Assembly (NCBI GenBank): GCA_017983615.1
Contig: JAGOBB010000002.1
Location: 176,928 to 240,927, forward strand
DNA length: 64,000 nt
Reading direction: 5' to 3'
From: Azonexus sp.
GTDB lineage: Bacteria > Pseudomonadota > Gammaproteobacteria > Burkholderiales > Rhodocyclaceae
The stretch's first letter is position 1. Each line of letters begins with the position of its first letter. Positions 1 to 64,000 of the stretch are shown in pieces. A model generated the notes under the pieces. That model was not told where the DNA came from and ran no database searches. It saw only the letters and a program-made list of their open reading frames with translations. The translations under genes were made by a program, and so were the position numbers.

Positions 1-59
1 GGCTTGTCAATGACGACGATGGTTTCGTCGCGGTAGAGGATGATTAGTTCGTCAGCCAA
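1..59 (-). CDS. RluA/TruC-family pseudouridine synthase, N-terminal fragment (runs off window)
   Basis: Only the first 19 or so codons are inside the window. From a TTG at 57-59 the minus strand reads ADELIILYRDETIVVIDKP. This matches the N-terminal signature of RluA-type pseudouridine synthases, in which an (I/L)LY-D-E--(V/I)-(V/I)-KP segment opens the catalytic domain; TruC (tRNA U65) is the closest pattern I recognise. The proposed TTG start overlaps the last codons of the upstream lyase gene, suggesting translational coupling. The start codon is uncertain, and the assignment rests on a short but characteristic stretch. Confidence 0.5.
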   Translation of the reverse strand, partial: MADELIILYRDETIVVIDK

Positions 60-1035
60 AGAAACGGCTCTTTGCCTCGGCCGGGATGGTCATGCCGGTC
101 ACGTGGGCACGGTCGAGCAGTTCCCAGTAATAGCGGTAGGAGGCACGGTCATGCAATTTGCCGTCGTGCTGGATCGGACCCCAGTCCTTGTCCTGGGCCG
201 CGATCAGGATTTCAGCCGCGACCTGGACTTCGGAAAAATCGGGGCGCATGGCTTCGACGATGGGCAGAATCTGGTTGGGATGAATGCTCCACATGCGCAG
301 GTAGCCGAATTCGGTCCGGGCGCGCCGGGCGTCGTTGCCGATGTGCTCAATGTCCTTCAGCTCGGTCGTTACGTTGTGCGAAGGCACGATGCCATTGGCC
401 AGCGCAGCGGCGGTGATTTCGCACTTGGCGCGGGCGACCAGCGGATGATCGAACTGGCCGGGGCTCTTCATCGCGCTGCCGGGAATGGCGCCGTGATGGC
501 CGGAGACGAAATCCATCAGGCCAAAATCCAGCGACTCGACGCCGGGCAGGGCGGCGATCTCCCACACTTCGTGCAAGGCGCCGTGCGTTTCGATCAGTAC
601 ATGGACCGGAATCCTACGGTCGATGCCAAATTTAAGCTCAATTTCGCGTAGCGCCTCGATCTGGACTTGCACGTCTCCGGCGCTGCATGGTTTGGGTAGC
701 GTGAGGAACGGCAGGCGGCTCCCGGCATGGCCGACCAGTATCTCCATGTCCTGCCGCCAGTGGGCGTGGGTCACGTCATGAATGCGGACACCAACCCGAT
801 TGAAAAGGTTGTCCTCGCTCATGATCACTGCAGCGGCCATTTCAGCATGCTCGCGCTCGGCACCAGCATGGGCGCCATCCTCGCAGTCGCAGGTGATGTC
901 GAAGATCGGACCTAGTTCTTTCTGCAGTTGCAGGGCCTTCCGCATCAGTTTTTCCGAGCCGGCATAATGGTCGACTGCGGGCAGGACGGGAAAAGGCTTT
1001 TCGCCGGCAAAAAGAACCGCTTTCGGATGGCGCAT
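52..1035 (-). CDS. HpcH/HpaI-family CoA ester lyase (malyl-CoA / beta-methylmalyl-CoA lyase-like)
   Basis: A 327-aa member of the citrate-lyase beta/malyl-CoA lyase family, which cleaves or condenses (methyl)malyl-CoA with Mg2+. Visible motifs are the acidic CDCEDGA segment near residues 50-56, and a C-terminal half with FGLMDFVSGHHGAIP followed by SAMKSPGQFDHPLV, typical of the long Mcl-type enzymes rather than short CitE proteins. I chose ATG 1035 (MRHPKAV) over an upstream ATG at 1071. The upstream start would lie inside the mdh terminator hairpin and has no ribosome binding site, while 1035 has an AGGG about 10 bases upstream. It lies downstream of malate dehydrogenase on the same strand, which fits C4-dicarboxylate metabolism. 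The exact CoA substrate cannot be decided from sequence. Confidence 0.8.
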   Translation of the reverse strand: MRHPKAVLFAGEKPFPVLPAVDHYAGSEKLMRKALQLQKELGPIFDITCDCEDGAHAGAEREHAEMAAAVIMSEDNLFNRVGVRIHDVTHAHWRQDMEILVGHAGSRLPFLTLPKPCSAGDVQVQIEALREIELKFGIDRRIPVHVLIETHGALHEVWEIAALPGVESLDFGLMDFVSGHHGAIPGSAMKSPGQFDHPLVARAKCEITAAALANGIVPSHNVTTELKDIEHIGNDARRARTEFGYLRMWSIHPNQILPIVEAMRPDFSEVQVAAEILIAAQDKDWGPIQHDGKLHDRASYRYYWELLDRAHVTGMTIPAEAKSRFFG

Positions 1036-1055
1036 GGTTTTCGGACCCTGAAATG

Positions 1056-1083
1056 AAAAAGGCCGCGGCATTTTACCGCGGCC
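1056..1083 (-). terminator. Rho-independent terminator of mdh
   Basis: On the minus strand an 8-bp GC stem (GGCCGCGG / CCGCGGCC, 1076-1083 and 1061-1068) closes a 7-base loop and is followed by a T tract at 1056-1060. It sits 30 bases past the mdh stop codon and just before the lyase start. Confidence 0.85.
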
Positions 1084-1112
1084 CTTCGATGAAGCTAAGA
1101 ACTAATGCCGGA

Positions 1113-2099
1113 TTACAGCATGTCCTTGACGGCTTCGGCTTCGTCGGTCAGTTCCTTGAGCGTGATATTGATCTTCTCGCGGCTGTACTCGTCGATTTCC
1201 AGGCCTTGGATGATCTTGAAGGAATTGCCCTTGCACTCGCACGGGAAGCCGAACACGATGCCAGCCGGAATGCCGTAGGAACCATCGGACGGAACGCCCA
1301 TGGTGACCCATTCGTCGGAACCGAGGACCCAGTCACGGACGTGGTCGATGGCGGCGTTGGCTGCGGAGGCAGCAGACGACAGGCCACGGGCTTCGATGAT
1401 GGCGGCGCCACGCTTGCCGACGGTCGGCAGGAAAACGTCGTTGTTCCAGGCGTGATCGTTGATCAGGGCCTTGACGCTGTCACCGTTGGAGGTACAGTAG
1501 CGGTAATCCGCGTACATCGTCGGCGAGTGGTTGCCCCAGACGACCAGCTTCTTCAGGGAAGAAACATCACGGCCGGTCTTGGTGGCCAGTTGCGACAGGG
1601 CACGGTTGTGGTCCAGGCGCAGCATGCCGTGGTAGTTGTTCGGATTGGTGCGGCCGACCTTCTTGGCTGCGGCGGCGGCGATGAAGGCATTGGTGTTACA
1701 GGGGTTGCCGACGACCAGAACCTTGACGTCTTCCTTGGCGTTCTCGGCGATGGCCTTGCCCTGAACGGTGAAGATGGCGCCGTTGGCGGTCAGCAGGTCG
1801 GCACGTTCCATGCCCTTGGTGCGCGGACGGGCACCAACCAGCAAGCAGACGTCGGCATCCTTGAAGGCAACGTTCGGGTCATCGGTGGCAACCATGCCGG
1901 CGAGCAGCGGGAAGGCGCAGTCTTCCAGTTCCATCATGACGCCCTTCACGGCCTGCTGGGCTTGCGGCAGGTCGAGCAACTGAAGGATGACCGGCTGGTC
2001 TTTGCCGAGCATTTCGCCGGAGGCGATGCGGAACAGCAGGCTATAACCGATCTGGCCGGCGGCGCCGGTAACGGCAACGCGCATGGGGGCTTTGGACAT
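1113..2099 (-). CDS. mdh: Malate dehydrogenase (NAD-dependent)
   Basis: 328 aa, the usual length of the betaproteobacterial cytoplasmic enzyme that oxidises malate to oxaloacetate in the TCA cycle. The Rossmann motif TGAAGQIG is at residues 11-18. The substrate-binding arginines lie in RPRTKGMER (R93, R99). The catalytic Asp-His pair is D163 (in LDHNRA) and H191 (in GNHSPTMY). The start ATG has AGGAG seven bases upstream and a strong sigma70-type promoter (separate entry). It is transcribed away from the GntR gene with a shared regulatory region and is closed by a terminator at 1056-1083. Confidence 0.97.
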
Positions 2100-2203
2100 A
2101 TGTCGCTCCTGTATCTAACAGCGTGGTTGAAATTGTGCGGGTCTGCTCGAATGCCGGCCTGTGTTTTTCGACTTCCGTCAGTAGCTGGCACGAGAGACTA
2201 TCG

Positions 2204-2232
2204 ATGTTAGAAGTTCGGCGTTTTTCTGTCAA
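2204..2232 (-). promoter_or_regulatory. sigma70-type promoter of mdh
   Basis: On the minus strand a perfect -35 TTGACA (2227-2232) is separated by exactly 17 bases from a -10 TAACAT (2204-2209). The spacing and location, about 105 bases before the mdh start, support a housekeeping promoter. Confidence 0.7.
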
Positions 2233-2241
2233 TTCATCATC

Positions 2242-2257
2242 TGTCTTATATAAGACA
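2242..2257. promoter_or_regulatory. Perfect 16-bp palindrome, probable GntR operator
   Basis: TGTCTTATATAAGACA is a perfect inverted repeat in the mdh-gntR intergenic region, 10 bases upstream of the mdh -35 box and 45 bases before the GntR start. GntR/HutC-family dimers typically bind short palindromes with GT and AC outer bases and an AT-rich centre, which this fits. The TATATAAG centre could also serve as the gntR -10 region, so occupancy could give autorepression. Confidence 0.65.
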
Positions 2258-2302
2258 ACTTTTCGTGGACGCTCAGTCTGAAATGTGCTGAAATTTGCGC
2301 CC

Positions 2303-3058
2303 ATGACCCGTGACGTTTCCCGTCCTGCCGCCCGTACCGCCTCGCCGACTTTCAGCCCGCTTTATCGTCAGATCAAGGATTTTCTGATTCGCAGTCTGGA
2401 GGAGGGAGAATGGGCGCCGGGTGACGCCATCCCCAGCGAGGGCGATCTCGCGCTGCGCTTCAATGTCAGTCAGGGAACGGTGCGCAAGGCCATCGACGAA
2501 ATGGCGGCGGAGAACCTGCTGGTTCGCCGGCAGGGGAAGGGCACCTTCGTTGCTACCCACAGTGACCCGCGTTCCTTTTATCGCTTCCTGCGCCTGGTCT
2601 CCAATGATGGCAAAGCGATGCAGGCGGTCAGCGACCCCTTCTTTTGCGAAACCATCGCGGCGACGCCAGACGTTGCCAGTGTTTTGGGCTTGCAGCCAGG
2701 TGACCGGGTGATACACGTCAAGCGCCTGTTGAGATTCAACGGCGAGCCCGTGGTGTTCGACCAGATTTTTTTAGTGGCTGACCTGTTCAGTGGTCTGACC
2801 CTGGAAGGGCTGCGCGGTGGCGAACGCTCGCTCTACAGCCTGTTCGAAACCGATTTTGGCGTTCGGATGATCCACGCCGAGGAGCATTTGCGAGCGGTTG
2901 GTGCTGACGCCCAGAGCGCGGAATTATTGGGCGTCGCTCAGGATGACCCCCTGCTGCTAGTCGAGCGGACCGCCTACACCTACGGCAACAAACCGGTTGA
3001 ATGGCGTGTGGGCTTGTATTGCACGCGGCATCATTACTACCGGAACGACCTGGGCTGA
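2303..3058 (+). CDS. GntR-family (HutC/UTRA-type) transcriptional regulator
   Basis: About 251 aa. The N-terminal winged helix-turn-helix starts at PLYRQIKDFL and contains the typical PGDAIPSEGDLALRF and VSQGTVRKAIDEM recognition helix, ending in RRQGKGTFV. The C-terminal half looks like a UTRA ligand-binding domain with FDQIFL and the terminal VEWRVGLYCTRHHY strand. It is divergent from mdh and immediately upstream of sdhC, and a palindrome lies just upstream, so it probably autoregulates and may control mdh and/or the sdh-gltA block. The effector is unknown but likely a TCA-linked acid. Neither possible start (ATG 2303, or GTG 2285) has a clear ribosome binding site. Confidence 0.85.
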   Translation: MTRDVSRPAARTASPTFSPLYRQIKDFLIRSLEEGEWAPGDAIPSEGDLALRFNVSQGTVRKAIDEMAAENLLVRRQGKGTFVATHSDPRSFYRFLRLVSNDGKAMQAVSDPFFCETIAATPDVASVLGLQPGDRVIHVKRLLRFNGEPVVFDQIFLVADLFSGLTLEGLRGGERSLYSLFETDFGVRMIHAEEHLRAVGADAQSAELLGVAQDDPLLLVERTAYTYGNKPVEWRVGLYCTRHHYYRNDLG

Positions 3059-3122
3059 CTTAGTGCTTGCGAACTAGCTCCGAAATCGCCTGCGGACGGC
3101 GCGCTCAGGCTGATTTTGAATG

Positions 3123-3128
3123 TATAAT
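3123..3128 (+). promoter_or_regulatory. Candidate -10 box of the sdh operon
   Basis: A perfect TATAAT lies 63 bases before the sdhC start in the otherwise GC-rich gap after the regulator. No good -35 hexamer is visible at 16-18 bases upstream, so it would need an activator or be weak. Confidence 0.4.
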
Positions 3129-3190
3129 TATGGTTCTTTTCAAACCACGTACAAGCGGATAACCGCATCTTCACGCGAGGGATGACGTTC

Positions 3191-3577
3191 ATGGCAGAAA
3201 TGACCATCAAGAAACGTCCAAAAAACTTGGACTTGACCACAATTAAATTGCCATTGCCGGGCAAGGTTTCAATTCTTCATCGCGTCAGCGGTGCGGGTTT
3301 GTTTCTCTGCCTGCCGGCGATTCTCTGGCTGTTTGGTGCCAGCCTTGGCTCTCCGGAAAGCTTTGCAGCATTCAAGTCGGTGGCTGGTCTGCTACCGGTC
3401 AAAGTGATTCTGGCTGGCCTGCTCTGGGCTTTTGTGCATCACTTCTGCGCTGGTATCCGCTTTCTGCTGCTCGACCTGCATGTCGGTATCGAAAAGGAAG
3501 CTGCCCGCAAGTCAGCGGGTGTCGTGCTGGCTGTCAGCATACCGCTGACCCTGATTTTGTGGGGGATGCTGCTGTGA
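3191..3577 (+). CDS. sdhC: Succinate dehydrogenase cytochrome b556 subunit
   Basis: A 128-aa membrane anchor of complex II. It has a short cytoplasmic N-terminus with KLPLPGKVSILHRVSGAGLF (the S-x-x-H-R-x-[ST]-G signature of SdhC). Three hydrophobic helices follow, with a heme-ligand-type histidine in the second (AFVHHFCAGIRFLLLD). I chose ATG 3191 (MAEMTIKK) because GAGG at 3177-3180 is 10 bases away; the alternative ATG at 3182 is only one base from it. It is the first gene of sdhCDAB-sdhE, and its stop overlaps the sdhD start. Confidence 0.93.
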   Translation: MAEMTIKKRPKNLDLTTIKLPLPGKVSILHRVSGAGLFLCLPAILWLFGASLGSPESFAAFKSVAGLLPVKVILAGLLWAFVHHFCAGIRFLLLDLHVGIEKEAARKSAGVVLAVSIPLTLILWGMLL

Positions 3578-3921
3578 TCAACCGTACTGTAGTTGGTGCC
3601 CATTACGGCCTCAAGGACTGGATCATCCAGCGTGCCACGGCCGTTATCATGGCAGTCTATTCCGTGCTGATCGCCGCTGTTTTGCTGGCTGTCCGTCCGT
3701 CAACCTTCGAAGCCTGGCAGGGCGTGTTCGCTAATGGCGTAATCAAGTTCCTGACCTTCCTGTTTTTCGTCAGCCTGTTCTACCACGCCTGGATTGGCGT
3801 GCGTGACATCTGGATGGACTACGTCAAGCCGACTGGCTTGCGTCTGTCCCTGCATGTGCTGACCGCGACCGCGCTGGTGGGTTACACCGCGTGGGCTGCT
3901 GCGATTCTCTGGAGGCTGTAA
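3574..3921 (+). CDS. sdhD: Succinate dehydrogenase hydrophobic membrane anchor subunit
   Basis: 115 aa with three membrane helices. It contains LKDWIIQRATAVIMAVYS near the N-terminus and FYHAWIGVRDIWMDYVKP, the SdhD segment carrying the quinone- and heme-facing residues. GTG 3574 overlaps the sdhC stop (GTGA), which implies coupled translation. It anchors SdhAB to the inner membrane. Confidence 0.92.
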   Translation: MINRTVVGAHYGLKDWIIQRATAVIMAVYSVLIAAVLLAVRPSTFEAWQGVFANGVIKFLTFLFFVSLFYHAWIGVRDIWMDYVKPTGLRLSLHVLTATALVGYTAWAAAILWRL

Positions 3922-3923
3922 GC

Positions 3924-5708
3924 GTGAGTATTCCTGTTCTGAAGTTTGATGCGGTGATCGTTGGCGCCGGTGGTGCTGGTCTACGTTCCGCAATCCAGTT
4001 GTCCGAAGCCGGTCTGAAGACTGCCGTGCTGTCCAAGGTCTTCCCGACGCGTTCCCATACAGTTGCTGCCCAGGGTGGCGTCGCTGCCTCGCTCGGTAAC
4101 TCCGAGGAAGATCACTGGACGTGGCACATGTACGATACCGTCAAGGGTTCCGACTGGCTCGGCGACCAGGATGCGATCGAGTTTATGTGCAAAAAGGCCA
4201 ACGAGGTGGTCGTTGAGCTTGAGCACTACGGCATGCCCTTCGATCGTACCGATGACGGCAAGATCTATCAGCGCCCGTTCGGCGGCCACATGTCGAACTT
4301 TGGCGAAAAGCCGGTGCGTCGCTCCTGCGCTGCCGCTGACCGCACCGGTCACGCCATGCTGCACGCAATGTACCAGCGCAACGTCAAGGCCAACACCCAG
4401 TTCTTCGTCGAATGGATGGCTCTGGACCTGATCCGTGATGAAGAAGGCCATGTCCTCGGCGTAACTGCGATGGAAATGGAAACCGGCCAGATCGTGATTT
4501 TCCACGCCCGTGCCACCATTTTCGCGACCGGTGGTGCCGGCCGCATCTTCTACTCTTCGACCAATGCCTTCATCAACACCGGTGACGGCCTGGGTATGGC
4601 AGCGCGTGCCGGCATCCCGCTCGAAGACATGGAATTCTGGCAGTTCCACCCGACGGGCGTGGCCGGTGCTGGCGTGCTGATCACAGAAGGCGTGCGCGGC
4701 GAAGGCGGCATCCTGCGTAACAGCAGCAAGGAACGCTTCATGGAGCGCTACGCGCCGAACGCCAAGGATCTCGCGTCGCGCGACGTGGTCTCCCGTGCCA
4801 TGGCGACTGAAATCAAGGAAGGCCGTGGCTGTGGCGTCAACAAGGACTACGTCCTGCTCGACATCACCCACCTCGATCCGGCCACCATCATGAAGCGTTT
4901 GCCGGGTATCCATGAAATCGGCCTGCAGTTTGCCGGTGTCGATTGCCTGAAGGAGCCGTTGCCGGTCGTGCCGACCTGTCACTACCAGATGGGCGGGATT
5001 CCGACCCATTACTCCGGCCGTGTCGTGATGCCGCAGGGCGGCGACATGAATGCCGTCGTGCCGGGCTTCTACGCTGGCGGCGAATGCGCCTGTGCCTCGG
5101 TGCACGGTGCCAACCGTCTCGGTACCAATTCGCTACTTGACCTGCTGGTCTTTGGTAAGTCGGCTGGTGACTCTGCCGTGGAAGATCTCAAATCCGGCAA
5201 GGCTCACCGTGACTTGCCGAAGGACGTCGCCGATAAGACCCTGGCCCGCATCGCAGCACTGGATAACCGCAAGGGCGGTGCCAACGTGCACGAAACCCGT
5301 CTGGCCATGCAGCGCACCATGCAGGATCATGCCGGCGTGTTCCGTTTCGGCGACATGCTGAAGCAGGGCGTCGAGAAGATTCTCGAAGTCGAAAAGGCTG
5401 CTCGCCAGCTCGAAATCAAGGACAAGTCGATGGCCTGGAATACGGCCCGTACCGAAGCGCTCGAAATGGAAAACCTGATCGAAGTCGCCAAGGCTACGAT
5501 GATTTCTGCCGAAGCCCGCAAGGAATCGCGTGGCGCGCATGTCCGCGACGATGCACCGGATACCGCCGAGTTCCCGAATGGTCGCAACGACAAGGAATGG
5601 CTGAAGCACACGCTGTTCTCGCCGGTTGATAACTCGATCAGCTACAAGGCGGTCAACATGCAACCCCTGACCGTCGAGGCCGTAGCCCTCAAGACGCGCT
5701 CGTACTAA
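3924..5708 (+). CDS. sdhA: Succinate dehydrogenase flavoprotein subunit
   Basis: 594 aa, the usual length. It oxidises succinate to fumarate and passes electrons to SdhB. The N-terminal FAD dinucleotide fold is VIVGAGGAGLR (residues 11-21). The covalent FAD-binding His45 is in RSHTVAAQGG. The active-site loop FHPTGVAGAG and the HGANRLGTNSL segment near the C-terminal third are intact. The start is GTG 3924, with GGAGG eight bases upstream and inside the end of sdhD. FAD attachment is expected to need SdhE, encoded two genes downstream. Confidence 0.97.
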   Translation: MSIPVLKFDAVIVGAGGAGLRSAIQLSEAGLKTAVLSKVFPTRSHTVAAQGGVAASLGNSEEDHWTWHMYDTVKGSDWLGDQDAIEFMCKKANEVVVELEHYGMPFDRTDDGKIYQRPFGGHMSNFGEKPVRRSCAAADRTGHAMLHAMYQRNVKANTQFFVEWMALDLIRDEEGHVLGVTAMEMETGQIVIFHARATIFATGGAGRIFYSSTNAFINTGDGLGMAARAGIPLEDMEFWQFHPTGVAGAGVLITEGVRGEGGILRNSSKERFMERYAPNAKDLASRDVVSRAMATEIKEGRGCGVNKDYVLLDITHLDPATIMKRLPGIHEIGLQFAGVDCLKEPLPVVPTCHYQMGGIPTHYSGRVVMPQGGDMNAVVPGFYAGGECACASVHGANRLGTNSLLDLLVFGKSAGDSAVEDLKSGKAHRDLPKDVADKTLARIAALDNRKGGANVHETRLAMQRTMQDHAGVFRFGDMLKQGVEKILEVEKAARQLEIKDKSMAWNTARTEALEMENLIEVAKATMISAEARKESRGAHVRDDAPDTAEFPNGRNDKEWLKHTLFSPVDNSISYKAVNMQPLTVEAVALKTRSY

Positions 5709-5720
5709 TTGGAGTCCAGA

Positions 5721-6431
5721 ATGAGCAAACGCATGGTTCAATTCAGTATCTACCGCTACGATCCGGACAAGGACGACGCGCCGTACATGCAGGACATCTC
5801 GGTTGAACTCGAGCCGACTGATCGCAAGCTGTTGGACGCGCTGACCAAGTTGAAGGCCAAGGACGACGCGATCTCCTACCGTCGTTCCTGCCGCGAAGGT
5901 GTCTGTGGTTCCGACGCGATGAACATCAACGGCAAGAACGGCTTGGCCTGCCTAACCGATATCGACAGCCTGAAGCAGCCGATCGTGCTGCGTCCGCTGC
6001 CCGGCCTGCCGGTCATTCGCGACTTGATCGTCGACATGACCCAGTTCTTCAAGCAGTACCACTCGATCAAGCCTTACCTGATCAACAACGATCCGCCGCC
6101 GGAACGCGAGCGCCTGCAGTCGCCGGAAGATCGTGAAGAGCTGAACGGTCTGTACGAGTGCATTCTGTGCGCCTGCTGCTCGACGTCATGCCCGTCGTTC
6201 TGGTGGAACCCGGACAAGTTCGTCGGGCCGGCCGGTCTGCTGGCTGCCTACCGTTTTATCGCCGATACGCGCGATCAGGCAACCAACGAGCGTCTCGACA
6301 ACCTCGAGGACCCGTATCGCCTGTTCCGTTGCCACACCATCATGAACTGCGTTGACGTGTGTCCGAAGGGGCTGAATCCGACCAAGGCCATCGGCAAGAT
6401 CAAGGACATGATGGTCCGTCGCGCAGTCTAA
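5721..6431 (+). CDS. sdhB: Succinate dehydrogenase iron-sulfur subunit
   Basis: 236 aa. The N-terminal plant-type ferredoxin domain carries the [2Fe-2S] cysteines in SCREGVCGSDAM and the later LAC. The C-terminal domain carries the [4Fe-4S] and [3Fe-4S] ligands in CILCACCSTSCP and CHTIMNCVDVCPKGLNP. Start ATG 5721 has GGAG six bases upstream. Its stop codon overlaps the sdhE start (TAATG). Confidence 0.97.
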   Translation: MSKRMVQFSIYRYDPDKDDAPYMQDISVELEPTDRKLLDALTKLKAKDDAISYRRSCREGVCGSDAMNINGKNGLACLTDIDSLKQPIVLRPLPGLPVIRDLIVDMTQFFKQYHSIKPYLINNDPPPERERLQSPEDREELNGLYECILCACCSTSCPSFWWNPDKFVGPAGLLAAYRFIADTRDQATNERLDNLEDPYRLFRCHTIMNCVDVCPKGLNPTKAIGKIKDMMVRRAV

Positions 6432-6673
6432 TGGAACGCCAGGACTACGAACGCCTGCGCTGGCGCTGTATCCGTCGGGCGCTGCTTGAGCTTGACATCA
6501 CGCTGACCCGGTTTCTTGATGACGGGTTTGATCAGTTGAGCGACGAGCAGCAGCAGGTGTTCGTGGAACTGGCAGATATGGAAGATCACGACCTCTGGTA
6601 CTTGCTCAGTGGCAAGACAGAATGCGATGATCCTCGTTTGGCGCCCGTTGTGGCGTTGATTCGTAAGAGTTGA
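6431..6673 (+). CDS. sdhE: FAD assembly factor SdhE
   Basis: 80 aa. SdhE/YgfY proteins promote covalent attachment of FAD to SdhA. The conserved surface motif appears as RWRCIRRALLELD near residues 9-21 (family consensus R-R-G-x-x-E-x-D, here with RRALLELD, so the usual glycine is replaced). It starts at ATG 6431 overlapping the sdhB stop, so it belongs to the sdh operon. Length and position make the call secure despite the slightly divergent motif. Confidence 0.88.
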   Translation: MERQDYERLRWRCIRRALLELDITLTRFLDDGFDQLSDEQQQVFVELADMEDHDLWYLLSGKTECDDPRLAPVVALIRKS

Positions 6674-6682
6674 GTAAGGTTT

Positions 6683-6730
6683 ACGTTCTATCTTTGGAAC
6701 GTTGACCGCTTTTTTGCAGTGCCGTAACAA
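6683..6730 (+). promoter_or_regulatory. Hairpin and weak promoter-like sequence before gltA
   Basis: A 6-bp inverted repeat (ACGTTC 6683-6688 / GAACGT 6697-6702) is followed by TTGACC (6702-6707), a T-run, and TAACAAT at 6725-6731. The TTGACC/TAACAA pair at 17 bases could be a promoter for gltA, and the hairpin plus T-run could attenuate read-through from sdh. Neither is strong. Confidence 0.3.
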
Positions 6731-6755
6731 TTTACACCTGAACAGGGAATACACC

Positions 6756-8054
6756 ATGACGACCGAACGCAAGGCAATTTTGACAATCGATGGACAGGCT
6801 CCCGTCGATTTTCCGATCATGTCCCCGACGCACGGCAACGATTGCGTCGATATTCGCACGCTGGGTGGCAAGACCGGTCTGTTTACCTACGACTCCGGTT
6901 TTCTCTCTACCGCCAGCTGCAAGTCCAAGGTTACCTTTATCGACGGTGACAAGGGCGAACTTCTCTATCGTGGTTACCCGATTGAGCAACTGGCCGAGAA
7001 CTGCAATTTCCTGGAAGTGACCTACCTGCTGAAGAATGGTGAACTGCCGAACGGCAAGCAGAAGGTTGACTTCGAGAACACCATCAAGAAACACACGATG
7101 GTCCACGAGCAGCTGACCAAGTTCTACTCCGGTTTCCGTCGCGATGCCCACCCGATGGCTGTGATGACCGGTGTAGTTGGTGCGCTGTCGGCCTTCTACC
7201 ATGATGCGATGGACTTCTCCGATGCCGAGCATCGTAATGTGAGCTTTAACCGCCTTGTCGCCAAGATGCCGAGCATCGTCGCCATGGCTTACAAGTACAG
7301 CACCGGCATGCCGTTCATGTATCCGGACAATGATCTGGACTACACCGCCAACTTCATGCGCATGATGTTTGGCAATCCGTGCGAGAAGTACAAGCCGAAC
7401 CCGGTTTTGGTCAACGCACTGGACACCATTTTCACGCTGCACGCCGATCACGAGCAGAACGCTTCCACCTCGACGGTGCGTCTGGCCGGTTCCTCCGGTG
7501 CCAACCCGTACGCCTGTATTGCTGCCGGTATCGCCTGTCTGTGGGGTCCGGCACACGGCGGTGCCAACGAGGCCTGCCTGCAGATGCTGGAAGAAATCGG
7601 CGATGTTTCCCGCGTTGGCGAGTACATCAACCGCGCCAAGGACAAGAACGATTCTTTCAAGCTGATGGGCTTCGGTCACCGTGTCTACAAGAACTTCGAT
7701 CCGCGCGCCAAGCTTATGCGCAAGGTATGCAACGACGTTCTCGGCGAACTCGGCCTGGAAAATGATCGCCTGTTCAAGCTGGCCATGGAGCTGGAAAAGA
7801 TCGCTCTGGAAGATCCGTATTTCGTTGAGAAGAAGCTCTACCCGAACGTCGACTTCTACTCCGGTATCGTCCAGAAGGCCATCGGTATCCCGACCGAAAT
7901 GTTTACCTGCATCTTCGCGCTGGCCCGCACGGTTGGCTGGATGACGCAGTGGGAAGAAATGCTGACCGATCCGGAGTACAAGATCGGCCGTCCGCGTCAG
8001 CTCTACATTGGCGCTGCCAAGCGCGATGTCGTACCGCTTGCCCAACGCGGCTAA
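6756..8054 (+). CDS. gltA: Citrate synthase (type II, NADH-sensitive family)
   Basis: 432 aa; condenses acetyl-CoA and oxaloacetate to citrate. The active-site signatures are [24 protein letters not shown] and the catalytic [13 protein letters not shown]. The N-terminal extension is that of the hexameric Gram-negative enzyme, which is allosterically inhibited by NADH. ATG 6756 has AGGGA upstream; an in-frame upstream extension to 6702 has none. It is followed by a strong terminator, so it forms the end of the sdh-gltA unit. Confidence 0.96.
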
Positions 8055-8064
8055 TCAGAAAATT

Positions 8065-8091
8065 GGGCGGCCGCGAGGCCGCCCTTTTTTT
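8065..8091 (+). terminator. Rho-independent terminator after gltA
   Basis: An 8-bp stem GGGCGGCC / GGCCGCCC with a GCGA tetraloop is followed by seven T residues, 10 bases past the gltA stop. Confidence 0.92.
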
Positions 8092-8159
8092 ACCTGTGGA
8101 ATTTGTTGTTTCCGCAGCCCGCAGTAACAGTGGAAAAAAATACCCTAGAGGGGATGCCC

Positions 8160-10997
8160 ATGACTACGATGAATCAACTCTTCGATAGCACCTTGTATTT
8201 TGGCGGCAACGCGCCGTTTGTCGAAGAGCTTTACGAGAATTACCTGAACGACCCGACCTCGGTCCCGGCCGAGTGGCGCGACTATTTCGACCGCCTGGCC
8301 CAGATGCCGGGTTTCGTCGCCCGCGACGTAGCCCATGCACCGGTGGTTTCCGCCTTTGCCGAACTGGCCAAGGATGGCGGCTTCCGTCCCGCGGCACCGG
8401 CCGCCGGTGGTGACAACAAGAAGCAATCTGCGGTCGGACAGCTGGTGACTGCCTACCGTTCGCTCGGCACGCGCTGGGCCGACCTTGATCCGCTGAAGCG
8501 CTTGGCTCGGCCAAAGATCGAGGAACTGGAACCGTCTTTCTACGGCTTCTCCGATGCCGATCTGAACCAGACCTTCAGCGTCGGTTCGCTGAAGGGCCTG
8601 CCGGAAACCGCCAAGCTCGGCGATATTCTGGAAACCCTGAAGCAGACGTACTGCGGCACCATTGGTGTCGAATACATGTACATGTCCGACTACAACGAAA
8701 AGGGCTGGTTGCAGTCGCGTCTGGAAACCATTCGTTCGCGCCCTACCTATACTGCCGACCAGAAAAAACGCCTGCTCGAGCGTCTGACTGCTGCAGAAAC
8801 GCTGGAGCGCTACCTGCATACCCGCTACGTCGGCCAGAAGCGCTTCTCGCTGGAAGGTGGCGAGTCGCTGATCGTTTCGATGGACGAAGCGATCCGTAGC
8901 GGTGGCAAGCTGGGCATTGATGAAGTCGTTATAGGCATGGCCCACCGCGGCCGCCTGAACGTGCTGGTCAATACGCTGGGCAAGGCCCCGTCGATGCTCT
9001 TTGCAGAGTTCGAAGGCAAGAAGAAGAGCGATCTCTCGGCCGGTGACGTCAAGTACCACATGGGCTTCTCGTCCGATGTATCCACCCCGGGCGGCGCCTG
9101 CCACCTGACGCTAGCGTTCAACCCGTCGCACCTCGAAATCGTCAATCCGGTCGTTGAAGGCTCCGTCTATGCCCGTCAGGTTCGGCGTGGTGAAGAAGGC
9201 AAATCCAAGGTTCTGCCGGTGGTTGTCCATGGTGACTCCGCCGTGGCCGGCCAGGGTGTCAACCAGGAAATGCTGAATTTCGCCCAGACGCGTGGTTACG
9301 GCACGGGCGGCACGCTGCACATCGTCGTCAATAACCAGATCGGTTTCACGACCAGCGATCCGCGCGATTATCGTTCGGGTCACTACTGTACCGATATCTT
9401 CAAGATGGCCGATGCGCCGATCTTCCACGTCAATGGCGACGACCCGGAAGCAGTGGCACTGGTCACCCAGCTGGCTATCGAATTCCGTCAGCAATTCAAG
9501 AAGGATGTCGTCGTCGACATCATCTGCTTCCGCAAGCTTGGCCACAACGAGCAGGACGAGCCGATGGTCACCCAGCCGCTGATGTACAAGATCATCAGCA
9601 AGCACCCGGGTACCCGCAAGCTATACGGCGACAAGCTGATTGCCGAAGGCGTGCTGTCGGCCGAAGGACCGGATGAAATGATTGCCCAGTACCGCGAGCA
9701 CTTGGACAAGGGCGAACTGCTGTACAACCCGGTGCTGGCTGGCTACAAGCATCCGATGACCATCGACTGGACGCCGTTCCTGATCAAGAACTACATCGAG
9801 ACTTGTGATACCACGGTGCCGATGAAGGAACTGAAGCGCCTGGCCAAGGGGCTGACCACTTTCCCGGAAGGCTACACACTCCATTCACGCGTCAAGAAGA
9901 TCGTCGAGGATCGTGCAGCCATGGGCGAAGGCAAATTGCCGGTCGACTGGGGCATGGCCGAGAACCTGGCTTACGCTTCCCTACTGGTCTCCGGCTACGG
10001 CGTACGCATCTCCGGTGAGGACGTGGGGCGCGGTACCTTCTTCCATCGCCATGCTGCTTTCCACGATCAAAATCGTGCAAGCTGGGATGAGGGTACCTAC
10101 TATCCGCTGAAACACCTGCAGGAAAAGCAGGCGGGCTTCCAGTGTTACGATTCCGTGCTCTCCGAAGAAGCTGTGCTGGCCTTTGACTACGGCTATGCCT
10201 CGGCCAATCCGTATGAGCTGGTTATCTGGGAAGGCCAGTTCGGCGACTTTGCCAATGGCGCCCAGGTCGTCATCGACCAGTTCATCGCTTCCGGCGAAGC
10301 CAAGTGGGGTCGCGCCTGCGGTCTGGTCATGCTGTTGCCGCACGGTTACGAAGGTCAGGGTCCGGAGCACTCTTCTGCCCGCCTCGAACGCTACATGCAG
10401 GCCTGTGCCGAGATGAACATGGAAGTCTGTGTTCCGTCCAACGCTGCCCAGGTTTTCCACATGCTCCGCCGTCAGGGCGTCCGCATGCAGCGCAAGCCAC
10501 TCATCGTCATGTCGCCGAAGTCGCTGCTCCGCCACAAGGATGCCTGTTCCTCGCTTGAGGATCTGGCCAATGGCGAATTCCAGTGCGTGATCGGCGAAAT
10601 CGATGCTCTCGATGCCAAGAAGGTCAAGCGTGTGATCCTTTGCTCCGGCAAGGTTTACTACGACCTGCTGAACGCGCGTCGCGAAAAGAAGATCAACGAT
10701 ATTGCCATCGTTCGCCTGGAACAGTTGTATCCCTTCCCGAAAGATTCGCTCGAGAAGGAACTGGCCAAGTACCCGAAGGCTACGGAAATCGTCTGGTGTC
10801 AGGAAGAGCCGCGTAACCAGGGTGCCTGGTACTGGATCGCTTCGCGTCACCATCTCGATTCGCAGATCAGTGGCAAGCAGAAGATGCTGCTGGTTTCCCG
10901 TCCGGCATCGTCGTCACCGGCGGTTGGCTACCTGGCCAAGCACAACGAGCAACAAAAGGCACTGGTCGAGTCCGCACTGGGCAAGATCGAGTACTGA
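8160..10997 (+). CDS. sucA: 2-oxoglutarate dehydrogenase E1 component
   Basis: 945 aa; thiamine-diphosphate-dependent decarboxylase of the 2-oxoglutarate dehydrogenase complex. The N-terminal E2-binding peptide is recognisable (FGGNAPFVEELYENYLNDP). The thiamine pyrophosphate region includes GMAHRGRLNVL, VVVHGDSAVAGQGV and the metal-binding HVNGDDPEAV and CFRKLGHNEQDEP. The C-terminal transketolase-like domain includes LPHGYEGQGPEHSSAR. ATG 8160 is six bases from AGAGGGG; an ATG at 8154 would be too close. It is followed at once by sucB. Confidence 0.96.
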   Translation: MTTMNQLFDSTLYFGGNAPFVEELYENYLNDPTSVPAEWRDYFDRLAQMPGFVARDVAHAPVVSAFAELAKDGGFRPAAPAAGGDNKKQSAVGQLVTAYRSLGTRWADLDPLKRLARPKIEELEPSFYGFSDADLNQTFSVGSLKGLPETAKLGDILETLKQTYCGTIGVEYMYMSDYNEKGWLQSRLETIRSRPTYTADQKKRLLERLTAAETLERYLHTRYVGQKRFSLEGGESLIVSMDEAIRSGGKLGIDEVVIGMAHRGRLNVLVNTLGKAPSMLFAEFEGKKKSDLSAGDVKYHMGFSSDVSTPGGACHLTLAFNPSHLEIVNPVVEGSVYARQVRRGEEGKSKVLPVVVHGDSAVAGQGVNQEMLNFAQTRGYGTGGTLHIVVNNQIGFTTSDPRDYRSGHYCTDIFKMADAPIFHVNGDDPEAVALVTQLAIEFRQQFKKDVVVDIICFRKLGHNEQDEPMVTQPLMYKIISKHPGTRKLYGDKLIAEGVLSAEGPDEMIAQYREHLDKGELLYNPVLAGYKHPMTIDWTPFLIKNYIETCDTTVPMKELKRLAKGLTTFPEGYTLHSRVKKIVEDRAAMGEGKLPVDWGMAENLAYASLLVSGYGVRISGEDVGRGTFFHRHAAFHDQNRASWDEGTYYPLKHLQEKQAGFQCYDSVLSEEAVLAFDYGYASANPYELVIWEGQFGDFANGAQVVIDQFIASGEAKWGRACGLVMLLPHGYEGQGPEHSSARLERYMQACAEMNMEVCVPSNAAQVFHMLRRQGVRMQRKPLIVMSPKSLLRHKDACSSLEDLANGEFQCVIGEIDALDAKKVKRVILCSGKVYYDLLNARREKKINDIAIVRLEQLYPFPKDSLEKELAKYPKATEIVWCQEEPRNQGAWYWIASRHHLDSQISGKQKMLLVSRPASSSPAVGYLAKHNEQQKALVESALGKIEY

Positions 10998-11021
10998 TAA
11001 CTACAGCAGAGTGGAGTCATC

Positions 11022-12239
11022 ATGAGCATTATCGAAGTTCAAGTTCCGCAACTGTCCGAGTCCGTCGCCGAAGGCACGCTGGCTTCCTGGAAAAAGAAGG
11101 TTGGCGAGGCCGTCGGGCGCGACGAGATCCTGATTGATATCGAAACCGACAAGGTCGTTCTTGAAGTCCCGTCGCCGGGTGCTGGCGTGCTGGTCGAAAT
11201 CGTCAAGGGCGATGGCGAAACCGTCGTCTCCGGCGAACTGATCGCCCGCATCGACACCGCTGCCACTGCGGGTGCTGCTGCACCTGCTGCCGCTGCGGCA
11301 CCGAAGGCCGCCGCGCCGGCCGCTGCTGCTGCAGCGCCGGCTGGTACGGCCAGCCCGTCGGCCCGCAAGATTCTCGACGAAAAGGGCATTGCTGCCGCTG
11401 ACGTCGCTGGTTCCGGTCGTGGCGGTCGTGTCACCAAGGAAGATGCAGTTGCCGCCGCGCCGAAGGCGGGTCCGGTTGCTGCACCGGCCGCGGCCAAGGC
11501 TGCCTTGCCGGCACCGGCGGTCGAAGTTGCCCTGGGCGACCGTACCGAACAGCGCGTTCCGATGTCGCGTCTGCGTGCCCGTATCGCCGAGCGTCTGCTG
11601 CAGTCGCAACAAACCAACGCCATCCTGACCACGTTCAACGAAGTGAACATGGGCCCGATGATGGCGCTGCGCAAGCAGTATGGCGAGAAGTTCGAGAAGA
11701 CCCACGGCGTTCGCCTCGGCTTCATGGGCTTCTTCGTCAAGGCTGCCTGTGCCGCCTTGCAGAAGTTCCCGATCCTGAACGCTTCGGTCGATGGCAACGA
11801 CATCGTCTATCACGGCTTCATCGATATCGGTATCGCTGTCGGTTCGCCGCGCGGCCTGGTGGTCCCGATCATCCGCAATGCCGACCAGCTGACCATCGCT
11901 GAAATCGAAAAGAAGATTGCCGAATTCGGCGCCAAGGCCAAGGATGGCAAGCTGTCCATCGAAGACCTGACCGGCGGTACCTTCTCGATCTCCAACGGTG
12001 GCATCTTCGGCTCGATGATGTCCACCCCGATCATCAACCCGCCGCAGTCGGCCATTCTGGGCATTCACGCCACGAAGGACCGCGCCATGGTTGAGAACGG
12101 TCAAGTTGTCGTGCGTCCGATGAATTATCTGGCCATGTCCTACGATCACCGTATTATCGACGGCCGTGAAGCCGTCCTCGGTCTGGTGACCATGAAGGAA
12201 GCGCTGGAAGATCCGTCCCGCCTGCTGCTCGGCGTCTAA
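11022..12239 (+). CDS. sucB: 2-oxoglutarate dehydrogenase E2 component (dihydrolipoyl succinyltransferase)
   Basis: 405 aa, with one lipoyl domain with the lipoylated Lys44 in [11 protein letters not shown]. An Ala/Pro-rich flexible linker follows (about 80-108), then the peripheral subunit-binding domain ([13 protein letters not shown] to GRVTKEDA). The last part is the catalytic acyltransferase domain, ending in the active-site [16 protein letters not shown] lies upstream of ATG 11022. It forms the core of the complex with SucA and LpdA. Confidence 0.96.
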
Positions 12240-12264
12240 TCTAGCTGTCAGGATTTAGTCGCCT

Positions 12265-12298
12265 AGGATCGAGTGATGGAGCGCTTTCGCTCGATCCT
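12265..12298. repeat. Inverted repeat between sucB and lpdA
   Basis: AGGATCGAG (12265-12273) and its complement CTCGATCCT (12290-12298) can form a 9-bp stem, with a nested GAGCG/CGCTC alternative inside. No T tract follows, so it is not a classical terminator. It could stabilise or process the sucAB-lpdA transcript. Confidence 0.55.
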
Positions 12299-12332
12299 CG
12301 ATCCTATTTGCTAATTACTCTCGGAGTTTTAC

Positions 12333-13757
12333 ATGTCCAAGCAATTTGACGTGCTCGTTATCGGTGGCGGTCCTGGCGGTTACATTGCCGCCATTCGTGC
12401 CTCGCAACTCGGTTTCACGGCCGCCTGTGCCGAATCCAATCCCTATGCTGACCCGAAGGGTGAACCGCGTCTTGGCGGCACCTGCCTGAACGTCGGCTGT
12501 ATTCCGTCCAAGGCGCTGCTGCATACCTCGCACCTGTTCGAAGAAGCTGGTCACAGCTTCGAAGCCCAGGGCATCAAGGTTGGCAAGGCCAGCATCGACG
12601 TGCCGGTCATGAAGGCGCGCAAGGATGGCGTGGTCAATCAGCTGACCGGCGGCATCAAGATGCTGCTGAAGAAGAACAAGGTCACCTTCCTGCCAGGTCA
12701 CGGTTCATTCGTGGCCAAGGAAGGCGATTTCTGGAAGGTCAAGGTTGGCGAAGAAGATGTTCTCGCCAAGCAGGTGATCGTCGCTACCGGCTCCAAGGCC
12801 CGTCATTTGCCGAACCTTCCGGTCGACCAGAAGATCGTCATGGATAACGAAGGTGCCCTGAATCAGGAATCCGTGCCGAAAAAGCTGGCCATCATCGGCG
12901 CTGGCGTCATCGGTCTGGAAATGGGTTCTGTCTGGCGTCGCCTCGGTGCCGAAGTCACCGTCCTTGAAGCCATGCCGGACTTCCTGGCTGCCGCTGACGT
13001 CGATGTCGCCAAGGAAGCCTTCAAGCTGTTCACCAAGCAGGGCCTGAACATCCAGATGAGCGTCAAGATCGGCGACATCAAGACGACCAAGAAGGGCGTT
13101 TCGATTGCCTACGAAGACAAGGATGGCAAGGCCCAGAAGCTGGATGCCGACCGCCTGATCGTCTCGATCGGCCGCGTGCCGAACACCGACGGCCTGAATG
13201 CCGAAGGTGTCGGCCTCAAGCTGGATGCCCGTGGCTTCGTCGAAGTCAATGGCCACTGCCAGACTAACCTGCCGGGCGTCTGGGCCATCGGCGACGTCGT
13301 GCGCGGCCCGATGCTGGCGCACAAGGCGCATGAAGAAGGCGTCATGGTTGCCGAACTGATGGCTGGCCAGGCCGGTCACTGCAATTTCGACACCATTCCC
13401 TGGGTTATCTACACCTCGCCGGAAATCGCCTGGGTCGGCAAGACCGAGCAGCAGTTGAAGGCTGAAGGCGTGGCTTACAAGGCCGGCAAGGTGCCGTTCC
13501 TGGCCAACGGCCGGGCGCTGGGCATGGGCGATCCTAACGGCTTCGTCAAAATGCTGGCCTGCAAGGACACGGATCGCATCCTCGGCGTGCATATCATTGG
13601 CGCCAATGCCTCCGAAATCATTGCCGAAGCGGTGGTCGCGATGGAGTTCGGTGGTGCTTCCGAAGATCTGGCCCGCATCTGTCACGCGCACCCGACCCTG
13701 TCGGAGACCGTGCATGAAGCTGCGCTGGCTTGCGATAAGCGCACGCTGAACTTCTAA
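12333..13757 (+). CDS. lpdA: Dihydrolipoyl dehydrogenase (E3)
   Basis: 474 aa; FAD- and NAD-dependent oxidation of dihydrolipoamide. The FAD fold [12 protein letters not shown] is at residues 9-20. The redox-active disulfide is C51/C56 in [13 protein letters not shown]. The NAD fold is [14 protein letters not shown]. The C-terminal catalytic dyad is in HAHPTLSE. It lies 93 bases downstream of sucB and ends in a strong terminator, closing the sucAB-lpdA operon. Confidence 0.97.
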
Positions 13758-13778
13758 GCACGCGTCGCGAACTAACAA

Positions 13779-13809
13779 GGCGGGTTGCGGTTACGCACCC
13801 GCCTTTTTT
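13779..13809 (+). terminator. Rho-independent terminator after lpdA
   Basis: Stem GGCGGGT (13779-13785) / ACCCGCC (13797-13803), followed by TTTTTT, 22 bases past the lpdA stop. Confidence 0.9.
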
Positions 13810-13851
13810 ATTGCGACAATACGACCTTTCCCAACGCTGAACCCTGCAACG

Positions 13852-14970
13852 ATGCCTCACAGAAAACTCAAGGTTGCCGCCGAAGGCATGCTCGATGCCT
13901 ACCGGAACCTGCTTGATGCCCGCGGCTATATCGCCGACGCTGCCCAGATGACGGCCGCCCATGCCCTTCAGGCCCTGTACACCAATCTGCTCTTTTTCAA
14001 GGTTGACCGCAGCAGCACTTTCAAGCGCCTCCTGGCGCCGCCCAAGCCGCCCAAGGGCGTTTACTTCTGGGGAGGGGTGGGACGCGGGAAGAGCTTCCTG
14101 ATGGACTGCTTCTACGATTCGGTGCCCTATCGCCGCAAGAAGCGTATCCATTTCCATGCCTTCATGCAGCAAATCCACCACGATCTGGAGCAATACAAGG
14201 GCGAGCCCGACCCGGTACTGAAGGTTGCCGAGCAGATCGCCAAACAGGTGCGGCTGCTCTGCTTCGACGAATTCCACGTTTCAGACATCGCCGATGCGAT
14301 GATCCTCGGACGCCTGATGAACGCGCTGTTCGGCCATGGGGTGATCATCGTGATGACCTCCAACTATCCGCCGGACAAGCTGTATCCGAACGGCCTGCAC
14401 CGAGAGAGCTTCCTGCCGACCATCGCGCTGCTCAACCAGAATCTCGACGTTTTCGAGGTGGACTCCGGCGTCGATTATCGGCTGCGGGCGCTGGAACAGG
14501 TCGAGATCTACCACCATCCAGCCGATGCCAGCGCCGAGAAGAAGATGCTCGATTACTTCCAGATGGTCGCCGGCGAGGCGGGCAAGAAGGGCGGGCATAT
14601 CGAGATACTGGGGCGCAACATCGACACCGTGCGCCGTGGCCATGGGGTGATCTGGTTCGATTTCCGCACCCTGTGCGGTGGGCCGCGCTCGCAGAACGAC
14701 TATCTCGAAATCTCCCGTGGCTACCACACCGTGCTCCTCTCGCACATCCCGAAGATGACCATGCACCAGGCCTCGGAAGCCCGTCGCTTCACATGGCTGG
14801 TCGACGTCTTCTACGATCACAAGGTGAAGCTGATCGCCACTGCCGACTGTGCGGCCGAAGCCCTCTATACTGAGGGAACGCAGGCCGGCGAATTCGCCCG
14901 CACGGTCAGCCGGCTGACTGAGATGAATTCCAAGGAATACCTCGCCCTGCCGCACATTGCATCTGCCTGA
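13852..14970 (+). CDS. zapE: Cell division ATPase ZapE (AFG1-like)
   Basis: 372 aa AAA-type ATPase. Walker A is GGVGRGKS (residues 74-81) and Walker B is LLCFDE (residues 135-140). A sensor-like VMTSNYPPDKLYPNGLHR follows. These are hallmarks of the AFG1/ZapE family, which in E. coli acts on FtsZ under low oxygen. Position directly after the 2-oxoglutarate dehydrogenase operon is common in betaproteobacteria. The next gene starts within about 10 bases of its stop. Confidence 0.93.
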   Translation: MPHRKLKVAAEGMLDAYRNLLDARGYIADAAQMTAAHALQALYTNLLFFKVDRSSTFKRLLAPPKPPKGVYFWGGVGRGKSFLMDCFYDSVPYRRKKRIHFHAFMQQIHHDLEQYKGEPDPVLKVAEQIAKQVRLLCFDEFHVSDIADAMILGRLMNALFGHGVIIVMTSNYPPDKLYPNGLHRESFLPTIALLNQNLDVFEVDSGVDYRLRALEQVEIYHHPADASAEKKMLDYFQMVAGEAGKKGGHIEILGRNIDTVRRGHGVIWFDFRTLCGGPRSQNDYLEISRGYHTVLLSHIPKMTMHQASEARRFTWLVDVFYDHKVKLIATADCAAEALYTEGTQAGEFARTVSRLTEMNSKEYLALPHIASA

Positions 14971-14980
14971 GGAATCATTC

Positions 14981-15778
14981 TTGAAAAATGCCCTGAAAAC
15001 ACTGCTGACCGTAGCATTTTCCCTGTGGATGGGCGTTGCGGCCGCGCAGCAGATGGAAATCATCGAACTGCGCAGCAAGAGCGTCGACGAAGTGTTGCCG
15101 GCGCTGCTGCCGCTGGTCGAACCGGGCGGCACGCTGAGCGGCATGAACAACCAGCTTTTCCTCAAAGCCTCGCCGCGTAACCGCGACGAGATCAAGCGGG
15201 CGCTGGCTGCCATCGACAAGCCGGCGCGGCGGCTGATCATCCGCGTCTCGCAGAATCGCCAGGCCGAGGATAGCGCGCGCGGCGGCGAGGCGAGCGGTCA
15301 GGTCGTGCTGGGCAGTACCCGGCGCAGCAACGTCGAAGCCCGTGTCTGGGACACCAAAAGCGTGCGCGGCGAAAGCGCGGCGCAGATGGTGCAGACCGTC
15401 GACGGCGGCCAGGCCTTCATCCAGGTCGGGCGCTCGCTGGCGATTCCGATGCGTCAGGTCGTCGTAGGACCGGGTGGGGCGGTGGTCAACGAAGGCTACG
15501 TTTATCAGGATGTCGGCCGCGGGTTTTACGCTGTGCCGCGTGTCAACGGCCAGCGGGTGACCCTGGATATCAGCCAGCAGTCGGCCAGTCAGGGCGGCTA
15601 CGGCAGCATCAACCAGCAGCGCCTGTCGACGACGGTATCCGGGCGGCTGGGCGAATGGATAGAACTTGGCGGCAGCGGCCGTCAGGCCAGCGGCAATCAG
15701 GGCGGCGCGCTCAGTCTTTCAACGAGCGACGCGCGTGACAATCGCTCCATCTGGTTAATGGTGGAGGAAGTGCAGTGA
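14981..15778 (+). CDS. Secretin-domain (short N-type) exported protein of unknown role
   Basis: About 265 aa. The N-terminus is a signal peptide (LLTVAFSLWMGVAAAQQ). It is followed by a secretin short domain of the type found in type II/III secretion and pilus secretins (MEIIELRSKSVDEVLPALLPL, then NQLFLKASPRNRDEIKRALAAID). The rest lacks a secretin barrel, so this is not a pore. I chose TTG 14981, which has GAGG eight bases upstream. A candidate uptake-sequence copy overlaps codons 2-13, inside the signal peptide. Its stop overlaps the next gene's start (GTGA). It may assist a pilus or secretion system, but the sequence gives no partner. Confidence 0.7.
   Translation: MKNALKTLLTVAFSLWMGVAAAQQMEIIELRSKSVDEVLPALLPLVEPGGTLSGMNNQLFLKASPRNRDEIKRALAAIDKPARRLIIRVSQNRQAEDSARGGEASGQVVLGSTRRSNVEARVWDTKSVRGESAAQMVQTVDGGQAFIQVGRSLAIPMRQVVVGPGGAVVNEGYVYQDVGRGFYAVPRVNGQRVTLDISQQSASQGGYGSINQQRLSTTVSGRLGEWIELGGSGRQASGNQGGALSLSTSDARDNRSIWLMVEEVQ
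14985..15018 (-). repeat. Candidate DNA-uptake-type repeat, copy 1
   Basis: An exact core (AATGCTACGGTC on the minus strand, 15007-15018) is followed by a TTTT tract at +8 to +11 and ATTTTT at +18 to +23. It lies in the signal peptide codons of the secretin-domain gene, read in the gene as L-T-V-A-F. It lacks the GGCC pairs seen in other copies but keeps the two A/T tracts. Confidence 0.8.
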
Positions 15779-16020
15779 GCGATTTGAAGCGACATATCGG
15801 GCAAAAGGTGGCGCTGGCAACAGCGGTGTTCTGCGCCCTGCTGGCCCTGCCGGCCTTCGGCTTGTTCGTCTGGCTGTGGATGGAACGCGGGCTGGCCGAT
15901 ACCTGGGTGCCGAGCGCGCTGGCGGCGGTTGGCTTCCTGGGGGCCTGCACGGTGGTGCTCTACGTGATCAGCCGGCCGCAGCCGCCGCTGCCCGAGGAGA
16001 ATGCTACGGTCGATGCCTAA
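15775..16020 (+). CDS. Small two-helix membrane protein, unknown function
   Basis: 81 aa with two predicted membrane helices (about residues 12-36 and 46-66) and a short proline-rich tail. The start GTG overlaps the preceding stop (GTGA), so it is translationally coupled to the secretin-domain gene. The last residues (ENATVDA) are encoded by an uptake-type repeat copy that runs on through the stop codon. I do not recognise a family. Confidence 0.65.
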   Translation: MSDLKRHIGQKVALATAVFCALLALPAFGLFVWLWMERGLADTWVPSALAAVGFLGACTVVLYVISRPQPPLPEENATVDA

Positions 16021-16033
16021 AAAGGGCAAAAAT
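16000..16033 (+). repeat. Candidate DNA-uptake-type repeat, copy 2
   Basis: Exact core AATGCTACGGTC at 16000-16011, TAAAAA at +7 to +12 and AAAAAT at +17 to +22. It spans the stop codon of the small membrane protein, and the TAA stop is formed by the first A/T tract. Confidence 0.85.
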
Positions 16034-16035
16034 CA

Positions 16036-16063
16036 AAAAACCCGGCGGCAGGCCGGGTTTTTT
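16036..16063. terminator. Bidirectional terminator between convergent genes
   Basis: Stem CCCGGC / GCCGGG (16041-16046, 16052-16057) flanked by AAAAAA on the left and TTTTTT on the right. It can terminate both the plus-strand secretin-domain unit and the minus-strand histidine kinase gene. Confidence 0.88.
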
Positions 16064-16071
16064 ATTGCGCG

Positions 16072-19000
16072 CTAACCGGGAATCCTCGCCGGCCAGTGTT
16101 CGCGCACCAGCTCGAGCAGTGCCTGGGGGTCGATCGGCTTGGCCAGGTGGCCAATCATGCCGGCCGCCAGGCATTTCTCCCGCTCCTCGTTGAAGGCGTG
16201 TGCCGTCTGGGCGATGATCGGGAGGTCCGGGGCAATTGCCTTGATCTGCCGGGTTGCCTCGTAGCCGTCCATTTCGGGCATCTGGATGTCCATCAGCACA
16301 AAGTCGAAGGCGCCTTGTCCATCACGGGTGATCCGCTCGACGGCTTCGCGCCCGTTGTCCACCACGACAACCCGCGCCCCGTCATCGATCAGGTTGTCTT
16401 CGAGGATCATCCGGTTGATTTCTTCATCCTCAGCAACCAGGAAGGTCAAGCCGGCCAGCGGCTTGGCATCAACCGGCGTGGCCTCAATCCCGACCGGCGG
16501 CGTTGCTTCGGACGGTGTGCAGGGGATAAGGGGCAGCCGGAATTCAACGGTCGTCCCCTGGCCAGGCTGGCTGTCTACGACAATGCTCCCTTGCATCAGT
16601 TCGACGATGCGCTTGCTGATTGCCAACCCCAGACCGGTACCGCCAAACCTGCGGGTGGCAGAAGCATCGGCCTGTTGGAAGGGTTTGAACAGGTCGGCGA
16701 GCTGGGACTGGCTCATGCCGATGCCGCTGTCGCTGACCCGGAAGCAGAGCCAGTCGGGCTGACGGGAAACAGAAAGCGTGACTCTGCCTTGCTCGGTGAA
16801 CTTGATGGCGTTGGACAGCACATTGAGCAGCACCTGGCCAAGGCGCAGGGGATCGCTGAGGCACAGCCCGGGCAGGTCCGGTGCCATCTCAACCTGAAGC
16901 ACCAGCCCCTTCGTTTCGGCACGGTCGCGCACCAGGTCGACGGCATGATCGACGACTTCGGCGATCAATACCTCGGTCTGTTCGATAGTCAGCTTGCCGG
17001 CCTCGATCTTGGAAAAGTCCAGCACATCGTTGATGACGCCGAGCAAGCGTTGGCCGGAAGTCTGAATCTTGGCGAAGGCATTGCGTGCCTTGGCGGCATC
17101 CTCGCAATTTCGGTAGCCGATATCGGCAAAACCGAGCACGCCGTTGAGCGGCGTTCGGATTTCATGGCTCATATTGGCCAGGAATTCGCTGCGCACCCGC
17201 GCCAGATTTTCTGCCGCGCGCAAAGCCTGTTCCCGCGCCTCGGCCGCTGCCCGTTGAGTGCTCATGTCGACAACGCTGGTCACTGCGCCTATCGTCCGGC
17301 CGTCCTTGATCATCGGGTGGGTGGAGTACATGACCGGGACCGGATGCCCGTCCGCGTGCCAGTAGACTTCGTCGTCGACGCGAACCGTCTGGCCGAACTG
17401 CAAGGCGCCCAGGCTCGGACAGTCGGCTTTCAGGTAGATCGAACCATCGGCCTTGCGGTGATGGAACATTTCGTGGCAATGACGACCGATGACCTGTTCT
17501 GCCGAGTAGCCGAGCATCGCGCAGGCCGCCGGATTTATGAAGGTGATCAGTCCATCGGCATCGATGCCGTACAGGCCGTCGGCACTTGACTGGAGGATAT
17601 GGCTGGCCCGGGCTTCGGTTTCAAGTAGCGCTGTCGTCCGTTGCTGGACCAGTTCTTCCAGGTGGCGCCGATGCTGCTCCAGTTCCGCCTCGGACCTCTT
17701 GCGCTCTGAAATGTCGCGGGTCAGACCGAGCAGACCGGTGATTTGGCCGGCGTTGTCGCGCATCGGTACAGCATGGGTTTCCAGCCAGCGATGGCCGCCC
17801 TTCAGGCCGACGATCTCGAAGGTCAGGGCGGCGGATTCTCCGCGTGACACCAGTGTGTTCATATTTCGAAAGGCGTCGCGATAGGCCGGCGCAACGATGC
17901 CGATCACGTTGTTGCCAATCACCTGTTCCGGGGAGTCGGCTTCGATCATCGCCAGGCCGGCTCGATTCATCTGCAGCAGCGTGCCGTCCAGGGCAAGAAT
18001 TTTTACGCATTCCGGCTCGGTCTCGATGATGGTCTGCAGTTGCCGTTCGCTGGCCGCCAGTTTCTGTTGCGCCTGGTCGCGTTCCAGTGCCGAACCGACC
18101 CAGCGGGCGAGCAGGGCGATGAATTCGCGGTCGGTCTCGTCGAAAGCCCTGGTGAAGACGCTTGGGGAACTGAAATTCACCGTCCCGAATATTGCCCCGT
18201 CGACTACGACCGGCGCGCCAATGTAGGCCTCCAGCTTGAAGGCGTCGTAACAAGGGTGGCTGGCGAACGGCGATTCTCCCATGTGATCGATGGCCAAAAC
18301 CTTCCCGCTGTCCAGCGTGATCTTGCAGTAGGTCTTGCCCAGCGCGAACTCCTGGCCGTCGTTCAGGGTGTCCGCCGGCGACACATGGGCGACTATACGG
18401 TAAATCTCACCGTCCACATGGCTGACGATGCCGAATTCGAGCCCGTACAGCCGGGCGCCCACCGTTAACGCTTGAACCAGCTGCTCGGCCAGCGGCAGGT
18501 GTGAAAGTGCAGCGATCTCATTCAGTCGGCGCAGGCTTTCGTGCTGGCGCTGACGGGTTTCGACGCTACGACGCAATTCCTGTTCCCGGTGTTCGGTCTT
18601 GCGCAACTGCTGAACCAGGAAGATGCCGGAGGCAATCGAGAGCACCACGAAGCCGAGAGCGATCGCAGAGGTCAGGTATAGCTCGCGCTTCCATCCGGCC
18701 AGATAATCGTCCTGGGTCCGCCCGGAAATTACGATCATCGGTGCCTTTGCCAGGCGGTGGAAAGTGAGCAGCCGCGCCTTGCCATCTGCGCTGGCCGGCG
18801 CATAGTAGGTTGCGGTCTGGACCCCCGATTCGATCAACCTGAGGAGTTGTTCGGATACCGCAGAATTCCCGACCTGGCCCACAGGGAGTTCGGGCGCCGC
18901 AGGAAAGCGCGCGATCAGGCCGAGTTCTGCATCGCGCAAGGCGACTATCCCTTGGCTGCCCAAATCGAAGCGCGAAAGGAGCTGGGCAAAGTGGCTGACT

Positions 19001-19641
19001 GCAATGGGCGCCGAAATGACGCCGCCGAAGCTTCCGTCCGGATAGTTGTAACGCCGCGAAAAGCCGACGATGTACTGCTTTGCAACGCGCCCGATGCGCG
19101 GTTTGGCCATGCGGAGGGTATCGTCGGCTTTTTCGCGATGATGGATGAAGTAGTCGCGGTCCGCCCAACTGGCGTGCGCTGATCGGACAACACCCTTGCC
19201 CAATATGACTTCACCTTCGGCGTTGGCTACACGTAAGGCTTCGACTTCAGGCAGGCGTTCTTCGTGGCGGGCCAAAAAGGCATTGATAGCTGAATCGTCG
19301 AATGTTTTGTCGGCCAGCCGGCGCTCCAGTTCGTCGGCAACCGTGCGCAAGGCGAGGTCAATTCTGTCGACGCTGGCGGAAACGTTCTGGTCGACTGCAC
19401 TGGCGATGTTCTGGGTCAGTTGTTCCGCAGTCCGTTCATATTGCAGGCGGCTCTGGTGGAGAAAATAGCTGCAGAACGCTACGACGAGGATATTGATGCA
19501 GACCAGCCCTGCGATCAGCAGCTTGCGGAGTTGCCTGGGGGACGTCATTTTCTTGCTCTGGGGTTTTATTAGATCGACTCGGGAATCAGTCCTGTCGACC
19601 GAAGCCTGTCGTCCCTGTTCTGGTGATGTGTCACTGGTCAC
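16072..19641 (-). CDS. Hybrid sensor histidine kinase (Cache-like, GAF, PAS, HisKA, HATPase, REC)
   Basis: About 1189 aa. A membrane helix near the N-terminus (LLIAGLVCINILVVAFCSYF) is followed by about 270 residues of periplasmic Cache-like domain (DRIDLALRTVADELE onward) and a second helix (SAIALGFVVLSIASGIFLV). Cytoplasmic parts in order are a GAF domain, two PAS domains (QTIIETEPECVKILALDG and ILQSSADGLYGIDADG), HisKA with the phospho-acceptor His in NMSHEIRTPLNG, a HATPase with NVLSNAIKFT, and a C-terminal receiver with the Asp in LMDIQMPEMDGYE. No separate response regulator is adjacent, so it may phosphorelay to a distant HPt protein. GTG 19641 has AAGG nine bases upstream; ATG 19548 is an alternative. 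Confidence 0.9.
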   Translation of the reverse strand: MTSDTSPEQGRQASVDRTDSRVDLIKPQSKKMTSPRQLRKLLIAGLVCINILVVAFCSYFLHQSRLQYERTAEQLTQNIASAVDQNVSASVDRIDLALRTVADELERRLADKTFDDSAINAFLARHEERLPEVEALRVANAEGEVILGKGVVRSAHASWADRDYFIHHREKADDTLRMAKPRIGRVAKQYIVGFSRRYNYPDGSFGGVISAPIAVSHFAQLLSRFDLGSQGIVALRDAELGLIARFPAAPELPVGQVGNSAVSEQLLRLIESGVQTATYYAPASADGKARLLTFHRLAKAPMIVISGRTQDDYLAGWKRELYLTSAIALGFVVLSIASGIFLVQQLRKTEHREQELRRSVETRQRQHESLRRLNEIAALSHLPLAEQLVQALTVGARLYGLEFGIVSHVDGEIYRIVAHVSPADTLNDGQEFALGKTYCKITLDSGKVLAIDHMGESPFASHPCYDAFKLEAYIGAPVVVDGAIFGTVNFSSPSVFTRAFDETDREFIALLARWVGSALERDQAQQKLAASERQLQTIIETEPECVKILALDGTLLQMNRAGLAMIEADSPEQVIGNNVIGIVAPAYRDAFRNMNTLVSRGESAALTFEIVGLKGGHRWLETHAVPMRDNAGQITGLLGLTRDISERKRSEAELEQHRRHLEELVQQRTTALLETEARASHILQSSADGLYGIDADGLITFINPAACAMLGYSAEQVIGRHCHEMFHHRKADGSIYLKADCPSLGALQFGQTVRVDDEVYWHADGHPVPVMYSTHPMIKDGRTIGAVTSVVDMSTQRAAAEAREQALRAAENLARVRSEFLANMSHEIRTPLNGVLGFADIGYRNCEDAAKARNAFAKIQTSGQRLLGVINDVLDFSKIEAGKLTIEQTEVLIAEVVDHAVDLVRDRAETKGLVLQVEMAPDLPGLCLSDPLRLGQVLLNVLSNAIKFTEQGRVTLSVSRQPDWLCFRVSDSGIGMSQSQLADLFKPFQQADASATRRFGGTGLGLAISKRIVELMQGSIVVDSQPGQGTTVEFRLPLIPCTPSEATPPVGIEATPVDAKPLAGLTFLVAEDEEINRMILEDNLIDDGARVVVVDNGREAVERITRDGQGAFDFVLMDIQMPEMDGYEATRQIKAIAPDLPIIAQTAHAFNEEREKCLAAGMIGHLAKPIDPQALLELVREHWPARIPG

Positions 19642-19678
19642 AATACTACGCCTTTTGTAATAGATGCGGTGTGCGGTC

Positions 19679-19706
19679 GAAAAAAAACCCGGCTTGGGGC
19701 CGGGTT
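19679..19706 (-). terminator. Rho-independent terminator of metY
   Basis: On the minus strand AACCCGGC / GCCGGGTT forms an 8-bp stem with a 5-base loop, followed by a run of T. It lies 20 bases after the metY stop and overlaps the upstream region of the kinase gene. Confidence 0.9.
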
Positions 19707-19725
19707 CCATCGGGATGCCGTTCGG

Positions 19726-21009
<1,284 letters not shown>

Positions 21010-21078
21010 GCGTGCCTCTCTCTTTGTTTTTGTGGATGAAAAAGAGAGTCTAGCAGGCGTCCGGGCCAGTTGCTCGGT

Positions 21079-22992
21079 CTACGCGCTGTCGTCGGTTTCA
21101 GCCGCCGGCTGGCGCGCTGCCTTGAGCAGGAAACGGCCGGGATCGAGGGCGTCAACCAGGTCGCGCTCCAGCGGCAAGGGCTCGCCTTCGAGCAGGCTGA
21201 CCAGCAGGTCGGCCATCAGCGCCGACCAGACGATGCCGCGTGCCCCGAAGCCTTGCACACACCACAGCCCGGGTTGGCGGGGAATGTTGTGCAGGCGGGT
21301 ATTGGGCGTCGCAGCGGCAAGGTCGGGCACGGCGCCGACGATAGGCAGGCGGTCCGGCGACATCGGCCGGAAGCCGACGCGGCCGGTCAGCGTCGCGGGG
21401 TCGAGGCCGGCCGCGAAATCGGGCAGGGTCAGGCGCAGGCGGGCCAGGTTGTCGGCGTGGTCGGCGATCCGTTCGGCGGTCTCGTCGTCCTCGTAGGACA
21501 GCGAGGCGCCGATCAGGCGGACGCCGTCAACCTCAGGCATCGCGTAGCCGATCTGGAACAGCACGGCGTTCAGCGCCGGTGCGGTGGCAGCGGGCAGGTG
21601 GCTGACCTGGCCGCGCCCTGCGCGCTGCGGCAGCCAGGCGAATTGTTCGAAGCGCGGCGCCACGACGCCGCTGGCCATGACCAGCACCGGCGCTTCGGCC
21701 AGCACGCTGCCGTCGGCGGCCAGCGCCTGCCATTCTGATTTTGGCCTTTTTAGAAGGGCGACCGTAGCATTCGTGCGAACCGTGATTCGTTCGGGAAAAG
21801 CGGCCAATGCGGCGCGGCAGACCGAGGGCGGTTGCACCCAGCCGCCCCCCGGGAACCACCAGCCGCCGATGTTGACCGCCTGGCCGAGCCGCTGGCTGGC
21901 CTCATCCTTGTCGACGAATTGCAGGAGTTCGGGCGGGAAACCGAGTTGCTCGACGGTGCGCCGCTGCTGCGACTCATGCGCCGGTTCGCGGGCCAGATGC
22001 AGTACGCCGCAGGGCGACCAGCGGGCCCCGGGCAGGCCGGCGAGTAGGGCGCGGGTGGCCATGAAGCCGGCCCGGGTCAGCCGGGAAAGACGGTTGTCGT
22101 CGGCGCTGGGCAGCGGCCGCAGCATGCCGGCCAGGTTGCTGGAGGCGCCCTGGCCCGGATCGCCGGCCTGTTCCAGCACGGTAACCTGCCAGCCGGCGGC
22201 GGCCAGCGCGTAGGCGGTGGTGCTGCCGGCGATGCCGGCACCGATGATGATCGCCCGACGATCGGTCGGCACGACATGGCGCTCCGGCCGGCGCGACCGG
22301 AAGCGGCCGACCAGCATCTGCCGCTTGTTGGCATAGCCGGGTCGTTTCTCGACGTCGAACTCGGCGTCCTTCAGCGCCTGGCGGACATGCCCAGCCACCG
22401 TCCAGGTCGCCAGCGTGGCGCCCGGCGCAGTCAGGCGGGCCAGGCCCTTGCAGAAATGCGGCGACCACAGCTCGGGGTTCTTCGGCGGCGAAAAGCCGTC
22501 GAGGAAAAATGCGTCGACCGAGGCGTCGACGGCGCGCAGTTGCGTTGCGGCATCGCCAAAAACCAGCGTCAGGATCACCCGGCCGGCGTCGAGGTGGAGG
22601 CGGTGCATGCCGGGTACCAGCGGCGGCCATTTCTGCTGTAGCTCGGCCGCCAGTTCGGCGAATTCCGGCCAGGTCTGCTGGCAGGCGGCGAGGTCGTCGG
22701 CCGTGAACGGGTGCTTCTCAAAGGAGACGAAATGCAGCCGCCGGCAGCGCTGCGGATCGTCCCGCCAGGCCTGCCAGGTGGTCAGGAAGTTCAGCCCGGT
22801 GCCGAAGCCGGTTTCGAGGATGACGAAGCGTTCCCGGCCTTGCCAGCGCTGCGGCAGTTCGTTGCCGCCAAGAAAGACATGCCGGGCCTGCGCCGGGCCG
22901 CCGAGGGCCGAGTGGTAGACATCGTCGAAGGCCGCGGAGTATGGCGTGCCGTAGGCAACCCGTTCAAGGCGGGCGGGCTGCAGTTTTTCCAC
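21079..22992 (-). CDS. mnmC: Bifunctional tRNA 5-methylaminomethyl-2-thiouridine biosynthesis protein MnmC
   Basis: About 637 aa. The N-terminal methyltransferase domain has [14 protein letters not shown], the SAM motif [12 protein letters not shown] and [17 protein letters not shown]. The C-terminal FAD-dependent demodification domain begins with [17 protein letters not shown] and ends with [16 protein letters not shown]. Together they convert cmnm5s2U to mnm5s2U at the tRNA wobble position. GTG 22992 overlaps the stop of the upstream gene (TAGTG), which fixes the start. An uptake-type repeat copy encodes residues 408-419 in a variable stretch between conserved FAD-domain blocks. Confidence 0.93.
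21738..21771 (-). repeat. Candidate DNA-uptake-type repeat, copy 3
   Basis: Exact core at 21760-21771 (minus orientation), TAAAAA at +8 to +13, GGCC at +14 to +17 and AAAAT at +18 to +22. It lies inside mnmC and reads [12 protein letters not shown]. Confidence 0.9.
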
Positions 22993-23486
22993 TAATGCAG
23001 TCGGGAGGGGCGGTCGCCGGGCGACGGTGCGGCCGCTGCCGGCGCCGCGTAGTCGAGCGCTAGGTTCCACTGTGCCTGTTCCGCCCCAGCGCGCAGCATG
23101 GCGCAAAGCATCTGCAGCAGGTCGGGCGTCAGGGCGAGCAGGAAACTGCGCTCGCGGCCCTCACGGAAAGTCAGGTTGAAACTGCCGTCGCTCATGGTGT
23201 CGAACTTGACTTCGCTGGTCAGCAGCGGCGCGGCACCAAGCGGGTAGGTCGCCTTGTCGTCGCGAAACGCCTGCTCGAAACTGGCGGTCCCGGCCGGCGC
23301 CGCCTCGGCAGCGACCGGCAGAGGTGCTGGCTGCTGGCCGAGCAAGCCAGCCAGATGCGGCCAAAGATCGCGCAGGAATCGCCGCGTCAGCCAGATCCGG
23401 TATTCCTCGTCCGCTTGCGTGGCGACCCGCAGCAGCAAACGATCCTGCAGGTGATCACAAGCGACTTGCAGTTGGCGAATTTGCAT
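22992..23486 (-). CDS. Conserved-looking protein of unknown function upstream of mnmC
   Basis: 164 aa, soluble, with no signal peptide. The N-terminal half is helical with aromatic and charged residues ([17 protein letters not shown]). An Ala/Pro-rich middle is followed by a beta-rich part ([20 protein letters not shown]) and a Leu-rich helix. It overlaps mnmC by one base pair-coupled TAGTG, suggesting co-translation. I do not recognise the family. Codon usage is like its neighbours, and the coupling supports it being real. Confidence 0.7.
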
Positions 23487-23610
23487 CTTCAGAGAGCCTT
23501 GGCCGATGCGTGAGCGAGCGCCGCCAAATCAAGGCGCCGGTGGCCGCCGCATAGCAGCGCTATGCAAGGTCGCCGGCAACGCCGAGTTGGCAAGCGCAGC
23601 CACGCATCAA
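23487..23610. repeat. Intergenic palindrome-rich stretch downstream of lysS
   Basis: This 124-base gap contains a 7-bp stem with 3-base loop, GCATAGC-AGC-GCTATGC (23549-23565), embedded in further GC-rich complementary segments (GGCGCCGGTGGCC and GGTCGCCGGC). No T tract follows on either strand. It may be a REP-like mRNA 3'-end structure. I see no gene in it. Confidence 0.45.
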
Positions 23611-25119
23611 TCATTCGGGACGCATGGAGGGGAACAGGATTACGTCACGGATAGCCGGGCTGTCAGTCAGCAACATGATCAGCCGGTCAATCCCGATCCC
23701 GCAGCCACCGGTCGGCGGCAAGCCATACTCCAGCGCCCGGATGAAATCGGCGTCGTAATACATCGCCTCTTCGTCCCCAGCATCCTTGGCCTTCATCTGT
23801 TCCTGGAAGCGCGCCGCCTGGTCTTCGGCATCGTTCAGCTCCGAGAAACCGTTGGCGATTTCGCGGCCGACGATGAATAGCTCGAAGCGCTCGGTGATTT
23901 CCGGGTTGGTGTCGGAGGCGCGGGCCAGCGGGGAGACTTCGACCGGGTAGTCAATGATGAAGGTCGGCTCCCAGCACTGTGCTTCGGCACAGGCTTCGAA
24001 CAACTGCAATTGCAGGCTGCCCAGACCGCCCGGCTTGACCGGCTCGCCGAAGGCCTTGATCTTGGTCTTCAGGAATTCGGGTTCGGCCAGTTGCTCGTCG
24101 GTGAAAGAAGGCTGCTCGCGCTGGATGGCCTGGCAAATGGTCAGACGATGGAAGGGCTTGGAGAGGTCGAGTTCGCGGCCCTGATAAACGAAGACTTCCT
24201 TGCCCAGCGCCTCGCGCGCGGCATGACGGAGCAGGCCTTCGGTGAAGTCCATCAGCGTGTGGTAGTTGGCATACGCCTCGTAGAACTCCATCATCGTGAA
24301 TTCGGGGTTGTGACGCGGCGAGAGGCCTTCGTTGCGGAAGTTGCGGTTGATTTCGAAAACCTTCTCGAAACCGCCGACGACCAGTCGTTTCAGGTAGAGC
24401 TCGGGGGCGATGCGCAGGAACTGCTGCATGTCCAAGGCATTGTGATGGGTGACGAACGGCTTGGCCGAGGCGCCGCCGGGAATCGGATGCATCATCGGCG
24501 TTTCCACTTCCATGAAGTGGTGGCTGACCATGTAGTTGCGGATCGAGGCGACGATGGCCGAACGGGCGCGGAAGGTGAAGCGCGTTTCCTCGTTCATGAT
24601 CAGGTCGACGTAACGTTGGCGGTATTTCAGTTCCTGATCAGACAGCCCGTGGAACTTGTCCGGCAGCGGGCGCAGCGACTTGGTCAGCAGGCGGACTTCG
24701 GCGGCCTGGATGGTCAGTTCGCCAGTTTTTGTCTTCATCAGCGTGCCGACCACGCCGACGATGTCGCCCAAATCCCAGCCCTTGAAGGCCGCATAGACGT
24801 CCTCGCCGACCTTGTCGCGGGCGATGTAAACCTGGATGCGGCCGGTCATGTCCTGCAGCGTCGCAAACGAGGCCTTGCCCATGACGCGCTTCAGCATCAT
24901 GCGGCCGGCGACCTTGACCTCGACCGGCAGACCTTCGAGTTCCTCGGTCGATTTTTCGCCGTAGCCTTCGTGCAGCTTGTTAGCCGTATTTTCGCGCTGG
25001 AAGTCGTTCGGGAAAGCTTTGCCCGTCTTGCGCCATTCGGCGAGCTTGGCACGACGCTCGGCGATGATGTGATTTTCGTCTTGCTGGACGGGCTGTTCGG
25101 CGTTGTCGGCTTGGGACAT
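23611..25119 (-). CDS. lysS: Lysyl-tRNA synthetase (class II)
   Basis: 502 aa. The N-terminal OB-fold anticodon-binding domain includes [21 protein letters not shown]. Class II motif 2 is [20 protein letters not shown] and motif 3 is the C-terminal [15 protein letters not shown]. The length and motifs match bacterial LysS. It charges tRNA-Lys in the cytoplasm. Confidence 0.97.
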
Positions 25120-25355
25120 GGAAATATCCTTGGAAAATTGGAATGCTGCGGTCGGCCGCGTAAAACCCTGAATTTTCGCCGATTTTGGCGTGTCGGGACA
25201 AGGTTAAATTCAGGCGAAATTTGGCGGGGCGGATTTCGGGTTTCAGCAGCTGGAGGCCACCGATGGAGGAATTGCCAATATCATGCCGATCGGGGAATAT
25301 TCGGCACAGGCGGCGACCGGCAAGACGTCGCGCCTAAGTTCGGGGCAGAGGGGAA

Positions 25356-26549
25356 ATGTATAAGGTTCAGTGTTTCGACGGTTTTGCAGCGTTGCCGGCG
25401 GCTCATCGCGCGCTGGTCGATGGCGCACGCCGAGGCGACTATTTTTGCGATCCGGCGTGGTTCGCTCATGTGATGCAGCACTTTTATCCGGGGGCGCACC
25501 AGGTTCGAGTGTATGCCCTGGAGCGGGCAGACAGTGGCGAACCCCTGCTGCTGATGCCCTTGCGCGCCTGCCTTATCGACTACTCCGCATTCGGGGCGCG
25601 GACCCTGGGGTCGATCAGCCATCCCGAGAATTACGCAACGGTAGCGATGATCTTTGCGCCGGATGTCACGGATCGCGAGCATCTGCTGACCTGTTTGCTC
25701 AGCCGATTCAGAAAAAACTCGGATCAGTTGGCGGGCCTGCCGGTCGACATGCTGCGTCTGTGGCCGGTCGACACGGCCGAGGAAAACGGTGGGATGCTGC
25801 GCCGCGCCTTGAAGAAGGCCGGATTCTGGACCCAGGTCTATGCCAACTCCTACAACCGGTATGAAAACACCGAAGGGCTGAGCTACGACGAGTATTTCGC
25901 ACAGCGCAGCGCCAATTTGCGCTACAGCGTCAGGCGGCGGCAACGGGCGCTCGAAAAGGCCGGCAAGCTGGAATTGGCGCTGTACGATGGAACGGACGGT
26001 CTTGACGAAGCGATTGCCGACTACACGGCGGTTTCGCTAGGCAGTTGGAAAGAAGCGGAAAGCATGGTTTCCGACGACATGATTTCCTTGATCCGCCTTA
26101 CGGCAGCAAACGGTTGCATGCGACTGGGTATCTTGCGTTTCGATGGCGTGCCGGCGGCGGCGCAGTTCTGGATTATTGCCGGTGGCGTCGGACACTGTTC
26201 GCGTCTGGCTTATCGCGACGACTTCAGGCAACTGGCCGTTGGCGTGGTCCTGACCAACTTCATGATCGCCCACGCACTAGACGCCGACCACGTAAGGCGG
26301 ATCGACTTTGGCTATGGCGAAGAGGACTACAAAGGGGGCTGGATGAAGGACGCGCGGGATTATTACGGCTTCCTGGCGTTCAACCCGGCCACCCGATGGG
26401 GGCTACGGCACGGCCTGAAAAATATCCTGGGTCGCCCCGTCAAGCGTCTGATCAAGGCCGTTCTGGTCGCCATTGGCCTGCGGCAGCCAGAACCCGCAGC
26501 GCCCAAGCATGGAAGGCGTGGATCAGAGAGCCGGGCGGTGGATGGCTAG
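25356..26549 (+). CDS. GNAT/FemAB-like acyltransferase (Acetyltransf_6, CelD/BioF2 type)
   Basis: 397 aa. The central to C-terminal part has the pattern of CelD/FemAB-type acyltransferases: FAQRSANLRYSVRRRQRALEKAG, then VPAAAQFWIIAGGVGHCSRLAYRDDFRQLAVGVVLTNFMIAHAL, and the closing RIDFGYGEEDYKGGWM. Relatives are often encoded with exopolysaccharide or exosortase clusters and transfer acyl groups to glycans or peptides, but no such cluster lies here. GAGGGGAA directly precedes ATG 25356. Substrate unknown. The 236 bases between lysS and this gene contain no other clear signal. Confidence 0.75.
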   Translation: MYKVQCFDGFAALPAAHRALVDGARRGDYFCDPAWFAHVMQHFYPGAHQVRVYALERADSGEPLLLMPLRACLIDYSAFGARTLGSISHPENYATVAMIFAPDVTDREHLLTCLLSRFRKNSDQLAGLPVDMLRLWPVDTAEENGGMLRRALKKAGFWTQVYANSYNRYENTEGLSYDEYFAQRSANLRYSVRRRQRALEKAGKLELALYDGTDGLDEAIADYTAVSLGSWKEAESMVSDDMISLIRLTAANGCMRLGILRFDGVPAAAQFWIIAGGVGHCSRLAYRDDFRQLAVGVVLTNFMIAHALDADHVRRIDFGYGEEDYKGGWMKDARDYYGFLAFNPATRWGLRHGLKNILGRPVKRLIKAVLVAIGLRQPEPAAPKHGRRGSESRAVDG

Positions 26550-26852
26550 CCAGACGGTCTGGCGATTCGGCGCCGTCCAGTCAACCCGGTGCCGACGCCG
26601 CGGCGCGATATCGATGTAACTGCCGGGAAGCAGGCGACGCGGCTCGGGTTCATCTTCGAAGCGGAGCAGCGCTTCGCCACTGACCAGCAATACCCACTCG
26701 GCCTCCGGCTGTTCGTACCAGAATCCCGGGGGGCTGGCCTGGCCGGTCGAGACGATGCGCCGGACTTCCAGCTCGCGTTCGGCCAGCAAGGTGGTGAATT
26801 GCTCGTCAGCGGCGCCAACGGCGGGGAGATTGGCAAACAGGTTGTCGGACAT
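26523..26852 (-). CDS. Cupin-domain protein
   Basis: 109 aa with a small beta-barrel cupin pattern: GFWYEQPEAEWVLLVSGEALLRFED, then the PGSYIDIAPRRRHRVDWT motif ending in a metal-ligand-type histidine. The usual first HxH pair is not obvious (FWYEQPEAE), so metal binding may be altered. It precedes the membrane-anchored gene by nine bases on the same strand, and its 3' end overlaps the convergent acyltransferase gene by about 27 bases. Role unknown. Confidence 0.75.
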   Translation of the reverse strand: MSDNLFANLPAVGAADEQFTTLLAERELEVRRIVSTGQASPPGFWYEQPEAEWVLLVSGEALLRFEDEPEPRRLLPGSYIDIAPRRRHRVDWTAPNRQTVWLAIHRPAL

Positions 26853-26861
26853 GGCGGGCGT

Positions 26862-28082
26862 TTACCGGTAGAGCGGCAAGGTATCCAGGCGGCGTTCGAT
26901 TTCCGCGGCCAGTGCCTTGAACTGTGGACTGTCCGGGCTATCGAAGCGACGGGTGAATTCCGGCTGGTGGAGGGATTCGGGCAGGTCGGCGACTTCGGGC
27001 AGCAGGTGCTTGTCGAGGAAATCGTTTCGCATTGCCGCCATCAGTTGATCCGGATCCCTGAGCAGGGTTTCGCCAAAGCGGGTGCCGGCCCGGTCGGCAG
27101 CAAGGTCGACAAAGGAAAAACCGCTGCCCTGACGGGCGTCTTCCAGTTCCTTGTAGAGCCCGATGGCATCGGCCACCGGTTCGCCGGCCCAGGCAGCAAG
27201 GGCGGCGGAAATGACGAAGTGCTGGGCCAGATCGTGGCGCCCGGCCAGGGTGATATTCACCCAACGCAGCCGGGGCCAGTTTCTGGCAGCTGGAACGACA
27301 GCGGCGAGATCCTTGCCGGCAAGATGGCTGGCAAGAACCAAGAGCGTTGCCCGACCGCGCAGACTGGATTCGTCGGTGTTCGGTATGGTTGCCTTGAGCA
27401 CCTCGGCCAGGGTCACACGGGCGCCTGGCGCCCGGTGGGCGAGCAGGGCGGCCAGCGATAGCTGGCTTTCGCGCAGGCGCTTGATATCGGCAGCCGACAG
27501 GGCAGCCGCCCGCGCATGGTCAAGGATGTTCGGCTCCCAGGCGTAGGTCAGTCTGGCGACGCCGGAGGAAGGGTCGAACGAAACTTCGCGCAGGGCTTTG
27601 CCGGCCAGTTCCCATTCCTTGTCGAAGCCGTAGGTAGCAATGCTGCGTGCAACGGCCAATTCAATCAGGGTACTCGGCAAGGGAAGGCTGCCCAGGCGGG
27701 CGCTGGCGATCCGAGGTATTCCATCGGTCGGCGTGACGACGGCGCGCAGGTTGAGGAATCGATGGGCCGGGAGGGCGACGCTCAGTGCAACCTCGGCCCC
27801 ATCTTCCTTTAGCCGCAGGGTGCCACGCCCGCGCAGATAGCGGCCAGCCAGGTAATTGATTCCTTCATCGAGCAGGCTGACTGGAATGGCAACGGTGCGG
27901 ATTTCGCCTCGTTGCTGTTGGCGCGGATCGTTGGCTGCGAGCAGACGCTTGGCCTGGGCAACGGCTTGCGGGGAAATGGCTTCGCTGCGGTCGACCAGCG
28001 GTGAGCCATCGGTCAGCAGAGCTGCCGCCAGAACGCCCAGCAGCAGGATGATCGCCAGCGTCTTGAGAAACCACCTCATCAA
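26862..28082 (-). CDS. Membrane-anchored protein of unknown function
   Basis: 406 aa. An N-terminal signal anchor (MMRWFLKTLAIILLLGVLAAALL) is followed by a long periplasmic region without further membrane helices. It contains repeated alpha/beta stretches and a helical C-terminal half rich in Ala and Arg (FVISAALAAWAGEPVADAIGLYKELEDARQ). I do not recognise a catalytic motif. It follows prfB by 15 bases on the minus strand and precedes the cupin gene, so the three may be co-transcribed. Confidence 0.65.
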   Translation of the reverse strand: MMRWFLKTLAIILLLGVLAAALLTDGSPLVDRSEAISPQAVAQAKRLLAANDPRQQQRGEIRTVAIPVSLLDEGINYLAGRYLRGRGTLRLKEDGAEVALSVALPAHRFLNLRAVVTPTDGIPRIASARLGSLPLPSTLIELAVARSIATYGFDKEWELAGKALREVSFDPSSGVARLTYAWEPNILDHARAAALSAADIKRLRESQLSLAALLAHRAPGARVTLAEVLKATIPNTDESSLRGRATLLVLASHLAGKDLAAVVPAARNWPRLRWVNITLAGRHDLAQHFVISAALAAWAGEPVADAIGLYKELEDARQGSGFSFVDLAADRAGTRFGETLLRDPDQLMAAMRNDFLDKHLLPEVADLPESLHQPEFTRRFDSPDSPQFKALAAEIERRLDTLPLYR

Positions 28083-28097
28083 CTGGCGATCACGGGA

Positions 28098-29202
28098 TCA
28101 AACGCCCTGTTTCAGGCTGGCCTCGATGAAACCGTCGAGGTCGCCGTCGAGCACGCCCTGGGTGTTGCCGACTTCGTAGTTGGTGCGCAGATCCTTGATC
28201 CGTGACTGGTCGAGCACGTAGGAGCGGATCTGGTGGCCCCAGCCGATGTCGGACTTGGCATCTTCGAGCTTCTGCTGTTCGGCCTGCTGCTTGCGCAGTT
28301 CGAACTCGTAGATGCGGGCGCGGAGCATCTGCCAGGCTTCGTCGCGGTTGCGGTGCTGCGAGCGGTCGTTTTGGCACTGGACGACGATGCCGGTCGGGAC
28401 ATGGGTCAGACGCACGGCGGAGTCTGTCTTGTTGATGTGCTGACCGCCGGCGCCGGAGGCCCGGTAGGTGTCAGTGCGCACATCAGCCGGGTTGATGTTG
28501 ATCTCGATTGAGTCATCGACTTCCGGGAAGACGAATACGGACGTGAAGCTGGTGTGGCGGCGGGCGTTGGAGTCGAACGGCGATTTGCGGACCAGGCGGT
28601 GGATGCCGGTTTCTGTGCGCAGCGTGCCGTAGGCGTAGTCGCCGGTGAACTTGACGGTAGCGCTCTTGAGGCCGGCGACGTCGCCTTCGGACTCTTCCAT
28701 GACTTCTACGGTAAAGCCCTTTTTTTCGCCATATTTCAAATACATGCGGAGCAGCATCGACGCCCAGTCCTGGGCCTCGGTGCCGCCGGCGCCGGCCTGG
28801 ATTTCCAGGAAGCAGGGCATCGGGTCGGATGGGTTGTTGAACATGCGGCGGAATTCGAGGGCGGCGACCTTGGCTTCCAGCCCGGCATTGTCGGCCTCGA
28901 CCGAAAGCAGCGTGTCGTCGTCGCCTTCTTCCTTGCCCATGGCGAACAGTTCGCGGCCATCGTCAAGCCCGCCCTGGACTTCTTCAAGCACCAGCACGAT
29001 GTTTTCCAGCGATTTTTTCTCGCGCCCAAGTTCCTGGGCGCGCTTGGCGTCATCCCATATCTTGGGATCTTCCATCTCCTGGTTGAGAAGGGTCAGGCGT
29101 TCGCGCTTCTGATCGTAGTCAAAGATACCTCCGCAGCTCGGCGGCGCGCTGCGCCAGGTCGTCGAGCTTGTTGGAGATGCTGTTGATGTGTTCGGCTTCC
29201 AT
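28098..29202 (-). CDS. prfB: Peptide chain release factor 2 (programmed +1 frameshift)
   Basis: Reads from ATG 29202 ([18 protein letters not shown]) for 27 codons to an in-frame TGA at 29119-29121. It continues in the +1 frame from DYDQKRERL to the stop at 28098, giving about 367 aa. The ribosome-contacting GGQ ([16 protein letters not shown]) and the stop-codon-recognition SPF (VRKSPFDSN) are present, so the product recognises UGA and UAA. No intact single-frame ORF encodes the true N-terminus. RF2 shortage promotes the frameshift, giving autoregulation. Confidence 0.97.
29118..29132 (-). promoter_or_regulatory. prfB programmed +1 frameshift signal
   Basis: On the minus strand an internal Shine-Dalgarno GGAGG is spaced three bases (TAT) from the slippery CTT-TGA-C. 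This is the canonical release-factor-2 autoregulatory site, where CTT slips to TTT over the UGA codon. Confidence 0.95.
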
Positions 29203-29496
29203 GATGTTCGTCTCGTTGCGTGGCAAAACCGCAATTATAGCTGCTGAGCAAGGCGGGATTCGGCTGCACGGTTTGAGTGCATGGTTGTGTAACGATTGAG
29301 CGGGTGGTGGCACGTTATTGGTGCGGTGCAGCATATTTTCTATGATATACGACTTGAGAATTAGTATATTGGAATATTGGAAATATTTGGAATTTAATCC
29401 AAGTTTATGATTAAACGAGTTTAGTTAGTTGTTTCGTTGGCGTGGCAAGAGAATTGCTATTGATTTTTCAATCTCACAACTTTGTGCCTGACAGCT
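29203..29496. other. AT-rich intergenic region between divergent prfB and chemoreceptor genes
   Basis: The part from about 29330 to 29430 is markedly AT-rich compared with the rest of the window (runs such as TATTGGAATATTGGAAATATTTGGAATTTAA). It probably holds promoters for one or both divergent genes and could bind nucleoid proteins. I cannot assign a specific -35/-10 pair, and I see no RNA gene. Confidence 0.5.
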
Positions 29497-30690
29497 ATGA
29501 CAACGACCGAATCGGTATCTGCCTTGCGCTCTTCGATGAACTCCTTGCGCCTGCGGTTGTTGGCTGTGTGCCTGTTGGCGGCGGTAGGTGGTGCAGCACT
29601 GGCTGGCGTTGCCCTGGCGGAGCAGGCTGAGCAGTGGGCTGCCGGCGCCGTTGCAGGGCTGGGTATGGCCATGCTCATCGCGGTCAGGATGCAGCGTAGC
29701 CTGGAACTTGCGCTCGTCTCGATCGACGGCTTTGCCCTCGAACTGGCGGCCGGCCGTCTGGTCAGTCGCCTTGATGCCCCGCGCTGCGGTGCACTGGCAC
29801 CGCTGGCTGAACGCCTGAACGGCATGGCCCGCTCTTTGTCCGGACTGTTCCTGACTTTTGCCCGGATGTCACAGGAGATTTCCAGCGTGGCCGGCGAGAG
29901 CAGCGCCAACGCCAGTGGTGGCGACGACGGTGTCCGCCGCCAGCGCGACATTACGATTTCTTCATCGGCAACGCTGGAGCAGCTAACCGTCAGCCTGGGC
30001 ATGACCAGCGAAAGCGCGCAGGGAGCGGCCGAGGTAGCCGAGGCTTCCGGTGCGATGGCGGTCGCCGGTGCGGAACGGGTGAGCGGTCTGGCACGCAGTC
30101 TGGAAAGTCTGGTCACGACCGTCGAGCAAACCTCCGAAAGCGCCAGCCGGCTGGGGGCACGCTCGCGGGAAATCGACACCATCGTCGAATTAATTGCCGA
30201 GATCGCCTCGCAGACCAATCTGCTGGCGCTGAATGCCGCCATTGAGGCAGCGAGGGCTGGCGAACAGGGGCGCGGCTTCGCCGTTGTCGCCGACGAGGTA
30301 CGCAAGCTGGCAGAGCGGACGAGCAACGCCACCCGCGACATCGGTGACCGCATCGAAGGAGTGCGGACCGAAGTCGACGGGATGATTGCCGCCATGGCGG
30401 CGACGACCGGCCAGGCTGCCAAAAGTCTGAGCGATGCTGGCGAGGCGGTCAGCGATCTGCGCCGGGTTGAGGACAACGCCGGCCAGACGCTGGTCCTGAT
30501 TCGCGATATTGCTGCCGCGAGTCAGGAACAGAGCGAGGCTGGCCAGGATATCGCCCGCAGCATCGAACAGGTCGCCCAACTGGCCGATACCAACGAGCAT
30601 CTGGTCCGTGAGAACAGCGAACTGTCCCGCTACCTGAGCGATCTGTCCGTTCAGCTGACCGGGGCACTGAAGAAATACCAATACGAATGA
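29497..30690 (+). CDS. Methyl-accepting chemotaxis-type transducer without a periplasmic sensor
   Basis: About 397 aa. Two membrane helices near the N-terminus ([20 protein letters not shown] and [16 protein letters not shown]) are joined by only about seven residues, so there is no periplasmic ligand domain. A HAMP-like segment is followed by the coiled-coil signalling domain with the conserved hairpin tip [41 protein letters not shown]. The start is ATG 29497, or less likely GTG 29482; neither has a strong ribosome binding site. The next gene, seven bases on, encodes a membrane-anchored NIT protein that could supply the missing input. Confidence 0.88.
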
Positions 30691-30697
30691 GGCTAAG

Positions 30698-31597
30698 ATG
30701 AACTGGATCATTTACACGATGCTGGCACTGGCCATCTTCATCCTGATGGCGTTGACGATGGTTCATCGCCGTCGCAACTGGATCAACGCCGAAAAGTCTC
30801 TGGACAAGACGCTTGCTGCTTGCCGTTCGCTGCTTGCCTTGGTTGGCAATTTTCAGCAGCACCGTGGCATGAGTTCCGCCTTGCTGTCCGGTGATCAGGG
30901 ATTCAAGGCTCGACTGGATGCAAAGGGATACGAGATCGAGAGGCTGATTCCGTCGTTGCGGGAAGTGGCCAGGGACGAGAGTCTCCGGGCGCACCCCTGT
31001 CTGACGCTGAATGATCTTGCACTGTTTCAGTTCAATTGGGGGCAACTCAGGGAGAAGCTGGTTGGGCTTTCTGTCGAACAAAGCATTGCCCAGCACAGCT
31101 TCCTGATCGATCAACTGTTGCATTGGCTGGCCGCGCTGGGCGAGTCCAGGGTTGAACTGCTGCTCGCCGATAGTGGCGCCCGTGGTCTGGTGCGCAACTA
31201 TGCCAGCCGCTTGCCGGCCTTGACAGAGTGTCTGGGTCAGGCCCGTGCCTTGGGGACGAGTGTGGCGGCACGTCGGGGTTGTTCCGCCGTGGCGCGGGTT
31301 CGGCTGATGTTTCTGGTGGCTCGTGCCGAGGCGCTGCTCAGTCAGGCCAGCGAAGTGGGCGGGCGGGGCCCAAAGGCGGAAAAGGCAGCGCTCGCCGTCC
31401 AGGAAATGGCGCGGGTGATTCGCACCCGGATGTTGCTGAGTTCGGGCATCAGCGTCGCCGCCCAGCAGTATTTCGAGGTCGCCACGGTAGCGGTCGATAG
31501 CGTGTTTGCCTGGATCGGCGAGAGTGGCGATGAACTGGTGCGGGTTGGCAGCAGGAAGGCCAATGATCGTGCATCAACGCAACTTCAACGTGCCTAA
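30698..31597 (+). CDS. Membrane-anchored NIT-domain-like protein
   Basis: 299 aa. One N-terminal helix ([20 protein letters not shown]) is followed by RRR, which by the positive-inside rule places the rest in the cytoplasm. The downstream region contains [19 protein letters not shown], matching the Q-x-x-R-G-x-S/T signature of nitrate/nitrite-sensing NIT domains. The chemoreceptor at 44317 has the same signature ([16 protein letters not shown]). GAGG precedes ATG 30698. It lies between a sensorless chemoreceptor and a GGDEF-EAL gene it overlaps, so a sensory role for one or both is likely. The NIT call rests on the N-terminal signature. Confidence 0.7.
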
Positions 31598-33740
31598 GTC
31601 CGGCTTTCTGTCCAGGCCGGCGCAGCGAACCGGTATCGGATTCTGGTCGAGCTGTGGGACGGCGTTGGTCGGTGGCCGAAACATACCCGCCATGGCTACC
31701 CTTTTCTCCAGCCTGGATGGGATGCTTTTTCGTTGCCTGGTGGATAAGCACTGGACTCTGATGTCGGTCAGTCCGGGTTGCCGTGAACTGACGGGCTTTG
31801 TAGCCGAAGCCCTGGTCGGAAGTGCGAGCAACTCGCTGGACGCCTTGACTCATCCGGAGGATCGCGCAGCAGTGCGGGGTACCATTCTCGCGGCACTCGA
31901 CACCGGTGCCCGATACCGCATGGAATACCGCATCGTCTGTCGGGATGGCGAAGAAAAGTGGGTGCTGGAGCGCGGCATCGGTCTGCGCGACGAGGTCGGG
32001 CGGCAGATTATCGAAGGCTATCTCGAGGATATTACCGACCGCGTCCTGGCCCAGATCCAGCTGGCGGAAACGGAGTTGCGCTATCGGAGCATTTCCGAGA
32101 ATTCGGTCATCGGCATGTTCCAGAGTACCGAGAGCGGGCGCTATCTGGCTGCCAACCAGGCCCTGGCGACGCTCTATCGGTACACGACCCCGGAAGCGCT
32201 GATCAGCAGCCTGGAAGACATCGCCACGGGGCTTTATGTCGACCAGCGCCGGCGTGCCGATTTCAAACGCCTGATCCAGCGCGATGGCCGGGTCAGCGAT
32301 TTCGAGTCGGAGGTTATCTGTCACGACGGCAGTCGGATCTGGATTTCCGAGAACGCCCATGCCGTTTGTGCACCGGATGGCAGCTTGCTTTATTACGAAG
32401 GCACGGTCGAGGATATAACCGAACGCCATCGCTACCAGTCGGTTCTGCAGCATCAGGCGACGCACGATCCGCTGACCGGCCTGCCCAATCGCAATCTGCT
32501 GCAGGATCGTCTGGAACAGGCCGTGCAGCTTGCACGGCGCCAGGCAAGCAAAGTGGCATTGGCCTTCGTCGATCTTGATAATTTCAAGGTGATCAACGAC
32601 AGTCTCGGACACGCTGCCGGCGACCAATTGCTAATTGAGATCGCGGCTCGGCTTCGCATAGCTTTGCGTGGCGTAGACACCGTGGCACGCTACGGTGGCG
32701 ATGAATTTGTCCTGATCATCGGCAATCAGGTTTCCAACGAAGATACGCAGCAACTGCTGGACCGGGTGCTGGTGTCCGTCCAGGCGCCGTTACAGCTGGA
32801 AGGCCACTCAGTTCGCATCAATTGCAGCATTGGTGTCAGCGTTTATCCGGACGACGCAGGTGATCTGGATAGTCTGCTGCGGGTTGCGGATGTGGCGATG
32901 TATTCCGCCAAGAAGCGGGGCAAGGGGCAGTACCATTTCTACACCCGCGACTTGAATCAGGTAGTGCAGGACCGTTTCGTTCTGGAAAGTGCGCTACAGG
33001 GCGCCATCGAGAACAACGAACTAACTGTCGTCTATCAGCCGAAGGTCGATAGTGCCTTGCAGGTCAAGGGGTTCGAGGCGCTGGTCCGCTGGAACAGTGC
33101 CGGACATGGTCTGGTGACGCCCGATCGATTTATTCCGCTGGCGGAGGAAACCGGCCAGATTCTCGCGATTGGCGAGCAGGTGCTGTATGCCGCGTGCCGG
33201 GTTGCCGCCACCTGGCCGCTGGTCAACGGCCAGGCCCTGAGCGTTGCGGTCAATCTTTCGGCTCGCCAACTCAAGGAGCCAGGCCTGCCGGCCATGGTGG
33301 CAGATGCTTTGGCCGTTTCCGGCTTGCAGCCGGAATGCCTGGAACTGGAAATCACCGAAAGCATGATCATGGGGGATGTCGAGCACACGATTGGCATACT
33401 CAATTCGATCAAGGAACTGGGCGTTAGCATCGCCGTCGATGATTTTGGCACCGGCTACTCTTCCCTGAGCTATTTGCAGCGTCTGCCGATCGATACGCTG
33501 AAGATCGACCGCTCCTTCGTTTCTGGTTGCGACCGCGGTGGAAGGGCCATGGCGATTCCACACGCCATCATCTTTCTCGGCAAGGCACTGAATCTCCATA
33601 TTGTCGCCGAAGGGGTCGAAACCGAGGCAGAGCGGGAAATCCTGACGATATGTGGCTGCGATGAATTTCAGGGGTATTTGTTTTCCAGACCGATGCAATC
33701 GGCGGCTGTCAACGAGTACCTGCAGTCGAAAATTTCCTGA
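31563..33740 (+). CDS. PAS-PAS-GGDEF-EAL c-di-GMP signalling protein
   Basis: About 725 aa, with two PAS/PAC units (about residues 40-160 and 170-290). The GGDEF domain has an intact RYGGDEF active site and an RGVD inhibitory I-site five residues before it. The EAL domain has intact FEALVRW and [13 protein letters not shown]. Both synthesis and hydrolysis of c-di-GMP are possible. No membrane helix is seen. ATG 31563 follows AGGAAGG and overlaps the NIT gene by 35 bases; ATG 31692 is an alternative. It ends the 29.5-33.7 kb signalling cassette. Confidence 0.93.
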
Positions 33741-33911
33741 CGGGGCAGTGCTTCGGGCAGGGGGTAGATGGCATCAGGGCGCAATAATTTTCGTCTGGCA
33801 TATGGCATCTCTTTCGCCCGAGTCGGCGTAGAATGAACTTGCTGCGTCGCAACAAATAGAGGGAGGGAAGTTACCTCCCCGGGCTGCGCACATTTCAGGG
33901 CAGGACCGAAC

Positions 33912-36900
33912 ATGAACAATATGCTGACCATCGACGGCAATGAAGCTGTCGCCAACGTGGCTTACCGCGTTTCTGAAGTGATCGCCATTTACCCGATCAC
34001 CCCTTCCTCCGGCATGGGGGAGCTGTCCGACGAATGGGCGGCGCAAGGCAAGACGAATGTCTGGGGATGCATTCCCCGCGTCGTCGAACTGCAGTCCGAA
34101 GGGGGGGCCGCCGGCACTGTCCATGGCGCACTGCAGGCCGGTTCTCTGGCGACGACCTTTACGGCATCGCAGGGCCTGTTGCTGATGATCCCCAACATGT
34201 ACAAGATCGCCGGTGAACTGACGCCGACGGTCTTCCATGTTGCCGCCCGCGCCGTGGCGACACATGCGCTGTCCATTTTCGGCGACCATTCCGACGTGAT
34301 GGCCACCCGCGGTACGGGCTTTGCGCTGCTCGCCTCCAATTCAGTGCAGGAAGCGCAGGACATGGCCGCCATCGCCTCGGCCGCGACGCTGGCCGGGCGC
34401 CTGCCGGTGCTACATTTCTTCGACGGCTTCCGCACCTCGCACGAAGTGGCGAAGATCAAGGCGGTTGGCGACGAGGTGTTGCAGAAAATGCTGCCACAGG
34501 ACCTGGTCGCGGCCCAGCGTCACCGGGCCCTGTCGCCCGAACACCCGGTGCTGCGCGGCAGTTCGCAGAACCCGGACGTTTTCTTCCAGGCCCGCGAGGC
34601 GCAGAACCCCTGGTTTGATGCCTTCCCGGATGTCGTTCAGCAGGCCATGGATCAGTTTGCCGAGGCGACCGGCCGACAGTACAAGCTGTTCGATTACGTC
34701 GGCGCGCCGGATGCCGAGCGCGTCATCGTGATGATGGGCTCCGGGGCGGAAACAGCTCAGGAAACTGTCGAGCACATGAACCGCCAGGGCGAAAAGGTCG
34801 GCCTGCTCAAGGTCCGCCTTTACCGGCCATGGGCACCGGAAGCGCTGCTCGCCGCACTGCCGGCGACGACCCGGGCGATTGCCGTGCTCGACCGCTGCAA
34901 GGAACCGGGCGCCGACGGCGAGCCGCTGTTCAAGGACGTCATGGTCGCGCTGGCCGAGAATGCCGCCAGCGACTCACCGCGTTTTGCCGTGCTGCCCAAG
35001 GTGGTGGCCGGGCGTTACGGGCTGGCCTCCAAGGAGTTCAACCCGGCGATGGTTTTTGCCGTTTTTTTGGGCCTGACCGTAGCATTTCCCAAGCGCCGCT
35101 TCACGGTGGGCATCAACGACGATGTGACGCATCTGTCGCTGCCCTACGACCCCGCCTTCCGCACCGACGCGGTTCGCGAAACCTTTGGCGCGGTGTTCTA
35201 CGGCCTGGGTTCGGACGGCACCGTGTCGGCCAACAAGAATTCGATCAAGATCATCGGTGACGAAACCGAGCTCTACGCCCAGGGCTACTTCGTCTATGAC
35301 TCCAAGAAATCGGGGGCGATGACGGTATCGCACCTGCGTTTCGGGCCGCAGCCGATTCGCTCGACGTACCTGACCGGCGAGGGCGATGCAAAATTCGTCG
35401 CATGCCATCAACCCCTGTTCCTCGAAACCCATGACCTGCTGTCCCACGCCGCGCCAGGGGCGGTCTTCCTGCTCAATACGCCAGTGCCGCCCGATCAGGT
35501 CTGGGCAACCCTGCCGGCGGCGATGCAGCGGCAGATGGTCGCCAAGCGCATCCGGTTTTATGTCATCGACGCCTATCAGGTCGCGCTCGAAGCCGACATG
35601 GGGCGGCGCATCAACACCGTCATGCAGACCTGCTTCTTCGCCATTTCCGGCATCCTGCCGCAGGACGAAGCGATTGCTGCGATCAAGCATGCCGTGGAAA
35701 AAACCTATGGTCGCAAGGGGCGGCGGATTGCCGAACTGAACTACCGAGCCATCGACAAGACGCTGGTCTGTCTGCACGAAGTGCCGGTACCGGCTGAGTT
35801 CGCAGCCACCGACATTCGCGTTCCCGAACGCACTGCCCGGCAAGCCTCGGAATTCGTCCGCAAGCTGACGTTGCCGATGATCGCCGGCAAGGGCGACAGC
35901 CTGCCGGTATCGCTGTTCCCGGTCGACGGCACCTTCCCGACCGGCACGGCCAAGTACGAAAAGCGCAATCTGGCGCTGCAGATTCCGGTCCTTGAAACCG
36001 ATTTGTGCACGCAGTGCGGCAAATGCGTTTTCGTCTGTCCGCATTCGGCCATTCGGGCCAAGACCTATCCCGCCGAACTGGGCGAAGCGGCACCGCAGTC
36101 CTTCAAGCAGATGGCCATCCGCAGCAAGGATTACCCGGCCGGCTGGAAGATGAGTTACCAGGTAGCGCCGGAGGATTGCACCGGCTGCACGCTGTGCGTC
36201 GAAGTCTGCCCGATCCGCGACAAGTCAAACGCCTCGCGCAAGGCGCTGAACATGGCCGAGCAGCCTCCGCTGCGCGTGCAGGAAGCCGAGAACTGGGATT
36301 TCTTCCTGAAACTGCCCGATTACGACCGCACGGTAGCCAAGCGCAACACCATTCCCGGCTCCATGCTGCTGCAACCGATGTTCGAATTTTCCGGGGCCTG
36401 TGTCGGCTGCGGCGAGACGCCCTACATTCGACTCGCCACCCAGTTGTTCGGCGACCGCATGCTGGTCGCCAATGCCACCGGTTGCTCATCGATCTACGGC
36501 GGCAATCTCCCCACCACGCCGTACACCACCGACGCAAACGGGCGCGGCCCGGCGTGGAGCAATTCGCTGTTCGAGGACAACGCCGAGTTTGGTCTCGGCA
36601 TGCGACTGGCGACCGACAATCTGGCCGAGGCGGCACGCGTTCAGTTACGCGCCATGGCACTGGAAATCGGCGATGCCCAGGTTCAGGCCTTGCTCAATGC
36701 CGACCAGCGTACCGAGGCCGGCATCCAGGAGCAGCGCGCGCGGGTTTCTCAACTCCAGGCCAAATTGTCATCCATTGCCACACCGGCCGCCGACCGGCTG
36801 GCCGCCGTGGCCGAATACCTGATCCGGCGCAGCGTGTGGATCATCGGCGGCGACGGCTGGGCCTACGACATCGGTTTCGGCGGCCTCGATCACGTGCTCT

Positions 36901-37538
36901 CGTCGGGCGAGGACGTCAATATCCTCGTGCTCGACACCGAGGTCTACTCCAACACCGGCGGCCAGAACTCCAAGGCCACGCCGCGCGGTGCGGTGGCCAA
37001 GTTCGCTGCCGGCGGCAAGCCGAACCGCAAGAAGGATCTGGCGCGCATCGCGATGGACTACGAAAACGTTTACGTCGCACAGGTCGCCTATGGCGCCAAG
37101 GATGTCCATACCCTGAAGGCCTTTATCGAAGCTGAAAGCTATCCGGGTGTCTCGATCATCATCGCCTACAGCCCGTGTATCGCCCATGGTGTCGATCTGT
37201 CGAACAACCATCGTCAGCAGGATCTGGCCGTCAAGTCCGGCCACTGGCCGTTGCTGCGCTACGACCCGCGCCAGCGCGATCTCGGCAAGAATCCGCTGTC
37301 TGTCGACAGCGCTGCGCCAAGCATTCCTTTCAGCGACTTTGCCCGCAACGAGGCACGGTTCACCGTCCTCGAACGCTTGCGTCCCGATGCTTCGGTCCAT
37401 TTCATGACCCAGGCCGGGAAGGACGCCCGCCTGCGCCACCAGGAATATGTCGAACTGTCGGAAATGCTGTTGCCGGAAACCGCCATCGACGACAAGGCCA
37501 GCGAGGCCGCCGACAAGAAGGAGACCCCCGATGCCTGA
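33912..37538 (+). CDS. nifJ: Pyruvate:ferredoxin (flavodoxin) oxidoreductase, single-chain
   Basis: 1208 aa, the full-length homodimer type. It oxidises pyruvate to acetyl-CoA and reduces ferredoxin or flavodoxin. The N-terminal pyrimidine-binding domain begins with DGNEAVANVAYRVSEVIAIYPITPSS. The two [4Fe-4S] clusters of the ferredoxin domain are in CTQCGKCVFVCP and CTGCTLCVEVCP, and the proximal cluster includes CVGCGETPY. The thiamine region is GGDGWAYDIGFGGLDHVL. An uptake-type repeat copy encodes residues 381-392 in a variable linker before PKRRFTVGI. The next gene overlaps its 3' end. It fits anaerobic or nitrogen-fixing metabolism. Confidence 0.96.
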   Translation: MNNMLTIDGNEAVANVAYRVSEVIAIYPITPSSGMGELSDEWAAQGKTNVWGCIPRVVELQSEGGAAGTVHGALQAGSLATTFTASQGLLLMIPNMYKIAGELTPTVFHVAARAVATHALSIFGDHSDVMATRGTGFALLASNSVQEAQDMAAIASAATLAGRLPVLHFFDGFRTSHEVAKIKAVGDEVLQKMLPQDLVAAQRHRALSPEHPVLRGSSQNPDVFFQAREAQNPWFDAFPDVVQQAMDQFAEATGRQYKLFDYVGAPDAERVIVMMGSGAETAQETVEHMNRQGEKVGLLKVRLYRPWAPEALLAALPATTRAIAVLDRCKEPGADGEPLFKDVMVALAENAASDSPRFAVLPKVVAGRYGLASKEFNPAMVFAVFLGLTVAFPKRRFTVGINDDVTHLSLPYDPAFRTDAVRETFGAVFYGLGSDGTVSANKNSIKIIGDETELYAQGYFVYDSKKSGAMTVSHLRFGPQPIRSTYLTGEGDAKFVACHQPLFLETHDLLSHAAPGAVFLLNTPVPPDQVWATLPAAMQRQMVAKRIRFYVIDAYQVALEADMGRRINTVMQTCFFAISGILPQDEAIAAIKHAVEKTYGRKGRRIAELNYRAIDKTLVCLHEVPVPAEFAATDIRVPERTARQASEFVRKLTLPMIAGKGDSLPVSLFPVDGTFPTGTAKYEKRNLALQIPVLETDLCTQCGKCVFVCPHSAIRAKTYPAELGEAAPQSFKQMAIRSKDYPAGWKMSYQVAPEDCTGCTLCVEVCPIRDKSNASRKALNMAEQPPLRVQEAENWDFFLKLPDYDRTVAKRNTIPGSMLLQPMFEFSGACVGCGETPYIRLATQLFGDRMLVANATGCSSIYGGNLPTTPYTTDANGRGPAWSNSLFEDNAEFGLGMRLATDNLAEAARVQLRAMALEIGDAQVQALLNADQRTEAGIQEQRARVSQLQAKLSSIATPAADRLAAVAEYLIRRSVWIIGGDGWAYDIGFGGLDHVLSSGEDVNILVLDTEVYSNTGGQNSKATPRGAVAKFAAGGKPNRKKDLARIAMDYENVYVAQVAYGAKDVHTLKAFIEAESYPGVSIIIAYSPCIAHGVDLSNNHRQQDLAVKSGHWPLLRYDPRQRDLGKNPLSVDSAAPSIPFSDFARNEARFTVLERLRPDASVHFMTQAGKDARLRHQEYVELSEMLLPETAIDDKASEAADKKETPDA
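35053..35086 (-). repeat. Candidate DNA-uptake-type repeat, copy 4
   Basis: Exact core at 35075-35086 (minus orientation), seven A at +7 to +13 and AAAAA at +18 to +22. It is inside nifJ, read V-F-L-G-L-T-V-A-F. Confidence 0.9.
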
Positions 37539-38541
37539 TCTGTCCACGACCTATCTCGGCCTGCCGCTGAAGAATCCGCTGGTCCCGTCCTCGTCGCCAC
37601 TCAGCCACGACCTCGACGCCATCCTGCATCTGGAAGATGCCGGTGCGGCGGCCATCGTCATGCATTCGCTGTTCGAAGAGGATGTCCGCCACGACGAGCA
37701 GATGATCGACCGCTTTCTGGTCCATCCCGAAACCTTCGGCGAAGCGGCCGGCCATCTGCCTTTCGGCCATGACTACCAGAGCCGGCTCGACGGCTACCTG
37801 GAACAGATCCAGCGCCTGAAGTCCCGCCTGGCGATCCCGGTCGTCGCCAGCCTGAACGGCTCGTCACTGAGCGGCTGGGTAGAGTTGGGCAAGGAAATGC
37901 AGGCAGCCGGGGCAGATGCGCTCGAACTGAACGCCTGGTACATGCCCAGCGACCCCAAGGTGTCCGGCGAGGCGATCGAAGACCACCACATCTCGCTGCT
38001 GCAGGAACTGAAAACCGCGGTGACGATTCCGGTCGGTATGAAGCTGTCGCCGTTCTTCTCGTCGCTGCCGCATTTCGTGCATCAGGCAGAAACGTCCGGC
38101 GCAGCGGGCATTTCACTGTTCAACCGCTTTTTCCAGCCTGATATCGACCTGGAAACCCTGAGCGTCGTCGACCGCGTCCAGCTTTCTTCGTCGGCCGATA
38201 CGCTGCTGGCCATGCGCTGGATCGCCATCCTGCGCGGCAGTACAAGCATTTCCCTGGCGGCCACCGGCGGCGTGCATACGGCAGAGGATGCCCTGAAATT
38301 GCTGCTCGCCGGCGCCGACGTCGTGCACCTGGCCAGCGCCCTGCTCAAGCGCGGCCCGCAGGCGCTGAGCGAAATGCTCGTCGGCATCACACGCTGGCTG
38401 GAAGCGCGCGAATACGCCTCGGTCGCCCAGCTGAAAGGCTCGCTGAGCCAGCAGAACTCACCGAACCCCAGCGCCTTCGCCCGGGCGGCCTATCTGCACG
38501 CGCTGGATTCGTTCACGCCACCGGACGGGGTGAGGTATTGA
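37531..38541 (+). CDS. Dihydroorotate dehydrogenase-like protein paired with NifJ
   Basis: 336 aa, FMN-binding TIM-barrel of the dihydroorotate dehydrogenase family, opening with LSTTYLGLPLKNPLVPSSSPLS. It contains IPVVASLNG, GADALELNAWY and the late FMN-phosphate segment ATGGVHTAEDALKLLLAGADVVHLASAL. ATG 37531 overlaps the nifJ stop, so the two are co-translated. Such proteins are often adjacent to nifJ and are not the pyrimidine-pathway PyrD; their substrate is not established. A terminator follows. Confidence 0.85.
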   Translation: MPDLSTTYLGLPLKNPLVPSSSPLSHDLDAILHLEDAGAAAIVMHSLFEEDVRHDEQMIDRFLVHPETFGEAAGHLPFGHDYQSRLDGYLEQIQRLKSRLAIPVVASLNGSSLSGWVELGKEMQAAGADALELNAWYMPSDPKVSGEAIEDHHISLLQELKTAVTIPVGMKLSPFFSSLPHFVHQAETSGAAGISLFNRFFQPDIDLETLSVVDRVQLSSSADTLLAMRWIAILRGSTSISLAATGGVHTAEDALKLLLAGADVVHLASALLKRGPQALSEMLVGITRWLEAREYASVAQLKGSLSQQNSPNPSAFARAAYLHALDSFTPPDGVRY

Positions 38542-38609
38542 GGCCGCCAACGGACCCCTCTGATCCTCGAGAGTTGGTTCGAGTCGGTTGACTATAATGA
38601 TGATTTTGA

Positions 38610-38640
38610 AATGCCAATACTGTTGTTAATGGCATTTTTT
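38610..38640 (+). terminator. Rho-independent terminator after the nifJ operon
   Basis: AATGCCA (38610-38616) pairs with TGGCATT (38630-38636) and the helix runs into TTTTTT. It lies about 70 bases past the stop of the dihydroorotate-dehydrogenase-like gene. Confidence 0.75.
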
Positions 38641-38642
38641 GC

Positions 38643-38674
38643 TTGACAAATATCAAATGTCTTGCGAATATAAC
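38643..38674 (+). promoter_or_regulatory. Probable promoter of the riboswitch transcript
   Basis: A perfect TTGACA (38643-38648) precedes an AT-rich -10 region: AATATA at 38667 with 18-base spacing, or TATAAC at 38669 with 20. It lies just after the terminator and about 70 bases before the aptamer. Transcription would start near 38680. Confidence 0.6.
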
Positions 38675-38718
38675 TAAAACGGTAGTTTTAATTGATGAGC
38701 TGCCGTGTGGTGGATGAG

Positions 38719-38838
38719 GGCCAGGTTTATCGCTGGCCTGTCCAGTCCGAAAAAGGCACACCCGTCCGAAAGGCGGGGCCGCAAAGTTACCGGTCTACCG
38801 GGAAAGACTACGGGTCTTTCTCCACGACAGCGGGACTG
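38719..38838 (+). ncRNA. Cyclic di-GMP-I riboswitch (GEMM-I) with upstream hairpin
   Basis: The order of conserved elements matches GEMM-I. P1 is CAGTCC (38743-38748) paired with GGACTG (38833-38838). Next come AAAAAGGCACACC and a helix capped by a GAAA-containing loop (CCCGTC-CGAAA-GGCGGG, 38761-38777). The junction CCGCAAAG and CCGGTCTA follow, then a 7-bp hairpin GAAAGAC-TACGG-GTCTTTC (38802-38820), and finally ACAGCGGG before the P1 3' strand. Just upstream is an independent hairpin GGCCAG/CTGGCC (38719-38738). It lies in the 5' leader of the secreted-protein gene, whose Shine-Dalgarno (38841-38845) abuts P1, pointing to translational control. The 310-base gap from 38542 to 38851 is explained by this element plus the terminator and promoter. 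Confidence 0.88.
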
Positions 38839-38851
38839 CCGGGAGTGACAC

Positions 38852-39460
38852 ATGAATTTCGTCTGTCGTTTCGTTCGCCAGGTCGTGATGTTGGCCGCCA
38901 TGGGCTTGTCCGTCACCGCTTTCGCCAGTACCGATGAGCCGCCCGTCCAGGGGCCGCGCTGGGCTTGCTGGTACGCACCCTCGAATCTCACCGTTCAATG
39001 CTTGCTGAGCCAGGTGCCCACCGTCGGCCTGGACCAGCGCGCGTCCGAAGTTGCGCTGACGGTCAGTGATCGCTTGCCGATCCTGGTAAAGACCATTTTA
39101 GGAAGCCCCGAGCAGCTGGCAGGCAGTCGCATCAGCATCCCGATGATGACCATCCCGTACGAAATGGAGTTTGTCCGGCAATTGGCCAAATCGGTTATGT
39201 GCGCTGCCCGGCCGGACTGCTCCATCAGTTTCGATCCCAATCGCGACGGGTTGGCAGAGGTTCGGGCAGTGGCACTTGAGTCGGGCGCCAGTGAGACGGA
39301 GGTCATGGCAGAGATTCTGGCACAGGGCCTGGTCTTGGCGCAGGCTCCCAGCCAGGTGTCAAGCCGGGGCGGCAAGCGGAAGCGCAATATGGCTACGGCC
39401 TCCTCTGAGGGCGTTGGCCAGGCGCCTGTGTCCAGCCTCGCTTTGGCCGACATGCGCTGA
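38852..39460 (+). CDS. Secreted protein of unknown function under riboswitch control
   Basis: 202 aa. A clear signal peptide (MNFVCRFVRQ, then hydrophobic VVMLAAMGLSVTAFAS, cleavage after AFA) precedes a mature region. The mature region has at least four cysteines (WACWYAPSN, CLLSQ, VMCAARPDC), enough for two disulfides, and a basic Arg/Lys segment near the C-terminus (SRGGKRKRN). GGGAG seven bases before ATG 38852 abuts the riboswitch. I do not recognise a family. Its place behind a c-di-GMP aptamer suggests a role in surface attachment, matrix or motility. Confidence 0.8.
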   Translation: MNFVCRFVRQVVMLAAMGLSVTAFASTDEPPVQGPRWACWYAPSNLTVQCLLSQVPTVGLDQRASEVALTVSDRLPILVKTILGSPEQLAGSRISIPMMTIPYEMEFVRQLAKSVMCAARPDCSISFDPNRDGLAEVRAVALESGASETEVMAEILAQGLVLAQAPSQVSSRGGKRKRNMATASSEGVGQAPVSSLALADMR

Positions 39461-39507
39461 GCTTTGGAGGCTCACCCGGTCAGCTTTAGCGTGTGGCCGG
39501 GTACCGA

Positions 39508-41208
39508 TTATTCCAGGTGTTCGACCATCAACTGCGGGCTTTCGACGCCCATGTATTCGTTGATCGCCAGCCGGTAGGCTAGACGCGTGCGGTTGCCGGG
39601 CTGGGTGCTGAAGTTGAACTGGATGGCGTCGATGCGCGTGTTGCCTTTGCGTAGCCGCAGCTTCAGGTGTTTTTCCTTGAGCACGCGTTGCTGTTCGACG
39701 TCGAATTCGTCCATGAACAGCGGTGCCGGGAAGCCCTGGCCCCAGATTTCGTTTTCCAGCAGCCGGGCGGTTTCCAGCGAGATGTAGCCGCCTTCGAGGT
39801 TGCCGTCGGTTTCCAGTGTGCGGGTCAGGTCGGCCGGGGCGAGCAGTTCGCCAGCGACCTGGGCGAACAGGGATTTGAATTTTTCGAAATTTTCGGCATG
39901 GACCGTAGCACCGGCGGCCATGGCGTGGCCGCCGAAGCGGATGAGCAGGCCGGGGGCGCGCTTGGCGACGAGGTCGAGGGCATCGCGCAGGTGCAGTCCG
40001 GGAATCGAGCGGCCGGAACCCTTGACGATGCCGCCTTCGCCGGGGGCGAAGGCGAAGACCGGGCGGTGCAGCTTGTCCTTGATGCGCGAGGCGAGAATGC
40101 CGACGACGCCTTCATGCCAGCTTTCGTCGAACAGCGCGATGCCAGGGGTGGCGTCGTTGGCGTCCAGCGATTCGAGCAGAGCCAGCGCCTGTTCCTGCAT
40201 GCCGGCCTCGATTTCGCGGCGTTCGCGGTTCAGGGTATCGAGTTGCTGGGCAATCGTTAGCGCACGGGTCGGGTCGTCGGTGAGCAGGCATTCGACGCCG
40301 AGGCGCATGTCGGCCAGCCGGCCGGCGGCGTTGAGGCGCGGCCCGAGCAGGAAACCGAGGTCGAAGGCGGTGGCGCGTTTCGGGTCGCGGGCGGCGGCCT
40401 TGAACAGGGCGGCGATGCCGGGCTGCATCTGGCCGGAGCGCATGCGCTTCAGGCCCTGGCTGACCAGGATGCGGTTGTTGCGGTCGAGCTTGACGACGTC
40501 GGCGACGGTGCCCAGCGCCACGAGGTCGAGCAGGTTGGCGAAGTTGGGTTCCGGGCGCTCGGCAAAATAGCCGCGTTCGCGCAGTTCGGCACGCAGGGCG
40601 AGCATGACGTAGAACATGACGCCGACGCCGGCGATGCATTTGGACGGGAAGTTGCAGCCGGGCTGGTTGGGATTGACGATGCAGTCGGCGGCCGGCAGCG
40701 AATCTGGCGTCGACCCGGCCGGTAGGTGGTGGTCGGTGATCAGCGTCGCGATGCCGTGCTGCTGGGCGCGGGCGACACCTTCGAGGCTGGCGATGCCATT
40801 GTCGACGGTGATGATCAGGTCGGGCGACTGCCCGGCGGCGACGTCGACGATTTCCGGCGACAGGCCGTAGCCGAGCTTGAAGCGGTCGGGGAGCAGGAAA
40901 TCGACGTCAGCGCCGAGCGCCTTCAGCGCCCGCATGCCGACCGCCGTGGCGGTGGCGCCGTCGCAGTCGTAGTCGCCGATGATCAGCATCTTCGCCTCGG
41001 CCTCGATGGCGTCGGCCAGCAGCTGGGCGGCGTCGGTGGCATGGGTCAGCGATGCCGGCGGCAGCAGCGACTTGAGTTCGTAGTCGAGTTCGGCCTTGTC
41101 GGTGACGCCGCGGGCGGCGTAGAGGCGGGCTAGCAGCGGGTGCAGGCCCTGTTGTTCGAGTTGCCAGACGACGCGCGGCGGGCTGCTGCGGGTGGTGAGC
41201 TTGGTCAC
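39508..41208 (-). CDS. recJ: Single-stranded-DNA-specific exonuclease RecJ
   Basis: 566 aa. DHH-family motifs are intact: IIGDYDCDGATAT (motif I), ITVDNGIASLE, TLITDHHLPAG, LGPRLNAAGRLADMR, and the DHHA1 motif RFGGHAMAAGATV. It degrades single-stranded DNA 5' to 3' in recombination and repair, and can act on incoming single strands. GTG 41208 has AGGAAG six bases upstream and overlaps the stop of the upstream rpfE-like gene (GTGA). A degenerate uptake-type core lies in codons around residue 433, directly after the GGHAMAAG motif. Confidence 0.95.
   Translation of the reverse strand: MTKLTTRSSPPRVVWQLEQQGLHPLLARLYAARGVTDKAELDYELKSLLPPASLTHATDAAQLLADAIEAEAKMLIIGDYDCDGATATAVGMRALKALGADVDFLLPDRFKLGYGLSPEIVDVAAGQSPDLIITVDNGIASLEGVARAQQHGIATLITDHHLPAGSTPDSLPAADCIVNPNQPGCNFPSKCIAGVGVMFYVMLALRAELRERGYFAERPEPNFANLLDLVALGTVADVVKLDRNNRILVSQGLKRMRSGQMQPGIAALFKAAARDPKRATAFDLGFLLGPRLNAAGRLADMRLGVECLLTDDPTRALTIAQQLDTLNRERREIEAGMQEQALALLESLDANDATPGIALFDESWHEGVVGILASRIKDKLHRPVFAFAPGEGGIVKGSGRSIPGLHLRDALDLVAKRAPGLLIRFGGHAMAAGATVHAENFEKFKSLFAQVAGELLAPADLTRTLETDGNLEGGYISLETARLLENEIWGQGFPAPLFMDEFDVEQQRVLKEKHLKLRLRKGNTRIDAIQFNFSTQPGNRTRLAYRLAINEYMGVESPQLMVEHLE
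39879..39912 (-). repeat. Degenerate uptake-type repeat in recJ
   Basis: Core GGTGCTACGGTC (10 of 12 matches, 39901-39912 on the minus strand) is followed by GAAAATTT at +7 to +14 and AAAAATT at +17 to +23. The tract positions agree with the exact copies, although the reading frame is also constrained by the conserved RecJ motif. Confidence 0.45.
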
Positions 41209-42293
41209 GATGCGCTTCCTTCGGTCTGCTCTTCGGCCAGGGCCTTGGCCAGATCGGCCAGCGGCCGGCTCTGGCGCCAGAATTTCCAGCGGTCTGTTCC
41301 ATTCAGCGTCCAGCTCAGCTGGCCGTAGATGGTCGGAGCGACGATGGTCAGGGTATCGATTTTGCGGCCGAGTTCGGCGCGCAGCGGCAGGAACCAGTCG
41401 CGCTCCAGGGCCGCCCAGGCATTGCGCCAGTCCTCGCCGTTTTCGTAGAGCACCGGCGGCAACAGGCTGTCGAGGACGACCAATTGCGCGGTGTGTTGGT
41501 CGGCGTCTGCCAGCAGGCCGTTGAGGCCGGAGGGGCAGGGCGGCGATTCTATGCCGCTGGCGGAGGCCAGGCCGGTCGCCAGCGGGTTGTCGCTCCAGGC
41601 GGCGGCGAACTCCGGCGGCGGCACTTCGGGCAGCGGCCCGCCACCCCACAGCCACAGGCTGTTGACGGCAGGTTTGCCGGCGGCCTGCCGACGTTCGTTG
41701 ACCGGGTGGCCGTGCAGGAACATCTGCACTTCGTTGAGCCAGCGTGTCAGCGGGCCGTTCTTGTCGGTCAGTTCGCTGTCCAGGCGGCGGCCGGCGATTT
41801 TTGAAATTGGCTCGGAAAAATGCTCGACCGTAGCATTTAGTTTCAGGTACCAGCGGCGGGCCGTGGCGATGTAAAAAATACCTACATCGGCGAACTGGAC
41901 GTTCAGCGCGGCGACCAGTGCGTGGGCTTCGTCGTCGTCCAGATCGAAGGCGCCGGCGTCGGCGAGGATGATGCGTTCGTGGTGGAAGCGCAGGTGCACC
42001 GGGTCGGCGCACAGCCAGTGACCGGAACGGGCTTGTTCGCCGTTACCCTCGCCGAGCAGGCGCAGGGCGCCGAAGGGGGCATCGTCGAGACCGAACTGGC
42101 GGGCGAGGGCAGTTTCGAAAGGCGTTTTGGGCTGGCGCGCGAAGGCGGCATGGCTGGCCAGCCATTCGAAGCCCGGTGCCGCCAGTTTCCCGAGGGTCAG
42201 TTGGTCGTTCGGTTCAGGCCAGATCAGTTCGGGGACAAGCAGGGTGAGGCGCACGGGCAGCAGGCAGGGAATGGCGACCAAAAAGTGTACCAT
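41205..42293 (-). CDS. RpfE-like / cofactor-independent phosphoglycerate-mutase-like protein
   Basis: 362 aa, soluble. The N-terminal LTLLVPELIWPEPND, then HWLCADPVHLRFHHERIILAD and NSLWLWGGGPLP, match the family annotated as RpfE. That family lies upstream of recJ in Xanthomonas rpf clusters and related proteobacteria, and resembles the alkaline-phosphatase-fold phosphoglycerate mutases. The function is not established. Its stop overlaps the recJ start. The start could be ATG 42293 or GTG 42254. An uptake-type repeat encodes residues 153-164 (N-A-T-V-E-H-F). Confidence 0.7.
   Translation of the reverse strand: MVHFLVAIPCLLPVRLTLLVPELIWPEPNDQLTLGKLAAPGFEWLASHAAFARQPKTPFETALARQFGLDDAPFGALRLLGEGNGEQARSGHWLCADPVHLRFHHERIILADAGAFDLDDDEAHALVAALNVQFADVGIFYIATARRWYLKLNATVEHFSEPISKIAGRRLDSELTDKNGPLTRWLNEVQMFLHGHPVNERRQAAGKPAVNSLWLWGGGPLPEVPPPEFAAAWSDNPLATGLASASGIESPPCPSGLNGLLADADQHTAQLVVLDSLLPPVLYENGEDWRNAWAALERDWFLPLRAELGRKIDTLTIVAPTIYGQLSWTLNGTDRWKFWRQSRPLADLAKALAEEQTEGSAS
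41804..41837 (-). repeat. Candidate DNA-uptake-type repeat, copy 5
   Basis: Exact core at 41826-41837 (minus orientation), TTTTT at +6 to +10 and AATTT at +18 to +22. The GGCC elements are absent, yet the A/T tracts stay in place. It lies in the rpfE-like gene. Confidence 0.85.
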
Positions 42294-42322
42294 AGCGACT
42301 TTCGTTGCCCGGTGTTATCCGC

Positions 42323-43570
42323 ATGGCATTGCCCTACGAGTTGTTGATCGGCCTGCGCTATACGCGCGCCAAGAAACGCAATCATTTCATTTCATTCATC
42401 TCGCTGATCTCGATGCTCGGCATCGGGCTTGGCGTGGCGGCGCTGATTGTCGTGCTGTCGGTGATGAACGGCTTTCAGAAAGAGCTTCGCACGCGCATCC
42501 TAGGCGTTGCGTCGCACATCCAGATCACCGGCATCAGCGGCGAACTGGCCAATTGGCCGCTGCTCGCCGAGCAGGCGGCGAAGCATCCGGAAGTCCGGGC
42601 CAGCGCGCCTTTCGTCCAGTCGCAGGGAATGTTCAGCGTCGATGGCGTGGTCAAGGGGGCGATGATCCGCGGCATCGAGCCCGAGCTGGAGGATCGCGTC
42701 GCCGATTTTCGCAAGACCATCCAGAGCGGCAGCCTGGACGACCTGAAGCCGGGCAGTTTCGGCATCGTGCTTGGCGCCGACCTGGCCCGTTCGCTGCGCG
42801 TCTTCACCGGCGACAAGGTGACGCTGATTGCGCCGCAGGGCACGGTGACGCCGGCCGGGGTCGTGCCGCGGCTGAAGTCCTTCACGGTGGTTGGCATCTT
42901 CGAGGTCGGCATGTACGAATACGACTCCGGGTTGGCGTTGATCAATCTGCAGGACGCCCAGCGGCTCTACCAGATGGAGGACCGGGTCACCGGCATCCGG
43001 CTCAAGGTCGACGACCTGTTCCAGGCGCCGCGCATCGCCCGCGAACTGGTCCGCTACATCGACGCCGATGCCTACCTGCACGACTGGACCAAAAGCCACG
43101 CCAATTTCTTCCGCGCCGTGCAGATCGAGAAGAACATGATGTTCATCATCCTCTCGCTGATCGTCGCGGTCGCTGCCTTCAACCTTGTCTCGACGCTGGT
43201 CATGGCGGTCACCGACAAGGAGGCCGACATCGCCATTCTGCGCACGCTGGGCGCGCGGCCGTTGTCGATCATGGGGATTTTCGTGATCCAGGGGGCGCTG
43301 GTCGGCTTCATCGGCCTCGGGCTGGGTATCGTCGGCGGCGTCGCGCTGGCGCTCAATATCGATGTCGTCGTGCCCTTCATCGAACGGCTGCTTGGCGTGC
43401 ATTTTCTGTCGAAAGACGTCTATTACATTTCCGACCTGCCATCCGACCTGCAATGGGGCGATGTCTGGGGCGTAACGCTGATCGCCTTCGTGCTCGCACT
43501 GCTGGCGACGCTGTATCCGAGCTGGAAGGCATCGCGGGTCAATCCGGCGGAGGCGCTGCGCTATGAGTGA
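42323..43570 (+). CDS. lolC: Lipoprotein-releasing ABC transporter permease LolC/LolE
   Basis: 415 aa. The N-terminus ([49 protein letters not shown]) with one helix, a large periplasmic domain of about 200 residues, and three C-terminal helices form the MacB/FtsX-type permease fold. It extracts outer-membrane lipoproteins from the inner membrane for LolA. It is divergent from the rpfE-like gene with about 30 bases between starts. Its stop overlaps the lolD start. As only one permease gene is present, it may form a homodimer (LolF-like). Confidence 0.92.
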
Positions 43571-44240
43571 GCCGATACTGATCGCCCTTGGTGTTTCCAA
43601 GGTATTTCGCGGTGGCGGGCTGGAAGTGCCGGTACTGTCCGCAATCAACCTGGTCGTCGAACCGGGGGAAACGGTGGCCATCATTGGTGCCTCTGGTTCC
43701 GGCAAGAGCACCTTGCTGCACCTGCTCGGCGGGCTCGATACGCCGACGGCCGGCAAGGTGACGCTGATGGGCCGCGAATTTTCGGACATGGGCGAGGTCG
43801 AGCGTGGCGACTGGCGTAACCGACACCTCGGATTCGTCTACCAGTTTCACCATTTGCTGGCCGAATTCTCGGCCCTGGAAAACGTCGCCATGCCCCTGCT
43901 GATCCGGCGCATGGAGCGTCAGGCGGCAATGGACAAGGCAGCTGAGATCCTTGCTGCGGTCGGTCTCGGCCACCGCGTCGAGCACCGGCCGGGCGAACTC
44001 TCCGGCGGTGAACGCCAGCGGGCGGCGATCGCGCGTGCTCTGGTCAGCGACCCCTCCTGTCTGCTCGCCGATGAACCAACCGGTAATCTGGACAGTCATA
44101 CGGCGTCAGTGGTCTTTGGCTTGCTGATTGAGCGAGTCCGCCAGCAGCAGGTCAGTCTGGTCGTCGTTACTCACGACGAGAAACTTGCCAAAAAGGCGGA
44201 CCGGATATTCAATTTGGATGATGGCGTTCTGAGCGAATAG
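43563..44240 (+). CDS. lolD: Lipoprotein-releasing ABC transporter ATP-binding protein
   Basis: 225 aa. Walker [12 protein letters not shown], the Q-loop VYQFHHLL, signature LSGGERQR and Walker [12 protein letters not shown] are all intact. The short length and the [13 protein letters not shown] segment match LolD. It overlaps lolC by 8 bases, completing the lipoprotein-release transporter. Confidence 0.95.
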
Positions 44241-44316
44241 TTGTTAGTATCCAGCGGCGTTTGGTAAAACTGTCGCAAATAAGAAAATCATCATGCAGCT
44301 TTTCCGGAGTCAAGCT

Positions 44317-46332
44317 ATGCAATCCCTGTTTTCGCCCGCCGTCGCCTTGATGAATCGCCTGCGCTACAACACCAAGTTCATGCTGTTGGGCGGTGTCGTG
44401 TGCGTGGTCATCCTGGTTCTGCTCACCTCAGTGTTTTCGTTCCTGAGTCGCGATATTGAAACAGCGCGACAGGAACTTGCCGGCTTGCAGATGCTGAAAC
44501 CGATGAACCACATGGTTCAGGTAATGCAGCAACATCGCGGGCTGTCTTCAGGTGTGCTGAACGGCAACGAGGCGATGAAGGACAAGCGGGCCGCCAAGGA
44601 AAAGGACGTCGCTGAAGCCCTTGCTGCAACTGATGCGGCACTTTCTCCCAAACTGCGCGAGACAGCGAGCTGGAAGAACATTCGGCAGGATTGGGACGCC
44701 ATACGGACACAAGGTCTGAGCTGGACGCCGCAGGAGAACATCAAACGTCACTCGGACATGATCGGAAAGGTCTTGCCATTCATGGTCGACGTTGCGGACG
44801 AAACGCAACTGACGCTTGATCCGGTGATGGATACCTACTATTTCATGGATACCATCGTTTCCATGATGCCTGCCATGTTGGAACCGCTGGGCATTACCCG
44901 GGCTCGCGGTACGGGTGTATTGACCAAGAAGGAATTGCCTCAGCAACTGCGGAATGACCTGGCCCTGCTGATCGCCACCATCGAGGTTACGCTTCAGGCG
45001 CAGGACAGCAACATTCAGAAGGTGATGCTCTATTCGCCAGGCTTGAGGGATGCACTGGCCGGACCGTCGAAGGAATTTTCCGGCGGCGTGGAAAAAATTC
45101 TCGGGCTGGTCAAGGACGATATTCTCGGCGAGAAATTCTCGACAGCGCCGCAGGATTATTTTGCGATGACCACGCAGGTGATCGATCTGGGCTACAAAGT
45201 CATGTTCGAAACGCTGGTGCCGCAGTTCGAGAAGCAACTGGAAGGCCGTATGAGCGATGCACGGCGGCTGCTGTTCCTTGAGGTGGGTCTGGCTGTCGTG
45301 ATGGCCCTGATCGTCGGCTACCTGGGTTTGGGAACTTATTTTTCGGTTCTCAATAGCGTTGGTGATTTCTCGAAGGGCGCTCGTCAATTGGCCGACGGCG
45401 ATTTGACCTCTGAGTTCCAGTCATTCGGGACAGACGAACTCCATGCGGCAGCCAGGGATTTCAACGGCATGGCCGCTGCCTTCCGTAAGTTGCTCGGCGG
45501 TGTGCAGGGCGACGTCCGGAAACTCAGCCAGGCGGCCGAACAACTGGCTTCGTCCAGCCAGCAGATTTCTTCCAGCACCGCGACCCAGAGCGATTCCGCG
45601 TCAAGCATGGCCGCGGCGGTCGAGCAGATGACGGTCGGCGTCGATCATATTGCCCGCAATGCCCAGGACGCCCAGCGCTATTCCAGGGAATCGGACGAGG
45701 TTGCGGCGCAGGGCGTCAAGATTGTCCAGGCGGTGGTCGGCGAGATCGAGGGGATTGCCCAGACGGTCAATCAGTCGGCGGTCGCCGTCGAAGCGCTGGG
45801 GCAGCAGTCGCAGCAGATTTCGGCCATTGTCGATACCATCAAGGAAATCGCCGACCAGACCAATCTGCTGGCGCTCAACGCGGCCATCGAGGCGGCGCGG
45901 GCCGGTGAGTCGGGACGCGGTTTTGCCGTCGTGGCCGACGAGGTGCGCAAGCTGGCCGAGCGTACCGCCAAATCGACGCAGGAAATTTCCGGCATGATCG
46001 ACTCCATCCAGTCGGATACCACGATTGCCGTTTCGAGCATGAAGCAGGGCGTGCAGCGCGTGGCGACCGGTGTCGAGCAGGCGCAACTGGCCGGCGAGAC
46101 GATCAGCCAGGTGCAACGGCAGTCGCGTCAGGTGGTCGATGCGGTGTCGGAAATTACCGTCGCGCTGCGCGAGCAGTCGGCAGCCAGTACGGAAATCGCC
46201 CAGAACGTCGAGCGCATTGCCCAGATGGCTGAGGAGAACAACGCAGCCGCCAGCGCCAATGCAGAAACGGCCGGAACCCTGCGGACGCTGGCCCAGACAT
46301 TGAGCGCGGCAATCGCCCGCTTCCGGACCTGA
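44317..46332 (+). CDS. Methyl-accepting chemotaxis protein with periplasmic NIT domain
   Basis: 671 aa. The first helix ([23 protein letters not shown]) is followed by a periplasmic domain of about 270 residues with [20 protein letters not shown], the NIT nitrate/nitrite-sensing signature. The second helix is [25 protein letters not shown] region and the methyl-accepting domain follow with the tip [44 protein letters not shown] 44317 has GGAG eight bases upstream; ATG 44293 lacks one. It probably mediates taxis to nitrate or nitrite, fitting an anaerobically respiring organism. Confidence 0.92.
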
Positions 46333-46335
46333 GCG

Positions 46336-46872
46336 TCAGGACCTGAGCTTCCGGCGCCGCCGCCAGGCGGCGATCAGATAAATTCGCCACGCGGCCTGCG
46401 TGGCGAAATAGCCCAGCAAGGCCAGCCCGCAGGCCAGCGTGAGCAGGCCGATACCCAGCGGTTTGGCGACGGCCAGCATCCATGCCTGCATCGCCGTCGT
46501 CCAGGCAACCATGTCGGTCGGGTTGAACGCCGGTGGTGTGATGAAACCATTGCCGTCGCCCAGGAACAGGCGTCCGATCTGATAAGCCGCCAGATAGAGC
46601 GGCACGATGGTGAACGGGTTGGTATAGAGCGTCACCAGCAGGGCCAGCGGCAGGTTCACACGGAAGACCAGTGCGCAGATGGCAGCACCGAGCATTTGCA
46701 GCGGCCCGGGAATCAGCCCGCAGAACAGCCCGGCAGCGACGGCACCGGCCGCCGAATGGCGGTTCAGGTGCCATAGCCGCGGGTGCAACAGCGACGACTC
46801 GAAGGGGCGCAACCAGCGGTTGCGGCGGATCGTTTCGTGATTGGGCAGGTATTTTTTCAGGGTCCGGCGCAT
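46336..46872 (-). CDS. DUF2062 membrane protein
   Basis: 178 aa. The N-terminus is basic (MRRTLKKYLPNHETIRRNRWLRPF), followed by LHPRLWHLNRHSAAGAVAAGLFCGLIPGP and further helices. This is the DUF2062 pattern (a small inner-membrane protein of unknown role). It is divergent from comEC with only 17 bases between the start codons, so the two promoters must overlap the coding ends. It is convergent with the NIT chemoreceptor, three bases apart. Confidence 0.85.
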   Translation of the reverse strand: MRRTLKKYLPNHETIRRNRWLRPFESSLLHPRLWHLNRHSAAGAVAAGLFCGLIPGPLQMLGAAICALVFRVNLPLALLVTLYTNPFTIVPLYLAAYQIGRLFLGDGNGFITPPAFNPTDMVAWTTAMQAWMLAVAKPLGIGLLTLACGLALLGYFATQAAWRIYLIAAWRRRRKLRS

Positions 46873-46889
46873 ATGCTTATTATTGCAGC

Positions 46890-49217
46890 ATGCGTCTGAA
46901 TATTCTCGCTTTCGCCGCTGGCATCCTGGCGCTGCAGATGCAGCCGGAACTGCCTGCCTGGGCGCCATGGGCGATCGGCGGCTTACTTCTGGCGCTGCCG
47001 GGCTTACGCTGGCGGAACTGGCCGGTGCGCCTGCTGGCGGTTGCCGGGTGCTGCGCGCTGGGATTTTCCGTCGCCGCATGGCGAGCAGACATCCGCCTGA
47101 CCGATCAGCTCGATGCTGCCGGGGAGGGCCAGGATGTCGAGGTGGTCGGCGTTATCGCCAGCCTGCCGCAGGATTTCAGCCATGGCACCCGCTTTGAATT
47201 CGATTTGGATTTTGGCCAAAAAAACGGGCCGACCGTAGCATTTGCCGTTCCTTCGCGTGTCATGCTCTCGTGGTACCAGGGGCGGCGGGACGACGAGCAG
47301 TTCGAGCGCCGGCCGGTGCGTCCTGGTGAGCGATGGCGCTTCACTGTGCGCCTGAAGCGGCCGCACGGCAATGCCAATCCCGGTGGCTTCGACTACGAGG
47401 CCTGGCTGCTCGAACGCAATGTCCGGGCGACCGGCTATGTCCGCCCGAACCCGCCGCAACGGTTGAGCGAAATGGTCTGGCGGCCGGATTACGCCATCGA
47501 ACGTCTACGCTTCAACATCCGTGCCTCGTTCGCCCGCCTGCTGCCGGAAGAATTCTATCCGTGGGCCGGCGTCCTGGTCGCGCTGGCGGTGGGTGACCAG
47601 AAGGCGATCAATGGCGATCTGTGGACTACCTTCAACCGTACCGGGACGACCCATCTGATGTCGATTTCCGGGCTGCATGTGACGATGGTTGCAGCCCTGT
47701 TCGGCTGGCTGGTGTCATTCGGCTGGCGCCGTTCGCCGCGCCTGGCGCTGGCGCTGCCGGCCCAGAAGGCCGGCCTGCTGGCCGCCTGCCTGGCAGCGCT
47801 TGTCTATGCCCTGCTTGCCGGCTTTGCTGTGCCGGCCCAACGCACCCTGATCATGATGCTGGTCGCCGCCGCGGCAATGCTCTCCGGACGTATCGTCGCG
47901 CCGAGCCGGATCTTGGCGCTGGCCTTGCTGGTCGTCTTGCTGGTTGACCCTTGGGCGATTTTGGCGGCGGGGTTCTGGCTCTCCTTCGGCGCCGTCGGTG
48001 CCTTGCTCTATGTTGGCTCGGCACAAGTCGGCGAGGCCGCCGGCTGGCGGGCGCGTCTGCGCTCGTGGGGCGTCGTTCAGTGGGCGGCGACGCTGGCCTC
48101 GCTGCCGATACTGTTGCTTGTCTTCCAGCAATTCTCGCTGGTCTCGCCGTTGGCCAACGCCGTGGCCATTCCTGTGGTCAGCTTCATCGTCACGCCGCTC
48201 GCGCTGCTCGGTGCGCTGGTCCCGTGGTGGCCGATCCTGGCGCTGGCGCATCAGGTCATGGCGTGGCTGATGCTGTTTCTCGAGTGGTGTGCTACCTGGC
48301 CGGTCTGGCTGGCGCCGGCGCCGCCATGGTGGGTGGCTGCTGCAGCCGGTGTTGGCGTCGCTGTCTGCCTGCTGCCGCGCGGTTTGCCCGGGCGCTGGCT
48401 GGGGGCCTTCCTGATCCTGCCGGCGCTGGCCTGGCCGGTGGCCCGGCCGGCCGAAGGGGAGGTGTGGGTTGATGTGCTCGACGTCGGGCAGGGCCTGGCC
48501 AGCGTGGTGCGGACGCGCGATCACACGTTGATCTACGACCCTGGCCCGCTCTACAGCGCCGAATCGGATGCCGGACAGCGCGTGGTCGTGCCCTACCTGC
48601 GCCATCTCGGCATCGACCGCGTCGACCTGCTGATGGTGACGCACCGCGACAGCGATCACTCGGGCGGTACGGTGTCGCTGCGGGCCGCGCTGGCCGTCGA
48701 CGAGGTCCGCTCGTCGTTGGCCGGACTGGGCCAGCCCTGCGTCGCTGGCCAGCGCTGGGTCTGGGATGGTGTCGCCTTCGCGGTGCTGCATCCAGCCGCC
48801 GAGGCCTATGCGGGTGAATCGAAACCCAACCATTTGTCCTGCGTGCTGCGTGTCGAGGCCGGCGGACGCAGGGTGTTGCTGACCTCCGACATCGAGGCGC
48901 CCGACGAGGCGGCACTGCTCCAGCGCTATCCCGGCGATCTGGCCGCCGACGTCATGCTGATGCCGCACCACGGCTCGAAGACTTCGTCCACACCCGATTT
49001 TCTCAAGGCCGTCGGGGCCGGCCAGGCGGTGATCCCGGTCGGCTATCGCAACCGCTTCGGGCACCCGAAAGACGAAGTGACGGTCCGTTACGAGGCCATG
49101 GGAACGCATCTCTGGCGAACCGACCGCGACGGTGCCGTGCGCATCGCACTCGACGGCAATGGCGTGAGCCTGTCCGGCTGGCGGCACGAACATCGCCGCT
49201 ACTGGCACGGCCGGTGA
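46890..49217 (+). CDS. comEC: DNA internalization channel protein ComEC/Rec2
   Basis: 775 aa. The N-terminal helices and OB-fold-like periplasmic region are followed by the competence domain with LVALAVGDQKAINGDLWTTFNRTGTTHLMSISGLHVTMVA and many membrane helices. The C-terminal metallo-beta-lactamase domain has LDVGQGLASVV, THRDSDHSGG and LMPHHGSKTSS, intact. It forms the inner-membrane channel for transforming DNA. An uptake-type repeat copy encodes residues 107-118 in the N-terminal periplasmic part. ATG 46890 is supported by the divergent neighbour. Confidence 0.95.
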   Translation: MRLNILAFAAGILALQMQPELPAWAPWAIGGLLLALPGLRWRNWPVRLLAVAGCCALGFSVAAWRADIRLTDQLDAAGEGQDVEVVGVIASLPQDFSHGTRFEFDLDFGQKNGPTVAFAVPSRVMLSWYQGRRDDEQFERRPVRPGERWRFTVRLKRPHGNANPGGFDYEAWLLERNVRATGYVRPNPPQRLSEMVWRPDYAIERLRFNIRASFARLLPEEFYPWAGVLVALAVGDQKAINGDLWTTFNRTGTTHLMSISGLHVTMVAALFGWLVSFGWRRSPRLALALPAQKAGLLAACLAALVYALLAGFAVPAQRTLIMMLVAAAAMLSGRIVAPSRILALALLVVLLVDPWAILAAGFWLSFGAVGALLYVGSAQVGEAAGWRARLRSWGVVQWAATLASLPILLLVFQQFSLVSPLANAVAIPVVSFIVTPLALLGALVPWWPILALAHQVMAWLMLFLEWCATWPVWLAPAPPWWVAAAAGVGVAVCLLPRGLPGRWLGAFLILPALAWPVARPAEGEVWVDVLDVGQGLASVVRTRDHTLIYDPGPLYSAESDAGQRVVVPYLRHLGIDRVDLLMVTHRDSDHSGGTVSLRAALAVDEVRSSLAGLGQPCVAGQRWVWDGVAFAVLHPAAEAYAGESKPNHLSCVLRVEAGGRRVLLTSDIEAPDEAALLQRYPGDLAADVMLMPHHGSKTSSTPDFLKAVGAGQAVIPVGYRNRFGHPKDEVTVRYEAMGTHLWRTDRDGAVRIALDGNGVSLSGWRHEHRRYWHGR
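47209..47242 (-). repeat. Candidate DNA-uptake-type repeat, copy 6 (inside comEC)
   Basis: Exact core at 47231-47242 (minus orientation), GGCCCG, seven T at +7 to +13, GGCC, and AAAAT at +18 to +22. It is inside comEC, read D-F-G-Q-K-N-G-P-T-V-A-F, and is one of the best-conserved copies including the GGCC flanks. Confidence 0.92.
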
Positions 49218-49241
49218 TACATTGGCGACGGAGGTGACGAC

Positions 49242-50096
49242 ATGCAATTCAAACAGCAAACTGTGCAATGTATCGGGCCGTCCGGCCTGCACCGGATGGC
49301 TTATGCCGAGTGGGGCGCCCGCGACAATCCGCGAGTGCTCATCTGCGTCCATGGCCTGACCCGCAACGGCCGCGATTTCGATGCCTTGGCCGAGGCCATG
49401 TCGGCGCACTACCGTGTCATCTGCCCCGATGTCGTCGGGCGCGGCCAGAGCGGTCGCCTGCGCGATCCGGCTGGCTATGCGATTCCGCAATACGTGGCCG
49501 ACATGGTGACGCTGATCGCCCGCCTCAATGTCGACAGCGTGCACTGGCTGGGCACCTCGATGGGCGGCCTGATCGGCATGGCGCTGGCGGCGCAGGAAGG
49601 GACGCCCATCCACAAGCTGGCGCTCAACGATGTCGGGCCGCAGATCACCAACGAATCGCTGCAGCGCATTGCGACCTATGTCGGCACCGATCCGGACTGG
49701 GCGACCTTCGACGAGGCGCTGGCTTACGTCAAGCTGGTCAGTGCGCCATTCGGGCCGCTGACCGAGGCGCAATGGCATCACCTGACGGAGACGAGCGTGC
49801 TGCAGCGTCCGGATGGCCGCTGGGCCTTCCGTTACGATCCTCGCATTGCCGAACCGTTCAAGGCCGCCTTTGCCGGCCAGGAAATCGACCTGTGGCCGCT
49901 CTACGAGCGCATCGCCTGTCCGACGCTGGTCGTGCGCGGTGCCGAAACCGACCTTCTGACTCGCGATACCTGGCAGCGTATGGGCACCTGCGGTCCGCGG
50001 GCGAAACTGGCCGAAATTCCCGGTGTCGGCCACGCGCCGATGTTCATGTCGGACGACCAGATTGCCGTTGTCCGCGACTTTCTGCTCAGCGCCTGA
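49242..50096 (+). CDS. Alpha/beta hydrolase
   Basis: 284 aa. The oxyanion region CVHGLTRNGRDFD, nucleophile elbow GTSMGGLIGMA (Ser) and late GVGHAPMFM (His) give a complete triad with an Asp in the VRGAETDLLT region. The family covers esterases, lactonases and meta-cleavage hydrolases, and the substrate is not predictable. It starts 24 bases after comEC. Confidence 0.85.
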   Translation: MQFKQQTVQCIGPSGLHRMAYAEWGARDNPRVLICVHGLTRNGRDFDALAEAMSAHYRVICPDVVGRGQSGRLRDPAGYAIPQYVADMVTLIARLNVDSVHWLGTSMGGLIGMALAAQEGTPIHKLALNDVGPQITNESLQRIATYVGTDPDWATFDEALAYVKLVSAPFGPLTEAQWHHLTETSVLQRPDGRWAFRYDPRIAEPFKAAFAGQEIDLWPLYERIACPTLVVRGAETDLLTRDTWQRMGTCGPRAKLAEIPGVGHAPMFMSDDQIAVVRDFLLSA

Positions 50097-50111
50097 GGAC
50101 TCGGGCCGGCT

Positions 50112-50879
50112 TCAAGCGCCGGCCGCCTTGATTTCGCGGGCCAGCGGGTCCTGGCGGTAGTAGCGCCGGAGCAGGTCGTAGAGCTGCGGGTATTCGTCGG
50201 CCACGACATCGGGCAGCTCAAAGAAGCTTTCCGACAGCACGGCAAAGAACTCGGCGGGCGTCTCGCTGGCGTAAGGATCGATGATCGTCTCCTCGTCGGC
50301 GTCGACGCGCCCGCAGAAGTGCTCGTAGGCGGCGAAGAAGACCTCCTCCCATTCTGCCTGGCCGATGCCGCTGTGCAGCGCCGGAATGCCGTCGGCAGCG
50401 CCGTTCAGCATGTCCAGCTTGTGGGCGAACTCGTGGATGACGACGTTGTAGCCGTCGCCGGCCATCTGCACGTCGTGCCAGGAAACGATCAGCGGCCCGC
50501 CTTCCCAGGCTTCGCCGGAGAGCACGTCGGCGTATTCATGGACGATGCCGCTTTCATCCTCGACCTGCCGTGGCACGACGAACTCGTTGGGATAGACGAC
50601 GATGCCGATCCAGTCCTGATAGGCGTTCAGGCCGAGCTTGAGGATGGGCAGGCAGCCCTGGGCAGCGATCGAGACGCAGATTTCGTCGCTCAGCTCCAGG
50701 CCATCGGCGGTGCTGAATTCCTTTTCGGCGAGAAAACCTTCGGCCAGTGTCTTCAGTTGCCTCTGCTCGTCAGCGGGGAGTACATCGAGAAAAGGCAGCG
50801 AGGTGATGACGGCCGCCCACAGGCCGTCGGGGATGAGGTTCGACTTTTTGCCGCGGAGCCGGTCGAGCAGTTCTCTCAT
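50112..50879 (-). CDS. mtfA: Zinc-dependent peptidase MtfA
   Basis: 255 aa. The HEFAHKLD motif supplies the HExxH zinc site, with the third ligand expected in the downstream ETPAEFFAV segment. In E. coli MtfA is a cytoplasmic peptidase that binds the repressor Mlc. ATG 50879 overlaps the EamA stop (ATGA), indicating coupling with that transporter gene. Confidence 0.9.
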   Translation of the reverse strand: MRELLDRLRGKKSNLIPDGLWAAVITSLPFLDVLPADEQRQLKTLAEGFLAEKEFSTADGLELSDEICVSIAAQGCLPILKLGLNAYQDWIGIVVYPNEFVVPRQVEDESGIVHEYADVLSGEAWEGGPLIVSWHDVQMAGDGYNVVIHEFAHKLDMLNGAADGIPALHSGIGQAEWEEVFFAAYEHFCGRVDADEETIIDPYASETPAEFFAVLSESFFELPDVVADEYPQLYDLLRRYYRQDPLAREIKAAGA

Positions 50880-51760
50880 TTTTTCATGGTCAGCCAGATG
50901 CCGGTGAAGATCAACCCGATGCCGAGATAGTGGTACCAGAACGGAATTTCGCCGAGGAACAGGAAAGACAGAAGAGTTCCGAAGACCGGCATCAGGTGGA
51001 TGAACAGGCTGGCCTTGTTGGCGCCGACCTCGGCCACCCCCTTGTTATAGAAAATATACCCGATAAAGCTGGGAAAGACGCCGACATAGGCGAGCGAGGC
51101 CAGCGAACCCAGATGCACGTTGATGTGGCGGCCCTGCGCCAGCTCCCAGGCATAGGCTGGAACCAGTGCAGCCAGGCCGATGGCGGTGATGGTGCCGAGC
51201 ATCAGCATCGGGTGCACGCCGGCCGGGCGCCAGGCGAGCGCGACGGTATAGATCGCCCAGTCGAGCACGGCGACCAGCATCCAGGCATCGCCCAGATTGA
51301 GGTTGAGGTGGGCCAGCACGGCGAAGTCGCCGCGCGAAATGATGGTCAGCGCACCGCACAGCGAGATGGCAACGCCGATGCCTTCGATCCGTCGCAGGTG
51401 CTTGCCAAGGAACAGCCAGGAAATGGCGATGGTGGCGATGGGAATGAAGGAGTTGAGCAGTACCGCGTTGGTCGCCCCGGTGTATTGGAGGGCGATGTAG
51501 GCGAAGGTGTTGTAACCGCCGACGCCAAGCAGGCCGAGGACGAGTAGCGCCTTCCAGCCTTGTTTGAGCAGTGGCCACTGGGACTTCAGGTGGGGCAGGG
51601 CAAGCGGCAGGACGAGCAGCAGGGCGATGGCCCAGCGCCAGAAGGCCAGCGCCATCGGCGGGACGTCGCCGCGGATGCCGCGGCCGAGCACCATGTTGCC
51701 GGACCAGAACAGGGCGGTCAGGGTCAGCAGCAGGTAGGGGTGGGAGAAAAGTCGTTGCAT
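50876..51760 (-). CDS. EamA/DMT-superfamily transporter
   Basis: 294 aa with ten membrane helices in two EamA repeats (LTLTALFWSGNMVLGRGIRG, then YTGATNAVLLNSFIPIATIAISWLFL; second repeat from AWMLVAVLDWAIYTVAL to PVFGTLLSFLFLGEIPFWYHYLG). It is likely an exporter of metabolites or amino acids, substrate unknown. ATG 51760 (MQRLFSHPY) was chosen because the longer reading frame upstream has no membrane or coding character. Confidence 0.88.
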   Translation of the reverse strand: MQRLFSHPYLLLTLTALFWSGNMVLGRGIRGDVPPMALAFWRWAIALLLVLPLALPHLKSQWPLLKQGWKALLVLGLLGVGGYNTFAYIALQYTGATNAVLLNSFIPIATIAISWLFLGKHLRRIEGIGVAISLCGALTIISRGDFAVLAHLNLNLGDAWMLVAVLDWAIYTVALAWRPAGVHPMLMLGTITAIGLAALVPAYAWELAQGRHINVHLGSLASLAYVGVFPSFIGYIFYNKGVAEVGANKASLFIHLMPVFGTLLSFLFLGEIPFWYHYLGIGLIFTGIWLTMKK

Positions 51761-51859
51761 GCCCGGGCGATTATGCCTGATCGACTGCGCCCCGACGCTT
51801 AGGGAAAGTCCCCCGCACGAGGAGTTGACCCAGACCAAATGGCTGGCTGCGGACGCGGC

Positions 51860-51873
51860 TATAATGATCGCCT
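51860..51873 (+). promoter_or_regulatory. TATAAT directly before the relA start (possible leaderless promoter)
   Basis: A perfect TATAAT (51860-51865) sits eight bases before ATG 51874, which has no Shine-Dalgarno. If used, transcription would begin at or next to the start codon. No convincing -35 is visible at the expected distance. Confidence 0.35.
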
Positions 51874-54096
51874 ATGGTCTCCGTCGTTCATTCCGTCGCC
51901 GCCACGAGCGACTTCGAGCAGTTCCTCGCCACGCTGGGCGAAGGGCTTTCCGTTGCCGAGGCCGACAGCCTCAAGGCTGCCGTCGAATACGCCTGGCAGA
52001 TCTATGGCGACAAGACGCTGGGTAGCGGCGAGCGCATCTGGTCGCACGCGCTGGGCATGGCGGTCATCATCGCCGGCCTCAAGCTCGACGTCGAATCGCG
52101 GATGGCTGCCGTGCTGTTTGCCATTCCGGCGCATGAGGAACATGGCATCGCACACATCGAGGAGCGCTTCGGCAAGCCGGCGGCGCACCTGGTCCATGGC
52201 ATTTCGCGGCTCAACCGGCTGCGGCCGATCACCAAGGGCTTCGTCGCCACCAACATCGAAGCCGGCGAGGTCAATCCGGCCGAGATGAAGGCGCAGGTCG
52301 AAGTGCTGCGCAAGATGCTGCTCGCCATGGTCGAGGACATCCGCGTCGTGCTGCTGCGTCTGGCCAGCCGGACGCAGACCCTGCGCTTCTATGCCGCCAA
52401 TCCGGACGAACTGCGCGTCCAGGTGGCGCGCGAGACGCTGGAACTCTATTCGCCGCTGGCCAACCGCCTCGGCGTCTGGGAACTGAAGTGGGAGCTGGAG
52501 GACCTTTCCTTCCGCTTCATCCACCCGGATACCTACAAAAAGCTGGCCAAGCTGCTCGACGAAAAGCGCAGCGAGCGTGAGCAGTTCATCGTCGATGCCG
52601 TGGCCAAGGTGCGTGCCGAACTCGATGCGGCCGGGGTCAGGGATGCCGAAGTCTATGGCCGGCCGAAACACATCTACAGCATCTGGAACAAGATGCGCAA
52701 AAAGGGCGTCGAGTTCTCTGAGGTCTACGACGTGCGCGCCCTGCGCATCATCGTCGATGACGTCAAGGACTGCTACACCGCGCTCGGCATCGTGCACAAC
52801 CTGTGGCTGCCGATTCCAAAGGAGTTCGACGACTACATCTCGAATCCCAAGGGCAACTACTACCGCTCGCTGCATACGGCCGTGCGCTGTCCGGACGGGC
52901 GCAGCCTGGAAATCCAGATCCGCACCTGGGACATGCACAAGCACGCCGAACTCGGCGTCGCCGCCCACTGGCGCTACAAGGAAGGCAGCAAGCGCAGCAC
53001 CGAGGACGACTACGACGAGAAGATCGCCTGGCTGCGTCAGCTGCTGACCTGGAAGGACGAAGTCGCCGACAGCTCGGACTGGGTCAAGCACTACAAGCAG
53101 GCCGCACTCGACGAGACGATCTACGTCATCACGCCGCAGGGCAAGGTGGTCGACCTGCCGGCCGGCTCGACGCCGGTCGATTTCGCCTATCGCGTACATA
53201 CCGATCTCGGCCATCGCTGCCGGGGCGCCAAGATCGCCGGCCATCTGGTGCCGCTCAACACCTCGCTGGAAACCGGGCAGGAAGTCGAGATCGTCACCGC
53301 CAAGCACGGTGGGCCGTCGCGCGACTGGCTGAACCCGGCGCTTGGCTACATTCACACCAAGAGCGCCCGGGTCAAGGTCAGGGCCTGGTTCTCCAACCTG
53401 GCGCTGGAAGAAACGCTGGCCGAAGGCCGCGCCCTGATCGGCAAGGAACTGCAGCGTGCCGGACAGACCAGCGCCAACATCGAGGAACTGTCGCACAAGC
53501 TTGGCTTTGCCAAGGCCGATGACCTGTACATCGCCGCCGCCCGAGGCGATCTCAACCAGCGTCAGTTCCAGGCCGTCGCCAAGGGCGGCGACCTGCTGGC
53601 CGAAACGCAGCTACCCGATGAGGTGGTGGCCCGGCCGAGCAAACCGGTCGAAGGCAACCAGGGCATCCTGATCGTCGGCGTCGACAAGCTGCTGACTCAG
53701 CTCGCCCGCTGCTGCAAACCGGCGCCACCGGACGAGATCCAGGGCTTCATCACCCGCGGCAAGGGCATCTCCATTCACCGGATGGATTGCCCCAACTTCG
53801 CCAACCTGGCGGCCCTGCACCCGGAGCGCGTCATCGAGACCGACTGGGGCGGCACGACGACCGGCGTCTTTGCCGCCGACATCATCGTCGATGCCCACGA
53901 CCGACAGGGCCTGCTGCGCGACATTTCCGAAATCTTCACCCGCGAGAAGCTCAATGTCGTCGGCGTCAACACCCAGTCCAAGCAGGGCAAGGCGCACATG
54001 AGCTTCACTGTTGAAATTACCAACCTGCCGCAGTTGCAGAAGACGCTGACGCTGATCCACGACGTCGAAGGCGTCGTTGGCGTACGCCGCGCCTGA
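51874..54096 (+). CDS. relA: (p)ppGpp synthetase RelA
   Basis: 740 aa RelA/SpoT homologue. The HD hydrolase region is degenerate (AAVLFAIPAHEEHG where SpoT has the HD motif), so it is a synthetase. The synthetase domain has EVYGRPKHIYSIWNKM, EVYDVRALRIIVDDVKDCY and PKGNYYRSLHTAV. TGS (TIYVITPQGKVVDLPAGSTPVDFAY), a zinc-finger-like region (ARCCKPAPPDEIQGFITRGKGISIHRMDC) and the C-terminal ACT domain follow. It makes the stringent-response alarmone on stalled ribosomes. No Shine-Dalgarno precedes the start. Confidence 0.94.
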   Translation: MVSVVHSVAATSDFEQFLATLGEGLSVAEADSLKAAVEYAWQIYGDKTLGSGERIWSHALGMAVIIAGLKLDVESRMAAVLFAIPAHEEHGIAHIEERFGKPAAHLVHGISRLNRLRPITKGFVATNIEAGEVNPAEMKAQVEVLRKMLLAMVEDIRVVLLRLASRTQTLRFYAANPDELRVQVARETLELYSPLANRLGVWELKWELEDLSFRFIHPDTYKKLAKLLDEKRSEREQFIVDAVAKVRAELDAAGVRDAEVYGRPKHIYSIWNKMRKKGVEFSEVYDVRALRIIVDDVKDCYTALGIVHNLWLPIPKEFDDYISNPKGNYYRSLHTAVRCPDGRSLEIQIRTWDMHKHAELGVAAHWRYKEGSKRSTEDDYDEKIAWLRQLLTWKDEVADSSDWVKHYKQAALDETIYVITPQGKVVDLPAGSTPVDFAYRVHTDLGHRCRGAKIAGHLVPLNTSLETGQEVEIVTAKHGGPSRDWLNPALGYIHTKSARVKVRAWFSNLALEETLAEGRALIGKELQRAGQTSANIEELSHKLGFAKADDLYIAAARGDLNQRQFQAVAKGGDLLAETQLPDEVVARPSKPVEGNQGILIVGVDKLLTQLARCCKPAPPDEIQGFITRGKGISIHRMDCPNFANLAALHPERVIETDWGGTTTGVFAADIIVDAHDRQGLLRDISEIFTREKLNVVGVNTQSKQGKAHMSFTVEITNLPQLQKTLTLIHDVEGVVGVRRA

Positions 54097-54112
54097 TCGT
54101 CAAGGAGTCCGC

Positions 54113-54289
54113 ATGAAAGGCAATTTCGCCGCCATCGCCCTGGTCGTCATCGGCGCCGTTGCGTTGGGCGTCAATCTCGACCTGTTCGAACTCGACCTCG
54201 TCGCACTGATCCGAAAGTGGTGGCCGCTGGCGCTGATCGCGCTGGGTGTCGGTTTGTTCGTGACGCCGGACGAGCATAAGCGCCGCTGA
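54113..54289 (+). CDS. Small membrane protein (LiaF/DUF5668-type transmembrane region)
   Basis: 58 aa with two helices, AAIALVVIGAVALGVNLDLFEL and WWPLALIALGVGLFVTP. The pattern matches LiaI/LiaF-like transmembrane repeats. AGGAG eight bases upstream of ATG 54113 fixes the start. It follows relA by 16 bases and probably shares its transcript. Function unknown. Confidence 0.7.
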   Translation: MKGNFAAIALVVIGAVALGVNLDLFELDLVALIRKWWPLALIALGVGLFVTPDEHKRR

Positions 54290-54481
54290 CTGACGTCTGC
54301 CTGGACGGGAAATCGCGGATTTTCGATTCGATTTCCGTTTAATAAGGGCTTGGGAATCGGCCTGTGTGGCTTGCTCAGTGGAATCGTCAGTTTCGGTTCC
54401 TCAAAGTTATGGTCGAATCTGATTTTGCGCAATGCCAAATGAGAATTGATGTATGCTTACTTCATTTTATTGGGGGTGAGC

Positions 54482-55147
54482 ATGCATTCTTGGGTAAGGC
54501 ATACTATTCTTCAGAGCGTCGCGATTCTTGGGTTAATTGCGAGTGCTCCGGCAAAGGCAGTCATCGTTACCGGTTTCGGGGTTGATACGGTCACAAGGCA
54601 ATTCGTCATCGATGGCTCAGTCAGTTCCGTTACCCACAATCCTGGATTCAGCTTCGGTGGCCCGCCACAGTTAGCCCAGAGCTATGCCATCTCCGGTACG
54701 TTCGATGCTCATTTTTCACGCTATTGGTGGAGCTATTTCCTGGATGGGGACACCAACGGAAGCCAGGGAACGTTCATCTCTGAACAGAACTGGCTAACGT
54801 TCGGCAATGCGAACGTGGTCGGGAATATTTTCCCGGATGGATTTTCCTTGCCGGACTATTTTATTTTTGTCGTTGGATCGAGCATTTTTGGTGACAACGG
54901 CCCCTGCAATGTCCCTCAGGGTCCGGATACCTACTGCTCGGGATGGTCAAATGGTCCTTTGGCTTCAATCAACGGCCAATTCGCTAATGGCTCGATGTCA
55001 ATTCAAGGCTCCCTGCCAATTTCCGGGGGGAGCATGTTTGAAAATTTTAGCTATGACATCCAGGCCCGTGCGATCCCAGAGCCTGGGATGCCGATGCTAT
55101 TTTTGGGCGGGCTTGCGGCGATCTTCCTTGCAAGGCGGAGACGGTAA
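54482..55147 (+). CDS. PEP-CTERM sorting-domain exported protein
   Basis: 221 aa. A signal peptide (about residues 1-30, ending around APAKA) is followed by a Gly/Asn/Ser-rich mature region. The C-terminal sorting signal is IPEPGMPMLFLGGLAAIFLARRRR: PEP motif, hydrophobic helix, Arg tail. Exosortase is expected to process it, with release to the surface or matrix. GGGGGTGAG upstream supports ATG 54482. Composition is more AT-rich than its neighbours and it has no partner gene, consistent with mobile PEP-CTERM cargo. Confidence 0.85.
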   Translation: MHSWVRHTILQSVAILGLIASAPAKAVIVTGFGVDTVTRQFVIDGSVSSVTHNPGFSFGGPPQLAQSYAISGTFDAHFSRYWWSYFLDGDTNGSQGTFISEQNWLTFGNANVVGNIFPDGFSLPDYFIFVVGSSIFGDNGPCNVPQGPDTYCSGWSNGPLASINGQFANGSMSIQGSLPISGGSMFENFSYDIQARAIPEPGMPMLFLGGLAAIFLARRRR

Positions 55148-55174
55148 TCGAAATACTCTCCTGGTAGACCATGA

Positions 55175-55200
55175 AAAACGCGGCCTTCAGGCCGCGTTTT
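55175..55200. terminator. Bidirectional terminator after the PEP-CTERM gene
   Basis: AAAACGCGGCC / GGCCGCGTTTT with a TTCA loop forms a strong stem with A/T flanks on both sides. It can serve the plus-strand PEP-CTERM gene and the convergent ppk. Confidence 0.85.
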
Positions 55201-55201
55201 G

Positions 55202-55262
55202 ATTTTAGCCCTTTTTTCGGGCCGACCGCGCCCCAAAGGAAGTCCCCTTGGGGGATAGCATT
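55202..55262 (-). repeat. Uptake-type repeat split by a 27-bp hairpin, copy 7
   Basis: The core is interrupted: GACCG (55224-55228) and TAGCATT (55256-55262) rejoin to the exact 12-mer if 55229-55255 is removed. The removed 27 bases fold as a hairpin (CCCCAAAGG...CCTTGGGG). The tail keeps AAAAAA at +7 to +12 and AAAAT at +18 to +22. It lies between the convergent PEP-CTERM gene and ppk, ending five bases before the ppk stop. Confidence 0.75.
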
Positions 55263-55267
55263 TGCCC

Positions 55268-57349
55268 TCAGGCGCCGCCCAGCGTCACCATCAGTTCGCC
55301 CTGGGCGTTGTGCGGTTTGCTGCGCGACGAGCGGCGGCGCTGATAGCTGCCCTGGCTGTTCATTTCCCAGCCCTGCTGGTTGTCGGCCAGGTAAAACTTG
55401 AGGCCTTCGGTGATGACACGCTTTTTCAGCTTGGGGTCGAGGATCGGAAAGGCCAGTTCGATGCGCTTGAAGAAATTGCGCTCCATCCAGTCGGCGCTGG
55501 ACAGGTAGACGGTTTCCTTGCCGCCGGCCAGGAAGTAGAAGATGCGGTGGTGTTCGAGGAAGCGGCCGATGATGGAGCGGACGCGGATGTTCTCGGAGAG
55601 CCCCGGGACACCCGGACGCAGCATGCAGACGCCGCGGACGATCAGGTCGATTTCGACGCCGGCCTGCGAGGCTTCGTACATGGCGTTGATGACTTCGGGC
55701 TCGACCAGCGAATTCATTTTGGCGACGACGCGTGCCTTGCCGCCGGCGCGGGCGGTTTCGGCTTCGGCCTGGATGCCGGCGACGACGTTGGGTTGCAGCG
55801 TGAACGGCGCCTGCCACAGGTGCTTCAGCGTCCGCGCCTTGCCCAGCCCGGTCAGTTGCTTGAAGACTTCGCTGGTGTCGTGGGTGACTTCCTCGTTGGC
55901 GGTCAGCAGGCCGAAATCGGTGTACAGCCGGGCGGTGCGCGGGTGGTAGTTGCCGGTGCCGAGGTGGGCGTAGCGTTTGAGTCCGCCTTCTTCGCGGCGG
56001 ACGATCAACAGCGCCTTGGCGTGCACCTTGTAGCCGACGACGCCGTAAACCACGTGGGCGCCGACTTCTTCGAGCTTGGTCGCCCAGCTGATGTTGGCTT
56101 CCTCGTCAAAGCGTGCCATCAGCTCGACGACGACGGTGACTTCCTTGCCGTTCTGGGCGGCGCGGATCAGCGATTCCATCAGCACCGAGTCGGTGCCGGT
56201 GCGGTAGACAGTCATCTTGATGGCGACCACCTGCGGGTCGGTCGCCGCCTGGCTGAGGAACTCGATGACCGGCGCAAACGACTGGTAGGGGTGGTGCAAC
56301 AGGATGTCGCCCCGGCGGATGCTGTCGAAGATGTTGGCGCCCTTGGCCAGGCCCTTGGGGGTGCCCGGGGCGAAGGGCGGGAACTTCATGTCCGGGCGAT
56401 CCACCCAGTCCGGCACCTGCATCAGGCGGACCAGGTTCACCGGGCCATTGACGCGGTATAGATCGACCGGCTTGAGGTTGAACTGGGCGAGCAGGAAGTC
56501 GGTCATCGCCGGCGAGCAGTTCTCGGCGACTTCGAGGCGCACGGCGTTGCCGAAATGGCGTTGTGGCAGTTCGCCCTGCAGCTTGGTGCGCAGGTTAGTG
56601 ACTTCCTCTTCGTCGACGAAGAGGTCGGAGTTGCGCGTGGCGCGGAACTGGTAGCAGCCGAGCACGGTCATGCCGGTGAACAGCTCGCCGACGAATTCGT
56701 GCAGGATCGATGACAGGAAAACGAAGCCGTACTCGCAGCCGGCCAGTTCCTCGGGCAGGCGGATGACGCGTGGCAGCACGCGCGGCGCCTGCACGATGGC
56801 AGCGCCGGAACTGCGGCCGAAGGCGTCCTTGCCTTCGAGTTCGACGGCGAAATTGAGGCTCTTGTTGAGCACGCGCGGGAAGGGGTGTGACGGGTCGAGC
56901 CCGATCGGTGTCAGCACCGGCACCATTTCGCGGATGAAATAATTGCGGATCCACTCGCGTTGCGCTTCGTTCCAGCTGGCGCGGCGCAGGAAGCGGATTC
57001 CCTGTTCGGCCAGCGCCGGCAGGATGATGTCGTTGAGGTGTTCGTACTGCTCGGTGACGATGGCGTGCGCTTCGGCCGAAACGAGGCGGAAGGCTTCCTG
57101 AGCCGTCTTGCCGTCGGTCGTGACAACCGGCGTGTTAGCGCGGATCTGCTCCTTCAGGCCGGAGACGCGGATCTCGAAAAATTCGTCGAGATTGCTGGAA
57201 ACGATGCACAGGAAGCGCAGGCGTTCGAGCAGCGGCATGCGCTCGTTTTCGGCCTGGGCCAGCACGCGGCGATTGAAGGCCAGCAGGCCGAGTTCGCGGT
57301 TGAGATAGTTCTCGGTCGGGAAGCGGGGTTTTAGTTGTGCGTGGGTCAT
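55268..57349 (-). CDS. ppk: Polyphosphate kinase 1
   Basis: 693 aa; reversible synthesis of polyphosphate from ATP. The N-terminal NYLNRELGLLAFNRRVL, the active-site histidines in GYKVHAKALLIVRRE and AHLGTGNYHPRTARLYTDFGL, and the C-terminal MERNFFKRIELAFPILD are all present. ATG 57349 has GGAG upstream (TTG 57361 overlaps that site). Polyphosphate accumulation is a known trait of some Rhodocyclales. Convergent with the PEP-CTERM gene. Confidence 0.96.
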   Translation of the reverse strand: MTHAQLKPRFPTENYLNRELGLLAFNRRVLAQAENERMPLLERLRFLCIVSSNLDEFFEIRVSGLKEQIRANTPVVTTDGKTAQEAFRLVSAEAHAIVTEQYEHLNDIILPALAEQGIRFLRRASWNEAQREWIRNYFIREMVPVLTPIGLDPSHPFPRVLNKSLNFAVELEGKDAFGRSSGAAIVQAPRVLPRVIRLPEELAGCEYGFVFLSSILHEFVGELFTGMTVLGCYQFRATRNSDLFVDEEEVTNLRTKLQGELPQRHFGNAVRLEVAENCSPAMTDFLLAQFNLKPVDLYRVNGPVNLVRLMQVPDWVDRPDMKFPPFAPGTPKGLAKGANIFDSIRRGDILLHHPYQSFAPVIEFLSQAATDPQVVAIKMTVYRTGTDSVLMESLIRAAQNGKEVTVVVELMARFDEEANISWATKLEEVGAHVVYGVVGYKVHAKALLIVRREEGGLKRYAHLGTGNYHPRTARLYTDFGLLTANEEVTHDTSEVFKQLTGLGKARTLKHLWQAPFTLQPNVVAGIQAEAETARAGGKARVVAKMNSLVEPEVINAMYEASQAGVEIDLIVRGVCMLRPGVPGLSENIRVRSIIGRFLEHHRIFYFLAGGKETVYLSSADWMERNFFKRIELAFPILDPKLKKRVITEGLKFYLADNQQGWEMNSQGSYQRRRSSRSKPHNAQGELMVTLGGA

Positions 57350-57436
57350 CGCGCGCTCCAAGTGTTTTCTTAAGTATAGGCCTTAAGTCCATCATTTTGT
57401 TGCACTTATGTTGCAACTCGATGACAGTGGAGCGGC

Positions 57437-57470
57437 AATGCTACGGTCGGCCGGAAAAAACGGCCATTTT
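57437..57470 (+). repeat. Candidate DNA-uptake-type repeat, copy 8
   Basis: Exact core at 57437-57448, GGCCGG, AAAAAA at +7 to +12, CGGCC, ATTTT at +18 to +22. It is in the gap between the ppk start and the isochorismate synthase stop, which it touches. It is one of the most complete copies, with both GGCC flanks. Confidence 0.92.
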
Positions 57471-58810
57471 CAGGCGCTGCGGCTGGTGTCGCTGTCCGGC
57501 AGCGGACCGGGAGCCAGGGCGGCGAGCAGGGTGCCGAGCTTGGCCTCGGTTTCGGCCAGTTCGTGCCGCGGATCGGAGCCGGCGACGATGCCGGCGCCGG
57601 CTTGCAGTTCGGCACTGTTGCCGTCGATCAGCGCCGAGCGCAGGGCGACCGAAAATTCGCCGTCGCCGGCCGGGGTCAGCACGCCGAATCCACCGCTGTA
57701 CCAGCCGCTGCGCTGTTCGCCATGGGCAGCCAGCCAGTCCAGCGCAGCCGCTGCCGGGTAGCCGCCGACGGCTGGCGTTGGGTGCAGGGCGCGGACGACA
57801 TCGAACAGCCGGGTGCCCGGCCGTGCCTCGGCCGAAATCCGGCTGCGCCAGTGGGCGAGCAGGCCGGCAGGGTGTTCCTCAATGGCGCCGACGTGCGGCG
57901 GCGCCTCGCACAAGGGGGCAATGGCGTCGCAGATGGCGCGGACGACCAGCGACTGTTCATGCCGGTTCTTGCTTTCGGACAACGCTAGCGAGCCGGGCCA
58001 GGCGGTGCCGGCCAGCGCGTCGACGTCAATGTGCGCACCGCGCAGGCGGACCAGACGTTCTGGCGAGGCGCCGAGAAAGGTCTGCTGGCCGTTGCCATGG
58101 GCGTAGATGACGCCGCCGGGTTGTTGGGCGATCAAGCGGCCGAGGATGGTGGCCGGCGCGAAGGGGCCGCTGGCCTGGAGCTTCCGGCTGCGGCTGAGGA
58201 CCACCTTGGCGACGCGACCGGCCGCAATGTCGCGTAGCGCGGCGTTGACGCGGGCGATCCAGGCGCGGTCGTTGAGTGGTTCAGGCCGGCCGGGCAGCAA
58301 TTGTGGCGCCCCGGTCGCCGGCGGGCTGGCCAGCATGGGCAGCCATTCCGCTGTAGCCTGGGCCAGCCGCCCGGCCGGCGCACTGAGCGTGACCGAGCAG
58401 TCGCCGTCGATGCAGTGGAGCAGGATGGCCGGGATGGACAGCAAGGCGTTGGGTAGCGGCGCGTTGCTGGCGGCATCGAAGGCAAAACCGGCGAAGGCCA
58501 GGGCGGGGCCATTGTGCCGCCAGTGCCGGCAGAAACCGGCATAGGCGTTGTCGAGCGCCGCGAAACGGTGGGTGCCGGCCGTCGCCACATGCAGCGCGTG
58601 GCCAATGGCCAGCCGGTACTCGCAGCGATCCGGTCGGGCGCGGTACCAGTGGGGCTGGTGGGCTGGCAGCAGATCGAGCCAGTCGGTGTCGCAGCGGCCG
58701 AGCGGGAGATGCAGGCTGACCGGCGCCGAATCCGGTGCGCTGGCCGCCAGCGCCTGCAGGCGCGACAGGGTTTCGGGGGCGGTGAGCTGACGGCGCAGGG
58801 TGTGGATCAT
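57470..58810 (-). CDS. menF: Isochorismate synthase
   Basis: 446 aa of the chorismate-utilising family. The C-terminal catalytic domain shows VNAALRDIAAGRVAKVVLSRSR, FLGASPERLVRLRG, ALAGTAWPGSLALSESKNRHEQ (with the catalytic acidic region), HPTPAVGGYPAAAALDWLAAHG and GWYSGGFGVL. It converts chorismate to isochorismate. The nearby menE points to menaquinone rather than a siderophore. Its start overlaps a small upstream ORF (ATGA). Confidence 0.88.
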   Translation of the reverse strand: MIHTLRRQLTAPETLSRLQALAASAPDSAPVSLHLPLGRCDTDWLDLLPAHQPHWYRARPDRCEYRLAIGHALHVATAGTHRFAALDNAYAGFCRHWRHNGPALAFAGFAFDAASNAPLPNALLSIPAILLHCIDGDCSVTLSAPAGRLAQATAEWLPMLASPPATGAPQLLPGRPEPLNDRAWIARVNAALRDIAAGRVAKVVLSRSRKLQASGPFAPATILGRLIAQQPGGVIYAHGNGQQTFLGASPERLVRLRGAHIDVDALAGTAWPGSLALSESKNRHEQSLVVRAICDAIAPLCEAPPHVGAIEEHPAGLLAHWRSRISAEARPGTRLFDVVRALHPTPAVGGYPAAAALDWLAAHGEQRSGWYSGGFGVLTPAGDGEFSVALRSALIDGNSAELQAGAGIVAGSDPRHELAETEAKLGTLLAALAPGPLPDSDTSRSA

Positions 58811-59001
58811 CCTTGAAGCCTCATTTGGACGCGGCTGATGGTGCGTTTGGGCGGGATGGCCGGCGCGAAGGGACGACGTAGCAGGCTCGCGCCTGCAAGG
58901 AGGAACGCCAAAGCCGGACGCCCGACCAGACGTGCCAGCGGCCGCGTAGCGCCGTCACCCAACGGCTGAATCGCCTCGAAGGCACGAAGGTTTGTATTCA
59001 T
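58807..59001 (-). CDS. Small ORF coupled to menF, unknown function
   Basis: 64 aa from ATG 59001, basic and with one hydrophobic stretch (PALAFLLAGASLL). Its stop overlaps the menF start (ATGA) and it follows menE closely, so it may be a real coupled gene or a leader. No family recognised and no strong ribosome binding site. Confidence 0.4.
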   Translation of the reverse strand: MNTNLRAFEAIQPLGDGATRPLARLVGRPALAFLLAGASLLRRPFAPAIPPKRTISRVQMRLQG

Positions 59002-59046
59002 GCTGCTGGTCAATGAGGGATAAGTGGTCAAGTGAGGTTTCAAGGA

Positions 59047-60312
59047 TCATTGCTTTTCCCTACCGGCGATGCGGCGCAGGGCGGGGCGATCGAACTTGCC
59101 GGCGGCGTTGCGCGGCAGGCTGTCGAGACGGTGAAAGCGCCGGGGCTGGGCGGCTGAGGGTAGCTGCCGGCGGGCGTGTTCGAACAGATCGGCCGGCTCG
59201 ACCCGGCCGACGACCAGGGCGACGACGACGTCGCCCCAGACCGGGTCGGGCTGGCCGGTGACGGCAACGTCGTCGACGCCGGGGCAGGTGGCCAGGCGGG
59301 CCTCGACCTCCTGCGGGTGGACATTGCAGCCGCCGCTGATCAGCATGTCGTCGGCGCGGCCGAGTACGCTCAGCTGGCCGTCGGCATCGATGGCGCCGAG
59401 GTCGCCGGTGGTCAGCCAGCCGTCGCTGTCGACGCCGCTGCCGTCGGCGTAGCCGAGCATCACCTGAGGGCCGCGGAGGGCGATCCGGCCGTCTTCGCCG
59501 ATGCGGATTTCGTGGCTGGGCAGGAGGCGGCCGACCAGGTTTTCCCGCCACGGGCCGTCGTCCGGCGTGTGCGCCGCGATCAGGGCAGCGGTTTCGCTCA
59601 TCCCGTAGCTGACGACCAGCGGCCAGCCGGCCGCACTGGCCTTGTCGTAGAGCTGGCGCGACAGCGCGGCGCCGCCGATCAGCGCAACGCGCAGGCTGGC
59701 CGGCGGCCGGATGCCGAGATCGAGCAGCCGGGCCAGCATGGCGGGGACCAGCGAAATGTGGGTGACCGGGTGGGTAGCCAGATCGAAGGCGACGGCCGCA
59801 GCGACGAAGCCGTCGTGGAGCAGTGCGCCGGCGCCGGCCCGGGCGCAGCGCCAGAGGATGGCCTGGCCGCCGACGTGGTGGAGCGGCAGGCAGTTCAGCC
59901 ACAGGTCGCCGGGGCGCAGGCCGAGGCGTTGGTTGGCTGCGACCGCTGCTGCATCGAGCTGGGAATTGCCGAGGAGTACGGCGCGCGGCTGGCCTTCGCT
60001 GCCGCTGGTCGAAATGATCAGCGCGGTGTCGGGGGGAGGGCGGTCGATGCTTGGCGGCAGAATGCTACGGTCGGCCGGAAAAAAGGGCCTTTTTCGCAGG
60101 CTGCAGGCGCCGGCGAAGGCGGCCAGCTGCAGGCTGTCGCCGGTGCGGATCAACGGCGTTTCGGTGCCGTCGATCTGCCGACTCAGACCTTCGACATGAT
60201 CGAGCCAGTCGGCAAAGTCGTGGCGGCGACCGGCGCTGATCACGGCCGTCGCCTCCGGCATGGCGATGGCGGCGTGCTGCAGAAGTCCGGCGAGCGTGGC
60301 GGGGGCTGTCAT
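59047..60312 (-). CDS. menE: o-Succinylbenzoate-CoA ligase-like AMP-forming enzyme
   Basis: 421 aa. ANL-superfamily motifs are IISTSGSEGQPRAVLL (P-loop), VVSYGMSETAALIA (A5), DGWLTTGDLG and the hinge LGRADDMLISGGCNVHPQEVE, with the C-terminal catalytic Lys in NAAGKFDR. Length and pairing with isochorismate synthase favour MenE, which activates o-succinylbenzoate in menaquinone synthesis. ATG 60312 has TATAAT nine bases upstream and no Shine-Dalgarno. An uptake-type repeat encodes residues 73-84 (RKRPFFPADRSI). Confidence 0.8.
   Translation of the reverse strand: MTAPATLAGLLQHAAIAMPEATAVISAGRRHDFADWLDHVEGLSRQIDGTETPLIRTGDSLQLAAFAGACSLRKRPFFPADRSILPPSIDRPPPDTALIISTSGSEGQPRAVLLGNSQLDAAAVAANQRLGLRPGDLWLNCLPLHHVGGQAILWRCARAGAGALLHDGFVAAAVAFDLATHPVTHISLVPAMLARLLDLGIRPPASLRVALIGGAALSRQLYDKASAAGWPLVVSYGMSETAALIAAHTPDDGPWRENLVGRLLPSHEIRIGEDGRIALRGPQVMLGYADGSGVDSDGWLTTGDLGAIDADGQLSVLGRADDMLISGGCNVHPQEVEARLATCPGVDDVAVTGQPDPVWGDVVVALVVGRVEPADLFEHARRQLPSAAQPRRFHRLDSLPRNAAGKFDRPALRRIAGREKQ
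60061..60094 (+). repeat. Candidate DNA-uptake-type repeat, copy 9
   Basis: Exact core at 60061-60072, GGCCGG, AAAAAA at +7 to +12, GGGCC, TTTTT at +18 to +22. It is inside menE on the strand opposite the gene. Confidence 0.92.
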
Positions 60313-60430
60313 AAGCTTTCGATTATAGAATTGCGATGTCGCCTTCAAGGCGAGGCAGATCAATAAAATGTCTTACGATAGGCGGCTTGCTGACATGCGC
60401 CTGCGGGCGAAAACCTTCAGGGAGTGGGAT

Positions 60431-60967
60431 ATGCGCCGGACAGGCGGGCTGCGATCGTTGATTGGCCGGGCCTTCGGCTGCTGGCTCCTGCTTGCCGTGC
60501 CGGCTGCGCTGGCCGGGACGCCGGGCGAAGCCCTGGTTGGAGAGCAACTGCGCGAGGCGCAGATGAACGGCATCGCCGGTGGCGGGGCCAAGCTCTCGTC
60601 GTTTCGCGGCAAGCCGCTGCTGATCAATGTCTGGGCCAGCTGGTGCGGGCCCTGTCGCGACGAAATGGGTTCGCTGGAACGGCTGGCCGGGCGCTACGCC
60701 GGTCGGGAGTTCGCGGTCATCGGCATCTCGACCGACGATGATCACGCAGCGGCGGCCCGGTTTCTCCGGCAATCGGGCGTCAGCTTCGCCAACTATATCG
60801 ACCGCAATCTGGTGCTCGAAAACATGCTCGGGGCGAACCGTCTGCCGCTCACTCTGCTGGTCGACGCCGACGGTCGCGTGATCAAGAAAATCGCCGGTTC
60901 CCGGGCCTGGGACAGTCCGGAGTCGATCAACCTGATTACCCAGGCCTTCCGTCTGAAGGCCCGTTGA
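60431..60967 (+). CDS. TlpA-family periplasmic thiol-disulfide reductase
   Basis: 178 aa. A signal peptide or anchor (MRRTGGLRSLIGRAFGCWLLLAVPAALAG) precedes a thioredoxin fold with the active site NVWASWCGPCRDEMGSL and the cis-Pro segment LPLTLLVDADG. It is the TlpA/ResA type, used in cytochrome c maturation or thiol reduction. GGAG in front of ATG 60431 supports this start over ATG 60368. It is divergent from menE. Confidence 0.9.
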   Translation: MRRTGGLRSLIGRAFGCWLLLAVPAALAGTPGEALVGEQLREAQMNGIAGGGAKLSSFRGKPLLINVWASWCGPCRDEMGSLERLAGRYAGREFAVIGISTDDDHAAAARFLRQSGVSFANYIDRNLVLENMLGANRLPLTLLVDADGRVIKKIAGSRAWDSPESINLITQAFRLKAR

Positions 60968-60977
60968 ATCCAGGCTG

Positions 60978-61736
60978 TCAGTAGGCGTAGAAGACGAACA
61001 TACCGCCGCCCAGATCCGGGCTGGCTTTGGAAAAACCGGTGGCCAGGTAGGCCTGGAGTTTCCAGTGTTCGTCCAGCTTGTGCGTCGCGAAAGCGGTCGC
61101 ATCGCGCAGCGGCGCACCGCTATCCTGGACTTTTTGCCGGAAATCGTAGCTCAGCCCAAGCGTTGTGACCTGGGAGACCTTGTACGACCAGCCGACAGAA
61201 GTGAAAAAAGGATCCTTCAGATCGGTGCCGGCCGGATCGCCCATCTTCTTGTAGCCGAGGGTGCCGAACAGCGTGCTGCTGCCGAGCATCCGGTAGATTT
61301 CGGTCTGCACCGCATAGTCATTTTCGCCGGTGCCGAGGCCCGATGCCTTATCGGCCGTGGCCAGTTTGACCTTGGCAGCCAGTTCGATCAGCCAGGGTCC
61401 GTCCTGAAAGACATTCTTGGCGGCCGACAAAACGATGTCGCCCATACCGGAAGCCTTGCGCCGGACATTCGAACCGTTGTCGATGGTCACCCGGTCCGGG
61501 CCGCTGCCCGAGACGGCCGACGGGCCGTTCGATTCAACGTAAGGGATGGTGGCGCGCAAGGTCCAGTCGCCGAATTCATATTTGATCCCGAGCGGGACAA
61601 CCAGGGTTTCGGTGCTTTTCGTTTCACCGTATTTGCCACTCGAATAGTCGAGGCCGGTGCTCAGCGTCAAAGCACTTTCGGCGTGGCAGGGCGAAATCGC
61701 CAGTGTGGCGAGCAGCGGAACAACAATCGTCTTCAA
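60978..61736 (-). CDS. Putative outer-membrane beta-barrel protein (MetA-type transporter-like)
   Basis: 252 aa. A signal peptide (LLATLAISPCHAES) is followed by alternating amphipathic strands with aromatic girdle residues (LTLSTGLDYSSGKYGETKST, WTLRATIPYVES, FTSVGWSYKVSQVTTLGLSYDFRQ). It ends in a C-terminal strand with terminal aromatic residues (GGGMFVFYAY). This is the pattern of the MetA/phenol-degradation outer-membrane family. TTG 61736 has AAGGGG upstream; the longer ORF reads into the minisatellite and is an artefact. Likely transcribed after the DUF5666 gene. Confidence 0.7.
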   Translation of the reverse strand: MKTIVVPLLATLAISPCHAESALTLSTGLDYSSGKYGETKSTETLVVPLGIKYEFGDWTLRATIPYVESNGPSAVSGSGPDRVTIDNGSNVRRKASGMGDIVLSAAKNVFQDGPWLIELAAKVKLATADKASGLGTGENDYAVQTEIYRMLGSSTLFGTLGYKKMGDPAGTDLKDPFFTSVGWSYKVSQVTTLGLSYDFRQKVQDSGAPLRDATAFATHKLDEHWKLQAYLATGFSKASPDLGGGMFVFYAY

Positions 61737-61815
61737 GAGGAGCCCCTTAGTTTTCTTCGTTTGACCACTTCGTTCGAGTGGTTCGCTGGATGCTACGGCA
61801 ACAATCAATGCCGAT

Positions 61816-63180
61816 TCAATGCCGTTCGACCCGTTCAGGCTTCTCGACTTTCTCGACTTTCTCGACCTTCTCGACCTTCTCGACCTTCTCGACCTTCTCG
61901 GCCTTCTCGGCCTTCTCGACCTTCTCGACCTTCTCGACCTTCTCGACCTTCTCGACCTTCTCGGCCTTCTCAGCCTTCTCGGCCTTCTCAGCCTTCTCGG
62001 CCTTCTCGGCCTTCTCGGCCTTCTCAACGGTCTCGGCCCTCTCCGCTGTTTCCGCCTTCTCGGCTGTTTCAGTCTTCAATAGCGATTCGTTTCGCCAATG
62101 AGTTTTCCGGGGCAGCAGTTTCTGGCGCCCGGTTGTCGTGTCCAATTCAAGATGTTCGACCACCAGCGTGCCGGCGCGGTTGGCCCTCGCCTCGACAAAT
62201 ATGCGTTGGTTGGGTACCAGCGTCTTCGCCTTGCTGGCATCGGGAATCGACATGGAAAGTCCGCCGGCCCGGATCTGGCCGCGACCATCGGAAGCCTGCA
62301 CCAGGCCTTCGACCAGGATGCGGCTGGCGCCGTCCTTGAAGCGATAGGTCGGGTCGGCGGCGACGCTCTTCGCGACCAGTTCGCTGCCGTTCCAGCGACC
62401 CTTGATCATGGCCGATTCGCCGCTGACCGCACCGGCCACCGACACGCCGTTGATCTTCGACTGCTTGCCGGAGTGGTCGACAGCGCCAAGGATGCTGGCC
62501 TGTTTCAGGTCGTGGCCGGGCTGAATCCGGGTGGCAAATACGGCGCCATCGGCTCCCGTCAGGCCGCTGACCTTGACCATCTGGCCCACTGCCAGGCCCT
62601 TGCCGCCAATCCGGGTGTCGGGGCTGATCGCGATCGCCTGGCCCATGACATGGATGGTTTTGCCACCGTGATCCATGCCGGTGATCGGCCCTTCAAGCAC
62701 GTTGAGGATGGCAATGTCCCGGGCGCGCAATCCCTTGGGCGAGTTGCTGGCTTCAATGGAGACGACCTGACCGACGGCGAGTTTGTCGGCCGACGAAGGA
62801 TCGCCGTTTTCGCTGACCGGCGTGGCGCGGTCGAAATGCACTTCGACGCCATTGACGCATACCGAGGCGAAGCCGCTGACCACGCCGACTATGCCGATGG
62901 TTCCGTCGGCGACTGGACTACCGGTGCCGCCAATGCCGCCCGTTCCGTTGGCCACCGGAGCGCCGGTTCCACCGATGCCGTTGGCTGCTGGCGCACCAGT
63001 GCCCCCGATGCCCCCGGGATCGGACTCTCCCGCAGTTGCAGGGGCCGGACTGCCCGTGCCGCCGATGCCGCCGCGGGCCTGATGGCTTCTTCCAGGCTGT
63101 TCAGGGTCGACGCAGACCGGGGCGGACCAGGCCGTCAGCGGAATGATGGCGAGGAGCAGGGAAAGCAGGTAAGACTTCAT
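61816..63180 (-). CDS. DUF5666 exported protein with Gly-rich and (V/A)EK repeats
   Basis: 454 aa. A signal peptide (SYLLSLLLAIIPLTAWSA) is followed by four copies of a GGIGGTG-type repeat (about residues 35-95). Several beta-barrel modules of the DUF5666 type follow (KLAVGQVVSIEAS, ILNVLEGPI, IGGKGLAVGQMVKVSG, ILVEGLVQASDGRGQ). A C-terminal tail of about 20 VEK/AEK tripeptides is encoded by a 9-bp minisatellite. Start ATG 63180 overlaps the DUF6502 stop (ATGA). Function unknown; the tail is probably a charged helix or adhesive spacer. Confidence 0.8.
   Translation of the reverse strand: MKSYLLSLLLAIIPLTAWSAPVCVDPEQPGRSHQARGGIGGTGSPAPATAGESDPGGIGGTGAPAANGIGGTGAPVANGTGGIGGTGSPVADGTIGIVGVVSGFASVCVNGVEVHFDRATPVSENGDPSSADKLAVGQVVSIEASNSPKGLRARDIAILNVLEGPITGMDHGGKTIHVMGQAIAISPDTRIGGKGLAVGQMVKVSGLTGADGAVFATRIQPGHDLKQASILGAVDHSGKQSKINGVSVAGAVSGESAMIKGRWNGSELVAKSVAADPTYRFKDGASRILVEGLVQASDGRGQIRAGGLSMSIPDASKAKTLVPNQRIFVEARANRAGTLVVEHLELDTTTGRQKLLPRKTHWRNESLLKTETAEKAETAERAETVEKAEKAEKAEKAEKAEKAEKAEKVEKVEKVEKVEKVEKAEKAEKVEKVEKVEKVEKVEKVEKPERVERH
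61841..62030. repeat. 9-bp minisatellite (about 21 units)
   Basis: Nearly perfect tandem repeats of TTCTCG(A/G)CC on the plus strand, which read (V/A)-E-K in the gene on the minus strand. All six frames remain open, producing spurious ORFs. The 9-base unit keeps the frame, so length change would alter the tail without breaking the gene. Decayed units extend to about 62070. Confidence 0.95.
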
Positions 63181-63998
63181 TTCGCTGCGGGCGCGCCCTG
63201 ATTGTCGGCGCTGTAGAAATAGACGCCGCAGGTGAAACGCCGGGTGCCTTCGCCCTCGTTGGTCGGTTGCTCGGCCATGGTGTGCAGTTCGGTGAGTAGC
63301 TGCATGCCCAGTTCGGCGGCCCGCACCCTCAGTTGTTCGATCTGTGCTTCGCTCAGCGAGACGTGGTGAACGCTGCGCTCGAACCACGGGCGCGGTATCC
63401 CGAGAACGTTGTCGGCTGCGGCGGCAGCGTGGTCGCCGAGGTTGTGGCCATAGTAGGCCAGCTTTTCTTCGAAGCCGTCCTTGGGCACAAAGGCGTTGCT
63501 GGTCAGGACCACTTCGTCATCGGCATTGATCTGGACGACACCGAGCCGCAGCCATTCGTCGAGAACGGAACGCGGCCGAATGTCCTGGCTGATGCTGGCA
63601 ACCAGCGCTTCAAAGGAGGGACCGTTGCCCCGTTTGGCCAGCCTGGCCAATGGGCGTGGCGAGCCGTTTTCAGCCAGCCATTCCCGCCCGGTGATCCAGG
63701 TGGCAACGATTTGCGCGCTGAGCGATATCTTGGGTGGCAGGTTCGTCTCGACATCGGGCAGTTCGCGCAGGCGCTTGACGTCCTTGCGATGGACGCCGGT
63801 GATCAGGCTGATCCGGCTGTCGGTGGAGCCCTTTTTGTCGAGCCGGAAGTCGCGTTCGGCAACTTCGACGAAAACCCGCTTCAGCAATTCAACCGCCATC
63901 GGCAGCGTGATCTCATGCGCGAGCATGACGCGAACCACGGGCGACAGCACCCGATTGATTGCGGAAAGTAGAGCGGAGCGGATGGGCGAATCGGACAT
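63177..63998 (-). CDS. DUF6502 family protein
   Basis: 273 aa, cytoplasmic. The N-terminal region (RVLSPVVRVMLAHEITLPMAVELLKRVFVEVAE) and RISLITGVHRKDVKRLRELP look like a helix-turn-helix-type DNA-binding region, followed by SVLDEWLRLGVVQINADDEVVLTSNAFVP. The pattern matches DUF6502 proteins, which are often encoded with DUF5666 proteins. It overlaps that gene by four bases (ATGA). It probably acts as a regulator or partner of the exported protein. Confidence 0.8.
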   Translation of the reverse strand: MSDSPIRSALLSAINRVLSPVVRVMLAHEITLPMAVELLKRVFVEVAERDFRLDKKGSTDSRISLITGVHRKDVKRLRELPDVETNLPPKISLSAQIVATWITGREWLAENGSPRPLARLAKRGNGPSFEALVASISQDIRPRSVLDEWLRLGVVQINADDEVVLTSNAFVPKDGFEEKLAYYGHNLGDHAAAAADNVLGIPRPWFERSVHHVSLSEAQIEQLRVRAAELGMQLLTELHTMAEQPTNEGEGTRRFTCGVYFYSADNQGAPAAK

Positions 63999-64000
63999 CG

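What the first reader, a model, noticed from the sequence alone, without database searches (positions are those of the whole stretch)
14985..60094. Two A/T tracts at fixed distance from the core in every copy
After the core, a tract of A or T occupies about +7 to +12 and a second about +18 to +22 in all nine copies, including those at 15007 and 41826 that lack the GGCC flanks of the others. The centre spacing is about one DNA turn. The Haemophilus uptake signal has the same design: a short core (AAGTGCGGT, also ending in CGGT) plus two phased A/T-rich segments. Conservation of tract position rather than base identity suggests a protein that reads DNA bendability.
Basis: partly seen in the sequence, partly recalled or inferred. 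Interest (0 to 1): 0.9.

Follow-up and report, generated by a model that had tools for sequence, protein, structure and literature searches.

The report
Possible new DNA-uptake signal sequences
An unnamed betaproteobacterium and some of its relatives mark their DNA with hundreds of copies of a short tag followed by evenly placed A/T stretches, built like the tags that let Haemophilus take up DNA of its own kind but in a branch of bacteria where such a tag was not known; that it works in DNA uptake is inferred, not tested.

Summary
The core ATGCTACGGTC occurs 468 times in the 2.92-Mb genome (234 per strand; reversed control 0). Only 3 of 59 all-A/T first tracts contain a TpA step, against 274 of 554 ordinary A/T runs: A-tracts, not mere A/T-richness.

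One betaproteobacterial genus carries species dialects sharing CGGTC plus the same tracts: 16 of 76 genomes hold 143-511 matches, 27 hold 11-80, 33 hold 0-9. In 285 genomes of 67 other genera of the family the count stays at control level. At one orthologous site, 12 of the 12 rich species compared carry a copy, with no indel. Near-misses are rare, spacing is even, and two elements inside comEC nearly lack it. Best explanation: a self-DNA uptake signal, Haemophilus-like in layout, with another core and phase. A 2025 paper names only Pasteurellaceae and Neisseriaceae as having such signals. Uptake is untested; the receptor is unknown.

The parts
14979..15018 (-). motif copy (core GCTACGGTC at 15007-15015), near the start of a secretin-domain ORF (14957-15778 +)
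16000..16039 (+). motif copy, overlapping the 3' end of ORF 15775-16020 (+)
21732..21771 (-). motif copy inside mnmC (21079-23106 -)
35047..35086 (-). motif copy inside the pyruvate:ferredoxin oxidoreductase gene (33912-37538 +); orthologous site compared in 30 genomes
39873..39912 (-). motif copy with GTGCTACGGTC (first A of the 11-mer replaced), within ORF 39667-40260 (+; no Pfam match)
41798..41837 (-). motif copy inside ORF 41205-42293 (-; weak, below-cut-off phosphoglycerate-mutase-type similarity)
47203..47242 (-). motif copy inside comEC; G029 has one at the same site, G002 and G370 have one 12 bp away by the shared flank
57437..57476 (+). motif copy between ppk1 (55268-57361 -) and an isochorismate-synthase-type gene (57470-58810 -), overlapping the latter's 3' end by 7 bases
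60061..60100 (+). motif copy inside a menE-like acyl-CoA ligase gene (59047-60363 -; below the menE cut-off)
46671..49217 (+). comEC/rec2, inner-membrane DNA channel of natural transformation, open frame
   Evidence: TIGR00361 359 bits against cut-off 190; Pfam Competence, DUF4131, Lactamase_B

Best explanation
The motif, about AATGCTACGGTC-GGCCSN-(A/T)6-N-GGCC-(A/T)5-CR-AAA, is a DNA uptake signal sequence for natural transformation. A surface receptor on the type IV pilus uptake machine (inferred, unidentified) reads the core by sequence and the helically phased A-tracts through their shape (narrow groove, rigidity). It thereby captures DNA of its own kind, which ComEA and ComEC then import and RecA recombines. 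Because DNA with a better signal is taken up more often, copies arise by point mutation and are spread by recombination until hundreds dot the genome. When receptor specificity shifts, copies convert, giving dialects; when specific uptake is lost, they decay. Shown: copy number, architecture, rarity of TpA, dialects, copies without insertion at an orthologous site, restriction to the genus within the patterns and samples searched, even spacing, presence of comEC, comEA and dprA in this genome. Inferred: uptake, receptor, shape reading, drive.
For: 468 copies, 234 per strand, reversed control 0. Strong consensus: 82 exact and 15 one-mismatch in 463,898 bp, against 0 and 7 for the reversed 11-mer; PMC1626085 calls an excess of perfect over singly mismatched copies an attribute of USS and DUS (passage seen). 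Tracts at fixed positions outside the window. Selected on a 9-base core alone, both-tract A/T is in excess in 13 of 13 sampled dialect genomes (log10 P -12.9 to -65), though tract 1 is weak in G032 (0.43); in 4 motif-poor genomes, with only 1-6 core words each, no copy has both tracts. TpA in 3 of 59 all-A/T first tracts against 274 of 554 ordinary runs. At the orthologous PFOR site 12 of 12 rich species among the 30 loci fetched carry a copy, with spacer length 85 in all 12. Even spacing: CV of 78 gaps 0.66, simulated mean 0.96, P 0.0004. 45 of 82 copies are not wholly in predicted genes although 85% is coding; 12 lie in 12.6 kb of convergent but 4 in 11.6 kb of divergent intergenic DNA (G029: 6 in 7.0 kb, 2 in 12.1 kb), so not promoter-like. 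Elements of 43.3 and 33.7 kb inside comEC of G370 and G002 hold 1 pattern match against 8.3 expected, P 0.002. comEC in the window, comEA and dprA elsewhere in the genome. Rich genomes cluster on a PFOR tree of 30: 3 changes, shuffled mean 9.6.
Against: No uptake experiment. No receptor: a minor-pilin cassette agrees with dialect in G000/G029 and in G002/G370/G371 but differs in G362 and G335. ComEC, ComEA and DprA also occur in motif-poor members and do not discriminate. ComEA above cut-off was not found in 9 of 76 genomes, four of them motif-rich: G335 (complete), G362, G380, G003. comEC is in separated pieces in motif-rich G370, G002 and G029 and in two neighbouring frames in G360; this must be read as recent loss. 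Density, about 1 per 6 kb, is below the roughly 1 per kb of Haemophilus and Neisseria (PMC1626085 passage). USS and DUS often form inverted pairs (PMC12616744); no two exact cores lie within 200 bp in the G000 sample. The column-wise TpA expectation is inflated because tracts are homopolymer-like: ApT steps are also fewer than expected there (18 against 62 in tract 1).
Confidence: 0.85

Rival explanations
1. Binding site of a chromosome-organising or nucleoid protein that needs a core and phased A-tracts.
For: Even spacing, hundreds of copies and A-tract phasing would fit.
Against: Equal on both strands; the core differs between relatives and 33 of 76 genus members have 0-9 pattern matches; nearly absent from two elements in comEC; protein-binding sites usually have a looser consensus (PMC1626085 passage, on regulatory sites).
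Confidence: 0.08
2. Copies of a small mobile or REP-like repeat.
For: A long motif with a strong consensus resembles a multiplied element.
Against: At the orthologous PFOR site 27 of 30 loci have a spacer of 85 bases and three of 88, with or without the motif; none has a motif-sized insertion. No information beyond about 40 bp.
Confidence: 0.02
3. Operators of a global transcription factor.
For: 45 of 82 copies reach outside predicted genes.
Against: 37 of 82 wholly inside genes; denser between convergent than divergent genes; 468 exact cores.
Confidence: 0.02
4. A restriction, replication-bias (Chi- or KOPS-like) or codon-usage by-product.
For: A short over-represented word.
Against: A 40-bp partly degenerate design, equal strands over the whole genome (skew by replichore not tested), intergenic enrichment.
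Confidence: 0.03

Closest known systems
Uptake signal sequence (USS) of Pasteurellaceae (Hin AAGTGCGGT, Apl ACAAGCGGT)
   Same: Strict core containing CGGT, two A/T tracts on the 3' side about a turn apart, apparent rigid-tract preference, dialects, origin by mutation, genic and intergenic copies.
   Different: Core sequence; first tract at +7 to +12 instead of +2 to +7 and spacing 10.5 instead of 12; G/C blocks between tracts and a third short tract; betaproteobacteria; lower density. Hin- and Apl-USS cores occur 0 and 3 times in 463,898 bp.
DNA uptake sequence (DUS) of Neisseriaceae
   Same: Also betaproteobacterial; hundreds of copies or more; dialects.
   Different: DUS is a continuous word without tracts (PMC1626085 and PMC12616744); GCCGTCTGAA occurs once in 463,898 bp here.

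Membership tests
DNA uptake signal (functional class) | Hundreds of copies, far more perfect than singly mismatched | tested here: met
   468 copies; 82 exact against 15 one-mismatch in the 463,898-bp sample
DNA uptake signal (functional class) | Both orientations, within and between genes | tested here: met
   234/234; 37 in genes, 12 overlapping an end, 33 between, of 82 (home-made gene caller)
DNA uptake signal (functional class) | Arises by point mutation, not insertion | tested here: met
   one site examined in depth: PFOR in 30 genomes
DNA uptake signal (functional class) | Related species share it or carry dialects along the phylogeny | tested here: met
   one-gene tree of 30 genomes
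DNA uptake signal (functional class) | Transformation machinery present | tested here: met
   comEC in the window, comEA, dprA and a GspH-type minor pilin in G000; not discriminating within the genus, and ComEA above cut-off not found in motif-rich G335, G362, G380, G003
DNA uptake signal (functional class) | DNA with the motif is taken up preferentially | not testable with these tools
   needs a competent culture
Pasteurellaceae USS | Core AAGTGCGGT or ACAAGCGGT | tested here: not met
   0 and 3 copies in 463,898 bp, reversed controls 4 and 16
Pasteurellaceae USS | Two A/T segments 3' of the core, about a turn apart | tested here: met
   distance from the core differs
Neisseriaceae DUS | GCCGTCTGAA-type continuous word | tested here: not met
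   1 copy in 463,898 bp, reversed control 0; other DUS dialects not searched

The most novel reading that the evidence does not exclude
A third, independent lineage of self-DNA recognition in bacteria has converged on the Haemophilus grammar of a CGGT-containing core plus helically phased rigid A-tracts, with several core dialects, weak or decaying states and losses inside one betaproteobacterial genus. That would make the A-tract code a general solution for drawing DNA into a type IV pilus pore rather than a peculiarity of Pasteurellaceae, and the genus a natural series for finding the receptor by coevolution.
Probability: 0.7. Interest if true: 0.92.

Novelty: new variant of a known kind. 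Interest (0 to 1): 0.86.

Why it matters
[quoted passage not shown] A third lineage with the Haemophilus-type layout but a different core would separate what is general (phased A-tracts after a strict core) from what is lineage-specific. With 76 genomes ranging from 0 to 511 pattern matches in several dialects, the open question of which surface protein reads a tract-bearing uptake signal becomes testable by coevolution. It also suggests that members of this genus could be transformed with tagged DNA.

Tried and rejected
First guess pattern GGCCAAAANNNNCGGT gave no match. Mobile repeat, regulator and restriction readings are disfavoured by the orthologous site, gene context and strand symmetry. 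Presence of ComEC, ComEA, DprA or a GspH minor pilin as the thing that separates motif-rich from motif-poor genomes: rejected; ComEC matches in 75 of 76, ComEA above cut-off in 67 of 76, GspH in 69 of 76, DprA in 24 of the 25 genus members searched. The PilE-like plus GspH cassette as receptor: agrees with dialect in five genomes, not in G362 or G335; left as a weak lead. In one search my script filed G362's GspH protein under 'pilE', so its identities there are meaningless. The gene used for tree and site was first noted by me as mfd; it is pyruvate:ferredoxin oxidoreductase. One search looked at one strand only and misplaced loci; one search replaces it. I first took the comEC copies of four species to be at one site; the shared flank puts those of G002 and G370 12 bp from those of G000 and G029, so comEC is not used as a second orthologous site. 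Rows dropped: one search matched 43 of 76 genomes and 30 were fetched; the 13 not fetched have no rich member; four rich genomes (G003, G034, G376, G377) gave no match there. One search's dialect consensuses were taken from copies already required to have tracts; one search selects on the core alone.
Full report
What was checked. The window holds nine copies of GCTACGGTC at the places given. In all nine the second tract is 5 of 5 A/T; the first is 4 to 6 of 6, the two weakest being the copies at 15007 and 41826. The genome that holds the window (G000, 2,921,885 bases in 34 contigs, 86% complete) carries the 11-mer ATGCTACGGTC 468 times, 234 on each strand; the same word read backwards occurs 0 times.

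Profile outside the window. I fetched 399,898 bases from three contigs. With the window that is 463,898 bases and 82 of the 468 copies. Numbering A of ATG as 1, the consensus is A(0) ATGCTACGGTC, G G C C S N (12-17), six A/T (18-23), N, G G C C (25-28), five A/T (29-33), C/T, R, A A A (36-38). For the 74 copies outside the window A/T is 0.928 and 0.957 in the tracts, 0.703 in a third short tract at 36-39, and 0.176 and 0.200 in the blocks before and between; background 0.377; log10 P for the three tracts -132, -126 and -29; 68 of 74 copies have both main tracts. In the sister species G029, 40 copies in 328,158 bases give a very similar profile.

Shape rather than letters. In tract 1 of G000, 59 of 82 copies are all A/T and 3 of the 59 contain a TpA step; isolated six-base A/T runs in the same DNA contain TpA in 274 of 554 cases. 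In tract 2, 66 of 82 are all A/T, with 4 TpA and 52 ApT steps. Column frequencies would predict 47 and 30 TpA steps, but that expectation is too high because the tracts are homopolymer-like (ApT is also below it in tract 1, 18 against 62), so the run comparison is the fairer one. G029: 3 TpA steps in 31 first tracts, 0 in 29 second tracts. Seven dialect-2 genomes: 10 TpA steps in 81 and 5 in 82 all-A/T tracts. So AAAAAA, AAATTT, ATTTTT and TTTTTT are common and TTTAAA-like runs rare, the rule for rigid A-tracts with a narrow minor groove (recalled). For H. influenzae, PMC7811141 suggests that rigidity and slight bend of the AT tracts help uptake (passages seen).

Strength of consensus and spread. 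82 exact copies stand against 15 with one mismatch; the reversed word has 0 and 7. Spacing is more even than random: coefficient of variation 0.66 for 78 gaps, simulated mean 0.96, P 0.0004 in 5,000 simulations. With a simple gene caller of my own, 37 of 82 copies lie wholly inside genes, 12 overlap a gene end and 33 lie between genes, although 85% of the DNA is coding; convergent intergenic DNA holds 12 copies in 12.6 kb, divergent 4 in 11.6 kb; in G029 19 of 34 lie inside genes, 6 in 7.0 kb of convergent and 2 in 12.1 kb of divergent DNA. No two exact cores lie within 200 bp of each other in the G000 sample.

Relatives and dialects. The exact 11-mer is abundant in G000 (468) and G029 (328) only, of 60 genomes; the next is G003 with 10. 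G029 is record set JAHRYW (Betaproteobacteria bacterium AG28; contig lengths agree). Of the 75 stretches that the capped scan listed, 29 are from JAHRYW and 41 from CAIXSK (uncultured beta proteobacterium, Loclat bin), a third species, probably G380 by its number of contigs. With two mismatches allowed and the tracts required, many more genus members ring. K-mer counts and tract-bearing copies then showed dialects: ACGGTCAACCGG forms in G002, G012, G356, G370, G371 and G376; GCTGCGGTCRAC in G003, G014 and G034; GCGGTCGAC in G030 and G032; CACGGTCGAC in G011. G335 is mixed: 22 of 36 tract-bearing copies have GCGGTC and 12 ACGGTC. Selecting on the core [AG]CGGTC[AG]AC alone, tract A/T is 0.55-0.79 (tract 1) in 12 of 13 dialect genomes and 0.69-0.94 (tract 2) in 13 of 13; in G032 tract 1 is only 0.43. 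In four motif-poor genomes (G035, G018, G016, G027; 6, 6, 4 and 1 core words) no copy has both tracts.

Range. With CGGTCR plus both tracts, 16 of 76 genus genomes hold 143-511 matches, 27 hold 11-80 and 33 hold 0-9; reversed controls are at most 5. In 285 genomes of 67 other genera of the family the most is 8, within the range of the controls. In an order-wide sample of 399, the 393 genomes outside the genus have at most 2; seven of them are also, and that pattern was narrower (CGGTCRAC; G000 itself has 8). These patterns would miss uptake signals with another core. In viral contigs a 14-base form was found 3 times; two are near-identical places with full tracts, perhaps host DNA beside a prophage.

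How copies arise. The copy at 35075 is inside the pyruvate:ferredoxin oxidoreductase gene. Of 43 genus genomes with this stretch (of 76) I compared the 30 fetched. All 12 motif-rich ones among them carry a copy at the same codons: G000, G029 and G380 with ATGCTACGGTCAG; G002, G335, G356, G359, G360, G362, G370 and G371 with CYACGGTCAACCGG; G012 with TGACGGTCAACCGG. For G000, G029, G002, G012, G356, G370 and G371 this agrees with the form common elsewhere in the genome; G335 is mixed; G359, G360 and G362 were not sampled elsewhere. Of 10 intermediate genomes 8 have CGGTCAAC there; of 8 motif-poor ones 7 lack CGGTC and one (G375) has CGGTCAAC without tracts. The stretch is 85 bases in 27 of 30 and 88 in three. 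On a tree of the same gene, motif region left out, motif-rich genomes need 3 changes (shuffled mean 9.6) and the ATGCTACGGTC form against the others among rich genomes needs 1. The picture is substitution in place and loss, not insertion. In comEC, G000 and G029 share one site, while the copies of G002 and G370 lie 12 bp away.

Competence genes. comEC lies in the window at 46671-49217 and holds copy 47231. dprA and comEA are elsewhere in G000. In the genus ComEC matches in 75 of 76 (68 above cut-off), ComEA above cut-off in 67, GspH-type pilins in 69, so machinery does not separate rich from poor. ComEA above cut-off is missing in motif-rich G335, G362, G380 and G003, which counts against the reading unless a diverged ComEA serves there. 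comEC is in separated pieces in motif-rich G370, G002 and G029 and in two neighbouring frames in G360, to be read as recent loss. The elements inside comEC of G370 (43.3 kb) and G002 (33.7 kb) hold 0 and 1 matches to the pattern against 8.3 expected in all, P 0.002; the one match lacks the dialect core; the word ACGGTCAAC occurs once in the two elements against 28 in 160 kb elsewhere in these genomes.

Verdict. What it works like: a Haemophilus-type uptake signal. What it is a member of: not USS and not the DUS searched, by their cores. PMC12616744 (abstract and Introduction read) says that only Neisseriaceae and Pasteurellaceae are known to have such signals. Searches of the held open-access library for motif strings (26 papers, 20 listed, none on uptake by title) and for uptake sequences elsewhere (listings only) showed no report of one in another family; most subscription papers and preprints are not covered. 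Function is inferred from distribution; uptake, receptor and shape reading remain to be shown.

Noticed in passing
G002, G005, G018, G259, G350, G370, G374, G384; L297-L301: comEC is split into pieces 20-65 kb apart on one contig in these eight genus members, at more than one place in the gene, as if it were a recurrent integration site; the two elements fetched have GC 0.56 and 0.52.
   Followed up: partly
L303-L310, L313, L316: A type IV pilin cassette (PilE-like, GspH; PilW- and PilY1-like by eye) lies beside genes that look like ispH or argD (recalled, not searched); its pilins are 78-91% identical within G002/G370/G371 and G000/G029 but about 28-55% between others.
   Followed up: partly
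G206:C1:1812575-1812616, G008:C9:756655-756696, G031:C2:96933-96974, G353:C1:2524382-2524423: In CGGTCGAC-dialect genomes some copies are back to back and overlap in the palindrome CGGTCGACCG.
   Followed up: no
L175, L176: Two viral contigs each carry one near-identical full motif copy, perhaps host DNA beside a prophage.
   Followed up: no
window 622-15006: About 14.4 kb without a core, between a CTACGGTC word at 614 and the copy at 15007: the longest gap in the window.
   Followed up: no
L122, L130, L139, L159: Single pattern matches in contigs titled Omnitrophota, Chitinophagaceae, Lachnospiraceae and Proteobacteria; chance or mis-binning.
   Followed up: no
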